The position numbers and the translations under genes are program-made. A stretch of DNA of 64,000 bases from Ostrinia nubilalis (Eukaryota > Arthropoda > Insecta > Lepidoptera > Crambidae): contig NC_087113.1 of NCBI RefSeq assembly GCF_963855985.1, positions 10,947,889 to 11,011,888 on the forward strand. The letters are read 5' to 3'. Shown in pieces: positions 1-64,000 of this stretch (its first letter is position 1; each line of letters starts with the position of its first letter). The notes below the pieces were generated by a model. The model was not told where the DNA came from. It saw only the letters and a program-made list of their open reading frames with translations, and did not search any database.

Positions 1-185
1 TTTGACCACGTGAATGAAAAATAAAGACTTAATAGGAGTTTATTAATATGGCATCTCGGTCCACGGCGCCGGCACTTAACAGAGCGTCCACTTCAAAAAT
101 ATCGTTCGTTTAAAAACTCAGTTTAGTGAGGTAGTGCTGTCAAATACTTACATGACACGTCATATCGACGTGACGTATTTCAAAT

Positions 186-395
186 AAATCAAATCAAATC
201 AAATCAAAGTTATCTTTATTTGTTTATAGACAGACTAATAAAATTAGTAAGTACTTACAAATCGTCAAATGCTTTTAAGGAGCCTATACATGACGTCTCA
301 TTCTTTTTTGCCCTACCTGCGTTTCGAGACAAACATTTGGCAAGTGCTGAGAAGAAGCGCCGCAACAAACTCAGTCACCACTGTCTGCCGGTTTA
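186..395 (-). repeat. LINE 3' end with (TTTGA)n tail
   Basis: On the minus strand this reads as a LINE 3' untranslated end: a stretch ending in CTTCTTCTCAGCACTTG, then AATAAA-like signals, then four tandem copies of a 5-mer (AAATC on the plus strand) as tail. A second copy of the same tail lies at 20665-20805 and further fragments at 54560-54770 and 62826-62940. The family name is not certain. Confidence 0.6.
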
Positions 396-436
396 AAATA
401 TAAAAAAGTATTCATGTTAAAGTAACGTTGCTTGTT

Positions 437-585
437 CATTTCAAACGATATCGACGTCCACTGCTGGACAAAGGCCTCCCCTAAGGTTTTTCACGAACGG
501 TCTTGCGCTGCCCGCATCCAGGTGTCAGGTGATCGTCGGATCGATCTACCTAGTGGGAGGCCTGTCCTCACTACGCCTACGTACG
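437..585 (-). mobile_element. RTE-type LINE, 5'-truncated 3' end
   Basis: The minus strand encodes degraded remains of the C-terminal tail of the lepidopteran RTE-type endonuclease-reverse transcriptase (RPPTRWTDD...WKSLGEAFVQQWTS in intact copies). The plus strand shows the hallmark GACGTCCACTGCTGGACAAAGGCCTCCCC. There is no intact frame. Confidence 0.75.
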
Positions 586-3500
586 TATGTATTAGAATAA
601 AGTCATGAAAAAAATTGTCGTGATTGTCGTTTTATTTGATGGTTTTTAGATAGGTTTTATTAGATAAGGTCTGAATTGGAGAAGATATATTTGAGGAAAG
701 GAACACGTAAATAAATGAGGTATCTACATCTTTTGACGATGACCATGAAAATGATAATTTAGAGAAAGAAAAGATGTCACTATTAATCTTGAAAAGAAAA
801 ACTATAAAACCGACCTCACCCCCTCCCTATCACAGTTAGCGGACGGTTTTTCAGAACGGCAGCAAATTGCGAACTTTCCTCCACTGTGTCCGTTTTAATT
901 ATCATATTCCGAATAATTATACGGAGCCGCGTGTAATTCCGTTTGTGCTCCCCGGTGGTTTACGGACAATAAATGGAGTGACGCGCTTCAAATTTATTGC
1001 ACGCGTTTAGTTTTGGAGGGAATGAGCAGTTGTGACACACACGAAGTTATCTTATGCCTTGACACATACCTACCTAGACTTTATTTGCGGGTTATGAATC
1101 GTTTTTTACCCGACTGCGCCAAAAGGAGGGTTATTAACTAAGTACTACAGCAATTCTTACCTCCAAAATAAGAATAATTATGACGAAATTAGCAAAATAT
1201 GATAGGTACACACGGCCACACTGTTAACTATCCATTTCCGTTGTTGCACTCGCTCTCATCAAATGGTCATTCTTTGCGATAGAACGAGATGATAATATGA
1301 CAGGCAATGGATAGTTAACACTGTTGCCGATGGCACATAGGATAAATTGATATAGGTTAACCGATACATAGTTCTATAGATTCATGGATTGGCTATATCT
1401 AGCTCTGCACAAAAAATGTATTCGTGTTTAGGAAAAAATAAGTAAATCATGGTGATGCATAATAATATGATAGATCCTTCCTATACGTATTTAAAAAACC
1501 TAATTCCAATGCAAAAAATATTCGATCAAAAAGTTGAAGTTTATTTAATCTGCCGCTTCATCAAAAAAATTCGCTCAATTTTGAAAATATTTCCTATATT
1601 TATTGCCCTTTATTTGTCAAAATTAAAATAATCTTGACAAATAGACTCCCCTCGCATTCCGCAGCCCTCAAGTCGATCTAAGATCGAACTCACAATATTT
1701 TCACCCTCCGGATGTACATTCGATGCGAAAAGTCGAAGAAAATTACGAGTAAATTAAAAAAAATGACAAAAATAGTTTTATTAAAGACATTATTTAAGTT
1801 TTCCACACTCTATTGGTGACGTTTAAAGTTCCTGTGCCCTTCTTAACTGGGTTAATATTGTGTAACTGAATTTTTAAAGACCTAATGTGGTAAATAATAG
1901 AGGGAACTGAAAAAACATACAATTCCTTGTTTCAGAGAGCGCCATGAGCATGTTGGTTTAATTGGGACATGTTTTCCTTTAAGATTTAAATAAAGAAAAA
2001 GTTCTGATAAGACTTTTTGTTCTTAACTGTACCCAATAGATCCACTTAAGCATCTGGCTTTGATATGAAAAAAATTAAAGCCAAATATCGGAAGCATACC
2101 TACTATAAGAGGGTATAATACCCTCTTTTCGATTAAAAGTTTAGCTTAAAAAGTAATCGAAAAATAAATAGCAATAAAACCAGTGCTATCAAAATAAGCA
2201 TGCTTTTGATTATACTTCTAAGGGTGGATTCGAATTCGACCAAACAAGAGTAAATTAATCTCAGAATAAATCGCCAGTTTTGACATATTACCCATACTGA
2301 AACTGTCAATGTGCCAGTTATACCAGGAGTTATTCTCGGATAAAAGTATGGTTGAATCGGGCCTAAATGTTGTTATTTTACGTAAAAGTTTCAAAGACGA
2401 TGGTAATTTTCACCACAACAAAACAAGAACAAGCTTTTGACAGGTGTTAACATGTTAACTTGTCTTTCCAGCATATCAGGACAGCGATCAAGCCTCGCTG
2501 ACGAGAAGAGCTTAAAAGCTCACGTCTACCTCCAACCGGATATGTTTGAATGTAATTATTTTGTGTCCTAAGGTACAAGGCACCAGCGAACCTAATAAAA
2601 AAGGCTCTATAAAAATGTTCATGTTTTTATTCCAAGCTAATTTCCCAATTTATTTTCTACTATAACAAAAATCGCATCTGCCTAAAATGTCACACGCAAA
2701 TGTTTTTACAATCACAACACATCAACATAACATATCATTGAGTATCATGGTCAAAGAGTGACCGTCCTAGTAGTAATAGACGGAGAATCCTCGAAGTCTA
2801 TTCCAAGTATATTCCAGACTTAACCTAGCATTTATAAAGAAATTCAAGTTCGCAATACAATACAAGAATACGTCTTGTGCAAGAACTTTAAATAAATAAA
2901 TACTAGAAAATTAACTGAGAAAGAACATGCGTTTGTCTGGTAATTTGTAATATTTAAAACCGCGATTTCCCTTCATTTTGTGCCAACCACCACGGTCCCG
3001 GACGAACGTACTTTGATCCACCACCTGTAAACTCGTTTGATGGTTTTAAAACGAAAACAACGCGGGCGACTCAAAAACACGCTTCAAGTATCAACATCGT
3101 TTAGTTTTTACGCTAAGGGCCGTCTTTGAAGTTTGCGGAACTCAAAATAATCCTTTTGACATGTAATGCAATTGAGCAGGCAGTCATGGCCATGGTAGGC
3201 TTTTGGAAGTCAAAGCTGATAACCTTTTAAAAGTGTACTTAAATATTATTTTCTCATAAACATAACAAATATTGCATGGCTCATGAAAGATGTTTTCAAT
3301 TTAATTTATTCAGCCCATATGTTGTCCCGAAGTGGGGGTAGGGCTAGCTATATTTAGAACGTGTATAAAATAGCCCTGGAAAAAGCCTAAGTACTGAATA
3401 ATAGTTTATGTACTCGTAATACGTTGACTTTGACTCATTTATTAAAAAATAAAGGCGACATCGTAAAAAGATAAAGGATATTACGACTTAACAAAAACAA

Positions 3501-3924
3501 TGTTAATTAGCATAAGCTCTTAATCTAGACTGACTAATTATAATCTAAGCCACCTACGGACTAACACTGCAACAAAATGTAAAATAACATTAGTCAAAGT
3601 TGAACGTCATGTTGACAGAACCATAAAACTTTGTCATAATATAGATAAAGAGTAATGACATCACTAAAAATTACTACTATATCTCAAGTAGGTCAACAGT
3701 TTTGGTTTAAGAGACCGAGTCTCAAGATTTTTAAGACATTGTCAAGGGGTTAAAATTTTCTTCTGAGTATAACTTTTGAACAAATTTGCAGACCACTACA
3801 AAAAGAAAGATATCCATAAAATATCTAGACTTTGTAGAGATCTGTATAATAAACACCTTAGTAAATTATTGCTCAAGATAGAATTATTCTCAGATTCATT
3901 ATTATATTTAAATTACTCATAGAT
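586..3924. other. Non-coding AT-rich stretch
   Basis: I see no supportable gene. The 60-codon open frame at 1449-1631 is AT-rich, with no signal peptide, TATA box or recognisable motif. The only structure is the small palindrome at 1214-1330. Confidence 0.6.
1214..1330. repeat. Short palindromic MITE-like element
   Basis: The inverted ends TGTTAACTATCCATT and AATGGATAGTTAACA lie about 70 bp apart. This fits a small non-autonomous inverted-repeat element. The family is unknown. Confidence 0.55.
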
Positions 3925-4098
3925 AGAGGCTGCGTACCGGAAAACGCAGCGTGGGACGTCCACCCACAAACTGGACCGACGACATCATAAAGGTGGCAGG
4001 AAGGCGCTGGACGCAAGCCGCTACCAACTGGGCAACATGGAAAGCATTGGGGGAGGCCTATGTTCAGCATTGGACGTCCTATGGCTGAGATAATGATG
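3925..4098 (+). mobile_element. RTE-type LINE 3' end with GAT tail
   Basis: The plus strand encodes a degenerate version of the RTE C-terminal tail (around ACGCAGCGTGGGACGTCCAC through CAGCATTGGACGTCC), followed by a (GAT)n run. It is 5'-truncated. It lies about 200 bp upstream of the TATA box of the first secreted-protein gene. Confidence 0.75.
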
Positions 4099-4297
4099 AT
4101 GATGAGATTCAAAATTGAGGGTATGTATCTCGCATACATCAAGAATGTGTACTTGTGTAGGTAATACAAAAACAAATCATTGTACACTATCTCCTAGCAT
4201 ATTAATTATCATAACTCATTCACATAAAGATTGTCCCCTAAGCCTACTTTAGTCATTTTTACTCACTGTTATCTTTATTAGATCATGCTCAAAATTT

Positions 4298-4307
4298 TAT
4301 ATAAATA
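4298..4307 (+). promoter_or_regulatory. TATA box of secreted-protein gene 1
   Basis: TATATAAATA begins 53 bp before the ATG at 4351. A start site about 30 bp downstream would fall near 4328. That places the upstream in-frame ATG (4318) outside the mRNA and supports 4351 as the start. Confidence 0.6.
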
Positions 4308-4350
4308 AGAACAGTTTGTGATTTTATTTATTCTTAATTTCGAATTCACA

Positions 4351-5379
4351 ATGAACGATCGACTTTTTATTTTGTTTTCTTGTATCACTCTAATTTGTGC
4401 ACATCCCAAAATTAAAAGAGGTGTGCAACCACTGAGTGCAGTATCTGAAGACACGGAATATGGAGACAAACAAGCGACACAATCACCAGAAGAGGAAAAA
4501 GACGAAATAAGAAAGATTCAGTCTGATGAACTGAAAAACAGTGATGTGGACCCTAAAGAATTTGAAGAAACCTTAAATGGAAAGAAATATGTCTGTACCT
4601 GGCATCCTAGATCTGAGAGTCAGTCAGAAGAATCGAAAGAGTCCCACGAAAGTGCATCTGAATCTAAAGAATTTGATACAAAACGTGAATTTGGTACAAA
4701 ACAGTTTGAGAAATCTTTGAATGGACGAAAATATATCTGTGTTTTGAGTTCTGAAACCGAAATTCACTCTGAAGAATCAAGTAAGTCACATGAGAGTGGG
4801 TCCGACGAAGCAAGTGAAGAAGAAGCACTGCAAAACGATAAACAAAATAGAAAGAAACGATCTAATGAATACAAAATAAACGAAGACGAACTGAAACAAT
4901 TCAACGACACTTTAAATGGAAGACAATATGTTTGTATTCGGCAGTCGAACTCTGAGAATCATTCCAACGAAAGCGAAGAATCGAAGGAGTCTCATGAGAG
5001 TAATTCTACTGAGCATGAAAAATCGAAAGAATCACACGAAAGTGGATATGAGTCGGAAGAAATTGCGAAGCGTGAAAATACCACTAAGCAGTATGAAAAA
5101 AATTTGAACGGACGAAAATATATTTGTGTATGGCGATCAAGCTTCGAAATACATTCTAAAGAATCTGAAGAATCAAAGGAATCCCATGAAGAATCAAGTG
5201 AGTCCCATGAAAATAATTCTGAGCATAAAGAATCAAAGGAGTCCCATGAACATAGTTCTGAGCACGAAGAATCAAAGGAGTCCCATGAGAGTGGATCTGA
5301 GCATGAAGAATCAAAGGAGTCCCATGAAAGTGAAGAATCACATGAGTCTCATGAACATAGCTCTGATCATGAAGAATAA
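4351..5379 (+). CDS. Secreted Ser/Glu/His-rich protein with four LNGxxYxC modules (gene 1)
   Basis: A 342-residue intronless frame of no named family that I recognise. Residues 1-17 form a signal peptide (MNDRLFILFSCITLICA). The rest is strongly acidic and holds four modules, each [FY]-x3-LNG-[KR]-x-Y-[VI]-C, with single cysteines at 82, 130, 195 and 259. Modules 1 and 3 (YVC) resemble each other, as do 2 and 4 (YIC), as if a pair had been duplicated. Basic sites precede the modules: KIKR (20-23), KR (111-112), RKKR (167-170) and KR (240-241). The protein could therefore be a precursor cut by proprotein convertases; this is inference. The C-terminal third is 13-residue ESKESHE-type repeats rich in S-x-E, a consensus of secretory-pathway kinases. 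Start 4351 is preferred over 4318 because of the TATA spacing and the signal peptide. The frame seems truncated: repeat sequence continues in frame past the stop. Confidence 0.75.
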   Translation: MNDRLFILFSCITLICAHPKIKRGVQPLSAVSEDTEYGDKQATQSPEEEKDEIRKIQSDELKNSDVDPKEFEETLNGKKYVCTWHPRSESQSEESKESHESASESKEFDTKREFGTKQFEKSLNGRKYICVLSSETEIHSEESSKSHESGSDEASEEEALQNDKQNRKKRSNEYKINEDELKQFNDTLNGRQYVCIRQSNSENHSNESEESKESHESNSTEHEKSKESHESGYESEEIAKRENTTKQYEKNLNGRKYICVWRSSFEIHSKESEESKESHEESSESHENNSEHKESKESHEHSSEHEESKESHESGSEHEESKESHESEESHESHEHSSDHEE

Positions 5380-5412
5380 AGTTAGTCACATGAAAACAAA
5401 TCCGAAGATGAA
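5170..5412 (+). repeat. 39-bp coding minisatellite
   Basis: Tandem 39-bp units (13 codons) start at 5191, 5230, 5269 and 5335, with shorter partial units at 5170 and 5308. One more full unit at 5374-5412 lies across and beyond the stop codon. It has the same register but carries TAA (5377) and TAG (5383) where the other units have TCA and a Glu codon. Confidence 0.8.
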
Positions 5413-5535
5413 ATCAAATACAAACGTTAGTGAAAAAGTATACCTACCGTGTTAACTTTAGATATTATATCGCGTCCCTTAAAGTATGTTTCCGTCCTAG
5501 CCTATTTAAAACTGTAGCAATTAGATACCATAACC

Positions 5536-5541
5536 AATAAA
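5536..5541 (+). terminator. Polyadenylation signal, gene 1
   Basis: AATAAA lies 157 bp after the stop codon. It is the first canonical hexamer I see downstream of the gene. Confidence 0.5.
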
Positions 5542-6706
5542 ATTGTTTATGCAAGGGCAGAACATTTTCATTTTAACTCAATTATCTTTAATTAACTGTG
5601 TTAAGGCTTAAGATGGTTTGGCATCAATAAATAGAAACTAAATACCTAGTTGAAGCAAAAAGGAACATCAAGTTGGAGGCTTCATGTTTTGACAGCTCGT
5701 GTAAAAATACATAAATAGTACCTACACCATTTTATGCGTTAATAAAATATAAGGTATGAACTTTTTCAAAACTTGTTCAATGAACAAAATAAAGATAAAT
5801 AAGGCCGTCTGATAAATTATTCCGAATGTTTTATAGAATTATTATAATTTATTTTACTTGTTTGTACATTTACATCTCCTGCATCGTTGTCTGTGGTAAA
5901 ATGCAGTCCTCCTAACTCGAATTTATTATTGTGAAATGCCTAATAAAGTTATTCTTATTTATAGAGTTCTTTATTACGTGGAAACCCGTAAACCTACTAG
6001 CGCTACCAAAATCATCTGCATTAGACGAAAATTAATTATATTTGTATTATTATATGGTTTGTAGTCTTTTATTTGTTTGTTTTAATACAATATTTTTATT
6101 ATTTTCTTGAATTATTATGTCCAGGTAAGTCCAAAAGACGTCTAGAGGAAAACACGTGGGTTTTCCTCCAACTGTCTGGCGCGTACTAAACTGGTTTAAC
6201 CGGGCCATCATCCAACTTTAGGAGACAGGGTCCGCACAGAATAGACAAAACAAAAGATAGTCTGTCATCGATAATAAAGAAAAACCACCAATATTCAGAT
6301 CATGTATAACATGGTGGCTAAAAAGATAAAGATAAACATGTCGTGATCATGAGGACAATACTCGTAATTTTATTATGTTCTGTTTCAATTCTAATTTTCA
6401 AATGCGTATGACTCTGACGGAATTCAGTCTAGGTAGGTACAAAGTTTAGTAGATTATAAGATTGTATTTATACGTTTATTTGGATATTATTAATTTACCA
6501 CCATAATACAAAAAAGTTAAACACGCGATGAATACTGATCTAAAATGACATTCCAATACTAAATGTCAAGTGATCAACGCGAGTTAATATTTTTGCAATA
6601 AGGGGGTAAAATTCTAAATAACTAATGACTACTTACAGCATCGAAATTTTCTTAATGCGTTCATAATTGTATTTCCCGTCATCACTCATTATAGTATCAC
6701 TACGAT
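5542..6706. other. Intergenic AT-rich stretch
   Basis: I see no gene or clear repeat between gene 1 and gene 2. There are several further AATAAA hexamers (for example near 5941), which could serve as alternative poly(A) signals. Confidence 0.5.
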
Positions 6707-6750
6707 TGAGTCACATTGGCCCCTAGTCTAGTACCCTTCATCTTTATAAA
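6707..6750 (+). promoter_or_regulatory. Promoter of gene 2: AP-1-like site and TATA box
   Basis: TGAGTCA (6707-6713) is a bZIP/AP-1-type heptamer. TATAAA follows at 6745-6750. An initiator-like CCAGTC lies at 6773-6778, about 29 bp below the TATA box and 16-20 bp before the ATG at 6794. This arrangement rules out the upstream in-frame ATG at 6716, which precedes the TATA box. Confidence 0.6.
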
Positions 6751-6793
6751 CAAAACAAAAGCATCAACACTGCCAGTCTCAAACAAAACCAAT

Positions 6794-9700
6794 ATGTTGC
6801 CTCACGTATTCTGTGTATTCGCGTGTGTTGTGTTCGTACAATCCACTCCTATTAAGGGTGGTACCGTAGACTTAGCTAATCCTGAGCAAGCAAAAGGTTA
6901 TGATCATAGTACAATATTGAAAGAGCTTGCAAGACTGGACGGATTGACCACTGAGAAGGTTATAACAGAAGATGCTGTTGCTAAAGACGAAGAAAAAGCT
7001 GAAGATAAGGATGGAGAATCAAATTCAAGAGTCAAAAGAGAAGACAAACCTGTTATATCTCTAGATAATAATACTAGCAGTACTGATGCGAAGAACAATA
7101 CTGATGTTGGCAATGGTATAGAGGACGTCAAAGACAGGCCAGACATCGATACAATACTGACAGTATTCAATAACAAAATCGGCATTTCGAAAAAGTATTA
7201 CTTCAAAAATATATACAGAGAGGTGAACAATGGGAGGTATAAGTGCAAAATTGGGATAACTACTGGAAATGTCATATTCTACTACAGATGTATTTTAGAA
7301 AGGTGAGTTGAGTGAATGAGTTTTTGGTGCCGGTTGGTGGGCACCATAAAACAACTTGTATCTGTGACTTCTGTAGAGATTCTATGAAAATATAACTCGC
7401 GCTAAGTTTGATAACGTGGTTTATTCATAAGCTTAAACACAGTACATTTTACTTGCACAATTATTTATAATTCGCGGGCGAGTCTAATAGTACGAAGTGT
7501 CATCTGGCGGCCGCCTGCCTAGCGAGTCTTCATGTTGGTAAACCGAAGCAGTATTGCCAACCACACGATGACATTTCGCTACACCACCCCCCCACGGAGT
7601 AAAAAGGAGAATTATTATCAGTACACCGAGATAACAATTATATTTAACATTAATGTAAAGGAGTGGTGTTCATACAAATAAAATAAGTGAACTTGTAAAA
7701 GATTTTAACCTATTTACACATCACAACCCGTGAGAAAAAAGAAAACCAAAGGAAACAATACACTTAAACTATGTTACATACAGTCTACAGACATTTGAAA
7801 ATAAGATAATATAACCTTTGTTTTGATAAATTTGAAAAATAAAAATAATAATAAAAGCTTATTTACAAATCTAAAATAGTCTTAAATCTAACCTTTCGAC
7901 CAGATCGAGTGGTTATGGGCTGCTGGGGCAAAGTACCTACAGGGCTAGGAGGTTGCATTGATACTGAAGGTTTATTAGGGATAGGGGTGGTGGGTTTAAG
8001 AAGGCTAGAGTTAAAATCGGATGAAATATACGCAGGCTTAGTACGATCGATGCTAACTTCTTGTTCTTTGCCAGATACGTCAATGGTAATGGTTTTGTTA
8101 TTCCGTTTCAACACCTTATAGGGACCAGTATATGGTGGTTGAAGAGATCGACGTACTGTGTCATCCCGTAGAAAAATATGAGTAGATTTTTCTAAATCTT
8201 TGAAAACAAAAGACCTTGGATTTGAGTGTCGAGTCGCGGGAGTGGGACGTATTGCTGCCATGATTGACCGCAGACTAGCGATAAACTCCTCTGAGGTTTC
8301 CTTAGGTGAGCAGTCGGAAATCAAGAGTTCTCCAGGAAGACGCAATGGTTCTCCATACACAAGCTCAGCTGAGGAACATTCTAAATCTTCCTTAAGAGCC
8401 GAACGTATCCCTAATAGAACCAAAGGCAGGGCACGATACCAAGAGTCTTGGTGGCACATAAGAGCTGCTTTTAATTGTCGATGAAGTCGTTCCACCATAC
8501 CATTCGCTTGGGGATGATAGCTGGTGGTTCTTATGCGTTTAGTGGCAGTTATAGACATCAGTTTGCTGAAAAGCGCCGATTCAAACTGCCGGCCTTGGTC
8601 TGTGGTGATGGTTGCTGGTACGCCAAATCGAGCAATCCACCCGTGGATGAGCCGTTCAGACACTTCTTCAGCAGTGATACCGACCATTGGAAACGCCTCA
8701 GGCCAACGTGAAAACCTATCTATTGCTGTGAGGCAGTACGAATATCCATTAGAAATTGGCATAGGCCCTATAATATCAATATGGATGTGTCTAAACCTTG
8801 CCGTTGGCGTGGAAAAAGTTTCCAGGGGAGAGAAAACATGCCGGGTAACTTTGCATTTTTGACATGCCAGACATTCTCTTGACCATTGCCGACAATCTTT
8901 GTTCATCCCAGGCCAAACGTAACGGTCCGAAACCAGCCGTGCGGTAGCAGAAGTACCCGGATGACTGAGGTTGTGGAGGTGGTTAAAAGTCGCTCGACGA
9001 AATGAAGGTGTCAGGAAAGGTCGAGGTTTGCCAGTAGACATGTCACAATAAATTTTAGTGTTGGTTCCTGGGACTGCTACTTTAGATAATTTCAGGCTCG
9101 ATCCATTCTGAAGTAAATTAGCTAGCTCAGCATCGGATTCTTGGGATTTTTCTAAAGATTCAAAATCCTGCCCTAGCGCAATGGCGTCAACACGGGATAA
9201 AGCATCCGCTACCACATTATCCTGACCCTTGACATATTGAATATCAGTAGTAAACTGAGCTATAAAAGATAATTGGTTTAATTGTGGAGGCGGAAGTTTT
9301 TCTCGGCGTTGAGTGAAGGCATAGAGCAAAGGTTTGTGATCCGTATACACTGTTGCATGCTGAACTTCTAGAATATGTCGAAAATGTTGAACACTTTCGT
9401 ATACCGCTAGGAGCTCTCTATAGTAAGCTGGTAATGCAGCCTGTTTGGGAGTCAGTTTTTTGCTGAAGAAGGCTAAAGGTTGCCATTCTCTATTGACCTT
9501 TTGTTGAAGACAGGCACCAACGTGGGAGCTTGAAGCATCTGTAAAAAGGCCCAATGATGCCTCTTGATGGGGATGGGCTAAAAGAGCGACAGAAGACAAA
9601 CTTTTTTTACACGCTTCAAAATGTTGTAACAATTCCGATGACCATATAAATGGCTTCGCACCTTTTCCACCAATAGCTGTCAGCGCATCAATAAGGGGTG

Positions 9701-12700
9701 CTTGATGCTGGGCTGCGTTAGGTAAAAATCTTCGATAAAAATTAATCATCCCTAGAAACCGTCGCAAGCCTTGCACCGTCTTTGGAGGTGGAAAATCAAC
9801 GAGGTCTTTGATACGGTTCTCTGGGGGAAGAGTGCCCTCTGCATTTATTGTGTAGCCCAAGAAAGTAACTTGCTTCTTTCCCAAAACACATTTTGTTGGA
9901 TTAATCACCATCCCATAATCATGAAGCCTCTGAAAAAGTATTCTGAGATGTTCTTTGTGCTCCGACATGCTCTTTGAAAAGATTAGAATGTCATCAACAT
10001 AGGCAAAACAAAAGTTCAAACCACGCACAACCTCATCTACGAACCTTTGGAAGGTTTGTGCCGCGTTCCTAAGTCCAAAACTCATGAGAGGGAACTCGTA
10101 CAGGCCAAATGGAGTTGCAATGGCTGTTTTGCACACGTCGTCTGGGTGGACAGGAATTTGATGATATGCCTTTGCTAAATCCACTGTACTAAAAATAGTT
10201 GATCCAGCCAAATTATGGCTGAAATCCCCTATGTGCTTTACGGGATAAGAGTCAGGAATGGTGCGAGCATTTAGGGCGCGATAATCCCCACACGGGCGCC
10301 ATGATGAGTCCTTTTTGGGTGCCAAATGCAATGGTGAGGCCCATGGACTATTAGAAGGGCGTGCAATTCCACACTTAACCATTTCTTCAAATTCTTTCTT
10401 TGCAACTAAAAGTTTCTGAGGAGCTAGACGCCGGGGACGACAGCTGACCGGAGGACCTTCGGTTGTCAAAATATGGTGTACCGTGTTGTGTTTTACCTGT
10501 GTTGGGAGACCTGGAGGACGAGTGAGGTCTGGAAATTCCCGTAAGAGATCCGCGAAAGGAGAGTCGTTTTGAAAAATAGCTTTGACACTTTGCTGATGAT
10601 GAGACGAGACGCTTGCTGGCGATGTTAGCCCTGTACTACCGTCTCTTAGAAGTTTATGTCGACAATCAGGTAAAAGGTTATAATAAGCTAAGAAATCAGA
10701 TCCCACGATTGCCATATCTACATCTGCAATAACGAAATTCCACTTAAAATCACGTCTTAGTCCGAAATTGAGAATTAACGTGCGACAACCATAAGTATTA
10801 ATTGAAGAGCCATTAGCTGCACTTAGCTGAAACCCTGTGGGTTTGTGGTGAATCTTCAAGAATTTTTTTGGAAATATACACAGATCAGATCCTGTATCGA
10901 GCAAAAACCGTACCTTGCTATTTTTATCCGTGATGAAAAGACGGCGACTAGTATAACTGCAATCAGATGTCGCCATCACTGATTGCCGTCTTGATTTCCC
11001 GAAGAGGTCCAGGAACACGGTTCTATACATTTCTTAGCCTTCGGTCCGAAACGGTAATGATACCAACAGAAAGGCCGTGCTCTAGATGAAGAAGATGCTC
11101 TAGAACTCGAGTTCGAGCGAGATCGCGAGGAGTCTCTTCTTGACTTATGCTGCGTAGAAAGAGCCGCTACCTGACTAGTAAGAGTTTGCAGTTGAGAGGT
11201 AATTTCGGCTAAATCAAAAGCTTGTGAAGGCATTTTTACGGCACTTACAGTGATTGGGGACACTTCAATGATTTTATCTGCAATTTCTGCAATTTTGTCC
11301 AGGGGCAATTCAGCTTGGGTGGCTAAAATGGCTTGAATATTGAAAGGTAAACGATGTAACCAAAGTTCTCGCAAAATTGTATCATCTGAAAGAGTTTTAC
11401 CTGCCAGAGATCTCAGATGACGAAGGAACTGTGTGGGCTTGCGGTCTCCTATTTCCTCCCCCGAAATGAGTTGCCTAACCCGCTGAACTTCCGAAATTGA
11501 AAACCGACTTATCATTTCTCTTTTGATCCAATCATAACGCTGGCCTTTAGGTGGAGGGTTAGTGACGAGGTCTTCAACCTCATTCGCCAGTCTGGAGTCA
11601 ATCTGGGCTACAACATAATTATATTTAGTCTCATCGGCAGAAATCTGAGATAAAGCAAATTGTGCCTCTATATGAGCAAACCAAGCTGCGGGACGGTCTA
11701 CCCAAAATGGGGCCAATTTTGGGCTGATTGCCAATGATTTGGGGACATCGCTTACTTGCGGTGGATCTGCAGATGGTTGCGCGGAAAGCCTATTTTGTAA
11801 ATCCGCATTTTGTTGCAGCAATGCGTTATTTTGAACTAAAAGTTCTTCCAAACGATCTTGTAATTCTTTAAATTCTGCCATATTACAAACCTGGTTAGAT
11901 TATTCTTAAAAATAAAAAGTTATAATTTAAGTGAAAACAATTAAATTAATTAAACTTAAGAAAGAAAATAAAACCTTTTTTGTGCAATAACAATACGCAG
12001 AATTTTGAATAGTAAAAACAAAACTCTTTAAAAAAATTTTTTTTAAAAAGTTTCAGACAATAGACAATGCAAAAACACACACAGCTGTTTTAGCGACAAT
12101 GGCGGCAAAACAAAAACACCAACTATGCCGTACACTTACTGAACTACCAAAACTATTTATTACGTATGATACTACTTGCATGACCTTTTCACTGTATGAT
12201 CCTCATGAATAGAAGTCCTAAATCTTGCTTGTTAACGTAGTCTGATTGAACTCTTGAAACACTGGATGTGGTTGGTTACACGTAAAATTTGTACGGCCAA
12301 AACCCGTCCTTTTCATTTAGCCGATGTTGAAGATGAAATCCAAGGCAATCTTGACTGTGTTTTAATTTCGTAGCATGATGTATTTACAGTGCTGATTGAA
12401 ATAGTAATGTACTTGTACTGTATCCTTGTTTCGTGGTCAGACGCGTCGGGGTCACCAATTTGGTGCCGGTTGGTGGGCACCATAAAACAACTTGTATCTG
12501 TGACTTCTGTAGAGATTCTATGAAAATATAACTCGCGCTAAGTTTGATAACGTGGTTTATTCATAAGCTTAAACACAGTACATTTTACTTGCACAATTAT
12601 TTATAATTCGCGGGCGAGTCTAATAGTACGAAGTGTCATCTGGCGGCCGCCTGCCTAGCGAGTCTTCATGTTGGTAAACCGAAGCAGTATTGCCAACCAC

Positions 12701-13269
12701 ACGATGACATTTCGCTACAAGTTCATGATCCAGAAAGTGTAAAAATATAATAAATATAAGGGACTTTTTCCAGTTTTAGTTTAGACTATAGTTATGAAAA
12801 ATAATATTTTACATTGCCCTAGATTTAATGTTGTAGGGAATGAATTTTAAATACTTTAGCCGTTAAATATACGTATAGAACATACAATGTTTTTAAAACT
12901 GTATCATAATTTTTAAAGAGATAGGTATGAACAATGCAATCTTAATAACATAATAAATATTTGTAGTGTACATTTATTATTTAATTTTCATAATATTCGA
13001 AATTAACCTTGTCCGTCTGTTGGTTGTTTTCACTCCTAAATAGTTATTAAAATTATGCTCTTTTGTATAGAGATAAATAGTACATAGGAGAAAGACATGG
13101 TCTACCTTTTGTCTTTAAAGACTGTTTAGGTCAGTAAAGTTCGCGATCATAAGAGTACAATAAAATGTGTAACCAATAATAATAATTGTTTTTGTTTTGT
13201 TTCAGTAACGGCATCTCGGGCGAGGGCCTGATCGAGGCGGGCGAAGGCGATATGTTTGACATCGCATAA
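6794..13269 (+). CDS. Secreted acidic preproprotein with one Cys-pair module (gene 2; join 6794-7302, 13206-13269)
   Basis: Two exons encode 190 residues. Exon 1 ends AG before a GTGAGT donor at 7303. Exon 2 follows a pyrimidine tract and TTTCAG, and the phase-2 join completes a Ser codon. Residues 1-18 form a signal peptide. Residues 19-78 are acidic, Lys/Glu-rich. RVKR at 79-82 is a good furin-type site. Next comes an Asn-rich stretch with potential N-glycosylation sequons (92-94, 101-103), then the module NNGRYKC...YYRC with Cys 151 and 166. The tail is Gly/Glu-rich, ending MFDIA. The module matches those of genes 3 and 4, so this belongs to the same cluster; no family name is recognised. 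The intron is 5.9 kb only because a gypsy element landed 20 bp inside it; without the element it would be about 0.5 kb. AATAAA lies at 13291. Confidence 0.8.
7323..7583 (-). repeat. 3' LTR of gypsy element
   Basis: 261 bp, beginning TGTAGCGAAATG and ending GGCACCAAA in element sense. It reads identical to the LTR at 12459-12719. Boundaries were set by the flanking AGTT duplication. Confidence 0.9.
7584..7597 (-). other. Polypurine tract of gypsy element
   Basis: In element sense the sequence CGTGGGGGGGTGG directly abuts the 3' LTR. This is the expected plus-strand priming position. Confidence 0.7.
7863..11030 (-). CDS. pol: Gypsy Pol polyprotein: protease, RT, RNase H, integrase
   Basis: A 1,055-codon uninterrupted frame. 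Residue numbers here count from the ATG at 11030, but translation more likely enters by -1 frameshift from gag. Domains in order: aspartic protease with DTG (45-47); reverse transcriptase with YVDD (344-347); RNase H with acidic residues at 498, 539, 564 and 609; integrase HHCC zinc finger (His 686 and 690, Cys 720 and 723) and D,D(35)E core (Asp 752, Asp 811, Glu 847); then a GPY/F-like module near 960-990. All catalytic residues expected of the family are present. It copies the element RNA and inserts the cDNA into the genome. A stop at 11036-11034 lies just upstream in this frame, so the overlap with gag is only about 55 bp. Confidence 0.93.
10976..11881 (-). CDS. gag: Gypsy Gag protein with CHCC finger
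   Basis: 301 residues. A Leu/Gln/Asn-rich coiled-coil-like N terminus (about 4-32) precedes a retrotransposon capsid region (about 48-215, around the conserved PxxWF and LRxLAG-like segments). An Arg/Ser-rich stretch follows (about 248-268). The nucleocapsid finger reads C272-x2-H275-x9-C285-x3-C289, which is the CHCC order of the CsRn1/Kabuki clade rather than the usual CCHC. Gag forms the particle that packages element RNA. The start is the first ATG after the leader. The C terminus overlaps pol in the -1 frame. Confidence 0.9.
10994..11000 (-). promoter_or_regulatory. -1 ribosomal frameshift slip site GGGAAAT
   Basis: In gag frame the heptamer reads G GGA AAT, a canonical X XXY YYZ arrangement, 15 nt before the gag stop codon and within the short gag/pol overlap (11033-10979). 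Slipping back one base enters the pol frame directly. I did not fold the downstream RNA. Confidence 0.75.
12442..12457 (-). other. Primer-binding site, tRNA-Trp type
   Basis: In element sense TGGTGACCCCGACG begins one base after the 5' LTR. Fourteen bases are complementary to the 3' end of animal tRNA-Trp (known from recall). Use of tRNA-Trp is typical of the CsRn1 clade. Confidence 0.75.
12459..12719 (-). repeat. 5' LTR of gypsy element
   Basis: 261 bp, reading identical to 7323-7583. It is followed on the plus strand by the second copy of the AGTT duplication. Confidence 0.9.
13206..13269 (+). CDS. Gene 2, exon 2
   Basis: Follows TTTTGTTTTGTTTCAG. It encodes the last 21 residues, ending MFDIA and TAA. 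It is markedly GC-rich (GGCGAGGGCCTG-type codons) next to AT-rich exon 1, an odd contrast for one gene. The phase matches the exon 1 donor exactly. Confidence 0.75.
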
Positions 13270-13290
13270 CATTATTTTAATGTAGTTAAT

Positions 13291-13296
13291 AATAAA
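13291..13296 (+). terminator. Polyadenylation signal, gene 2
   Basis: AATAAA begins 22 bp after the stop codon, in a T-rich context. Confidence 0.6.
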
Positions 13297-13446
13297 TTAT
13301 TTATAAATATATCATTGTTATTTTATTTTGCAATTTAAAATTCAAAACTATTTAGTACTTAGGTCCTTTCCAGGGTACTTGAACACGTCCAAAATACAGC
13401 ATGCCTCTACTTTTAGATAATATTTATTTATTCGAACTCAGCATCT

Positions 13447-13564
13447 CTAAGAATGGGTTCCACCATGTTAATTTTACTTTGACAAACGTCAAAAATCTGT
13501 CTAACTCCATGCAAAAATACCGGTTATAGAACAGTTAAAGTTAGATGGTGCAACTCACCCTAAG
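13447..13564. repeat. MITE, GGTTGCACCAT/ATGGTGCAAC family
   Basis: The palindromic ends flank an inner TTTGACAAACGTCAAAAATC. A better preserved copy of the same family is at 53544-53669. Confidence 0.65.
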
Positions 13565-14415
13565 AGCACCTAAGCATCTGCTGGGAGGTATTAGACAATT
13601 TTATCTTACTGACATACCTACCTTTTTTTGGGGAAAAATGCATTAAATTGCAAACCTGCGGGAACAGATTTGATAAGTTATGTAGGGCTCACCAAGTCAT
13701 AAAGACAAGGTACTCCCACTAAAAATACGAGGACCAGTGTATTATGAGGTAAGGAACTGTGGGATTCTGGACAAAGCCTTCCCTACCACAGTCCACCTGG
13801 GATCTATCATCTAGGAGCACACGTTGTTCCCTTCCGACGGCGGACTGACATGACGTGACCTTATTCAAAAGACAAAGCAATGGCTTCTGTGAGCGATATT
13901 ACTATTAATATTTCACAAGGCGTTTAGTCACCATTGTGCAAACGCAAGTAAAACATTAACATTAACTACTTAGTATCCTTGGTGGCATACAAGTAAATTA
14001 AATGCAGAAAGTAGTCTAACGCAGTCTAGTTTTCTTTAAATTTAACCTTTCTTAATGTACAGTAGATAGCACATAAATTACACTTTTGTTGCAAAATTGC
14101 CCTTTAGTACAATCATAATATCAAGCTTTCCCAGCCCAACAAGCCAGTGCGGCGTAGGGAGTGTCCATTTTTTGTTTCTGGTAATTTTGAAAGCATCATG
14201 CTTCTGCAGTGACGACTAAATGATCTACTGATGAAGTTTTACGCGTAACAAAACACACAAAGCTATAAACATTTTCGTCCCAAAATTAAGCAAGTTGAGA
14301 AGCTTGATTTGCCTTACACCTGTCATCGCAGTATACCGATTCATTGAAGGAAAAACTGCGAATCTTGAGATCGTGAAGTATTTTTTTTGCAATCTCAGAC
14401 GTTAAAAAATAGATT
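13565..14415. other. Intergenic stretch between genes 2 and 3
   Basis: No gene is supported. It is AT-rich, and I see no other repeat that I can define. Confidence 0.45.
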
Positions 14416-15000
14416 AAAACCTACCGATATTTACCTTCTTGTCCTATCTGCCTCTAAAATAATGACTCTAATTGCCTACTTGAGAAGTAAGTTTTGATTT
14501 AGTTTTCATGTAGAACTGTATTGGTATCGTATGAATATTGCTAAGACTGGCTTTAATTTGCTTGATAAAGTAAAAAATACCTAATTTAATAAATAAATAA
14601 ATACTAGTTTTTGCCCGCGGTTTCACCCGTGTGAATTTCTATTTATCTCTATATAAAATTTCATCGAAATCGATTTTATGACTCAAACATAAAAGGACAG
14701 TAAAACTTTCCATTCATCAGTATGTATTTCTAAAACAATGGGTAATCTGGCCTGTGGAATGGAGAAGAAGTGAAGTATATTTTGAATGTCTAAGAAACAT
14801 ACGACTAAATCTCGAATACTAACAATTCACAAACAGACATTCCTTGTAAATATAAGTTAAGGATAATGGTTTGGAATGACTCAACCAACTTTGCATGCAT
14901 CAAGCCCCATGTCTAAGGAAACAAACGTTATAATCATCATTAGAGGTAATATAAATAACCAGATCCATCGGCATACCTCATTTATGTTACAATCGTCACC
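14416..15000 (+). promoter_or_regulatory. Duplicated upstream region of gene 3 with TATA box and TGACTCA
   Basis: Alignable by eye with 23645-24563 upstream of gene 4, so the duplication unit included the promoter. TGACTCA (14877-14883, bZIP/AP-1 type) sits 73 bp before TATAAATA (14950-14957), which starts 51 bp before the ATG. The region also contains a copy of the lepidopteran GCCCGCGG dispersed core at 14606-14640. Confidence 0.6.
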
Positions 15001-18000
15001 ATGCTTGCACGCGTTGGTCTTATAGTGTGTGTTGGGATATTCCTAACGTGTGCGAGTCCTGTGCCTCAAGAAAACAATGACCCAGATGTTGTAGACCGAA
15101 CACCAGCACTAGATATATTTGAAGAACAAACGACTGAGATAGCCACTGAAGACCCACTTGCAAATGGTGATCAGGCAAGCAATCCGTCAGTCGCTCAAGA
15201 GGGTGGAAATGAAAACGAAGCTGAATCGAACACTGAAGTAAATGAGACTGCTAACAATAATGAGGGCAATGAAACTGAATCTGAGCCTGAGAACAGTAAA
15301 AACGATGAAGGGTCAGAATCAGGAGCTGGAACTAATGAGCCTCCTATTGAAGACAGCGACTCAAAATCTGAAAGTAATGAAAATGATTCAGGAAATGCAC
15401 ATGAAGACCCAGTTCATGGAAGTGATGAAGACGACTCAGAAGATGATGATGAACATAACGATTCAGATGAGGACCACGCCGTGGCATGGTCCTCATCCGT
15501 GGATGATGAACATCAAATTAATTTGAATGTCATAGAATTAAACGATGTCACTTTAAGGGTTTACAAAACATCGGAGAATCCTGAGTATTTCATGTGCCAA
15601 GAAATTAAGAGGCAAGACAAGATTTTAGAAAAAATTTGCTACATTTCATCACCACCTCCGTAAGTAATGGAAGTATAAAATACACTCGGCATCAAATAAA
15701 TCGCACCTCTCGCGACAAGCACTTTCAAACGTATGCATCCCCACTTCCTACCAATATTGGCACCGTTTAAAAGCCTAGTTCTAAACTTCATTTCATTAAA
15801 GGAAAGGTTTTTACTCCAAAAATGTGTCTTTAGAAGGATCCAGAGTCACTTCTTCAAAAATTGGTAGTTACGCTTGTGTCAACTTTTATGGTTATAAAAC
15901 TGTTAGGTTGTGAAATGAAACACTCTTGTAGGTTGTTCTAACTTGTATTTCAGCACCACTGATTTACACAATTCCGACATTATGACGTCATCTTAATAGT
16001 ACCTCTTGCTTTGAACGCTCAAATCGAACTGACTGTCCAGCGGCATGCCAGCGATAAGGTAACTTCCCCTTCCATCAGTGAAAGTCGACCGGTTCAAAAC
16101 GACTTATCGACGGCATGCTCCGGAACTAGTCAAATGCAATACTTATTTCATAATTAGCTGTTTTCTTAATTTTTAAAATACTAAAAAGTATACAATAAAA
16201 ATCTAAAATAATTAAATTAAATAATAAATATGAAATAATTGGATTTAATACAAAATAAATTCTAAAATCATTCTAATGTCTGCAAAATGCCTAGGAAGTA
16301 ATCAAATAAAGTATTTTAATTTAATAATGGGTTTTTGGGTTCTTCTAAAATACAATACAAATACTAAAATTGTTGCAATAACTATTTAAAAGTAACCAAT
16401 ACTCGTATAAAATACAATATAAATTCTAAAATCATTACATTCGGCCATCCGACACCGTGATGCCTCCCGCCCGGCATTCACGTCTAATAAGGATTTATTC
16501 TAAAATCATTAATATTACTTTTCAAACAATATTACAATATGAAGCATATATAGTAGAATGATAAACAATTCTATGACAACTTGTTAACAAGTGTTTTAAC
16601 ATTAATAATGCATTTTAGAAACTATTCTTCATATTAAACCAGTAACAAATGTTAAGGGAGAAAAATCTTGTAGGCACTTATACACACTATACATTTTCAC
16701 CTAATCTATATTATTCGTAATGACTTATTTTATAACCGATAACGGATATTTGCATGAAATTCAGATATTAATCGTTTTACTTTATAATTTTCTCAAATCT
16801 ACCATATCGAATATATTGGAAACTTCTCTTTTTAAATCCAAATTTTTATTTCACATAAATACACGTCCATTAGATGTTAGTACATAATCAATTTAATTAC
16901 AGTGTATCTTGCCATGACTGCCATGTGAAAGTTATTAAGTTTATAAGAACATGTCAAAACGTTAATATTAAGTATATCCAATTATATCCATTTGTAACCG
17001 TAATCTGGCAAATAATGAATTATGGTCACGATTTATGATTAACACTAAAGGTACTTTCGTCAGAATTATGTATTCCTAAGGCCTTAACATAATTTTCTTC
17101 TTTACAAATTTTCCAAGTTTTTGAAACCAATAGGTACAATTACAGTGTCCTTTGTATTATGTGTTTCTGAATGTCTGTGATGCTCGATTTCATCACGATA
17201 AGCGCAACATATTTGCCATCTAGCTGTACGTGGGACCACTAAAAATAATTTGATAACCTTACTGTATCTGCTATTTGAAGAGATTACGATGTTTGGATGG
17301 GTTGTCGTCAGAATCTATGACTGAATTTTGGTATTTGGACTATTCGCGGAACTAAATTTCTTCTCCTTTTTTTTAACGTGGTTCTTAAGGCAGCATAACC
17401 AGTAGAAACTTTTAAGTCGTAAAAGACATACCTTTTTTTTTAGCACACACACCACAGCTAGTGTCTCTAACTCATAGAAGTTGTCTTTCATTGAAGATGT
17501 CTTTCCTCAGGGGTCGTCTGTCTGTGGGTCGACTAAAGTAAGTGACTGCTACAGAACTTTGAAGACTTCTCTTTATCATCAAGATCTGACTTAAATATGA
17601 TTTAGAGTCCTGAATAATATTGATAATCATAGCATTGGATCAAGTTAGTCATCTATGGTTTTCTGAACCCTTTTCCCTTTTGTAATGAGATAAGTGGTAA
17701 TGGTGGTATTTGCACATTCTTTTTCATCCTGACATCAAAGATTGCACGTGTACGTCCTATCTCAGTCAGATTTATAGCAATACAATCGCGATAATTTCAC
17801 AAAAGAGTATAAAGCTTATCTAACTAACCAGAACATGTCGGAACTAAGTCCGGGCTTAGTCATAAAATCAGCTCTATCGAGAGTATCCATAGCTGAGGGG
17901 TCTTTTACAATTCGATTTACATGACATATTTTATTGGACATGCTCCAAAAAGCATTGAAGTAGCTATTAAAATATTTGCTTTAAGTGTTATTGGACTAGG

Positions 18001-21000
18001 AGACAAATTACCAAAAACGATTTCACCTTTGCCGTTGTGAATTAAAAAGGCTCTTTTAAACACCCGGTACTTGGCCCCCTGTTTAATTTACATACATAAC
18101 ATACAAAACAAACAACTGTGACAAACAAAATTCCACGCGGAAGAACCCTCGGAGGAAAGCTATTCGCATTATAAAATATCACTTGAAAATATAGAACCGC
18201 CTAAGGCGGGAATCGAACCCACGGCCTTAAGCTCGCCAGGTGTCAAGTTATTTTAAAAATTTAAATCGAAAGGCAACTGTAAACGCCAGAAACTATCCTC
18301 TGTAAAACTAGAAATTTATGTTAACTGGTATTCACTTGTGTCCGTCATTTTCGTGGCTCTCGAAAATATTTTGACCAGGAATTTAATGTCAGTATTCAAA
18401 ACCGTGAGAAATTGCAGTTGCGTGAAGTTTTGACCAATAGACGTGTTGACACCGCCAGTTAATTGACGTACTTTTAAAAACTGTTAAATCAAACTCCCAT
18501 AGATTTCGTATGGCACGACAAGCAAGTGACGTCGCTATTTTGTGAATTTAATCAAACTACTTTTCTTAATTACAATCCGACCAAAAATGATAATTTACAG
18601 GTCATTTCAGATTAATTAAGCTTTCAAGATCAGAATGTCTTTAATAAATTGTAATATCGAATCAATATCGGTGTCAAATCGTCCATTGTCAGTGAAGTCT
18701 GCTATACATCATCAATCACTAACACTTCTATAACAGCGTCAATCTCATCAACATTTTTGTTTATATTAGCTCTATACTTAGAGGTATGACTGATGATTGA
18801 CCACAACTTTTACAATTGGAATTGATATTGAAATGATGTGCCAAACTATACTTAGTTTCAGCATCGGTTTTGCGTCAACAAGTGCACTCACTACCAACAC
18901 TTAAAAGGATTTTTCATTTACCAAAACAGTCTCATAGATTTTTTTTGTCATAAAAATAATTACGTAAACTGTTCATCCTTTCAAGTATAAGGATTCAAAA
19001 TTTTCCTCTAACAGACGTCCGTAGTTCTCTTAGCTAAGCCAATTAACTTTTGCAATGTCTAAGTCAAAGACAAAATTCTCTTATTTGCATTAGCTATTAT
19101 AATAGCGCTCACAAAATTGTCATAAAATGAAAGACTACTAAAAGAAAAACTTTAAACTTCTGCTCATTATGGAACCTTGACGTTTCATATCTTTTGCTCT
19201 ACCAAAAAAATGACTAACCTAACCTATGAAACCTTGGTACAGGTACTAAGTTCTTTTTATAGTTACAAATTGCATGACTTTTTTTTATGACTTCTTACAG
19301 TAATATAATATTGTGTTTATTTGAGCTCGCTAACTGATGTAGTTCTTTGAGAAAACTAAATTAGAAGAAAAAGCTTAATTCAACTAGAAACTACCTATCT
19401 AGGTCAGACTAATGTAATCAGAGGTCAGAATAATTCGAAATATATTTTTGAAGTGGAATTATAGATCTATAGACAAGATATTGTACTTGGCAAAAGAACC
19501 TACCGAAAGTCCGAACCGACGACAATTTTAAAATAAACGAATCATTAATTAATTCACTTTACTTGTGTAAAAATATTTAAAAAAATATTTTTTTTTAGCA
19601 CATTTACTTTAACGTTAATTTAAACGTTATGATCGAATACTTTATCATTACCTTTAATTATTACTATTAAAGATTTACTACATAAGCTAATATTCCCATT
19701 TTACTGTAGGTATGCGTAATATTTCATAATGTGTGCGCAATAAAAAAAAACTACCAATAAAAAAATAGGCACTTTTCTTCACTAGAGTCTACCAGAAATT
19801 TTACGAACCTCATGTGGCACTGCTCTTTCAGTAGAGCTGGAAGAAGATGAGCTCCTTCGCGTATTTTTCTTCAACCTTGGCCCCATAGAAGACGATCGTG
19901 GTGGCGCCTTCTTACTGGACGACGACGACAGCTTCGTCCGCTTAGCACGCTTATTTCATCGTCAGCTGACGGGTGTCCCTGGCGGCATACGAGCTCCGTC
20001 TTCAGTAGCCGTTGTACTCAACTGTGAAATAAAGTACTCGACGAAATAAACTGTGTCTGACCAGCATCAACTCAACATCATATGGAAGCTATGTTCATGT
20101 TATATTAAGCAAAAGTTTGATTTGTGTCTTTTCCAAAAATCTAAATCTCAAAAATAAATCTAAAAAAAATCTTTTGTTTGACAGTTAATATTATGCTCCC
20201 TGAGCAAAGTGTGGTAAAATACCATTGTGACATGTTTCTATTATACATATGCATCACAAATAAAGATTTTGTATTTATACTTGTATTTTATTCAGTGCGA
20301 CCTTCACACACAACTCATGTGACAACTGGACGGCTTGCTTGTTATGTCAGTAATAGAAGGCTTTTCATTCTAGAGACTATCCTAAACAATGGGGCCCTTA
20401 AGGCGCATCTAGCCTGATAAACTGGAGGCGCGTCTAGCCTCGTCATACTCAGTCATAGTCCAAGGCGCATGTAGCCTGATGAAACTGGAGGCACGTCTAG
20501 CCTCGTTATACTAAGTCACAGTCATAGTCCAAGGCACATCTAGCCTAATAAACTGGAGGCGCGTCTAGCCTCGTTATATTTAGTCATATTCAAAAGCGCA
20601 TCTAGCCTGATAAACTGGAGGAGTGTCTAGCCTCGTTATACTAAGTCATAGTCATAGTTCATAGTCATAGTTAGTCAAAGTCAAAGTCAAAGCCAAAGCC
20701 AAAGTCAAAATATCTTTATTTGTTTAGTAGACTAATAGCACTTACAAATCGTCAAATATTTTGCTCATAAGGAGCCTCTACATGTCTCATACTTAGTCAT
20801 AGTCAATGAGGCATCTAGCCTGATAAACTGGAGGCACGTCTACCCTCGTTATACTAAGTCATAGCCATAGTCTAAGGCACATCTAGCCTTATAACCTGGA
20901 GGCGCGTCTAGCCTCGATATACTAAGTCAGTCATGGTCATAGTCATAGTCTAAGGCGCATCTAGCCTTGTTATACTTAGTCATAGTCAAAGGCGCATCTA

Positions 21001-23267
21001 GCCTGGTAAACTGGAGGCGCGTCTAGCCTCGTTATACTAAGTCTTAGTCATGGTCAAAGTCATAGTCATAGTCTAAGGCGCATCTAGCCTATTAAACTGG
21101 AGGCGCGTCTAGCCTCGTTGTACTGAGTCATAGTCAAAGGCGCATCTAGCCTCGTTGTACTGAGTCATAGTCAAAGGCGCATCTAGACTTGTAATACTTA
21201 GTCATAGTCAAAGGCGCATCTAGCCTTGTTATTCTAAGTCAGTTATACTAAGTCTTAGTCATGGTCAAAGTCATAGTCTAAGGCGCATCTAGCCTATTAA
21301 ACTGGAGGCGCGTCTAGCCTCGTTGTACTGAGTCATAGTCCAAGGCGCATCTAGCCTTGTAATACTTAGTCATAGTCAAAGGCGTATCTAGCCTGATAAA
21401 CTGGAGGTGCGTCATGGTCATAGTCATAGTCTTAGTCATAGTCTAAGTCTCATCTAGCCTGATAAACTGAAGGCGCGTCTAGCCTCGTTTTAAAAATAAC
21501 TATTTCATGCATTAAACGAAATATTCATACGTTTTTCTACTTGAACTTTTAAAATCAATTACTTTTTAACCAAATAAATAAAAACGTACCTTATGAGCTG
21601 TAGATCACGTACCACTTCTGAGTTGAAATGAAACACTCTTGTAGGTTGTTCTAACTTGTATTTCAGCACCACTGATTTACACAATTCCGACATTATGACG
21701 TCATCTTAATAGTACCTCTTGCTTTGAACGCTCAAATCGAACTGACTGTCCAGCGGCATGCCAGCGATAAGGTAACTTCCCCTTCCATCAGTGAAAGTCG
21801 ACCGGTTCAAAACGACTTATCGACGGCATGCTCCGGAACTAGTCAAATGCAATACTTATTTCATAATTAGCTGTTTTCTTAATTTTTAAAATACTAAAAA
21901 GTATACAATAAAAATCTAAAATAATTAAATTAAATAATAAATATGAAATAATTGGATTTAATACAAAATAAATTCTAAAATCATTCTAATGTCTGCAAAA
22001 TGCCTAGGAAGTAATCAAATAAAGTATTTTAATTTAATAATGGGTTTTTGGGTTCTTCTAAAATACAATACAAATACTAAAATTGTTGCAATAACTATTT
22101 AAAAGTAACCAATACTCGTATAAAATACAATATAAATTCTAAAATCATTACAGTTGCAATTAATCGCTATCCATCTGTTAAAGAGGATACGTGAGATCAT
22201 TATTTGGTTTTATAACCATAAAAATTGGTGTAATTGATCCCAGAGGTATGCCCAAAGTGAGGTCTTTTTTCAAGTCACATTTATGTTAATGTTAATCATT
22301 TATTAAGAAATAAAATGTGTTTTTCTGTAAGGATATTTATTTATTGGGCTTTCTAATAACACCAATATTGTTGGGGCACCATGATTGTGTCAGAAGAAAA
22401 TCTTTGAAGTTCGCGTCGCGGAAGGTGCGGTTTATTTGATGTTGAGTGTATTATCGCATTTAAATAAGTAGGGATAGTTACATCACATAATCATCTTACT
22501 TGAATACTAGTAAGTTTGTAACTAACTTGTTAATATGAACTTTAGCCCGTGATGAAAAGATACATGTCTTCTTGCTTTGTATTCTTTATTTTGAGGTAGT
22601 TGGGATTGAATTCCCTCTACCTACTGGATGCAAATCTTTATAAATAAGAAGTCTTAAATTGGTTAATTGGATAACTGATTAAATATATCTAAAATCAGTT
22701 AACAAGCTAGAATTAACTTCTAGAATTAATTGTTTTCTTTCAGGTTTTTCTTTAATTTCCATCCGAGGGAGCAAGTGTCGGTATTCCGTCAACATACAAA
22801 TGGCCAAGACTTCATTTGTCAGGATATAACAACCCTTCTATCAGGATCACTTCAAGTCCTATGCGCTTCGTAAGTATAAGTATTTTTACAATTACTTCTA
22901 ATACAAGAATATGGATACACTACATTTTAAATAAACAACTTGGAAAAATCGAACTGTCTAAGGCGGGACTCGAGCCCATGACCAACTGAGTTACTTAGAC
23001 ACTGGATGAACCTGTCGAAATTTTCAAGTATAATACACTGTTATGGCCGCGTTTTATTTCATCAATGTTGGGTAGTACTACTTTCAATACTCAATATATA
23101 GTACCACTTATGGCTATACTGTTGTTGTTATGATTTACATTATCTACAATTTATTTACTTAAATTGATTCGATATATGTATTTTTATATTACAGAAATAA
23201 GGAACACTATTTCAAGCAATCGTATGGTCTCAAGAAATTTATCGTATATCATAAGAAATCATCATAA
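15001..23267 (+). CDS. Secreted acidic protein with two Cys-pair modules (gene 3; join 15001-15659, 22744-22869, 23195-23267)
   Basis: Three exons encode 285 residues. A signal peptide (about 1-18, ending LTCAS) is followed by about 150 residues rich in Glu, Asp, Asn and Ser, including a nearly pure Asp/Glu/Ser/His stretch near 140-158. Module 1 ends exon 1 (Cys 199 and 213 around CQEI). Module 2 is all of exon 2 (NGQDFIC...LQVLCAS, Cys 245 and 260). The tail is short and basic. Donors are GTAAGT after 15659 and 22869; both introns are phase 2, and every join keeps the frame. Gene 4 is a tandem paralogue with the same structure, which confirms the exon calls. Intron 1 is 7.1 kb because a non-autonomous LTR element sits in it. 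AATAAA lies at 23429. Function unknown; secretion and possible disulfide-bonded modules are inferred. Confidence 0.85.
15911..16439. repeat. LTR (left) of non-autonomous element
   Basis: 529 bp with TG...CA termini. It contains AATAAA within its AT-rich right half on the plus strand. It reads identical to 21624-22152. Confidence 0.88.
18190..18245 (-). repeat. tRNA-like 3' half
   Basis: The minus strand contains GTGGGTTCGATTCCCGCC (T arm and B box) and CTTAGGC, preceded on the plus strand by ACTTGAAAA. Related copies are at 22943-23020 and 46984-47175. It is a fragment, not a tRNA gene. Confidence 0.5.
19782..20025 (-). pseudogene. Decayed Lys/Arg/Ser-rich coding remnant
   Basis: The minus strand reads as a coding-like segment with MPPGTPVS, then KRAKRTKLSSSSSKK, then a Ser run and a final stop at 19784-19782. 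Two in-frame stops fall just after MPPGTPVS. It resembles a basic tail of a retroelement or host nuclear protein, but I cannot name it. It lies inside the non-autonomous LTR element, so it may be captured or leftover sequence. Confidence 0.3.
20398..21490 (+). repeat. Complex tandem array of GGCGC[AG]TCTAGCCT units
   Basis: About 1.1 kb of alternating blocks: AAGGCGCATCTAGCCTGATAA, then CTGGAGGCGCGTCTAGCCTC, then variable numbers of AGTCATAGTC. Many units are partial, reordered or lack one block. The array is interrupted at 20665-20805 by a LINE tail. It lies near the right end of the non-autonomous LTR element. Confidence 0.85.
20665..20805 (-). repeat. LINE 3' tail inserted in the tandem array
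   Basis: Same family as 186-395. The plus strand starts with a run of AGTCAAA-like heptamers (the tail), then the sequence around CTTTATTTGTTTAGTAGAC and ACAAATCGTCAAAT. Confidence 0.6.
21624..22152. repeat. LTR (right) of non-autonomous element
   Basis: 529 bp, reading identical to 15911-16439. It is followed by the second GTTG duplication. Confidence 0.88.
22744..22869 (+). CDS. Gene 3, exon 2 (one complete module)
   Basis: A 126-bp symmetrical phase 2-2 exon between TTTCTTTCAG and GTAAGT. It encodes one module with NGQDFIC, QDI and LQVLCA. Length and phase parallel the 135-bp exon 2 of gene 4. Confidence 0.85.
22943..23020 (-). repeat. tRNA-like fragment in gene 3 intron 2
   Basis: The minus strand has TCATCCAGTGTCTAAGTAAC, a D-arm, then directly the T arm (GGGCTCGAGTCCCGCC); the anticodon arm is missing. 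It shares flanks with the tRNA-like pair at 46984-47175. Confidence 0.5.
23195..23267 (+). CDS. Gene 3, exon 3
   Basis: Follows TTTTTATATTACAG. It encodes 24 residues, basic (KQSYGLKKFIVYHKKSS), to TAA. Its start (A AAT) matches the exon 3 start of gene 4 (A AAT GAG), although the remaining sequence has diverged. Confidence 0.8.
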
Positions 23268-23428
23268 ATTATTTATTGGGATAATAATTCACAAACCCAA
23301 TTTATTCTTTCTTAAACCATATTGGTAGGCACCTATGTAAATTAAATCTTAAATACCAAACATACTATTTTGTTGTTATATCTTATATTAAAGTAACATA
23401 AAATAATAATATCAGTGTTACCTTTTAA

Positions 23429-23434
23429 AATAAA
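23429..23434 (+). terminator. Polyadenylation signal, gene 3
   Basis: AATAAA lies 162 bp after the stop, followed by GTGTC and T-rich sequence. Confidence 0.5.
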
Positions 23435-23644
23435 GTGTCAATTTATTACTTGTTTAATTTTGTTTAATTGTTGGATTTTCTTGAATAAAAGCAAATAGGT
23501 GAGGAATATTGTTTGTAGACACTTGTATCTATAAGATTTTATCCTTATAAACAGAGCAAAAAACTGGGAAAACCGTTTGTTGTTAAATCTTGTTATACAT
23601 AAATATAATAATTAACATACTTGTTTTTTCATTATGTTATCCTT

Positions 23645-24563
23645 AAAACCTACCGTTATCTAACTACTTGTTCTACCTTCCTCTAAACAAAAGTAATACT
23701 ACTCTTGCTACTTATTTTAATAGATAAACACTAGCTTTTCCCACGGCTTCACCCGCATGAGACAGAGCGTCAACAGAGCAAACATCTGGGAAAAACCGTT
23801 TGTTGTAACATAAATGTTTATAAACATAAAATATAAGTGATATACAATAATTTACATACTTGTGCCTTCATTATTCGGATTTCCACTGCGCAGCGAATAT
23901 GTTATCCTTCCTTTATAACTTTTAAATATTTATAACTAATTTAAATATCATTAACATCCCTGAAGGATTTACTGCCTACGCATATAGACAATACTATGTT
24001 GACATGTTAGTTGGTGCTATAATGTTTAATCTATACCAATATTATAAAGAGTAAAGATAAATTGTTATTTTGTATTGAACAGGCACCTTAACTACTAGAT
24101 CGATTTTAAAATATATATTTTTCAGCATTAGAATCCATTTTTTTCTGATTAGTTAAATACCGATGTCTAAAAGTCTTTTGGCTCGGTCCCCCGGCAATCC
24201 AGCTTTGCAGGATCCAGTAATTCAGGCCTGCCACGAGTACAATACACCGCCTGTCACGAGTCTTTGCACCGAGTATAGTATGGATTTCTAAAAAAGGATA
24301 GATAATTTGGCCTGTGGAACGGAGCAATGAACTGAAAATACTTTGAATGCCTACAGTAAATAAACGACTTATTCTCAAACACTATTTGGTATAAATTAAT
24401 AACTTGCAAATGGAAAATTAATTACTTATAATATTATAAGTTAAGGATAATGGTGTGAGTTGACTCAACCCACTTTGCAAAAGTCCCAAGAATAAGGAAA
24501 CATAAGTTGTAATATAAATAATCAGATCCATTGGCATGCTACATTTATGTTGCAATCGTCACG
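23645..24563 (+). promoter_or_regulatory. Duplicated upstream region of gene 4 with TATA box and TGACTCA
   Basis: Homologous to 14416-15000. TGACTCA (24461-24467) and TATAAATA (24513-24520) are conserved. The interval between the TATA box and the ATG is 43 bp, against 43 bp in gene 3. A start site near 24543 leaves the upstream ATG at 24531 outside the mRNA. A dispersed-core copy at 23731-23760 is also shared. Confidence 0.6.
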
Positions 24564-26533
24564 ATGCTTGCACGCGTTGGTCTTATAGTGTGTGTTGGGA
24601 TATCCCTAACTTGTGCGAGTCCTGTGCCTCAAGAAAACGATGACCCAGATCTCGGTGTTGTAGGTCGAACAACACTACCATCAGATGAAATTTACGAACA
24701 AGCAACTGAGTTAAACACTGAGGACCCCCTTGCAAATGGTGCTGATCAGGCAAGCAATCCATCAGTAGCTCAAGAGGGTGGAAATGAAAACGAAGCAGAA
24801 TCGAATACTGAAATAAATGAGACTGTTAACAATAATGAGCGCAGTGAAACTGAATCTGAGCCTGAGAACAGTAAAAACAACGAAGGATCAGAATCGACGG
24901 TAGGGACTAATGAGCCTCCTATTTTCGAGGACAGTGACGTAAAATCTGAAGGTAAAGAAAATGATCCAGGAAATGCTCATGAAGACCCAGTTCGTGGAAG
25001 TGATGAAGAAGACTCAGAAAATGATGATGGACATCACGATTCAGATGATCAACATGAAATTACTCTGAATGTCATAAAAATAAATGACGTCACTCTAAGG
25101 GTTTACAGATCACCGGGGTATTATGAGTATGTCGTGTGCCAAGAAATTAAGAAGCATGACCGGAGTATAGAAAAAGCTTGCTTTACTTCATCACTAAGTC
25201 CGTAAGTATTATTTTGTTTTTTGCAACATACCCAAAAATTTGTAAAGCCCGGTCCGTGAGCACGTAGAATTTTGTCCAATGATCCCAAGCTAACCATCCT
25301 AATCGCTCGCGTGTAATTATATTGCTGTCGCGACTGTGCGACGGGCGCCCGCAGTGAGTGTGCGAGCGCGACAGCAACACAATTACGCGCGAGCGATAAG
25401 GATGGGTAGTTTAGGGTCATTAGACAAAATTCTACGTGCTCACAGACCAGACTGTAGACTACAGTCATCATATCAATATCTTACTTTATCTATCAGAATA
25501 TTATGTACTTGTGTTATATAAATAATACAGACTTTAGGTCGTGTTATCTTTTTTGTTATAATGTATGCTTGAATTTTTAATTGCTGTTGCGCTCGCACAC
25601 TCACTGCGGCCGCTCGTCGCATAGTCGCGACAGCAATATAATTACTCGCGAGCGATAAGGATGGGTAGCTTGGGGTCGTTGGACGTAATTCTACGTGCTC
25701 GGCGACTGGACTTTAGTTGGAAATTGTAAATTCTGGACTTATTCATACTAAAGAAAAATATATCAGGCACCTATTTCAGAACTATGAGTCTACTTGTAAG
25801 AACATTATTTATGTAGATGTAGGCTTTCCTTTTTTTCCAAGTTATTGAGCAAATATATTGTTAAGCTAGAATTAACATTCTGTGCTTTTTTCAGGTATCT
25901 CTATGATTGGGAATTCAATAAACCAAGGGAGTTAGTGGCAGTGTTTCCCATACATTTAAACGGACAAGATTTCACTTGCCAGGAAATAATAAGCGTTATA
26001 AAAGGACCACTTCAAATCTTATGCGCTTCGTAAGTACCTACCTATCTTCTTAATTACTATTATTTATGTATTATTTTTAATTACTGTTATAAGAATACGA
26101 TACTGTTTGCTTTGTCAGTTTCCCTTCACTGAAGCTATACAAGGTCGTCCCAAAAAGTTGTGTCAAGCTGAAGCCGTAGAGCAACACTAGGGCTATCTGA
26201 ATCACCCCCATGTACATATGTTCCGCGATTTTGGATAGGTTACGAGATATGATTGTTTTAAATTTCTGTGCTTGGGCACTTTTTTGGTCACTGTGGCGCG
26301 AATAGATTAGGGGGTGAAGCCGCGGGCAAAAGCTAGTTTATTATAAGATCATAGATTAGATATTAAGGTTACATTAAAAAACCCTGAAGACGTTATAAAC
26401 GATTTTAATTTAGTGTCATACATAATACATAACTTAATTGATTGGTAAATGTTTATGTTACAGAAATGAGGGGCACTTTTTGGACCGATCGCCAGGAGTC
26501 GTCAACAAATATATACCTATAGGTAATGATTAA
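24564..26533 (+). CDS. Secreted acidic protein with two Cys-pair modules (gene 4; join 24564-25201, 25895-26029, 26464-26533)
   Basis: The tandem paralogue of gene 3; 280 residues in three exons. The signal peptide is nearly identical (MLARVGLIVCVGISLTCAS). An acidic Glu/Asn/Ser-rich middle with shared blocks such as NPSVAQEGGNENEAESNTE is followed by module 1 (Cys 192 and 206) and exon 2 = module 2 (LNGQDFTC...LQILCAS, Cys 241 and 256). The tail (NEGHFLDRS...IGND) has diverged from gene 3. Donors GTAAGT at 25202 and 26030 and acceptors TTTTTTCAG and TATGTTACAG all give phase 2. Introns are short (693 and 434 bp) but hold MITEs. Start 24564 is favoured over 24531 by the paralogue and the TATA spacing. 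AATAAA lies at 26578. Function unknown. Confidence 0.88.
25249..25452. repeat. CpG-rich palindromic MITE in gene 4 intron 1
   Basis: Ends near GTCCGTGAGCACGTAGAATT face AATTCTACGTGCTCACAGAC, with inner CGCTCGCG/CGCGAGCG arms. It begins 47 bp after the donor. A half copy of the same family is at 25580-25705. Confidence 0.75.
25580..25705. repeat. Half copy of the CpG-rich MITE
   Basis: Contains the right half of the 25249-25452 family (GCGAGCGATAAGGATGGGTA and AATTCTACGTGCTC). The left arm is missing. Confidence 0.6.
25895..26029 (+). CDS. Gene 4, exon 2 (one complete module)
   Basis: A 135-bp phase 2-2 exon between TTTTTTCAG and GTAAGT, encoding the second module. It aligns with exon 2 of gene 3 except for three extra codons in the N-terminal part. 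Confidence 0.88.
26140..26340 (-). repeat. MITE fragment plus dispersed-core repeat in gene 4 intron 2
   Basis: GTCCCAAAAAGTTGTGTCAAGC through AGTGCCCAAGCACAGA-type sequence matches the MITE at 33536-33918. The right edge carries the minus-strand core GAAGCCGCGGGCAAAAGCTAG (26317-26338 region). Confidence 0.55.
26464..26533 (+). CDS. Gene 4, exon 3
   Basis: Follows TGTTTATGTTACAG. It encodes 22 residues ending IGND and TAA. The phase completes the Ser codon split after exon 2. Confidence 0.82.
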
Positions 26534-26577
26534 TTCAAACCATACTGAATTCATACTAAATAATATCTATCTTTATC

Positions 26578-26583
26578 AATAAA
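26578..26583 (+). terminator. Polyadenylation signal, gene 4
   Basis: AATAAA lies 44 bp after the stop codon, the closest canonical hexamer. Confidence 0.55.
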
Positions 26584-27046
26584 AATGAATAAAATTGCTG
26601 TTCGTTAGTCTGATTAAAACTCGAGTACAGCTGGGCCGATTGAGCTGATTTTGGTTTTAAAATGTTTGTCGTAGTCCAGGGTAGGTCTAAACGGTGAGCA
26701 AATAAGGAAAAATTGCGAGAAAGATAGAGTAATAAAATTCCATTTTCCCATATAAAGTTGACCACTTACTTTCTGTCATCAACTTTGGTCATAACATCGT
26801 GTATTTAAATTTCAAAACATAAAAATAATTAATGGGTTGACATGTTTGATGGTGGTGTTTGTTTGATGGTTGTTATTGTTTATAACCCAAAATAACATTA
26901 GGCTATTAATTTATGATGATCTGTGACAAACTAAATTTAAAGCTGCGGGCAAAAGCTAGTATTCTATGAATCACCTACCCCTACTCTCAATGATCATCAC
27001 GAAAGGGAAGGAAGATTTGCAGCAGCACGCGTCGCTAAGAGTGAGT
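26584..27046. other. Intergenic DNA with dispersed-core fragment
   Basis: No gene. The minus-strand core GCTGCGGGCAAAAGCTAG ends near 26961, preceded by the trailing repeat sequence (TGACGATCTGTGACAAA-like). Confidence 0.5.
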
Positions 27047-27153
27047 CGTAGCGTGCGTCGTGGCAGCGTGCGTCGTGGCAGCGTGCGACGCGGGAGCGTG
27101 CGTCGCGGAAGCGTGCGTCGCGGCAGCGTGCGTCGTGGTAGCGTGCGTAAAGG
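27047..27153 (+). repeat. 15-bp GC-rich minisatellite
   Basis: Seven near-perfect copies of AGCGTGCGTCGTGGC. Open in several frames (VRRGS on plus), but with no promoter or splice context, so not called as a gene. Confidence 0.85.
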
Positions 27154-27163
27154 CTAGAGATGT

Positions 27164-27241
27164 AAATTGACTGAATCTGACCGGTCACGATGGTCAAACA
27201 CCATAAATGACCGGTCATTTACTGTCAAATTCAGTCAATTT
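27164..27241. repeat. Small palindrome AAATTGACTGAAT...ATTCAGTCAATTT
   Basis: A 78-bp inverted repeat that also contains two TGACCGGTCA palindromes. A MITE-like or protein-binding structure; nature unknown. Confidence 0.5.
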
Positions 27242-28442
27242 GTCTCAAATATTACTGTACGGCCACCGAATAATTTATTTTTTATGCAATTTTAATGAAG
27301 AACGTTATTTTGTATATTATGAGAGAATAAAACGAACGCACGTCAAGTGCGTCATTGCACGAGAGCGGGGTGAAAGAAAGAGAGCACAATAAATCATTAC
27401 AATAAGTACACTTGTTGTTTAAAGGACAATGTTCGTTCTCCATACATTGTTCGCCTAAAGAACCAACAATTTTGACATATTACTACCCGAAAGCGAAATA
27501 ATACGATTCTGTGTGTAAGAACAATGATTCCTGATGGACACTTGCCATAAAATTAATGATTAAGAATATTAAATCACAGCGATTTTATAATATGTCGTTT
27601 ATGACAACATGGCGTCTAATGTATTGTGTGAATGTATGAACACCGATTCGCGAAAAATGTTTTGTATTGTCGTCACGCCGAGTCGCAGCCAAATAGTATA
27701 AAATAATAGAACAAGTTTTAGAAATACAACTCGGCATTCCACTTTTACAATATGCCCACATATTGCACGTAAATAAACAACATGAATCGTAGGTTGTTTC
27801 CACCCTTGTCATCTGACACATGAAATAAACTCCTATTGTATTATAGATATCGAAGCCGAATCGTATATAATAATAGAATGGGTTTTGGAGATCACTCGGG
27901 GTTCCACTTTTATAAAATACCTACATATTACATAAAAATACCACGAATCATGAGTTTTCTTTTCACCATTTACATCTGACACGAGATAACAAACTCCTAT
28001 CTCCATGACTACCATCGTAGTCTATGCCAAAGACTACAATATTTTAAGCAAGAAGTTTCAAACCTTAGCGGCTACGGTAACCCCTGGGCCACATACATCA
28101 TGATAACATTCGGTCGACACCGGAACGAAGTCTTGCGATTATGCAAAAAAGCATCGTATTCTAGTGCGGCTATATCACGTTCAACCGGGGTTTTAATTCG
28201 ACTAAAGTCCTGACTAAAGACTGGAAGAAAATACGCCGCATTGTATGAGCACTTCGTGTTCGTTAAAGCGGCTTCAGATCTAGAGCCCACATAGTTTTCT
28301 TTCCAATAATATCCGCAAGTAGCGCTGCATGATCTTTACAACAAAAACGGCAATAGTTATTAAGGTGCCAAAATTATATGATTACTTTGGCACGGTATTA
28401 TACACGTGCGAAGATTTGTCATTTTCATTCATTTCTTCATCA

Positions 28443-28590
28443 TCATCATCATTTCAGCCACAGGACGTCCACTACTGAACATAGGCCTCCCCCAATGACT
28501 TCCACATCGCACGGTTGGTAGCGGCCTGCATCCAGCGCCTTCCCGCTACCTTTATCAGGTCGTCGGTCCACCTTGTGGTGGGTTGACATT
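28443..28590 (-). mobile_element. RTE LINE 3' end (left copy)
   Basis: Minus-strand RTE tail (TRWTDDLIKVAG...WKSLGEAYVQ) with a CATCATCAT tail on the plus strand. The matching sequence in the right copy is 37677-37850. Confidence 0.75.
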
Positions 28591-28784
28591 GCAGAATATG
28601 ACTTTTGATAGGTTCATCATAGAATTCGGCGGGGATATCCTCACGGAGGAAGTTCGTAAAAGGGCGGAACAAGATCTTATAATAATGCAAGGCCGAAGCT
28701 GTTACGCGCGTGCTCCTACGTGTAATCCGGCGAGTATGCAATAAATAGTAATGTCTGGTAAATAGTGGTAATACGTATCGTTCG

Positions 28785-29032
28785 TTCGTTCGTTTCAGCC
28801 GAAAAGACGTCCACTGCTGGACAAAGGCCTCCCCCAAGGATTTCCACGAAGACCGATCCTGCACCGCTCGCATACAGGCACCTCCCGCGACCTTCACCAG
28901 ATCGTCGGTCCACCTAGTGGGAGGCCTGCCCACGCTACGTCTTTCGGCTCGTGGTCGCCACTCAAGAACTTTCCTGCCCCAGCGGCCATCAGCTCTACGA
29001 GCTATGTGCCCCGCCCAGTCTATGTCTGTATG
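28785..29032 (-). mobile_element. RTE LINE 3' end with CGAA tail (left copy)
   Basis: The minus strand encodes GRPPTRWTDDLVKVAG and WKSLGEAFVQQWTSF, then a CGAACGAACGAA tail. The longer upstream part covers the WGRKVLEW region in decayed form. The counterpart in the right copy is 37078-37300. Confidence 0.78.
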
Positions 29033-30300
29033 CGCTACGATTACAGGGTATCATTTTGCATAGTCGCAAGACTTCACTCCGCTGCTGTCAAATCAATGTC
29101 GCATAATGTTATCGCAATGTGTGTGGCCCTTGGCCAAATCACAGAAGCCTATGCGAAGAAAGAGCACTTGAATGACAATAAAAATCAGGGTTACCATTTT
29201 ATAAGATTTCCTCACTATTGAGGGTAACAAAGTAACATTAATAATCTAGCCATTAATTACATTTATTACCTATACGAGAAAGTAAAGCAACATGCGGTTT
29301 TATTTTAATTTGTAAAATATTAAACCCCTCATATTTGTAACAGTTTGTTCCAAGTTTAGTTTTACTGTTTTGTTAACAGTATTGCTGTTTCAGCTGTCAC
29401 TGTGAAGCTTTGGGAAAATAAATAAATAGAAAAAATATTAACATAAATATTTATTTAAGTTTTTATGTTCATTATCATAATATGCCAATTTAAGTTACAC
29501 TGTGTGACAGTCTTTGACACTAAACAAACTCTTCAGCTTAATAATACCTACCTACAGGGCGTTTTTATAGTTACTCTTGCTGATGAAACAAGAAGGGTTG
29601 ATTCTACTACTGAAATACAACTACTTTTCTTACAGGACCAATATCAAATTCTCAAAAAAATTCACATCCTCGTGATGGTGATAATTTCTATGGAGAGGTT
29701 TTTTTTATATTCGGTCTCTTGGGATAAGTTATTCCATTTGAGCAGTAGAATTAATCCTTTTTATTCGATCACATATAAAAACAACACAAGTGTTTAGGAA
29801 AACTTCTTCTTTGGTATGGTATCACTACGGAGTTATAATGTCGGCAACTCTGTATCACTGACTTGTAACTTTCAAACAGCATGAATAATAAGGGCACCAC
29901 ATTGGTTTTCTTTCTGAAAAAAGGCTTTCAGTTTTAGTACTAACCCTTTAGCACTATTTCATTGAAATAAAAATACAATAAACGCACAGAAGACTGAAAT
30001 TGAGTCAACTGACGTGACATTTATAATTTGTTGACATTATGACAGTTTGACAAGACTAGGGATTGAAAAAGTTTTAATTGAAAAAGTAAAATGACAATTT
30101 ATTAAAACGATTCACATGGATATAATCGATTAAAAATATTTATAAAATGTTCTGATACTTGCCTGTAGCGATTATCCAATCCTGGTTTCTACTGAAAAAC
30201 TACCTCGTGGCAAGATTTTAATAAAATAATAAAATCTTTATCTTCTCTTTCACAATCTATAAAAGTTCATTTGGTCTATTATTATACATGTGCTATGAAT

Positions 30301-30475
30301 GAGGGTTTTCGCGATTGAAAAATCCGCGAGATGGCAATACGTAGACGCGAGGTCCAAATGCTGCATGATTGGTGGATATCTGTCAATGTCATGTCAAAAA
30401 TAACCAATCATGCAGCATTTGGACCTCACGTCTACGTATTGCCATCTGGCGGATTTTTCAATCGCGTAAACCCTC
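30301..30475. repeat. MITE, GAGGGTTTTCGCGATTG ends (left copy)
   Basis: A 175-bp palindrome with ~75-bp arms (ATGGCAATACGTAGAC, GGTCCAAATGCTGCATGATT). Present at the equivalent place in the right copy (35613-35795). Confidence 0.8.
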
Positions 30476-30570
30476 ATTGGCATAGATTATGAGAGACTGG
30501 CAACTATACTAGGTTGATATCAGGTGATCCGTCTGCTCATTTGCCTCCTGTCACATAAAAAAAAAATATA

Positions 30571-32297
30571 TAAGGTGTTATTTTTTGTACTGATCATACT
30601 TTACCAACGCATCTAATAAAATCATACAAATACAACCCAAGTGTTTTTAAAAAAAAATTCAGGCTAGTTTTCGAGTAAAACGACAAAGAATGTTTCGAAA
30701 AAAATAAAAAATAAATCATCCTTTGAGCGCGGTGAGTATTCGTTTGTACGCACTATCGTAGTAGCCGGCCGAGGGCAACGACCTGCCACGTGCCGCGCCG
30801 CGTGAGTCGGCCATATTGATATCGCTCGCTGCCATGCCAGTCGCTCCGCGCCCACAGCCCGCGCCGAGCCGCCGATCGGCATGCGGGAGCGCAACAACAT
30901 AAATAAATCGTCCCAGTCCGTCCAATGCGCCCAAACGTATTGCAGTGTATGTGTGATTTATTACAATGCCGCGCTTGATCAATAACAAAACGCAGGTGAA
31001 ATTATGTTTCGGGCACACTAACTGGCCGACGAGAAACATTGACGAGTCGAAAACCTTCATTGCTTGTTTGGAGCCGCGCAGCGCTTCAGGGAGCGCAGCC
31101 GTATCCTGACTTGACGAGATTCCGTGCGCTTCGAGGACGAAGTTCTGGATTTCAATTTCAATCACCGGCACAGTGCTGGCGGTACCCAGATGCGAGCGCC
31201 GCAGACGGCGGCTTTTGCGTAAAAATACGGAATGCCTTATCAAGTTGTTGCCAAAGGGCCACGACCGCGACCTAGTTCTATCGATGGTTATTGCGGAAGT
31301 CTACCTAGGTACATACCTACAGTGTGATTTGGACAGATGAGTGCTTGTTTACGCGAAAGGGACTTTTTCCGTAAAAAAGTTAGTGCGCGAATTGTGAATA
31401 CAACATCCGACGTGGTGTCTAGTGAACAGCAAGCAAGTGTGCAGCCCGAAAGCATTACCTCAATTCGATCGTGGCTAGATTAGACAGTGCTAGACAGTGT
31501 TTACGTGAACATTCAACAAAGGCTTGACGTTCAAAATGTATTGTGATTAGTGTAATAATAACCTAGGAACTTTAAATAACAACATTCAAAATAGGTAAAT
31601 GTGTGAATAAGTAAAATCAATGAATCTAAAGTGTGATGGCAAATCATAATTTAGGAATTAAAACCAGGAAAATTGATCAGTGTTTTATTTACAACACCTA
31701 TTCATATTCAATATTAGGGTGCATTTCCACTGAAGCGAAGCGAAGTAGTAATAGGTATGTACCTATCAATTTTTTATTTCGTCTCTAAATAAATTGCGTA
31801 GGCATTACGAAACCGTAGATATTGAATTCCAATTTCTATCCTTTTTTAAATTTCTAGTTTAACGCGGATGATTCGCCTCGGTTCGTTGGAAAAGTCCCCC
31901 GCTATTACACTAATGAAAATACACTTATTTACCTACTTATGTAGCTAGATTTTGTTTCTCCCAGCGCGTAGTACCTATTAACATGACGTAACATCGTACA
32001 TACTCACGAGTGATAATTTTTGGTAACGTAGGTTTAGTGTAATCTAACCTTTATGTGTGTGAACGTTGAATGAATGCGCGCGGCCATTGTTCGTACTCGT
32101 ATGAATGAAATGAGTAAAGAAAGAGAGAGAGGCAGTGAGTGAAGACAGGATGGTTGTAAAAATAATATCTTTTTTTTGTTAGGAAAAGTAAAAACAAAAA
32201 CTAGCCTGAATTTTTTTTTAAAAACACTTGGGTTGTATTTGTATGATTTTATTAGATGCGTTGGTAAAGTATGATCAGTACAAAAAATAACACCTTA
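30571..32297. mobile_element. 1.7-kb TIR element with GC-rich cargo
   Basis: About 100-bp terminal inverted repeats (TAAGGTGTTATTTTTTGTAC at each end), flanked by TATA on both sides; the target duplication may be TATA or TA. The inverted copy at 35016-38854 gives the empty site. The interior 30735-31290 is GC-rich and unlike its surroundings. It is followed by sequence resembling a 5' UTR. No transposase is seen, so it is non-autonomous. Confidence 0.75.
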
Positions 32298-32858
32298 TAT
32301 ATGTTTCTCACACTTCAACTGGCATTGGATTCAACATCGGATTCTGACACTTTTACAGTTATGATACCATGAATATCAGTTTATGGTCCTAATTATTTTT
32401 ATTTTATTTACGACCTTCGACCAGTTGGACACTTTAGATATCTTCTTGTAATAGTGTCAAACTGTCAATATCTTTTTAGCTTTTAACGCAAATCTAGTCT
32501 TCAAAGCAGTTTAATCGATTTATTTTATTTTCAAAATCGATATTTTATTGTCTATGATGGCCGCAGGAACATCACTATACATGGACTCCCAGCAATAAAG
32601 TACGGTAATGCCTCGTACAGATTTTATCGGCAAAAATTATGGAACTTGATAGGTTTTAGACCATGCCACGCACTAAAACGTCCGGAAGTTGTAATAGTAT
32701 TATAGAATAAACGTTAAAAGACTTATTTATTTAATTTTTCAATGCTTAAGTGTCCATTAGAATGAAAGGGTGCTTAATGTATTAAAAAAAATAGAAAATA
32801 ATTATGATGGGTTAATGTTTTTGGGCGGTTTTTTAGGCGGTTTCTGACAATGTCCTTT

Positions 32859-33535
32859 AGAAGTTGTAGAGTCACTAATGTTTAACTATAAGAAAACCAG
32901 TTTTTTATATCAATTATGATATTGTAGACTTAATCAGATCTGGTGAAGGTCGCGGGAGGTGCCTGGATGCGAGTGGCGCAGGACCGGTCTCTGTGGAAAT
33001 CCTTGGGGGAGGCCTTTGTCCAGCAGTGGACGTCTTTCGGCTGAAACGAACGAACGAACGAACGAAGACTTAATCCATCACAAAATCTATCACATACTAA
33101 AGACAATATAGTCGTATATACACTTAACCAGGTCCTGCAAAAAACAGTACCTGCAAAAATGGGTACGACTACCTTTTGGTGATCGCAATAAATAAGGCCT
33201 GACTCTAGCAAAACTTCAACGAGTAATTTGTAGTAATGTATGTTTTAATACAACAAATAGAGGATCGGTTCGATCGTAACCAAAAAACCAATAAATAACT
33301 TAAGATTGCTTTTACCAAACCGATAAAATGAGATAACCAAAATACCTTTTTCTTTTTTATGGCCTCGGCAATAAAGTCCATATTTCACAGGTAACTACTG
33401 AGCGACTTTTGTATGAGTTATATTTATTAGTTGCCGTTCCCAATACTACTCTATGTGGGAACTAGTCGAAAAGTTGCCAAAGGTGATAATGTGTTGGTTC
33501 TTTAGGATTCCGTATATTTATTTAAACTTTGCATA
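32859..33535. other. Start of the spacer between inverted repeat copies
   Basis: Contains an RTE LINE 3' end on the plus strand (32935-33065; ATCTGGTGAAGGTCGCGGG through a CGAACGAACGAA tail). The remainder has no recognisable feature. Confidence 0.55.
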
Positions 33536-33918
33536 TACAGGGTGTCCCAAAGAATAGTGTCAAGCCGAAGCCCAGAGGTAGTATCACTAGCACTACCGAA
33601 ATCACAGTGACTTTTGATACTTTTCGAGTTATAGTTTTTTTTACAACATACAGAATTTTAGTTTACATTCGTTGTTATGGATGTAAATACTTCTGAATCA
33701 GGTAGGCCTAGTATTCATTTAATAATAAAAAAATCAGGCATGAAACTTGAATATTCGCGCCACAGCGACCAAAAAAGTGCCTAAGCACAGAAATTTAAAA
33801 CAATCATAACTCGAAAACTATCAACAATCGCGGAACATACATGGGGGTGATTTGGATAGCCCTAGTGATGCTTTACCTCTGAGCTTCGGCTTGACACTAC
33901 TTTTTGGGACACACTGTA
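33536..33918. repeat. MITE with ACAGGGTGTCCCA ends
   Basis: Ends ACAGGGTGTCCCAAAGAATA and GGGACACACTGT, with TA at both edges and long internal complementarity (GTGTCAAGCCGAAGC, GCTTCGGCTTGACAC). The family also has a fragment at 26140-26340. Confidence 0.72.
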
Positions 33919-34165
33919 TGCAATGTAGTTACAGTGGTGGATATAATGTCGAGAGGCATTCTTTATCAGTCAACTAGAGATGAAGAGGAGAAAATAAAGC
34001 GGAAAATTCCACAATGTTGTAATGGAAGATAGAAATAAAATTCAGGCATTCAAGTTAATCATACCCCTAATATTTTAATCAAACTGAAAATCTTCTTATT
34101 CACAGTGATTGTTCTCTATTTCTGGATCAAATCATTTAAGTCAAGAGAGTCGTACTCTTAAAGAC

Positions 34166-34318
34166 TTACGCCCGTATTCACAAACATTACTATGAGATCT
34201 CACAGTGCGCGTGGATGCACAGGGTGACACATGAACCAATCACAGAGCTCTATTCAACGCTGTGCGTTCAATTTGCTGCTTCTCTTAAGCAAGCATCGTT
34301 TGTGAATACGGGCGTTAC
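34166..34318. repeat. MITE with ACGCCCGTATTCACAAAC ends
   Basis: A palindromic ~150-bp element closed by TTTGTGAATACGGGCGT. A decayed relative is at 61010-61080. Confidence 0.7.
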
Positions 34319-35015
34319 TCTTTGATAGGTACACCAAGAAACCTAAATTAATTGCATAAACATCAACAGGAAGGAAGTAACAATCGAAAATCTAGAAGCT
34401 TGAAATCGGTCGACATAATAAAATATACTAACGGACTTATATTATGCAGGAAAAGACTACAAATTGATTTTTCCATTTGCGAATTGGTCTTCCCTCAAGG
34501 ATAATCAGAAGGAAAATACAATGGTATCTTTGTATTAATGAACTGAAGGAGATAAAAGGATATCTTTCGATTTTAATTTCGATATTTGCTGATTTTGGAT
34601 TTATATTATTATGCTTCTTACATGGTCTGTTTTATAGCAAAATGGGTGCATAAGGTGCCCCAGTATTGTCGTCCAAATGTATTGTCATACTTGGAGGAAC
34701 TGGCTTAAATCTTAAAGCAAAGTAGTTAAGTGATGATACAGAGTAAAGTTATTGAGCACATATTTTCATGAACTTATCCAGCTAAGCCAAAATGTGTGCT
34801 TTTATTAGAATAGAAAAACAATTATTATTTGGCACATACTAAAATAAAAAGAAAATAAAGAAGTAATACCTACCTACACGCTAAAAATGGATCACCACAA
34901 CAGTCCAGAAGTCGTCGGGGATCCAACTACCAATCCTCAAACAGTCCGACATCGACAACGTAAGGCTATTGTTACCTTTACTACTGAAAGTGTACTTTTA
35001 GTGTAAGATTTGTTC
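34319..35015. other. Spacer between inverted repeat copies, right part
   Basis: Mostly unremarkable AT-rich DNA. A short frame at 34887-35006 (40 codons, MDHHNSPEVVG...) ends next to the 12-bp direct repeat TTTAGTGTAAGA that flanks the right repeat copy. There is no support for expression. Confidence 0.4.
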
Positions 35016-35612
35016 AAAGGACATTGTCAGAAACCGCCTAAAAACCGCCCAAAAACATTAACCCATCATAATTATTTTCTATTTTTTTTAATACATTAAG
35101 CACCCATTCATTCTAATGGACACTTAAGCATTGAAAAATTAAATAAATAAGTCTTTTAACGTTTATTCTATAATACTATTACAACTTCCGGACGTTTTGG
35201 TGCGTGGCATGGTCTAAAACCTATCAAGTTCGATAATTTTTGCCGATAAAATCTATACGAGGCATTACCGTACTTTATTGCTGGGAGTCCATGTATAGTG
35301 ATGTTCCTGCGGCCATCATAGACAATAAAATATCGATTTTGAAAATAAAATAAATCGATTAAACTGCTTTGAAGACTAGATTTGCTATAAAAGCTTAAAA
35401 GATATTGACACTATTACAAGAAGCTATCTAAAGTGTCCAACTGGTCGAAGGTCGTAAATAAAATAAAAATAATTAGGACCATAAACTGATATTCATGGTA
35501 TCATAACTGTAAAAGTGTCAGAATCCGATGTTGAATCCAATGCTAGTTGAAGTGAGAGAAACATAATATATCAACCTAGTATAGTTGCCAGTCTCTCATA
35601 ATCTATGCCAAT

Positions 35613-35795
35613 GAGGGTTTTCGCGATTGAAAAATCCGCCAGATGGCAATACGTAGACGTGAGGTCCAAATGCTGCATGATTGGTTATTTTTGACATGAC
35701 ATTGACAGATATGTCAAAATCCACCAATCATGCAGCATTTGGACCTCGCGTCTACGTATTGCCATCTCGCGGATTTTTCAATCGCGAAAACCCTC
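35613..35795. repeat. MITE, GAGGGTTTTCGCGATTG ends (right copy)
   Basis: Same element as 30301-30475 at the homologous position in the inverted copy. Confidence 0.78.
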
Positions 35796-37077
35796 ATTCA
35801 TAGCACATGTATAATAATAGACCAAATGAACTTTTATAGATTGTGAAAGAGAAGATAAAGATTTTATTATTTTATTAAAATCTTGCCACGAGGTAGTTTT
35901 TCAGTAGAAACCAGGATTGGATAATCGCTACAGGCAAGTATCAGAACATTTTATAAATATTTTTAATCGATTATATCCTTGTGAATCGTTTTAATAAATT
36001 GTCATTTTACTTTTTCAATTAAAACTTTTTCAATCCCTAGTCTTGTCAAACTGTCATAATGTCAACGAATTATAAATGTCACGTCAGTTGACTCAATTTC
36101 AGTCTTCTGTGCTTAATGTATTTTTATTTCAATGAAATAGTGCTAAAGGGTTAGTACTAAAAGTGAAAGCCTTTTTTCAGAAAGAAAACCAATGTGGTGC
36201 CCTAATTATTCATACTGTTTGAAAGTTACAAGTCAGTGATACAGAGTTGCCGCCATTATAACTCCGTGGTGATACCATACCAAAGAAGAAGTTTTCCTAA
36301 ACACTTGTGTTATTTTTGTATGTGATCAAATAAAAAGGATTAATGCTACTGCTCAAATGGAATAACTTATCCCAAGAGACCGAATATTAAAAAAAAACCT
36401 CTCCATAGAAATTATCACCATCACGAGGATGTGAATTTTTTTGAGAATTTGATATTGGTCCTGTAAGAAAAGTAGTTGTATTTCAGTAGTAGAATCAACC
36501 CTTCTTGTTTCATCAGCAAGAGTAACTATAAAAACGCCCTGTAGGTAGGTATTATTAAGCTGAAGAGTTTGTTTAGTGTCAAAGACTGTCACACAGTGTA
36601 ACTTAAATTGGCATATTATGATAATGAACATAAAAACTTAAATAAATATTTATGTTAATATTTTTTCTATTTATTTATTTTCCCAAAGCTTCACAGTGAC
36701 AGCTGAAACAGCAATACTGTTGTAAAACTAAACTTAGAACAAACTGTTACAAATATTTTACAAATTAAAATAAAACCGCATGTTGCTTTACTTTTTCGTA
36801 TAGGTAATAAATGTAATTAATGGCTAGATTATTAATGTTACTTTGTTACCCTCAATAGTGAGGAGACCTTATAAAATGGTAACCCTGATTTTCATTGTCA
36901 TTCAAGTGCTCTTTCCTCGCATAGGCTTCTGTGATTTGGCCAAGGGCCACACACATTGCGATAACATTATGCGACATTGATTTGACAGCAGCGGAGTGAA
37001 GTCTTGCGACTATGCAAAATGATACCCTGTAATCGTAGCACATATAGACATAGACGGGGCGGGGCACATAGCTCGTA

Positions 37078-37300
37078 GAGCTGATGGCCGCTGGGGCAGG
37101 AAAGTTCATGAGTGGCGACCACGAGCCGAAAGACGTAGCGTGGGCAGGCCTCCCACTAGGTGGACCGACGATCTGGTGAAGGTCGCGGGAGGTGCCTGTA
37201 TGCGAGCGGTGCAGGATCGGTCTTCGTGGAAATCCTTGGGGGAGGCCTTTGTCCAGCAGTGGACGTCTTTTCGGCTGAAACGAACGAACGAACGATACGT
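37078..37300 (+). mobile_element. RTE LINE 3' end with CGAA tail (right copy)
   Basis: The plus strand encodes GRPPTRWTDDLVKVAGGACM and WKSLGEAFVQQWTSF, then CGAACGAACGAA. It differs from the left copy by only scattered substitutions. Confidence 0.78.
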
Positions 37301-37676
37301 ATTACCAGTATTTACCAGACATTACTATTTATTGTATACTCGCCGGATTACACGTAGGAGCACGCGCGTTACAGCTTCGGCCTTGCATTATTATAAGATC
37401 TTGTTCCGCCATTTTTCGAACTTCCTCCGTGAGGATATCCCCGCCGAATTTTATGATAAACCTATCAAACGTCATATTCTGCAATGTCAAAATTAATTTG
37501 CCGAAATTCGCCGAGCCAGCTATGTCAAATAATATTATTAGGTGTCAAACAGGATACGTTCAGAAATTAATATTACGATTTTAAAGATAAGACAAGACAA
37601 CTTTTTATTGACGAAGTTGCTGGGACAGCTAGAAACTATTTTTTTTCCGGCACTTTAAGAAAATAATAAATGAATG

Positions 37677-37850
37677 AAAACGCAGCGTGGGACGTCCACC
37701 CACAAGGTGGACCGACGACCTGATAAAGGTAGCGGGAAGGCGCTAGATGCAGGCCGCTACCAACCGTGCGATGTGGAAGTCATTGGGGGAGGCCTATGTT
37801 CAGTAGTGGACGTCCTGTGGATGAAATGATGATGATGATGAAATGAATGA
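37677..37850 (+). mobile_element. RTE LINE 3' end with GATGAT tail (right copy)
   Basis: ACGCAGCGTGGGACGTCCAC through GGACGTCCTGTGGATGAAATG and a GATGATGATG tail. The 5' edge (upstream of ~37695) was lost from the left copy. Confidence 0.75.
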
Positions 37851-38866
37851 AAATGACAAATCTTCGAACGTGTATAATACCGTGTCAAAGTAATCATATA
37901 ATTTTGGCACCTTAATAACTATTGCCGTTTTTGTTGTAAAGATCATGCAGCGCTACTTGCGGATATTATTGGAACGAAAACTATGTAGGCTCTAGATCTG
38001 AAGCCGCTTTAACGAACACGAAGTGCTCATACAATGCGGCGTATTTTCTTCCAGTCTTTAGTCAGGACTTTAGTCGAATTAAAACCCCGGTTGAACGTGA
38101 TATAGCCGCACTAGAATACGGTGCTTTTTTGCATAATCGCAAGACTTCGTTCCGGTGTCGACCGAATGTTATCACGATGTATGTGGCCCAGGGGTTACTG
38201 TAGCCGCTAAGGTTTGAAACTTCTTGCTTAAAATATTGTAGTCTTTGGCATAGACTACGACGGTAGTCATGGAGATAGGAGTTTGTTATCTCGTGTCAGA
38301 TGTAAATGGTGAAAAGAAAACTCATGATTCGTGTTATTTTTATGCAATATGTAGGTATTTTATAAAAGTGGAACCCCGAGTGATCTCCAAAACCCATTCT
38401 ATTATTATATACGATTCGGCTTCGATATCTATAATACAATAGGAGTTTATTTCATGTGTCAGATGACAAGGGTGGAAACAACCTACGATTCATGTTGTTT
38501 ATTTACGTGCAATATGTGGGCATATTATAAAAGTGGAATGCCGAGTTGTATTTCTAAAACTTGTTCTATTATTTTATACTATTTGGCTGCGACTCGGCGT
38601 GACGACAATACAAAACATTTTTCGCGAATCGGTGTTCATACATTCACACAATACATTAGACGCCATGTTGTCATAAACGACATATTATAAAATCGCTGTG
38701 ATTTAATATTCTTAATCATTAATTTTATGGCAAGTGTCCATCAGGAATCATTGTTCTTACACACAGAATCGTATTATTTCGCTTTCGGGTAGTAATATGT
38801 CAAAATTGTTGGTTCTTAGGCGAACAATGTATGGAGAACGAACATTGTCCTTTACTATTCTTTAGT

Positions 38867-39001
38867 GTAAGAAAGGCTGCAATGCGGGAGGCGAAGGATT
38901 GTAAAGCTTGCCACCAAACCAGGTGTGACGACCACGACCACTCTGCCAAGAGTGTAGCGACGAAGAAGAAGTATAAGATAAACATTGAGATTTTGCTTTA
39001 A
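38867..39001 (+). other. Coding-like Cys/His stretch beside the right repeat copy
   Basis: After TTCTTTAG an open stretch of 44 codons to TAA includes AMREAKDCKACHQTRCDDH. It could be a 3' exon or a remnant interrupted by the repeat. Adjacent sequence across the repeat (34887-35006) is also open but out of phase by one base. No homologue is recognised. Confidence 0.2.
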
Positions 39002-39384
39002 CCCTTCCTCAGCGGTACCCTAAAAAGTAACAGCCAGCCCATAAATAAAGATATGTATCCGTAAATCCGAGGTGTTACTGCGCTGTGTAAATTGTCGGGC
39101 TTCGCTTGAAGTGATGTACAGTCGACCGCACGTCAGCGTATACAGTTTTGTTACAAAATAGCACGTATTGCAACTGCATAAGATGCCAGTGTTTAGTTGG
39201 ATGTTCCGTTGTTTGTACGGTCTAGGATGACGTGGCCATCTTGTTTGAGATAAAGCAAGAAAAAGTAACACTTTTCAGTCACGTTGGGGTTTCAAAGTAC
39301 CTACCTACTTATAAATATGCAAAAATACCAAAGAATTAAAATACCAAATCCTATTAATGTGAAAGATTATGACTTTATGACGAT

Positions 39385-39782
39385 GGATGTATATTGTATA
39401 TTACTCTTTTACGCAAAAATACTGAATGGATTTTGATGAAAGGTAAAGAGATTACTTAAGACCCTGAAAAAAACATCTCTCAGTTTAAGGGGGGCATGTG
39501 CGCAATAATTTTTCTGCGACAGATCGAAATTCACACGGGCAATGCTGCAAGCAAAAACTAGTCTACACTAATATTAAAAAGAGGAAAACTTTGTTTGTTT
39601 GGTTGGTTGTAATGAATAGGCTCAAAAACTACTGGACCGTTTTTAAAAATTCTTTCACCATTCGAAAGCTACATTATCCACGAGTAACATAGGCTAAATT
39701 TTATTTTGGAAAAAAATAGGGTTCCGTAAAATATGTAGATAATGTAGACCACGCGCGCGAAGCCGCGGGCGGAAAGCTAGTA
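39385..39782 (-). repeat. Two dispersed-core repeats in tandem
   Basis: The minus strand of each starts with a core (ACTAGTTTTTGC... and ACTAGCTTTCCGCCCGCGG), followed by the AAAATCCATTCAGTA- or GTCCAGTAGTTTTTGAG-type body. This is the widespread lepidopteran repeat with core GCCCGCGGCTTCGCCCGCG. Its class is uncertain. Confidence 0.6.
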
Positions 39783-40759
39783 CAAAATAAAATCAAGAGG
39801 GCATCACTATATTGTAAGTACTTCTGCGTAACATCGTTGTAACATAACTCAAGAGTTCTGGGTCACCGCGCCGCGACGAGGGTTGACGTGTCAACTGTCG
39901 ATGAACGCCCTCGAAAAACGCGACAAATGTGGCTTTGGCGGTTTGAGCTACGAGAAAATCAAAAATATTTAAAAAATACTTTATACAAACACCCGCCTCG
40001 GCTTTGCACGATTGCACAAATTTCTCGACTTTTCTCTTCTTTAATATGCTTGTTATAAACATAATTATAAACCTTCCTTATGAATCACCCTATTTATTAA
40101 AATAAAACGCATTAAAATCCGTTACGTAGTTTTGAAGATTTAAGCATACAAAGAGACAGACAGACAGGAAAGCGACTTTTAGGCGATTAAGAGGGCAATT
40201 CATGTAGCTCAGAGAAGGTACTTAATAAAAGATACACGCGCGATTTACTCGTAAGTACAATACCCTGAAGTAAAATACGTCTAAAGTGACAGTGAGTTAT
40301 TGTCCTGTAGCGTAGGTAGAGTTTTAAAGCGCTTTTCAAAGCCTAATTGTAAAAACTTTTTTATTTCAGATCAAAGTATTCAAATTACTCCGACGGAAAT
40401 TAATAATACAATTCGAATATAGACTACAATTTAGATCATTTAATTATTGACCTTTTGACTTTATTGATGCTTTTCTATACAAGTATTTGTGTATTATTAT
40501 TATTATTTGTTTACTCACATATCTATTTGATTTTACACTCTCACATCTAACATTATTATCACAAGTAATAAATTTAAAATTTGTAACAATAACATCTTTC
40601 CGACAAGTATGTTTTCACTATAGTATCTAGACAGAGCGGTCTGATCCTAATACAAGTTGGTAAAACTGAGGTAAAACTTAAAAGGATTAGATCCAAAACT
40701 TTGTTATGTGACTTTATCTATGAATAAAATATTTTGCTTTTTTTATTTTTGTAACTTTA
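39783..40759. other. Non-coding stretch
   Basis: I see nothing definable except a TCCGTTACGTAGTTTTGAAGATT / AGACAGACAGACAGG piece near 40115-40170, which is the inner end of another dispersed repeat. Confidence 0.4.
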
Positions 40760-41263
40760 ATCCCACCAAAAACATTTTGTAAAAAACTAGCCAAGTCTCG
40801 ATGGACTGCTGCTTGTTTATCTCTAAAAAGTAATGAAATCTAGACATAGTCGTGCCAAGTCTATGGTTCCTTACTGCAATTTCTTTATTATTATAGTTAT
40901 TGTTTTGTGACTTGGCCGTTGAAGGGTACAAACCAGGAGCTCCATGACACTATTGCACCAATCTGTCGCCAGAACCGCTACCCATTGACGATGGAAAATT
41001 GCTACTTGGGAAACGTTGATTCAATAACCAGTCAAGTAGGCTTGATAAAGCTGCGTGTTTCAATAATACTTATGTATGATTATCTTATAAAGATTGTCCT
41101 TCAACGGCCAAGTCACAAAACAATAACTATAATAATAAAGAAATTGCAGTAAGGAACCATAGACTTGGCACGACTATGTCTAGATTTCATTACTTTTTAG
41201 AGATAAACAAGCAGCAGTCCATCGAGACTTGGCTAGTTTTTTACAAAATGTTTTTGGTGGGAT
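40760..41263. repeat. 504-bp foldback element
   Basis: Long inverted arms (about 40760-40935 and 41090-41263), starting ATCCCACCAAAAACATTTTG and ending with its complement. They include GACTTGGCCGTTGAAGG facing CCTTCAACGGCCAAGTC. The arms are nearly perfect, so the insertion is young. Confidence 0.82.
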
Positions 41264-41506
41264 TTCACTTCTTTTTGTAGAAAGTGGCATAATTATTTAA
41301 CGTCGTCGTCTTTTCTTTTAATATTAATCGACATTTTTTTCACTATATTGAACACAAATAAACTCAACGACCTGTAAAATGGACAACGAATCAGAAATTA
41401 TATTAATAACTTAGCGAACCTCACGATAATAATAAACGAAATCAACGAAATGCAATTAATTACACAACATTCAACCACATTCAACTTAATCGACGGGGGG
41501 GTCTTT

Positions 41507-41748
41507 CTTTTCAGCCAAATGACGTCCACTGCTGGACAAAGGCCTCCCCCAAGGTTTTCCACAATGAACGGTCCTGCGCTGCCCGCATCCAGAATTGCTA
41601 AAATCAAGTGGCAGTGGGCGGGGCACATAGCTCGTAGAGACGATGGCCGTTGGGGCAGGAAAGTTCTCGAGGCGACCACGGGCTGGAAGACGTAGCGTGG
41701 GCAGGCCTCCTACTAGGTGGACCGACGATCTGGTAAAGGTCGCGGGGG
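41507..41748 (-). mobile_element. RTE LINE 3' end with 5' inversion (twin priming)
   Basis: 41507-41590 carries the last part of the RTE C terminus on the minus strand. 41591-41748 carries the adjoining upstream part (KWQWAGHIARRDDGRWGRKV) on the plus strand. The two pieces are almost contiguous in the parental element, which is the hallmark of inversion during target-primed reverse transcription. Confidence 0.75.
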
Positions 41749-43071
41749 GGTCTAGAAAGGAAAAAAAATCTGGACACCGCGGTGCAGAAAATCGACGCTC
41801 AAAGTGCTAGCGCCATCTAGCGGTGAGCGGTACAGGCGAACACCTCGGTGCCGGTGTGGCGCTAGTAGTATTGATTATGAATGTGGTGTTACTCCAGATC
41901 TTCGATTTTCCTGGTTTTTATAGTTTTCCCTTTATGTAGTCATTAAACCCTAACTCTGTACCAAATTTCAGCTCTCTGAGTTTATGGGAAGTACTAGTTC
42001 TATTTTGATGATCATCAGTGAGTGAGTGTCATAAATGCGAAACTTTGCTTTCGCTTAACTTCGGAACTAAATGACCTACAAACTTGAAATTTTGAATTTT
42101 AAGCATGTGATTATAGCTTATTAGATGACGAAAGTTTCTGCGTTCTGGTCTTATCCAGAGGTTCTCAAATAGAGGCCTGAAAATGCGGCGAAATGGTTCC
42201 AGTAAAGGATGGTACGGCAGTGTTTGCTTCGCGCTCGACTTGGCGGGGGCACTGCCGTGCCCCCAGATTTACGCTTCAAAATTCTTGGAGTTTCGATTTA
42301 CTGTTTCAAAATAAGTCTATTTTTTACTTTTATTAGAGGCCGGTAGGTCTATTCTCATAAATAAAACACTGGATACTTAACTTTCACAGTATATTGCCTT
42401 ATCAACCGACTTCAAAAAAGGAGGAGGTTCTCAATTCGACCCGTATGTTTTTTTAGATACAATTCATCACTTAGCACAAAAGCGCGCGGAGTCATCTCCG
42501 CGCGTCCCTCTATTCTGACGTTTTATCCTAGTGTGACATTGACGTATTGTCAATGTCACTATGACAGCATCTCATTGGCCACAACGATACCGTTATTTTA
42601 ACGTTTTAGATTTTTCATAATTAACATTTTAAAATGTAAAAATAATAATAAAAAACGTTATGACCTCAACTCCAACGACCGGCGCGACCTAGTGCAACAT
42701 TAACCCTCAACAGTTCCGGGTCGCCGCGTTGGCTCCCGGCGGGGTCAGTCCCTACAAGGGTCGCTTTGTGTCGATACGTTTTATTTTATTGAGCCAATTT
42801 CATGGAAAGGTTAAATATTGTAGTTTTGAGGAACTTTTGAGACGGTCATATACATGGAAAAATACGCGAGAAACATAAAAAGAGAGAAAACAATAATGTT
42901 ACATTTTTCAGTGTCATTATGAATTTAATTTTGACCAAAAAATATAAAAGTCCTTCAGGATTTGGTAAGTAGCTGAAATAATTTATAACATGAGACTCGA
43001 GAGACACACGAGAAGCTTTTAAAAACTAATCTTTAAAGTTATCTTTCTTTAGTATCATCATTATCATCATC
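41749..43071. other. Mosaic of old repeats
   Basis: Includes a degenerate repeat piece around 42035-42080 (TTCGGAACTAAATGACCTAC), a GC-rich hairpin (GGGGGCACTGCCGTGCCCCC near 42246-42265), and the lepidopteran ACCGACTTCAAAAAAGGAGG repeat at 42407-42430. No gene. Confidence 0.45.
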
Positions 43072-43135
43072 ATTTCAGCCACAGGACGACCACTGCTGAA
43101 CATAGGCCAGCCCCAATGATTTCCACATCTTTCTT
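43072..43135 (-). mobile_element. RTE LINE 3' end fragment
   Basis: CATCATCATTTCAGCCACAG through CCCCAATGATTTCCACATC on the plus strand: the last ~60 bp of an RTE on the minus strand. Confidence 0.65.
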
Positions 43136-43804
43136 TTGTAGTCTCTATTATTTTATTCATTTATTTCTAGAAACCAACAGCGATACATTGAAAACATTAG
43201 TTATAAGATTTAGACTGCTAGTATACCTAGCCAATAACAGGTTATACATATGTTCCTATTCTTATTTTGGTTGAATAATTTTGAGACACGTTCATAATAC
43301 GTTACTAACATAATACCCCCGTGGGTAGCAAACCCACAACCGTGCCTGTACTTCGCGAACCTCCAAGCCAAAAGCCTGTCAAATAAAACCGTCAGCACTC
43401 TGTAATCGAATTCACTGATTAACTAATAACAGTTGCATCGAAGATTTAATTAAAGCCTGGATGCAGGATGTGGGGGATTCACCCCCCCCTTAAACGTGTC
43501 ATGAATAGTAAATGGCGAATTAAGCACCGTCCCCACGTGCGATCAATGGGTTATCTATGCACCGCGCATGATTTGGGGCCATATCAATATTGTAAATGAG
43601 CATTGTATAATACGTACTTATACCTAATCGTAATATAGACATTAAAACCATAATTGCCTATGTAAACAAGTCTCCATAATTTAAACACATAACACTTAAA
43701 TCTAGGTTAGTAATGTTACGTCATTTTGTGCATTAAATGGAGCCTTTCTAGGTTGTGATTAATAAGACAAGAGACATGGTATTATTACCTATTATTATGA
43801 CATA

Positions 43805-44050
43805 GCCCGACGTAGGTATAAGCAAGCTGAAGTGGCAATGAGCACGGCATATAGTACGCAGAACTGACGGCCGATGGGGCAGCAAGGTTCTGGAGTGGAA
43901 GCCAATAACCGGAAAATGCAGCGTGGACCGACGACATCATAATGGTAGCAGGAAGGCGCTGGATGCAGGCTGCTACCAACACGGCGATATGGAAATCATT
44001 GGGGAAGGCTTATGTTCAGCAGTGGACGTCCTGTGGCTGGAATGATGATG
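43805..44050 (+). mobile_element. RTE LINE 3' end
   Basis: Covers the decayed KLKWQ...GHIVRR region to CAGCAGTGGACGTCCTGTGG and a GATGATG tail. Broken in frame. Confidence 0.75.
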
Positions 44051-44397
44051 TTGAGGTGTTGTTGGTAAAAAATGCAACTAAGAAGACTCACCAGACTTTG
44101 AATTTTATCTTTGGAGCGCGACTGGTCATAATATTATTTTACGAAAATTATTTCTGATCTCGACACCAAAGACTATTATGACAGGAGACGACTGACTGAC
44201 GCAATTGGCATCTCCGAATAAAATCCACCTGTCACGTATTGTCAGCGACAAATAATGAGATTGGAAGAATGAGGTTAAATTATGGTGATTTCAGCGAACT
44301 GGAATATTTTACCTTGATATTAACCCTTTACATATTTAACTGGTATATTTTTGCATGTAACAAGCAAGTTTATTAGGTAAGTCTTCGATCGAAAAAC

Positions 44398-44715
44398 ATA
44401 GTCTAGGCAGGTCTCCTAATCAATAGAGCGACGATCTGGTGAAGGTCGCGGGAAGAACCTGGATGCGGGCAACGCAGTGCTCATTGTGGAAATCCTTGGG
44501 GGATGCCTTTGTCTAGCAGTGGACGTCATTTAATTTTGCTTGAAACGAACGAACGATGGTCGACCAGTAACCATAGTTTATCTGGTGAAGTTGAAGCATC
44601 TGGATGAGGGAAGCGTCCGAATGCAGATAGCGCAGGACCAAATTTACAGGACAGAAATTATTTGTGGTGGCCTTTATCCAGCAGTGGACGTCATTTGGCT
44701 GAAACGATGTTGGTG
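44398..44715 (+). mobile_element. Two tandem RTE LINE 3' ends
   Basis: 44398-44555 ends in CGAACGAACGA. 44575-44715 is a second, more decayed copy of the same ~130 bp ending GGCTGAAACGATG. Confidence 0.65.
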
Positions 44716-45402
44716 GTCATAATAAAAAGCGTTTTTTAAAAGCCTATTTGGTGAAAATAAATGACTTTCAATATGCACCCAGCTTAAAATGCCTTTGAAT
44801 GACAGGGCTCGAATGGCGCGGCTTCCAATTATAGCATTTTGTTGACTTGTGGCCGTCGGGTTTAGTTGTTTGTTTATTTAAACTAATTAGTGAGTTGTTG
44901 TTTAATTGATGTCTGGCCCAGCCCAGGTTTATCGAAGTTTGACTACGATTTTAATCAGTGTTGTTAAAATACTAGAACGTTACATTTCATCAATGCTTTC
45001 CAAAATATTTAGTATCGGCACCATGTTTTGCTGCACTTTTTAATAAAAAGTTACACCCTAGTTGACCACTGTTTTGAAGTAACGAATGTCATTGTAAAAC
45101 AGGGTTCAACTATGGTGTAACTTTTTAATAATAAGGGGGATTAAGGTTACAGTTTTCTGATAAAATAATCCATCTCTGCAGTCTTTAAAATTGAATCTAA
45201 AATTAATAGCTTTTTCAGCTGTCTGAAAACTATCATTTGGACTTCCATCGTACATATACACACAAAAATCTTTTCAAAACGCATCCCATGAATATTGTAT
45301 ATTTTACAAACGTCCGCATTTAGGTTCGTAGCTGACAAAGGTTCTGCTGGATTGGTCGCCACAAAGCCGTGCCACTGTTTGTCGAAGGCACTAAAACACT
45401 CA
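44716..45402. other. Non-coding stretch
   Basis: A LINE-tail fragment (AAGCGTTTTTTAAAAGCCTATTTG at 44728-44752) and otherwise nothing supported. Confidence 0.4.
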
Positions 45403-46040
45403 TACAGGGTGTGCAGAATGTTTAGAAAATATGTTACTGTTATTATTTCATCATAGGAACATTTGGTAGTTTAATAGAGTGGATAAACTTAATCTTAGAA
45501 ATTCTTGGACATTTTACTTTGTACCATCTAATCCCGAACTACTTATGTAAAGCTTGTACTATGGGTAATTGGTAAATCAATGTCGCCATATTGTCAGAAA
45601 AAAACGCCAATAACGCTTAAATCTTTGATTTAACACCAATTTCTTATACTTATAATCATCAAAATATTATCAATGTAAAAGAATCATGCGTACATTCTAC
45701 TCGATACTATTTTCTATTCGCTTACTAGAACGTGAGTACTCGATATCGAGATCAAGCTGTTTCCGATGACAAAAGTTGTAGTAATTGCAATATCGCAAAT
45801 GTATGATGTTTTTATTTTATTCTTATTTAGGATAACAAACAATAATTGTACAATTCAGATATGCAGTAAAAATTTATACATCGACATTTAGTTGTACAAC
45901 CCGCACCGTTATCCCCATCTATAAAAAATGCTTTGCCTCTTTGTACTAATTACTACCAACTGATTTACGGAAATTCCTCTATTCATTCCCACAAATAATT
46001 CGTGTAACAATAAAGTTTAAAATACATGAACACCCTGTAT
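45403..46040. repeat. ~640-bp TIR element with ACAGGGTGT ends
   Basis: Begins TACAGGGTGTGCAGAATG and ends GAACACCCTGTA, with TA at both edges. Interior arms show only partial complementarity. No coding frame. Confidence 0.45.
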
Positions 46041-46974
46041 ATCCATGTGCTCATACATGCAAGTAGACACTCGCGTCGGGCTGTCACAATCAGCCCTCTG
46101 CTATGGAGATGCGCACTTTGTGTCGCTGAAACGCTATGAAATATCCAAGATATTGCTGATTTTTGTTTTCACAACATTTTCACTGAAAACTTTGTATTTC
46201 TGGTAACGTAAATAAGGGCGTTTTTGTGAAAACCAAAGAAGTATTTTAGAGAATACTAATAATACGTAATACATCTGGAATCAAACTTATGAGTCCATCT
46301 GGATTGGTGGTCGCGTGGTAGAGAATTACGATAACAGGTTCAAATCCCACTGAGGTCAAATGTGATAACGCTTATAATGAACGTTTATGTATTATTCATA
46401 ATGTATGTAGGTATCTGGCTTTGGTTAGATTATGGTAAAAAAAATATTAGTTAAAGTTGTTTGTAACAATATTTATCTATTTTGGTTGGCTCTATCAACT
46501 TTTCCACTCATCATGGCAATTGATATGAGTGAGAGAGATATACTTAAACCACCGAGAACTTAATTGCATAATAATGAAGTTTCCACACCGATAAAACGTC
46601 TGAATATAATTAAAAACATAAAATCGTACAACACAATTCAAATGGCTCCATAAAATTTTTATTACGTCATAGATTTTATATTTAATTTTGAATTGGCTGT
46701 TTCCCAAAATGTCATTTGCAAGCTCGTCTGCTGAATTCAGGATTTAAATTCACGGACTAAACGAAATAATTCAAAATTCCTAAAACCAATTACTGCGTCC
46801 GGCTATTAAACTTTTTCGATCGCTGATTGGGAACTTTCGGAAAGTTTCACGCATAAAAGCTCGGACCCGAATGAAATAAAATCGAGCCACACAATTTTTA
46901 ATGGGCGGAAGCCATAATTTACTCACAAAATATAAGAATATGTACAACATATTAAGTTTCACTGTTTTGAAAAT
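46041..46974. other. Non-coding stretch
   Basis: A weak tRNA-like unit lies at 46307-46365 (GGTGGTCGCGTGGTAGAG with B box GGTTCAAATCCC), probably a SINE head. Otherwise nothing is supported. Confidence 0.4.
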
Positions 46975-46983
46975 TATAAATAA

Positions 46984-47175
46984 CTTGAAAAAATCGAACT
47001 GCCTAAGGCGGGAATTGAACCCACGATCTTTCGCTTGCCGGGCGACTGCTGTTCCAACTGAGCTACTTATCATCCGGGTTCATCCAGTGTCTAAGTAGCT
47101 CAGTTGGAAGAGCAGTCGCCCGGCAAGCGGAAGGTCGTGGGTTCAATTCCCGCCTTAGGCAGTTAGATTTTTTCA
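46984..47175. repeat. Head-to-head tRNA-like palindrome
   Basis: Two tRNA-like sequences face away from an 18-bp spacer (47071-47088). The outer flanks are also complementary (TTGAAAAAATCGAACTGCC against its inverse). The plus-strand unit folds as a full cloverleaf; the minus-strand unit (47001 to about 47072) has a decayed acceptor stem. Related fragments lie at 18190 and 22943. Confidence 0.7.
47089..47161 (+). tRNA. tRNA-like cloverleaf, probably pseudogene (anticodon position GGC)
   Basis: 73 nt in canonical spacing: acceptor GTCTAAG/CTTAGGC (one G-T pair), D arm GCTC/GAGC, anticodon stem with one mismatch, five-base variable loop, T arm GTGGG/CCCGC with loop TTCAATT, discriminator A. 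Loop position 33 is C, not the near-universal T, and the anticodon would be GGC, so it is more likely a tRNA-derived repeat than a working gene. Confidence 0.35.
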
Positions 47176-47485
47176 AATTAGATTGAGATGCGACTCTTAA
47201 CGCTAATAAAATTAAATAACTAAGTTTCACTGTGTATTAAATTTTAAAAAAATCTTTACTATCGGGTGCAAAGTTTTACAACTTCAACGACAACGTTTGT
47301 CAACTGTGAGAAATAGAAAAGGTATTTTTAACGCATAATACAGTACATATTAATTGCTAAAAGGAAGCAATGCATAACAAAGGACCCATACAATTTGTAT
47401 TCGGCCTGATCATCACTTACCATCAAGTGAGATACAGGCCAAGTTTCCTCGGTGTGGTTAAATTTTTTTTTAAAATTATAAGAGA

Positions 47486-47712
47486 CTAGCTTTCCGCCCG
47501 CGGCTTCGCCCGCGTGGAATTTTGTCTGTCATAGAAAAACTTTATCGCGCACGTCCCTGTTTCAAAAACCGGGACTCAAACTATCTCTATGCTAAATTTC
47601 ATCAAAATCGGTTCAGTGGCTTAGGTTTGAAAGCAAGACATACAGACGGACAGACAGACAGACAGAGTTACTTTCGCATTTATAATATTAAGCATAAAAT
47701 TATAGAAGTATA
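47486..47712 (+). repeat. Dispersed-core repeat, nearly complete
   Basis: Starts ACTAGCTTTCCGCCCGCGG, CTTCGCCCGCGTGGAATTTT, passes through CATCAAAATCGGTTCAGTGG and a CAGACAGACAGAC run, ends TTTCGCATTTATAATATTA. A close copy is at 57873-58100. Confidence 0.75.
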
Positions 47713-47969
47713 GATAGGTTTACTATAGTTGCTTAATGAATACTAATGAAAGCTCACTGCGCTCAACATACACAGACATGAGCACATAAGTTGGACACTG
47801 CACCTTATGTCATTGTGTTAAGTGCGATTTTGCCACAAAAATGTACAGTCTGACGTGCTGTATGGTATGTAGAAACCGCCGAGAGACCTGTGAGTGCCCT
47901 TTAATTAAATAGATCGTCGCAATTATCGTCTGTCTGCTTTGATAGCCTCTAGTACAGTCAGCCTCAGTA

Positions 47970-48487
47970 GTCCAATTCAAATTCAAATAGTTTATTCAGT
48001 ACAGTACTTATGCCCTTTCCATGGCACTTATACATGTCCCAAATATAGCTTGCCCTACCACCACTTCGGGACAACATGGGCTGGTGCTGAGAAGAAGTGG
48101 CGGAAGAAACTCAGTCACCTTTGTCAGCCTCTTTTTCAATCCAATACAGTATTTTTTTTGTATTTTTTTTATCCACAACGAGGAAGCTCTTGGCCTGTAT
48201 CTCACCTGATCGTAAGCGATGATCAGGCCGAAGGTGGAAGCGAGCTTCACCCGGAATCCTCAACCACGGAGGAACTGGCTATCTTACCTGTAACTGCCGG
48301 AACACAACAATGCTGTTAACATTGTTGTTATGGCGACAGACTTAGGTAAGATGGTGGTAGCTAGCCAGGCGGACTTAGAACAAGCCCTACCACCAACCAA
48401 ACCGAACAGAAAAATCTGCCCCCACTGAGAATCGAACCCGGGACCTCTGCGTCTGCAGCAGGTGGTCTTACCACAAGACCACAGAGG
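47970..48487 (-). mobile_element. tRNA-headed SINE-like composite
   Basis: Minus strand: tRNA-like head (48487 to about 48416, A-box TGGTCTTGTGG, B-box GGTTCGATTCT), a body with CAGTTACAGGTAAGATAGCC, then a LINE-like end around CTTCTTCTCAGCACCAGCCC and a final tract AAACTATTTGAATTTGAATT. Common in moth genomes; family name not assigned. Confidence 0.6.
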
Positions 48488-48577
48488 CGGTCAAATAGCA
48501 AATAGCTTACATGACACGCAATAAGCGAGCTAGTGCTACAGAATTTATGGTTACATTTTGGAATTTAATAAGATTAC

Positions 48578-48725
48578 TCTCTCACTAGGTGGACCGACGA
48601 TCTGGTGATGGTCGCGGATAGTACCTGGATGCGGGCAGCGCAGGACCGGTCGTTGTGGAAAGCCTTGGGGAGACTTTGTCCAGCAGTGGACGTCATTTGG
48701 CTGAAACGAACGAATGTACGAAGAC
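48578..48725 (+). mobile_element. RTE LINE 3' end
   Basis: TAGGTGGACCGACGATCTGG through GGACGTCATTTGGCTGAAAC and a CGAACGAATG tail. Confidence 0.72.
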
Positions 48726-48743
48726 TACGGTATTATTATCCTA

Positions 48744-50605
48744 CTATACAGGTTGGAATTTTGTAATGCCACCTAAAGGGAAAGTACTCTTAATACTGTA
48801 GATAGAAAAATTTACAGAAAGAAAACATTCCTTTATTTTTGAAAAGAAAGAGAACTGCATTCAAAGATTTTCGAAAATTCACTACCATACCACACAATTT
48901 TCTGTAGGTACCACATAATAATTTAAGATTTCATAGTTTTCCTTTCATTTAATTTATCAAGTTTGTTAGTAGTCCAGTCAATAAAGCATTATAGATGGAA
49001 AACTGTAGAACACAATTTCTGACTTCAGGACTTTATTTAGACTAGTTAGGAGGTGAACATAGCAAAAGTCCCCGTCCTTAGCCCTTGAGCCGGCGGGGAG
49101 AGGGGGGTTTAAAGGTGCCACTTTTCGGTTTTTCGCTTAATCCTCGGAAACTATGCGTCCTAGTGACATGACTACTATGAACCAAAAAAAGCATATTCAA
49201 TTTGCTACAGGTGAGATAGTCAACTTTTTTGATAAATTGTATAGTTTTCGCGGCATCTGCTCTAGAAGGTCTGTAAAATTGGAAATTTTATTTTTGTCTT
49301 ACATGTTCCCATCAGGAGAAAATCGACTAAATCAACATTGAGCAATCATTCTAAACATGCGGGAGCATGTTAAGCCTAGTTCCAGGGAGGGGACTGCACC
49401 GTGCGTATATTTAGACGAACCACTTTGAGCCACTATTGATTCCTCATCACTCAAAAACTACTGTGCATTAACACTTCAAATTTGGCTCATGTGTTGAGAC
49501 TTGCAAGATAAACATCTGCTTCAAATTTCATAAATATGCCTCAAACGGTTCTCTAGGTATTGACGTCCAAAAATCTACATGTCTGACCTATATACCAAAT
49601 TCTAACCACTTCCAGATGACCTCGAAGTTTCAAATTTGGCATCCAGAAAGGTAGTTATTTAAATACAAAGGAACAAATAAAAAACCAGTAAATTTTAACA
49701 TTTCACAGGTGATAGATAGATTTTAGTGTTCTAAATGTCGATTTTTGAACGTCAATATCTAAATAACCGTTTGAGGTATATTTATGAAATTTAAAGCTGA
49801 TGTATATCTTGCAAGTCTCAATACATGAGCCAAATTTGAAGAGTTAATGCACAGTAGTTTTTGAATGATGAGGAGTCAAAAGTGCCTCCAATTGGTTCGT
49901 ATAAATATACGCACGGTGCAGTCCCCTCCCTGGAACTAGGCTTAACATGCTCCCGCATGTCTATAGTGTTTGCTCAATGTTGATTTAGTCGATTTTCTCC
50001 TTATAGGAACATGTAAGACAGAAATTAAATTTCCAATTTTACAGACCTTCTAGACCAGATGCCGTAAAAACTATACAAGATATATAAAAACTTGACGGTC
50101 TCGCCTGTAGCAAATTGAATAAGCTTTTTTTGGTACATAGTAGTCATGTCACTAGGACGCATAGTTTCCGAGGATTAAGCGAAAAACCGAAAAGTGGTAC
50201 CTTTAAACCCCCCTCTCCCTGCCGGCTCAAGGGCTAAGGGCGGGGACTTTTGCTATGTTCACCACCTAACTAGGCTAAATAAAGTCCCGAGGTCAGAAAT
50301 TGTGTTCCACGGATTTCTCTCTACACCGTCGTTAAGGCATTCATTGACTGGACTATAGAGAGATTTCATCCTTATACTTAACCCTAACGATCGATGTAAT
50401 AAAAATACAGGGTGTAATTTTTAGCAGATTATAGTTGGTTCGATTCCCGGGTGTGGCAAGCAAATTATTGGAAATCTTTGATTGCAGTTCTATTTCTTTT
50501 CAAAAATAAAGGAATGTTTTCTTTGAGAAAAAAATTTCTGTCTACAATATTAAGAGTACTTTCCCTCCAGGTGGCATTACAAAATTACACCCTGTATAAT
50601 ATTAT
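48744..50605. mobile_element. Outer TIR element split by an inner foldback
   Basis: The outer arms 48744-48870 and 50480-50605 are inverted copies (ACAGG, TTTTGTAATGCCACC, AGTACTCTTAATA, CATTCCTTTATTTTTGAAAA). The inner foldback (48972-50353) sits between them, so the outer element was there first. Confidence 0.75.
48972..50353. repeat. 1.38-kb foldback element with ~630-bp arms
   Basis: Termini GTCCAGTCAAT and ATTGACTGGAC flanked by TA on both sides. The arms run to about 49590 and from about 49720, nearly perfect. A short unpaired centre. No transposase. TA target duplication suggests Tc1/mariner-type mobilisation. Confidence 0.8.
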
Positions 50606-50791
50606 AAATGCGAAAATTTGTGTCGATGTCTGGATGTTTGTTACTCTTTCACGCAAAAACTACTGATCGGATTTTGTTAAAACTTTACAGTATTATTGTT
50701 TATAACCCAGAATAACATATAGGCTATAATTTATGACGATCTGTGACAAACGAAATTTCACGCGGGTGGAGCCGCGGGCAAAAGCTAGTTA
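50606..50791 (-). repeat. Dispersed-core repeat
   Basis: Ends CGGGTGGAGCCGCGGGCAAA, AGCTAG on the plus strand; begins TATTATAAATGCGAAAATTTG. Abuts the outer TIR element. Confidence 0.7.
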
Positions 50792-51085
50792 TTATTATAT
50801 TTTATCAACACACCTTCTCGTAAAGTCGCATTTATTGCCACAGTTTTAGGTTCGTTATGCCGATAATTTATTGTCAAATGAACATTGCCTCAAACAAAAT
50901 AACATTTTGCACGAAGCTCACCATTTAACTTGTGATTAAGCTCTTAAGTTTAAGTAGGTACTTAATAACTTGATAAGTCAAACTCTGTTTACGGTTTTGT
51001 TAAAGGTTGGTAAAGTTTACAGGTCATTTGTTTATAAACGATATCAGAGTGAACTTAACAATGAAACATCTTAATAAAAGATCTT

Positions 51086-51205
51086 CATCATCATCATTCT
51101 CAGTCATATGACGTCCACTGCTGAACATAAGCCTCCCCCAATGCTTTCCATGTTGCCCGTTTGGTAGCGGCTTGCGTCCAGCGCCTTCCTGCTACCTTTA
51201 TGTCA
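51086..51205 (-). mobile_element. RTE LINE 3' end
   Basis: CATCATCATTCTCAGTCATATG through GCGCCTTCCTGCTACCTTTATG on the plus strand. Confidence 0.72.
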
Positions 51206-51748
51206 AGATATGATGTAAAAGATCTTATGGAGTTTTAATAAATGTGATTTTTGCTACAAAACTGAAATGACTGATTATGTAATTGGTCACTATTATCAAA
51301 ACAATTTTTCAGTACAATAATCATAGTTATTTATTAAGCATTCACCCCAAATATTCGCAATACAAAACCGCATATTCCGTCAATAACCGGTATCCATTTT
51401 ATGGGGTTATCGCACAAAGGGGTTTAATGAACCCCCGACAATAGATAAGGCAATTACAGAGCGGACAATGCAGCCTCCAGCTGTATATCAACACGGACTA
51501 TAGCTGTTCGAATGCAAAAAGCTGTAAGTCAAAAATATATCGTTTTTAAAAAGAGAGGCCTTTTAAAATTCATTTTAATAAACTGTATTCTACTATAATG
51601 TTATGCGACATTTCTAGCAAAAGTTTCCATTAAAAAAAATAAAACTAACATGTTTGTTTATACGCGAGGTGGATGGGTACTTGAGTTTTAATTTTATAAA
51701 CTTACTTACAATCTCGATTTGATTTGATTCTTATTATTTGCAAACACT
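51206..51748. other. Non-coding stretch
   Basis: No gene or repeat recognised. Confidence 0.4.
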
Positions 51749-51752
51749 TTAA

Positions 51753-53024
51753 CCCATTAACGCCCTCTGTACACACGTGTGTACACTTCTTTAAACTTTA
51801 TTTCTGAACGCAACTTTTAATGTTAAGTCAAATTACTTGATAAAACCTAATCTAGATGTCGATACAAGGTAAGAAATATAAAAAAGTTGGAGGGTGGTGT
51901 AAAAATAAATGTCTAATTAACATTTTTTTCCGACCTTTTCTCAAAGTGACTGGCGCCGGTTGTAAAATAATACTAATATAATATATTTTAGCTATAATTT
52001 GATTCAATTCTACGTTTCAAGGTAAGTTTACATTGTAAATTATTGTTATAAGCTAAAAAAATAATAAATATATACATATAACATACCAAAAATTGTTCAA
52101 GAATGTTGGTGTACACGCTTGTGTACAGTGGGTGAATGTGTACTAAGAAAAACATTTTTTTCAAGACCTGGTTGATAATTGAAGATGTCACATAGATAAC
52201 GTTTATCATCTCAAAACGAGTTTCAAGACTAGAGGAAGCCATCGAATCCATTATGGCAGCTGAAGATGACGATACAGAGCTCAAATTGATCATCTTACCA
52301 CCTAATCCTGCTGTTGTTAGTGATGAAGAAGAAGGTGCATTATGATGATTTGACTTCCTCGGTACTTTGAGATATACCAGGTACTATCGAGCTATTACGC
52401 CACCAACCTTCAGATGAAGAGCCGGAGTGGGTCAGTAGCGATGAAAAAACTCTTTCAAGCCTTGGTCCGGCTCAAAAACGTGCTCGTAACGAAGTTGCTG
52501 AAAATCCTACGTGGAGAAAAATATCACCCATTTTTTCGACTGCTCATGAAATCACCCAAACTAGTGGATATGGCGGTCTCAAATGCATGGCGCTTATATG
52601 TACTTACCGTGTAAACCAAAAACACAACGTACTTGGATCAATTGGCTTTTAGGCGATCTATTGCCAGATCGTATTTACCCAATAATAAAACGAAGACGCG
52701 GCCATCATCGTCAACATCATATTTACAGTCAAGCAATGGAGGGCAAAACCGTATTGTAAACCCACTTAGGTGTGTTATTTGCCATAGTAGGGGCATTGGC
52801 GTTGCTCGAAATGCATGAAAATGCTTTGCGTAGAGCGACCTTGCTTCGGGAAATTTCTCACCTGATCCGCCCATTGTACACGCCTGTGTACAGGGATTTT
52901 TTTCAAGGTTTTTAATTTTTTTTAAATATTTTTTTGCGTTTATAGATTACTTGTAATCCATTCAGTAGCAATAATAAAAAATATTATGAAAATATATCGT
53001 GGTTTCACTATGGGCGTTAATGGG
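51753..53024 (+). mobile_element. piggyBac-like element remnant, TTAA-flanked
   Basis: Ends CCCATTAACGCCC and GGGCGTTAATGGG, each flanked by TTAA (51749-51752, 53025-53028): the exact piggyBac signature. The subterminal regions repeat TGTACAC palindromes (ACACGTGTGTACA, CCTGTGTACAGGG). The 1.27-kb interior keeps only the two ends of a transposase (next entry). Confidence 0.85.
52209..52862 (+). pseudogene. Broken piggyBac transposase, catalytic core lost
   Basis: The N-terminal part reads SRLEEAIESIMAAEDDD, LPPNPAVVSDEEEG, then after stops DIPGTIELL and WRKISPIFSTAH, as in piggyBac-derived proteins. The C-terminal Cys-rich finger survives in two frames: CVICHSRGIG, then KMLCVERPCFGKFLT. The DDD catalytic domain expected between them is missing. 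Several stops and at least one frameshift. Confidence 0.65.
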
Positions 53025-53351
53025 TTAATAAAGGTAAAGAATAACGATTATGAGTAACTAAAGAAAAGTCATTATTAATCTCGATTGTAAATTTTTTAGA
53101 TGTCACCATTTTGCATTGAAGCTGCTAGCTGTACAATAGCTCACTGTACAACAGTCGCATAGCGGTGTCTGCGCCCTCTATTGGCCGACTTAAATTACTG
53201 GACAGTGTGAATTCGGGACTGATTTTGGGGTAGTACCTACGTGTCACTTAAATATCTTCCTCTACTATTCTAGTTTCAGTCGAGGTGCGCTTATAGAGGG
53301 ACTTATTCAATTGTGATGTAAATGAAGCTAAATAATGTATTTAGTAGATTT

Positions 53352-53468
53352 ATGCCCGTTTTCATCATCAATCCCTAAATTTTAAGTGACCCCTATGGTG
53401 ACACATAACAAGAATTTTGTTTTCACAGGGGTCACTTAAAAATTAGGGATTTATGGTGAAAACGGGCT
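53352..53468. repeat. MITE with GCCCGTTTTCA ends
   Basis: Palindrome: GCCCGTTTTCATCATCAATC...GGTGAAAACGGGC with inner TAAGTGACCCCTATGGTGA. Second copy at 58523-58645. Confidence 0.75.
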
Positions 53469-53543
53469 TAGGTGTATCGGATTTAAAAATGACACCACTG
53501 AAAAAATTTTTGGTTGCTGCTTAAACAAAAAAGTTACTGGTGA

Positions 53544-53669
53544 ACTAAGACTGGTTGCACCATCTTACTTTAACTTTGACAAACGTCAAAAATCTGTAAA
53601 ACTCCATACCAAAAACACCGGTTATCGTTAAAGTTGCCGTTAAAGTTAGGTGGTGCAACTCAGTCTAAG
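53544..53669. repeat. MITE, GGTTGCACCATC family
   Basis: CTAAGACTGGTTGCACCATC to GGTGGTGCAACTCAGTCTAAG. Same family as 13447-13564. Confidence 0.72.
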
Positions 53670-54947
53670 TGTTAACTATAACCAAACCAAGTTTAGCTCA
53701 CTACAAAATTGATTGTTTACTTTACACAACATTTTGTTTCTCATAACCAGTGTTCGGTGGTCACTTTTGTTGTGTAACCAAACATTTTTTTCAGTGAAAA
53801 CGGTATTTAGAGATAATGAATTAATCCGTATTATTATTTTAGGCATTAAACTAGGGAAAAGGTGTTTGGTAGAAAGTAACATTGTATTTACCATGTGACA
53901 AGCAAATAAATAACACATAAAGGGCCCAGGGAAAAATAAAGGATAGTTTTTTATTCCGGTTTTTGAAAGAAGCACGCGATAAAGACCTGTGACAAATAGA
54001 TACCTATGTAAGCGTGCAAAGCCGCGGGCAAGAGCTAGGGATTTATATTTTGTCTTATAACAATTCCGGAATCCATTTTTCAAGCGACCTCGATGTCCTC
54101 GGGGAAATGAAGTCACTTATCCTTCGGTATGTAGAACGAGTAACGAGTTGATTTGAAAAGTGCTGTAGGTAAAGATGCTAGCTTATCACTCTATATTTTT
54201 GGTGGAAAACATAACACAATATAAAAGCAAAATACCACACATAGATTAATGAAATGTCAGAAACTATAACATCTAACTTAATTTGGCACGTAGGTTTCTT
54301 ATAGGTTAAGAACGGATTTTACGAAACTCCACCCCTAAGGGGGAAAATGGAAGTTGGAAGTTTGTATGAAAGTCATATGTTTTCATGTGTACGAAGTCGC
54401 GGGCGGCATACGCCACAATGGTAAAGAAGCGTGAAGTGCTAGATATCATTGCCAAGGTTCTTAATCATGGCAGATTCTTCTAGATTTACCTACATGAAAG
54501 TTAAACTATCTGCCTACCTCGCATCAACATTTATATTAAAAAGCTTCGAAAATGAAGCTGAAAATAGTGACTAAGCACCTTGCGGCAGTTTTCAGTCCTA
54601 TTTTAACATTGTTGTTTTTTTGGCTGACAATAGTGACTGAGTTTCTTGCGCTGCTTCTTCTCAGCACTGACCCATTTATTGTCCTGAAGCAGTGGTAGGG
54701 TTAATACTGGGACGTGTAAAAGTGCTTTTTAAAAGCCTATTTGCAAAAATAATTGAGTTTTACGAGTTTTACAATGCTTGTTAGTTTGACGATGACGAGT
54801 GTAGCGATCTTGAATAACATAAAGTATAGTTTTGAATAGGTTAGGTTAAGATTGTAGGCAATATTGTAAATGAGGACCCAAGTCTAGTGTCAGATTCAAT
54901 TAACTTGTCTGACGATACAATTTTAATAATTATTTTCCGGATAAGTA
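53670..54947. other. Non-coding stretch with LINE tail
   Basis: Minus-strand dispersed core at 54005-54040 (AAAGCCGCGGGCAAGAGCTAG). LINE 3' sequence on the plus strand at 54560-54770 (CTTCTTCTCAGCACTGACCC, GGGACGTGTAAAAGTGCTTT). Confidence 0.5.
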
Positions 54948-56327
54948 GGGTAAACCGTATAGCTATTGCCCACTTAAAGATTTCAAACACATTGAGATGA
55001 AAAATTAAAGAAAGTATTTTAATTATCGACCATTTATGACTTTTTTCTTATAACTCAATAAACTGTTAAACAGAATAATAACAGTTTTTAGTTAAAACTT
55101 ACGTAACTTAGAAAATATTGAAATAAATTTAAAATCCTCCAAAAAGTACAGTCATTGCCCATTACTTACACTAATTGCCCACATCAAAGCACAGTAATTG
55201 CCCAGTATCTTAAAACAAAATAATCAATTTTAAAATGACAAAATAGGCTTTAAATAATAATTTAAATAAACATTAAACTTAAATTCTAGTAGTACAGTCT
55301 TCAAAATTTCAAAATAAATTTCTTTTGGCCTTATTAACATATTATCAAATATTTCTTGAGCTGATGTTGATGAGTCAGAATCGGTAGAGACAGAATCATC
55401 TACTTCAAAACATAGATGACGCAAAAATTTGAATTTTATATGTATTTATTTTTTTATCTTCTTTGATATCAGTTCAAGTGGATGCTCAGAATGTTCAATT
55501 AACTGTTGGTTATTCTTCCCTAAAGTTGTATCTATTTCCTTACAATTAACATTTTCACTAGTAGATTTAACGTAGGATTTTCATTTTTTGTATTTGCGTT
55601 TGAATTATTATCAATTTTTTCAAACCAAACCATATTTTGTACATCATGTTGGATACATCTTGTACAGCTTCGATCGCTTTTTGCAAATGTTCTATGCTAT
55701 ATTGAACTTTCGGTGTCTTTGGCATACTGAAAATGAAACATTAAAAGCCATTTCAATATTTATGCCTGTAAATTGCAAAACAAGTCTAGCAATGAGCAAC
55801 TTAAACACTGCTATTGCATGGTGGCAACACTCTAATAATAATTGCCCTGGGCAATAACTATACATTAACATATGGCAATAACTGAAATGATGGTGGGCAA
55901 TAACTAAAAATATACAGATTTACGTGCAGTGATTACCCACCGTTAAAATGACCGTTAGAAATCAAATTTTATCAGTTATTTTCATTGATAATGGAGAAAA
56001 CACTTATAATTTCATCATGACTATACACCATTAGTTGAATATTAAATAACTTGCAAAAAAAAATTTACCTCTAAGAAAGTAATTCCTTAGTAAAATTGTT
56101 AAAGTCTTTACCTGTTTGAGTAACATTTTCACCCGTCTTGACAAAATCCGCCATAACTGTTTTTTTAGTGTTTCCTATTGTAAATTTTAAATCTACTGTA
56201 CATTGATCTCGGAGCCATCTACTTAGTAAATTCAAATCTAACTAGAGTGATTCAAAGTCAGCACCTGACAATATCATTCTTAAAGCGGGCAATCACTACC
56301 AGTGGGCAATCACTCTCTGGTTTACCC
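54948..56327 (-). mobile_element. pogo/Tigger-like deletion derivative
   Basis: Ends GGGTAAACC and GGTTTACCC flanked by TA. Many subterminal copies of ATTGCCCA near both ends, probably transposase sites. Minus-strand coding remnants: ATG at 55725 opens MPKTPKVQYSIEHLQKAIEA, which looks like the psq-type helix-turn-helix that begins pogo transposases. A separate piece near 56230-56075 reads MADFVKTGENVTQTGKDF. The DDE core is absent. Confidence 0.65.
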
Positions 56328-56526
56328 TAGATGCTATTAATTGTATCTACTTCTATTAGTGTTTGCCAACTTTTCTTTTATAATAATAATTATGTACCTA
56401 CCCTGTAATACACCCCTAACTTACTATAAATATTGTAATTTGTGGTGTGTTCCAATCAAATTAAAAAGTAATGCGTAAGAATATATCTACAAGTTACAAG
56501 TAGTTTTTTTAATAACTTTCTTTCAG

Positions 56527-56681
56527 AAGCCATAGCAGACGTATCTCCAATTTCAATAAGCCGTCTGTCCATCGCGTCGCATAACTCACGGCTCCACCCG
56601 CGCGGCATCGACTCCGCCATACGTCAGGCAGTTTTTCAGGCCCTTATGATGAAAGCTATTCATCACGTGATATGTGGGTAG
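56527..56681 (+). CDS. Candidate 3'-terminal exon (unverified)
   Basis: A strong acceptor (TTTTTTAATAACTTTCTTTCAG) is followed by a GC-rich stretch open in only one frame for 51 codons to TAG (ADVSPISISRLSIASHNSRL at its start). AATAAA lies 60 bp after the stop (56741-56746), with GT-rich sequence downstream. If real it is the last exon of a gene whose other exons are far upstream or outside the window. No homologue recognised; chance is possible. Confidence 0.3.
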
Positions 56682-56746
56682 TTGAAAAACGGCAAAAACT
56701 ACCGCGTCTCCGGTTAATATGGGAAACGGTTTGGCAACAAAATAAA

Positions 56747-57049
56747 GGGATGGGTGTTGTGTGACGTGCTGGGAAAAGACGCAATTTGTGCGTATAGGTC
56801 AATAAATCATACATATCTTGACACTACAAGAATTGCTACTTACTTTTGGTAGTGTTTGCAATGGCGTACTAAGTTGTGGTCTTTTGACCAATTTTTTCTG
56901 GGACTGATATGATTTTAGGTCTTTTCCACTTAAGTAATGCTGGCACGTGTAAAAGCGCTTTTAAACCTATTTGTTGGAAAAAAAATACTTTATGACTTTT
57001 GAGAGAATGTTTTCAGCAAGACTACACCGCTTGACACTAATACTTGTAT
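56747..57049. other. Non-coding stretch
   Basis: A LINE-tail piece at 56942-56970 (GCACGTGTAAAAGCGCTTTT). Nothing else. Confidence 0.4.
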
Positions 57050-57280
57050 TCAATACTAGCTGTGCCCGCGACTTCGTACGCGTGAAAACCCGTTTTCGTA
57101 ACATTTTTCATTTTTGCTCTGCACCTATTACTCGTAGCGTGACGGTATATCCTATAGCCTTCCTCGATAAATGGGCTATCTAACACTGAAACAATTTTTC
57201 ATATCGGACCGGTTCCTGAGATTAGCGCGTTCAAGTAAACAAACAAACAAACTCTTCAGCTTTATAATATTAGTAATAAA
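57050..57280 (+). repeat. Dispersed-core repeat variant
   Basis: ACTAGCTGTGCCCGCGACTT, CGTACGCGTGAAAACCC to CTCTTCAGCTTTATAATATTA. Diverged variant of the 47486 family. Confidence 0.65.
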
Positions 57281-57872
57281 ATAAATTGAGAAGTAAATAT
57301 GGCAAATGACATTGACACATCTGTGGCATATGAACAAGTAGTGATTACATAGACTTTGTTTTTAGTTCATAGAAAATATTATGTTATGACGTGACTCCCG
57401 TTACAATTAATAAAATACACAGACAGGCAGTCTTCAATAATCCGATTATGTAGGTATACAGGTATTTCTGAATCTAGACACTGTTTAATAAAGCCAGTAC
57501 GCACACCTGATAAATCAGACCATGTCATACAAATAAAGTTATTTGCGTTAGGCGGCGTGCACACGACGCGCGCCACGTGTGCGCGTGCCCTAATATAATA
57601 CGTGAGGAAATTAACAACTTTCCGACCCACATGAAGGTTGAAATTCAACCCTAAACTGCACACAACAGGGTTGAAATTAGAAAGAGGGGAAATGTCAGGT
57701 TTAGATTATGAGGCAAGTGTCAAAGGTGGAAATTTTAAATAAGGTGAAGGCGCAGACTCGAAATAGAGGTGGAATGTCGTAGAAATGGATAAGTCTAGTT
57801 TCACATTGAAATGAGATTGTGTTTTAGGTATTACCTTGGTAGGTAATAAAATAAATATGAGACGTTATTGAG
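57281..57872. other. Non-coding stretch
   Basis: The 94-codon minus-strand frame at 57379-57663 has no signal peptide, motif or splice context. Not called. Confidence 0.4.
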
Positions 57873-58100
57873 TACTAGCTTTCCGCCCGCAGCTTCGTGG
57901 CGTGGAATTTTGTCTGTCACAGAAAAACTTTATCGCGCGCGTCCCTGTTTCAAAAACCAGGATAAAAACTATCCTATGTCCTTTCCCGGGACTCCAACTA
58001 TCTCAATGCCAAATTTCATCAAAATCGGTTCAGTGGTTTAGGCGTGAAAGCGTGACAGACAGACAGACAGAGTTACTTTCGCATTTATAATATTTGTATA
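57873..58100 (+). repeat. Dispersed-core repeat
   Basis: ACTAGCTTTCCGCCCGCAGC to GCATTTATAATATTTGTATA with CAGACAGACAGACAG. Closely related to 47486-47712. Confidence 0.75.
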
Positions 58101-58522
58101 GATAGTGCGATTCAGTCTAGGATAATTAGTGTAAGATCCCGTGAGAGTAGTAGGATTTGATAAGATAATGGACTTCAATATACTTAAGCATCTTTCATCG
58201 TAGACTACGATCGGTAAGGGCCTACTTGATCTATAAATATTTTTGGAATTAAAGTATTTTTGTACTATATTAATTTATATGTATATCACTTAGGTACTTA
58301 GATAAGTCACAATTTTATTAGAAACATCTTAGTTCCGCCGTATTGTTGTATTCACCTTACATAAATATTAATTTTAAGCAATATCCAGAATCCTCGGTAT
58401 TCAACATTTTCAGTCTGCAAATACAGCGAGATTGGATAGGTACCTACCCTAAGTTAAACAGACTGCTTCATTATCTTTTATAATACTCAGATATCAAAAG
58501 ATATTCTTATAAAGGTACAAAA

Positions 58523-58645
58523 TGCCCGTTTTCACCATCAATCCCTAATTTTTAACCGACCCCTATAAACCCTATAAACAAAATACCTGTTATTTGTTAC
58601 CATAGGGGTCACTTAAAATTAGGGATTGATGGTGAAAACGGGCAT
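58523..58645. repeat. MITE with GCCCGTTTTCA ends
   Basis: GCCCGTTTTCACCATCAATC to GATGGTGAAAACGGGC. Same family as 53352-53468. Confidence 0.78.
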
Positions 58646-59039
58646 TAGACTATGTATTCAAATTAGCCTAACAAATGCGGGTGTGCGTTACACCATAGAC
58701 GAACGGCTCGGTCAGATAGATGGCGTTAGTATTTCCCAGGGCTGTGTAAAACAGTTAATAAATAAAGTCGCATCTAATGGATGAATAAAAAGAGTATTGT
58801 AAGATTCACCAGAAACGATGTAAGACACTAATCTAAAGAAAAAGTGTTATTTTGAAGCTGTAGCCTACTTAAACATTTTTTTTATTATACTTATTTTGTT
58901 CCTACCTAAACAAGACACCAATAGTAAACCAAAAACTTCGACATTAATTCTAAGAACCCATTTATTACTACCTACCTATTTTAGTACCCACTCGTACCTA
59001 CCTAAGTGATATCATTAAAAACTCAGATTTCTAGTCACA

Positions 59040-59760
59040 AAGTTACATAAATAATAATAATAATAATAATAAGCCCCGCAGGGCAGCTTTGTGGCGAGCT
59101 GTTGGTGAGTAGCGACACCACGGGGCCAGTTGTTAACCCGAGTGCTCCCGAGAGTCGGTCAAGACCCTCGTCTTCGGCTTGCCGAAGTGGAAACCGAGAG
59201 GGTCTGCAGGACTTTCACCTCTGGCTTGCCTTAACCGGCCGGCCAGAGTGGAGTCGCTAGAGCTATATGCTCCAGGGGTGGAAGTGTTAAAGGGCATAAC
59301 GCCGCGAGTAACCTCGGAGAAAGCGCAGCACACCTCTCTACACCCCTGAGCTGGTTGACGCCAATGTTGCCCCTCAGTCCGGTCTATACGACCCATGACG
59401 CCAGGGGGGGCCCATTTAGTCGCTGGCTAGTCACCGCCTGCCATTTTTTCAGTCCGAGACTATGAACCAGGCAGGTGACCCGTAGTCTCCATCCATAGCC
59501 CAGTAACCAGTCCATCCATCCTTCATCCATAACCCTAGTCCATTCTCCAATAACTGCAATAGCTCCTGTGCACAGGCTGGGGATGGTCTCTGGCTACATC
59601 CCATGATATAGTCCGAGACTAGATCCAGCATGTGCACCACTTTCACTTTTGTCGATTATTTTGCGCTTAAAACGGCCTCTACGTGTTGGATCTGTATCCC
59701 CACGCAAGCCTTATAAAGGACCGGGCCACTTTTGACCCGTGAGCTCCAAAGCGTACAAAC
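59040..59760 (-). mobile_element. LINE 3' UTR with TTA tail
   Basis: Starts with an (ATA/TAA)n run at 59050-59072 (the tail on the minus strand) and continues with GC-rich sequence (AAGCCCCGCAGGGCAGCTTT). It ends near GACCCGTGAGCTCCAAAGC, followed by another AATAATAAT run. GC content and the tail mark it as a LINE 3' UTR, probably R1/Jockey-like. Clade not certain. Confidence 0.6.
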
Positions 59761-59780
59761 AATAATAATAATAATAAATA

Positions 59781-61149
59781 TCCTTAGACATTTTACACTG
59801 CGCTTCTAGTCCCAAACTAAGCAAAGCTTGTACTATGGGTACTAGACAACGGATATAAACATACTTAAATACTTTTTTTTTTTGTAAATACATACTTAAA
59901 GTTCATACATGAAGTACGTATTCAAATTAAAATTATATATTTTGCGGAAATGGGTTTACATCAGTAGGTGTTGCAATTTTACAAAACGTACGAAGTCTCA
60001 ACTTTCAAGTTCCATCTTAGATGGCTTCCAGAATGATAACACAGTAGGTACTTTCATTTGTTTGATTTGCCGCCAAATTATAATAAATAGGACAAAATTA
60101 CACATATATAAAAAAATAAAGTACTCACCACTGCACCAAGCTCGTTCAGCCGCTGCTATGAAGACTCGTAACCAGCATTTTCACATCTGCAAGGAAAAAA
60201 GCTATTAATTTTATTATCCCACTTAACATCAGGTGCGATTGTGGTCAAATACCTGCCTCGTTATGCAGAAAAAAAAAATTGGGGAAGAGCTCAAGCCTAA
60301 AGACATGTTCTAATAAACTAAATTCTAGAATTAATCAACTTATACCGAAACTCTGAGCTCTCATTTTGTCACTATTTTTACAATATAAATAAGGTTGTGT
60401 TTTTAACTTTTTGGCCACTTTGGGTGTCACGAACTTATTCACGCTGACTGTACCAAAATGAAGCAATAAAGAACCTAATACATTTTCAAAGAGATTATTT
60501 ACAATAAAATAAGTGAGAAAAAATATACTTACCACGAAGTGAACGTAAGTAGGAAGTGAAGCGTTATAAGCCGCTTCGAGCATTTTCCGGAGTTAGCCAT
60601 CTGCAAAGAAGTAAAAATAATATCAATGGCAATTTATGTATGGTATTAACTTAATTGAACTCGGCTCGGTCGCAGCCGCGGGCAAAATATTATATCGGAG
60701 AGTCGCGAGAGCTCATAGAAAGTATCATCAATTAACTAGGACAATTATTACAAATTGTGACAATTTCTTAATTACTAGCTTTTCTTGCTTCGCTCGCGTG
60801 GAGTTCAGTTTGTTGTAGAATGACCGATTTACTTGATTTGGCCAATTAAAGGTGCGAGTTCGTAGCGACTCCACACAACAGCAGCAGACGACGTGTTACC
60901 GTGACACTACTTTTTATGTGATTCAATGAAATATGTAGTACTTTCAGACGAATGTGTCGCTATAGGCTCAGTCAATGTTTTGAGACATAAAAGGTCAGCG
61001 AGACTTCAGATATACTCCAGTGTGTCACCATGTGCGTCCACGCGCACTGTGAGACCTCATAGTAATGTTTGTGAATACGTCAGTGACTGAATTAAGCGCT
61101 AGAGCCATAGCCCAGCAACGGATGCTATTTCATAGAAATACACAGAAAC
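59781..61149. other. Non-coding stretch
   Basis: A dispersed-core remnant at 60773-60800 (ACTAGCTTTTCTTGCTTCGC) and a decayed MITE half at 61010-61080 (GTGCGTCCACGCGCACTGTG). No gene. Confidence 0.45.
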
Positions 61150-61265
61150 CAGTAATGTCGCGGTAAGTAGGTACCTCGATACGCGCGGCGCAGGACCGGT
61201 CTTTGTGGAAATGTTTGGGGGAGGCCTTTGTCCAGCAGTGGGCGTCATTTCTCTGAAACGAATGA
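61150..61265 (+). mobile_element. RTE LINE 3' end
   Basis: CGCGGCGCAGGACCGGTCTT through GGCGTCATTTCTCTGAAACG. Confidence 0.65.
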
Positions 61266-61585
61266 ATTCTCAGACGCAGCCCTAACTGTGGATCACTGCA
61301 TCAGTGCAGCAGACGGTTATCTGTTTACCCCGAGCCTATTTATCACAGAACGTTCCGAAACGCGCCGGACTTGGCTCACTGGCTTACATTAAGCCGCTTC
61401 GGCACCAAGTAACTTGGAGCAAGCTTAGGGTTGATTTAAACATCATTTGACATCGCTGTCTATGATACTTGAAGGCATAAAGATCTGCCAGACAAAGCAA
61501 TTTACAATTAACATTAAATATTTCACTATGTTTAATTTCAGTCAAGAAGGTATAAAACGAACTAAAGTCGTTGGCATCTCGAATG

Positions 61586-61835
61586 ATTATGAAGCTAGAG
61601 TGGCAATGGGCAGGGCACATAGTACGCAGGGCTGACGGCTGACGGGGCAGCAAGGTTCTGGAGTGTAGGCCATGTACTGGATGCGCAGCGTGAGAGACGT
61701 CAACCTACAAGGTGGACCGACGACCTCATAAGGGAGGAAGGAGCTGGATGCAGGCCGCAACCAACCAATCATTATGGAAGTGATTGGGAAGGTCTATGTT
61801 CAGCAGTGGACATCATGTGGCTGAAATGATGATGA
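61586..61835 (+). mobile_element. RTE LINE 3' end with GATGAT tail
   Basis: CTAGAGTGGCAATGGGCAGG through GTGGACATCATGTGGCTGAA and ATGATGATGATG. Frames broken. Confidence 0.72.
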
Positions 61836-64000
61836 TGAAAAGTTCAGTTTAATATTCCAGGAACTAGGTACTATGTGAATCCTATTGCAATGAATACCAA
61901 TTACTGAATAACCAATCAACTGCCATCGGTTAACATGTGTCACACGACGCATAGCGACGTCACTTGGTAACTTGGTAAGCAATAATTTTGAATTTGAATA
62001 GCGATTGAATACAAGTTTAGAGTCACGTGTAAATGACATACAGTTAGTGTACGTCCAATCAAAGCAATCGAGCTAACTGAAAAATGAGAGCGTACCGCTG
62101 GAGTCTCTCCATCCAATCACGCGCGTCTGTCGCACAAAGCGCCGCGGGTGCCCCGAAAACCTGCCGGGAAATTGAAACAGGGGCTATAGGCCAAGAGACA
62201 GGGTGCGAAAGTTTGTGGCTAACTAAAGATAACCAAAAAAGGAAATGCACTGAACTGTCGACTGTATTGTAGAAAATAATAAGAAATTCGAGGGTAGACA
62301 GCTACATATTCTATTTTCACAGTGAGGTTTTAAAATATTTTAACCTCCTTCTAGACTCGTAAAAATATAATATGTACTATCAACAAGTCATAATTTAAGT
62401 AGGATAATGGAAATAAGTAAGTTGGTACTTACATAATTACTGCTATGGCTCAGCGACTAAAAGTGTGTCTTGGCTTCAAGTAGATGTCGCCATTCAAGTG
62501 TTTTGTGCGGATGCGTCCACCACATCACCTCATCGGTTTCGGGGCCGGCCCACTGTCCGTCGACCAGTAGACCTTCCGAAATAAAAAAAAATAAAAAAGT
62601 GATGCAAATAACTATATCAACTTTGATCATCGATGATAATTCGATATCCAGACAAATACCGACTTTCCTAGAAAAAGCTCTTTACAAAAACCAAAGACTC
62701 AATAGCGCAAGTGCCTACACTATGCGGAAAACTGCACACTGAAGTATGGTCGACGCAGGGGTGGGGAAAGGAGAAAATAACCGAGATGGTGTTCACATTT
62801 AAAGACTCGGCCAATTTCCCGCAATGAGACTGACAGCACTGGCCCATTTATAGTCACGATGCAATGGTAGGGTTAATACTGGGACGTGTAAAAGTGCTTT
62901 TTAAAAGGCTATTTGCAAAAATAAATGAGTTTTTCAGAAATTAACTCACATGATATGAAATCTAAACCATAGCTTATAATATCAGTCGCATAATAGTGGT
63001 AGGGTTAATATTGGGACGTGTTAAAAGCCTACTTACATAAATAAGTTTTATGAGTCCTCCATCCCCTGGCCTACAGAGTGTAGGTACGCTTCGATTGACG
63101 AGCGCCGACACGGATGGCACTTGTCAAAGCCATTATTGCCTGCAAACAACCGCAAATTATTCGGAGGAAAACTTTGAATCTCACTCTTTATTACGCGATA
63201 AACTCGATTCCCGAAGAAATTCGCACCAAAAATCGGTCTTGTAAAGAAAATATGGTGGAATATTTCCCTACCTACCTACTAAACTAAAAATTATTCTGTC
63301 CCGAGCTTAATTTTGTGGCGGTAGTAGGTCTACCTACTCAAACTATAACATTTTCTAAAAGTAAAACTTGGTAGTTGGGCTTGCTTTAGTAGGTACGAAA
63401 GTAGACAAATCATGGATATTTTTATTTTATCAACTGATTTACCACTGATTTACACCAAAATCGGCAGTCTTTCTAGGTAGTTAAGGTAGGTATTCCATAT
63501 TATTAAACTACCTGCCTACTAAAGTGAAAATATTCCAAAATATAATTTTGTTGGTAGGTAGACAAATCATGATTTTTTTGATTATTATTTAATAAAACAC
63601 TGATCGAGTTTCAAATGTACTAATAATAATTTAAGAATAGGTACCATATACGAGTAAATACAAGTTCAACGAGAAACAGCCTACACGACTCATCTTACCT
63701 ATTTTACAAAATTCAAAAATATTGCTTTTCGCATCGCAAGGGATAGTCACAAAAATATAAAACTACAAGTAGTAATTATCAGTACATACCAAATTCCTCC
63801 ACGGCATTGATTTTTCCTTCAACACATTCTTGTAAAATACAATTTGCTCGCACGTTTTCCAGTTACAAAAAGTTCGTACGTAACACACATGGCCCAATTA
63901 TTTCACTAACTAAACACAAATAGTTCAAATGCGAGTAAAAGTTCGCGAAAATGTTCTAGAAATTAGCAAAATGCTCGCAACGCGGCGCGTGCACCGAAAA
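61836..64000. other. Non-coding right edge of the window
   Basis: LINE-tail pieces at 62826-62940 (GGGACGTGTAAAAGTGCTTT) and 62997-63045. A moderately GC-rich patch at 62075-62215 is open on both strands but has no recognisable product. Nothing further supported. Confidence 0.45.

Follow-up and report, generated by a model that had tools for sequence, protein, structure and literature searches.

Four consecutive plus-strand genes, hereafter genes 1 to 4, lie within a window of 64,000 nucleotides of the Ostrinia nubilalis genome (the whole stretch of DNA that was analysed). We read them tentatively, with a probability of about 0.4, as a tandem cluster encoding small secreted acidic proteins that would serve as gland matrix, coating or silk-type additives. 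They look like an uncharacterised moth protein family, not like a new kind of system, and a short Cys-bearing fold is apparently common to at least three of them.

Layout of the cluster

All four are real genes (Table 1). Their exon structures yield complete proteins of 342, 190, 285 and 280 amino acids for genes 1 to 4, with predicted whole-protein isoelectric points of 4.95, 4.89, 4.18 and 4.23, and each translation has a hydrophobic, signal-peptide-like start as judged by eye. The five introns are without exception GT-AG and in phase 2. A preliminary description of this DNA had proposed consecutive plus-strand genes, acidic products and five phase-2 introns; the complete models and the range of whole-protein values (pI 4.18-4.95) bear it out. 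The models of genes 2, 3 and 4 are independently backed because Ostrinia proteins match them over the full length and hence across the splice junctions. For gene 3 the counterpart, P0003 (O. nubilalis LOC135084665), shows no difference in 285 residues; gene 4 differs from P0001 (O. furnacalis LOC114357310) at 9 of 280 residues (97% identity) and gene 2 from P0004 (O. furnacalis LOC114353853) at 1 of 190 (99% identity). These three loci are uncharacterised and their names denote no function; the LOC114357310 isoform P0002 carries an automatic TRAF-family-like name. The stop-free run of gene 1 measures 356 codons; the longest obtained from 100 shuffles of the window reaches 227.

The four genes also have a TATAAA box in common, at -51 of gene 1 and at -49, -51 and -51 of the other three. 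The box is found at -53 to -49 of 5 of the 1123 plus-strand ATGs of the window, including all four gene starts. Across 264 kb around the window, neither profile nor tblastn scans detected a family member beyond genes 1-4. Neighbouring open reading frames include 44 stop-free fragments of at least 130 residues; 10 of these were scanned, and a reverse transcriptase was the sole Pfam match.

Table 1. Features of the cluster (positions within the window)
Feature	Position	Strand	Evidence
TATAAA box, -51 of gene 1	4300..4305	+	count over plus-strand ATGs
Gene 1: single-exon ORF, signal-peptide-like start, Ser/Glu/His-rich	4351..5379	+	ORF, shuffles, pS/pN
Gene 2, whole	6794..13269	+	
Gene 2 exon 1: signal-peptide-like start, acidic region and RVKR site, one two-Cys module (Cys 151, 166)	6794..7302	+	match to P0004
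Gene 2 exon 2: tail; entry via split Ser codon, then Asn	13206..13269	+	within P0004 match
Gene 3, whole	15001..23267	+	
Gene 3 exon 1: signal-peptide-like start, acidic region, module 1 (Cys 199, 213)	15001..15659	+	same in P0003
Gene 3 exon 2: module 2 (Cys 245, 260), 126 nt, symmetrical 2-2 exon	22744..22869	+	gene model, P0003
Gene 3 exon 3: tail and stop	23195..23267	+	gene model, P0003
Gene 4, whole	24564..26533	+	
Gene 4 exon 1: signal-peptide-like start, acidic region, module 1 (Cys 192, 206)	24564..25201	+	P0001
Gene 4 exon 2: module 2 (Cys 241, 256), 135 nt, symmetrical 2-2 exon	25895..26029	+	gene model, P0001
Gene 4 exon 3: tail and stop	26464..26533	+	gene model, P0001

The cysteine-bearing modules

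The motif NG-x-x-[YF]-x-C was picked by eye beforehand, so its counts are post hoc. In this strict form it occurs six times in the six frames of the window, always within genes 1, 3 and 4, whereas 60 Markov shuffles contain 0.87 on average and never more than 3. No other occurrence was found in 264 kb (the window and 100 kb on each side; stop-free fragments of at least 15 residues). Gene 2 carries NNGRYKC, one residue shorter; the variants announced for all four genes are thus strict in three of them only. A partner Cys follows after 13 residues in module 1 of genes 3 and 4 and after 14 residues in their module 2 and in gene 2, and here the Cys positions agree with the preliminary description.

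Genes 2-4 share a phase-2 intron that splits a Ser codon ahead of an Asn, one or three residues past the second Cys. The distance from the second Cys is three whole residues in gene 2, one at intron 2 of genes 3 and 4, and six at their intron 1. The introns had been placed just after the second Cys, which suits the shorter distances but not the six residues at intron 1. Modules had also been equated with symmetrical exons. This is true of exon 2 of genes 3 and 4 but of no other module: module 1 of these genes sits at the end of a long first exon, and the sole module of gene 2 is likewise in exon 1.

Gene 1 has four single-Cys LNG[KR][KQ]Y[VI]C hairpins (Cys 82, 130, 195 and 259), all in one uninterrupted exon and each without a partner Cys. 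From a pS of 0.76 versus a pN of 0.19 the four modules appear selected, and constraint acts on them. Ser makes up 18.1% of the protein, and S-x-E sites number 37 versus 14.1 +/- 3.0 in shuffles, which also destroy the tandem repeats of this gene; by the same shuffle count, genes 2-4 display no such enrichment.

Relatedness of the modules

Profile tests were scored against 1000 shuffles each. In gene 3, none of the 1000 shuffles was as good as the match between modules 1 and 2 in either direction; in gene 4, 33 and 14 shuffles were. A duplication of the module within genes 3 and 4 is probable from these comparisons. The module 2 profile ranked both gene 3 module 1 and the halves of gene 1 above all 1000 shuffles. 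The reverse test, in which genes 3 and 4 were scored with the gene 1 profile, was weak (90/1000 and 37/1000 shuffles), and in a whole-window scan with the module 2 profile gene 1 came only fifth (E 0.44), after two unrelated fragments. These scores are suggestive of a homologous module in gene 1. The gene 3/4 module profile fails on gene 2, where 143 of 1000 shuffles score equal or higher; six pairwise tests of the carboxyl part of gene 2 against genes 3 and 4 gave two values of p<0.04 and one more of p=0.041. Gene 2 is tied to the cluster by intron position, Cys spacing and location, and sequence lends this tie no support. The single module that had been described for all four genes can be retained for genes 3 and 4 and suggested for gene 1; for gene 2 it lacks sequence support.

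Genes 3 and 4 are recent tandem duplicates. Their DNA aligns at 86.9% over 544 columns, 80.6% over 165 and 80.0% over 85, the similarity running from the promoter through exon 1 and returning in exon 2. Derivation from an adjacent gene is thus visible in DNA for this pair, while for genes 1 and 2 the signs are suggestive or structural only. Ka/Ks of the pair is 0.59 (bootstrap 0.42-0.88). For module 1 it is 1.22, which does not demonstrate positive selection on this module, as the bootstrap interval, 0.50-5.57, spans 1. The modules of gene 4 are conserved between the sequences of the two species, with 0 of 94 residues of the module region differing from the O. furnacalis relative. The preliminary picture of a secreted lepidopteran family grown by duplication is upheld by the tandem pair and the probable module duplication; its general label 'rapidly evolving' finds no support in the few interspecific changes in genes 4 and 2 or in the Ka/Ks of the pair.

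Database relatives and predicted fold

The protein search was run with genes 4, 2 and 1 as queries, gene 3 not being a query of its own. It matched 3 of 970 scored candidates for gene 4, 1 of 69 for gene 2 and none of 2,220 for gene 1 (query residues 1-275). The relatives found are from Ostrinia only, which is no proof of restriction, the search requiring shared exact words of five residues. With these proteins all Pfam and NCBIfam models stayed below their curated cut-offs, and NCBIfam gave sub-cut-off matches only, on the acidic stretch (E 0.012-0.038); as far as these libraries reach, they agree that this is not a described family. The literature searched yielded no mention of the locus numbers of five Ostrinia loci and no description that could be linked to genes 1-4. 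In viral contigs, 69 and 6 stretches fitted a pattern and none was confirmed.

Structure prediction of a 52-residue module, a check proposed in the preliminary description, returned a four-stranded beta-meander (pLDDT 85.2, pTM 0.63); the full-length model was poor (pLDDT 39.4). The predicted strands 29-37 and 40-48 would set the two Cys one register apart, and with these limits the predicted module gives no support to an intra-module disulfide. Its structural neighbours (PC4, Pur-alpha, cystatin-like designs and propeller blades) are all middling and are read as common sheet shapes without a specific match. BFVD returned 1018 matches at E up to 10, none at E up to 0.001, the best being 0.09. 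Among solved structures, Crov539 of the Cafeteria virus matched gene 4 (E 0.0081) and alignment A2 (E 0.0027); the matched region comprises the last part of module 1 plus the linker, and in the target several overlapping stretches fall short of significance. We read this match as chance. Alignment A2 also matched sperm-associated antigen 6 (E 0.48), the module alignment had one match (E 4.3) and gene 2 none.

The whole gene 1 protein scored E 3e-06 with the LIM domain of FHL2/3 (PF25076), on the nine-residue stretch 121-129 (the SLNGRKYIC hairpin), a score presumably stemming from the fourfold recurrence of the hairpin. This candidate was rejected, at 27.7 bits versus a cut-off of 35 and with no stretch passing alone; LIM zinc ligands exceed what one Cys per module can supply. 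The CBM14 (peritrophin-A) chitin-binding domain has six Cys and was discarded too, each protein having at most four outside the signal peptide and no CBM14 match in Pfam up to E 1. TIL or zonadhesin-like silk inhibitors were dismissed in view of the two Cys per module and because, up to E 1, neither TIL nor EGF was matched.

Possible roles of the proteins

As in lepidopteran silk additives (sericins, mucins, P150), the products are putatively secreted, gene 1 is repetitive and Ser-rich, and the genes are clustered (PMC9745057). The additives of the middle silk gland are described there as bearing CXCX or three-Cys carboxyl motifs (PMC9745057). Unlike sericin 1, mucin 1 and P150, genes 1-4 have no C-x-C, the Cys of the mature proteins never being closer than 14 positions, and genes 2-4 are not Ser-rich repeats. 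In the additive reading, each product would combine the signal-peptide-like start with a long acidic, presumably disordered part, to which genes 2-4 would add a carboxyl half of one or two Cys-bearing beta modules and gene 1 four single-Cys hairpins strung along a Ser/Glu/His-rich chain. The acidic or phosphorylatable chain would bind water and cations, and the Cys-bearing modules may stabilise chain ends or cross-link molecules. Secretion, disulfides, phosphorylation, tissue and function are what we infer here.

Somewhat unlikely is that the cluster unites members of more than one family, genes 3 and 4 being a duplicate pair beside unrelated secreted genes 1 and/or 2, with NG-turn hairpins arising by chance or convergence. 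NG is frequent in beta-turns, gene 2 goes unrecognised in the profile tests and has two of six pairwise values below 0.04 and one at 0.041, and gene 1 lacks both intron and partner Cys. Against this stand the phase-2 intron of genes 2-4 with its split Ser codon before Asn, the TATA position common to all four, the score of the gene 1 halves with the module 2 profile, higher than that of any of 1000 shuffles, and a motif present nowhere else in 264 kb. A lower probability is given to proproteins for secreted peptides or effectors, reproductive or immune, in which furin-like cuts would free the Cys-bearing carboxyl part from an acidic pro-region. Acidic pro-regions are often found beside small Cys domains, and four-residue basic sites occur in gene 1 (KIKR at 20-23, RKKR at 167-170) and gene 2 (RVKR at 79-82); those of gene 1, however, fail to part its modules from the remainder, and genes 3 and 4 have KR or KK pairs only.

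Least probable are reproductive-fluid proteins, male or female, with paralogues diverging under sexual selection. Such clusters are common in seminal families and the Ka/Ks of module 1 exceeds 1, but its bootstrap interval includes 1 and the orthologous modules are without change at all 94 positions. A further proposal, no more probable than the proprotein one, is an undescribed small extracellular beta module, confined to one moth group, whose second copy is one symmetrical exon, and whose hairpin-only (gene 1), single (gene 2) and double (genes 3 and 4) forms would record growth from a hairpin.

If the genes are unrelated, the locus consists of an unremarkable duplicated pair and two further genes next to it, the pair being uncharacterised. 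Related or not, gene 1 would stand out in that its protein search returned no annotated relative. Should the genes with hairpins, with one module and with two modules indeed share an origin, they would be a compact record of the birth of a secreted domain and of its exon duplication, and would connect, in a testable way, a moth-specific family of proteins with the glandular or reproductive secretion of a crop pest.

Gene models and database relatives

Models rebuilt from the sequence gave complete reading frames of 342, 190, 285 and 280 residues for genes 1 to 4, interrupted by five introns that are all GT-AG and of phase 2, and polyadenylation-like signals lie 3' of each of the four stops. 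The window is near the end of a contig of 11,232,888 bases, in a genome of 495,445,069 bases and 52 contigs. The gene 3 protein is identical, letter for letter, to O. nubilalis P0003 (LOC135084665), which places the window in Ostrinia and most likely in O. nubilalis. Gene 4 matches P0001 (LOC114357310) and gene 2 matches P0004 (LOC114353853), two O. furnacalis relatives each located on a contig of 420,381 bases. The first 29 bases common to genes 3 and 4 occur exactly twice in the whole genome, at those two starts. The four-gene cluster is real and consists of mostly annotated, uncharacterised genes for putatively secreted proteins. In P0002, an O. furnacalis isoform of LOC114357310, 31 residues of module 1 (the Cys-bearing end of exon 1) are missing, first Cys included; they correspond to about 25080-25172 in the window, where no GT-AG pair fitting this gap was seen by eye.

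No relative of gene 1 was found in the protein search (0 of 2,220 candidates scored). It was taken as a gene because of its open run of 356 codons (at most 227 in 100 shuffles), the pS of 0.76 against a pN of 0.19 across its modules (15 codons of four modules, six non-independent comparisons) and a promoter layout common to the cluster. In this layout, noticed post hoc, TATAAA stands at -53 to -49, as it does for 5 of the 1123 plus-strand ATGs of the window, all four gene starts included. S-x-E, the motif phosphorylated by Fam20C, a secretory kinase, occurs 37 times in gene 1 against 14.1 +/- 3.0 in shuffles, and genes 2-4 show no excess over shuffles. Tandem repeat detection showed the terminal repeat unit of gene 1 running on beyond the stop codon (5266-5395); the array has therefore probably changed in length at its carboxyl end.

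Relationships among the Cys modules

The preliminary description proposed a secreted family built on one exon-encoded Cys module. Its observation of the cluster was sound, but the single exon-encoded module is only partly right. Each profile test used 1000 shuffles, unscored ones counted as lower. With the module 2 (exon 2) profile, both halves of gene 1 and module 1 of gene 3 outscored all 1000 shuffles, and module 1 of gene 4 all except 33. Conversely, with the module 1 profile, module 2 of gene 3 outscored all 1000 and that of gene 4 all except 14. The module 1 profile did not match gene 1 (233/1000 as high for the first half, the second unscored). The gene 1 profile found genes 3 and 4 weakly (90 and 37 of 1000 as high) and did not match gene 2 (112/1000). 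Gene 2 gained no support from the combined gene 3/4 profile (143/1000) or from the separate module 1 and module 2 profiles (829 and 482 of 1000). When the carboxyl regions were compared pair by pair, an uncorrected p < 0.05 was reached by 9 of 18 pairs. At the sequence level, the null results for gene 2, the weak gene 1 profile and the mismatch between module 1 and gene 1 count against a single family. What links gene 2 to the others is structural: its intron resembles intron 2 of genes 3 and 4 (phase 2, split Ser codon, Asn next), and its Cys spacing is 14, as in their module 2.

Modelled from an alignment with four other modules, gene 4's module 1 (52 residues) forms four strands (6-13, 16-24, 29-37, 40-48) in the best model (pLDDT 85.2, pTM 0.63; five models span 64.2-85.2), and no structural match to it was significant. 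The full-length gene 4 relative was poorly predicted (pLDDT 39.4), with strands falling in the module region. The two Cys lie on predicted strands 3 and 4. An intra-module disulfide stays a guess, since a tight two-residue turn, from the strand limits, would set the pair one register apart.

Divergence of genes 3 and 4

Gene 4 differs from its O. furnacalis relative at 0/94 module-region residues and 9/186 elsewhere (Fisher p = 0.031). The paralogues show the reverse, with Ka of 0.098 in the acidic part, 0.264 in module 1, 0.309 in exon 2 and 0.701 in the tail (Ks 0.274, 0.216, 0.582 and 0.902, respectively). Both synonymous (p = 0.0038) and non-synonymous (p = 1.6e-8) differences are fewer in exon 1 than in exons 2-3. 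Because of this lower exon 1 divergence and the reversed pattern, the 5' part may be read as homogenised by gene conversion, or as the product of a mosaic duplication. The divergence, with an overall Ka/Ks of 0.59 (0.42-0.88), is not proof of positive selection.

Insertions and other features

The very long introns of genes 2 and 3 are recent insertions, outside the design, since subtracting the elements would leave 502 and 838 bases, near the 693 of gene 4. The elements are flanked by the four-base repeats AGTT and GTTG, respectively. Scanned pieces of the gene 2 element matched reverse transcriptase, integrase and DUF7041 (gag-type); no stop-free run > 90 codons was found in the gene 3 element, which contains a minisatellite at about 20399-21489.

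Insertions, inverted repeats and predicted tRNAs in the window
Feature	Coordinates	Strand	Details
LTR retroelement, gene 2 intron	7323-12719	minus	LTRs 261 bp, 100% identical
LTR-type element, gene 3 first intron	15911-22152		LTRs 529 bp, 100% identical
Large imperfect inverted repeat	27420-38854		three arm pairs
Arm pair of this repeat	27420-28581 / 37696-38854		98.5%
Arm pair of this repeat	28583-30520 / 35568-37490		96.6%
Arm pair of this repeat	32296-32862 / 35013-35570		96.3%
Inverted repeat, 167 bases	40759-40925 / 41098-41264		100% identical; hairpin or MITE-like
Second tRNA	47004-47069	minus	Rfam
tRNA-Ala	47088-47162	plus	ARAGORN; Rfam tRNA at 47089-47161
tRNA-Leu	48417-48488	minus	ARAGORN

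Possible function

According to PMC9745057, known silk adhesives have CXCX-type ends, which are unmatched in the cluster proteins. Presumably secreted, acidic and of low complexity, with small beta ends that carry Cys and with compact TATA promoters before their genes, the four products would best fit gland products, whether silk, saliva, coating or reproductive secretions, with no single tissue favoured.
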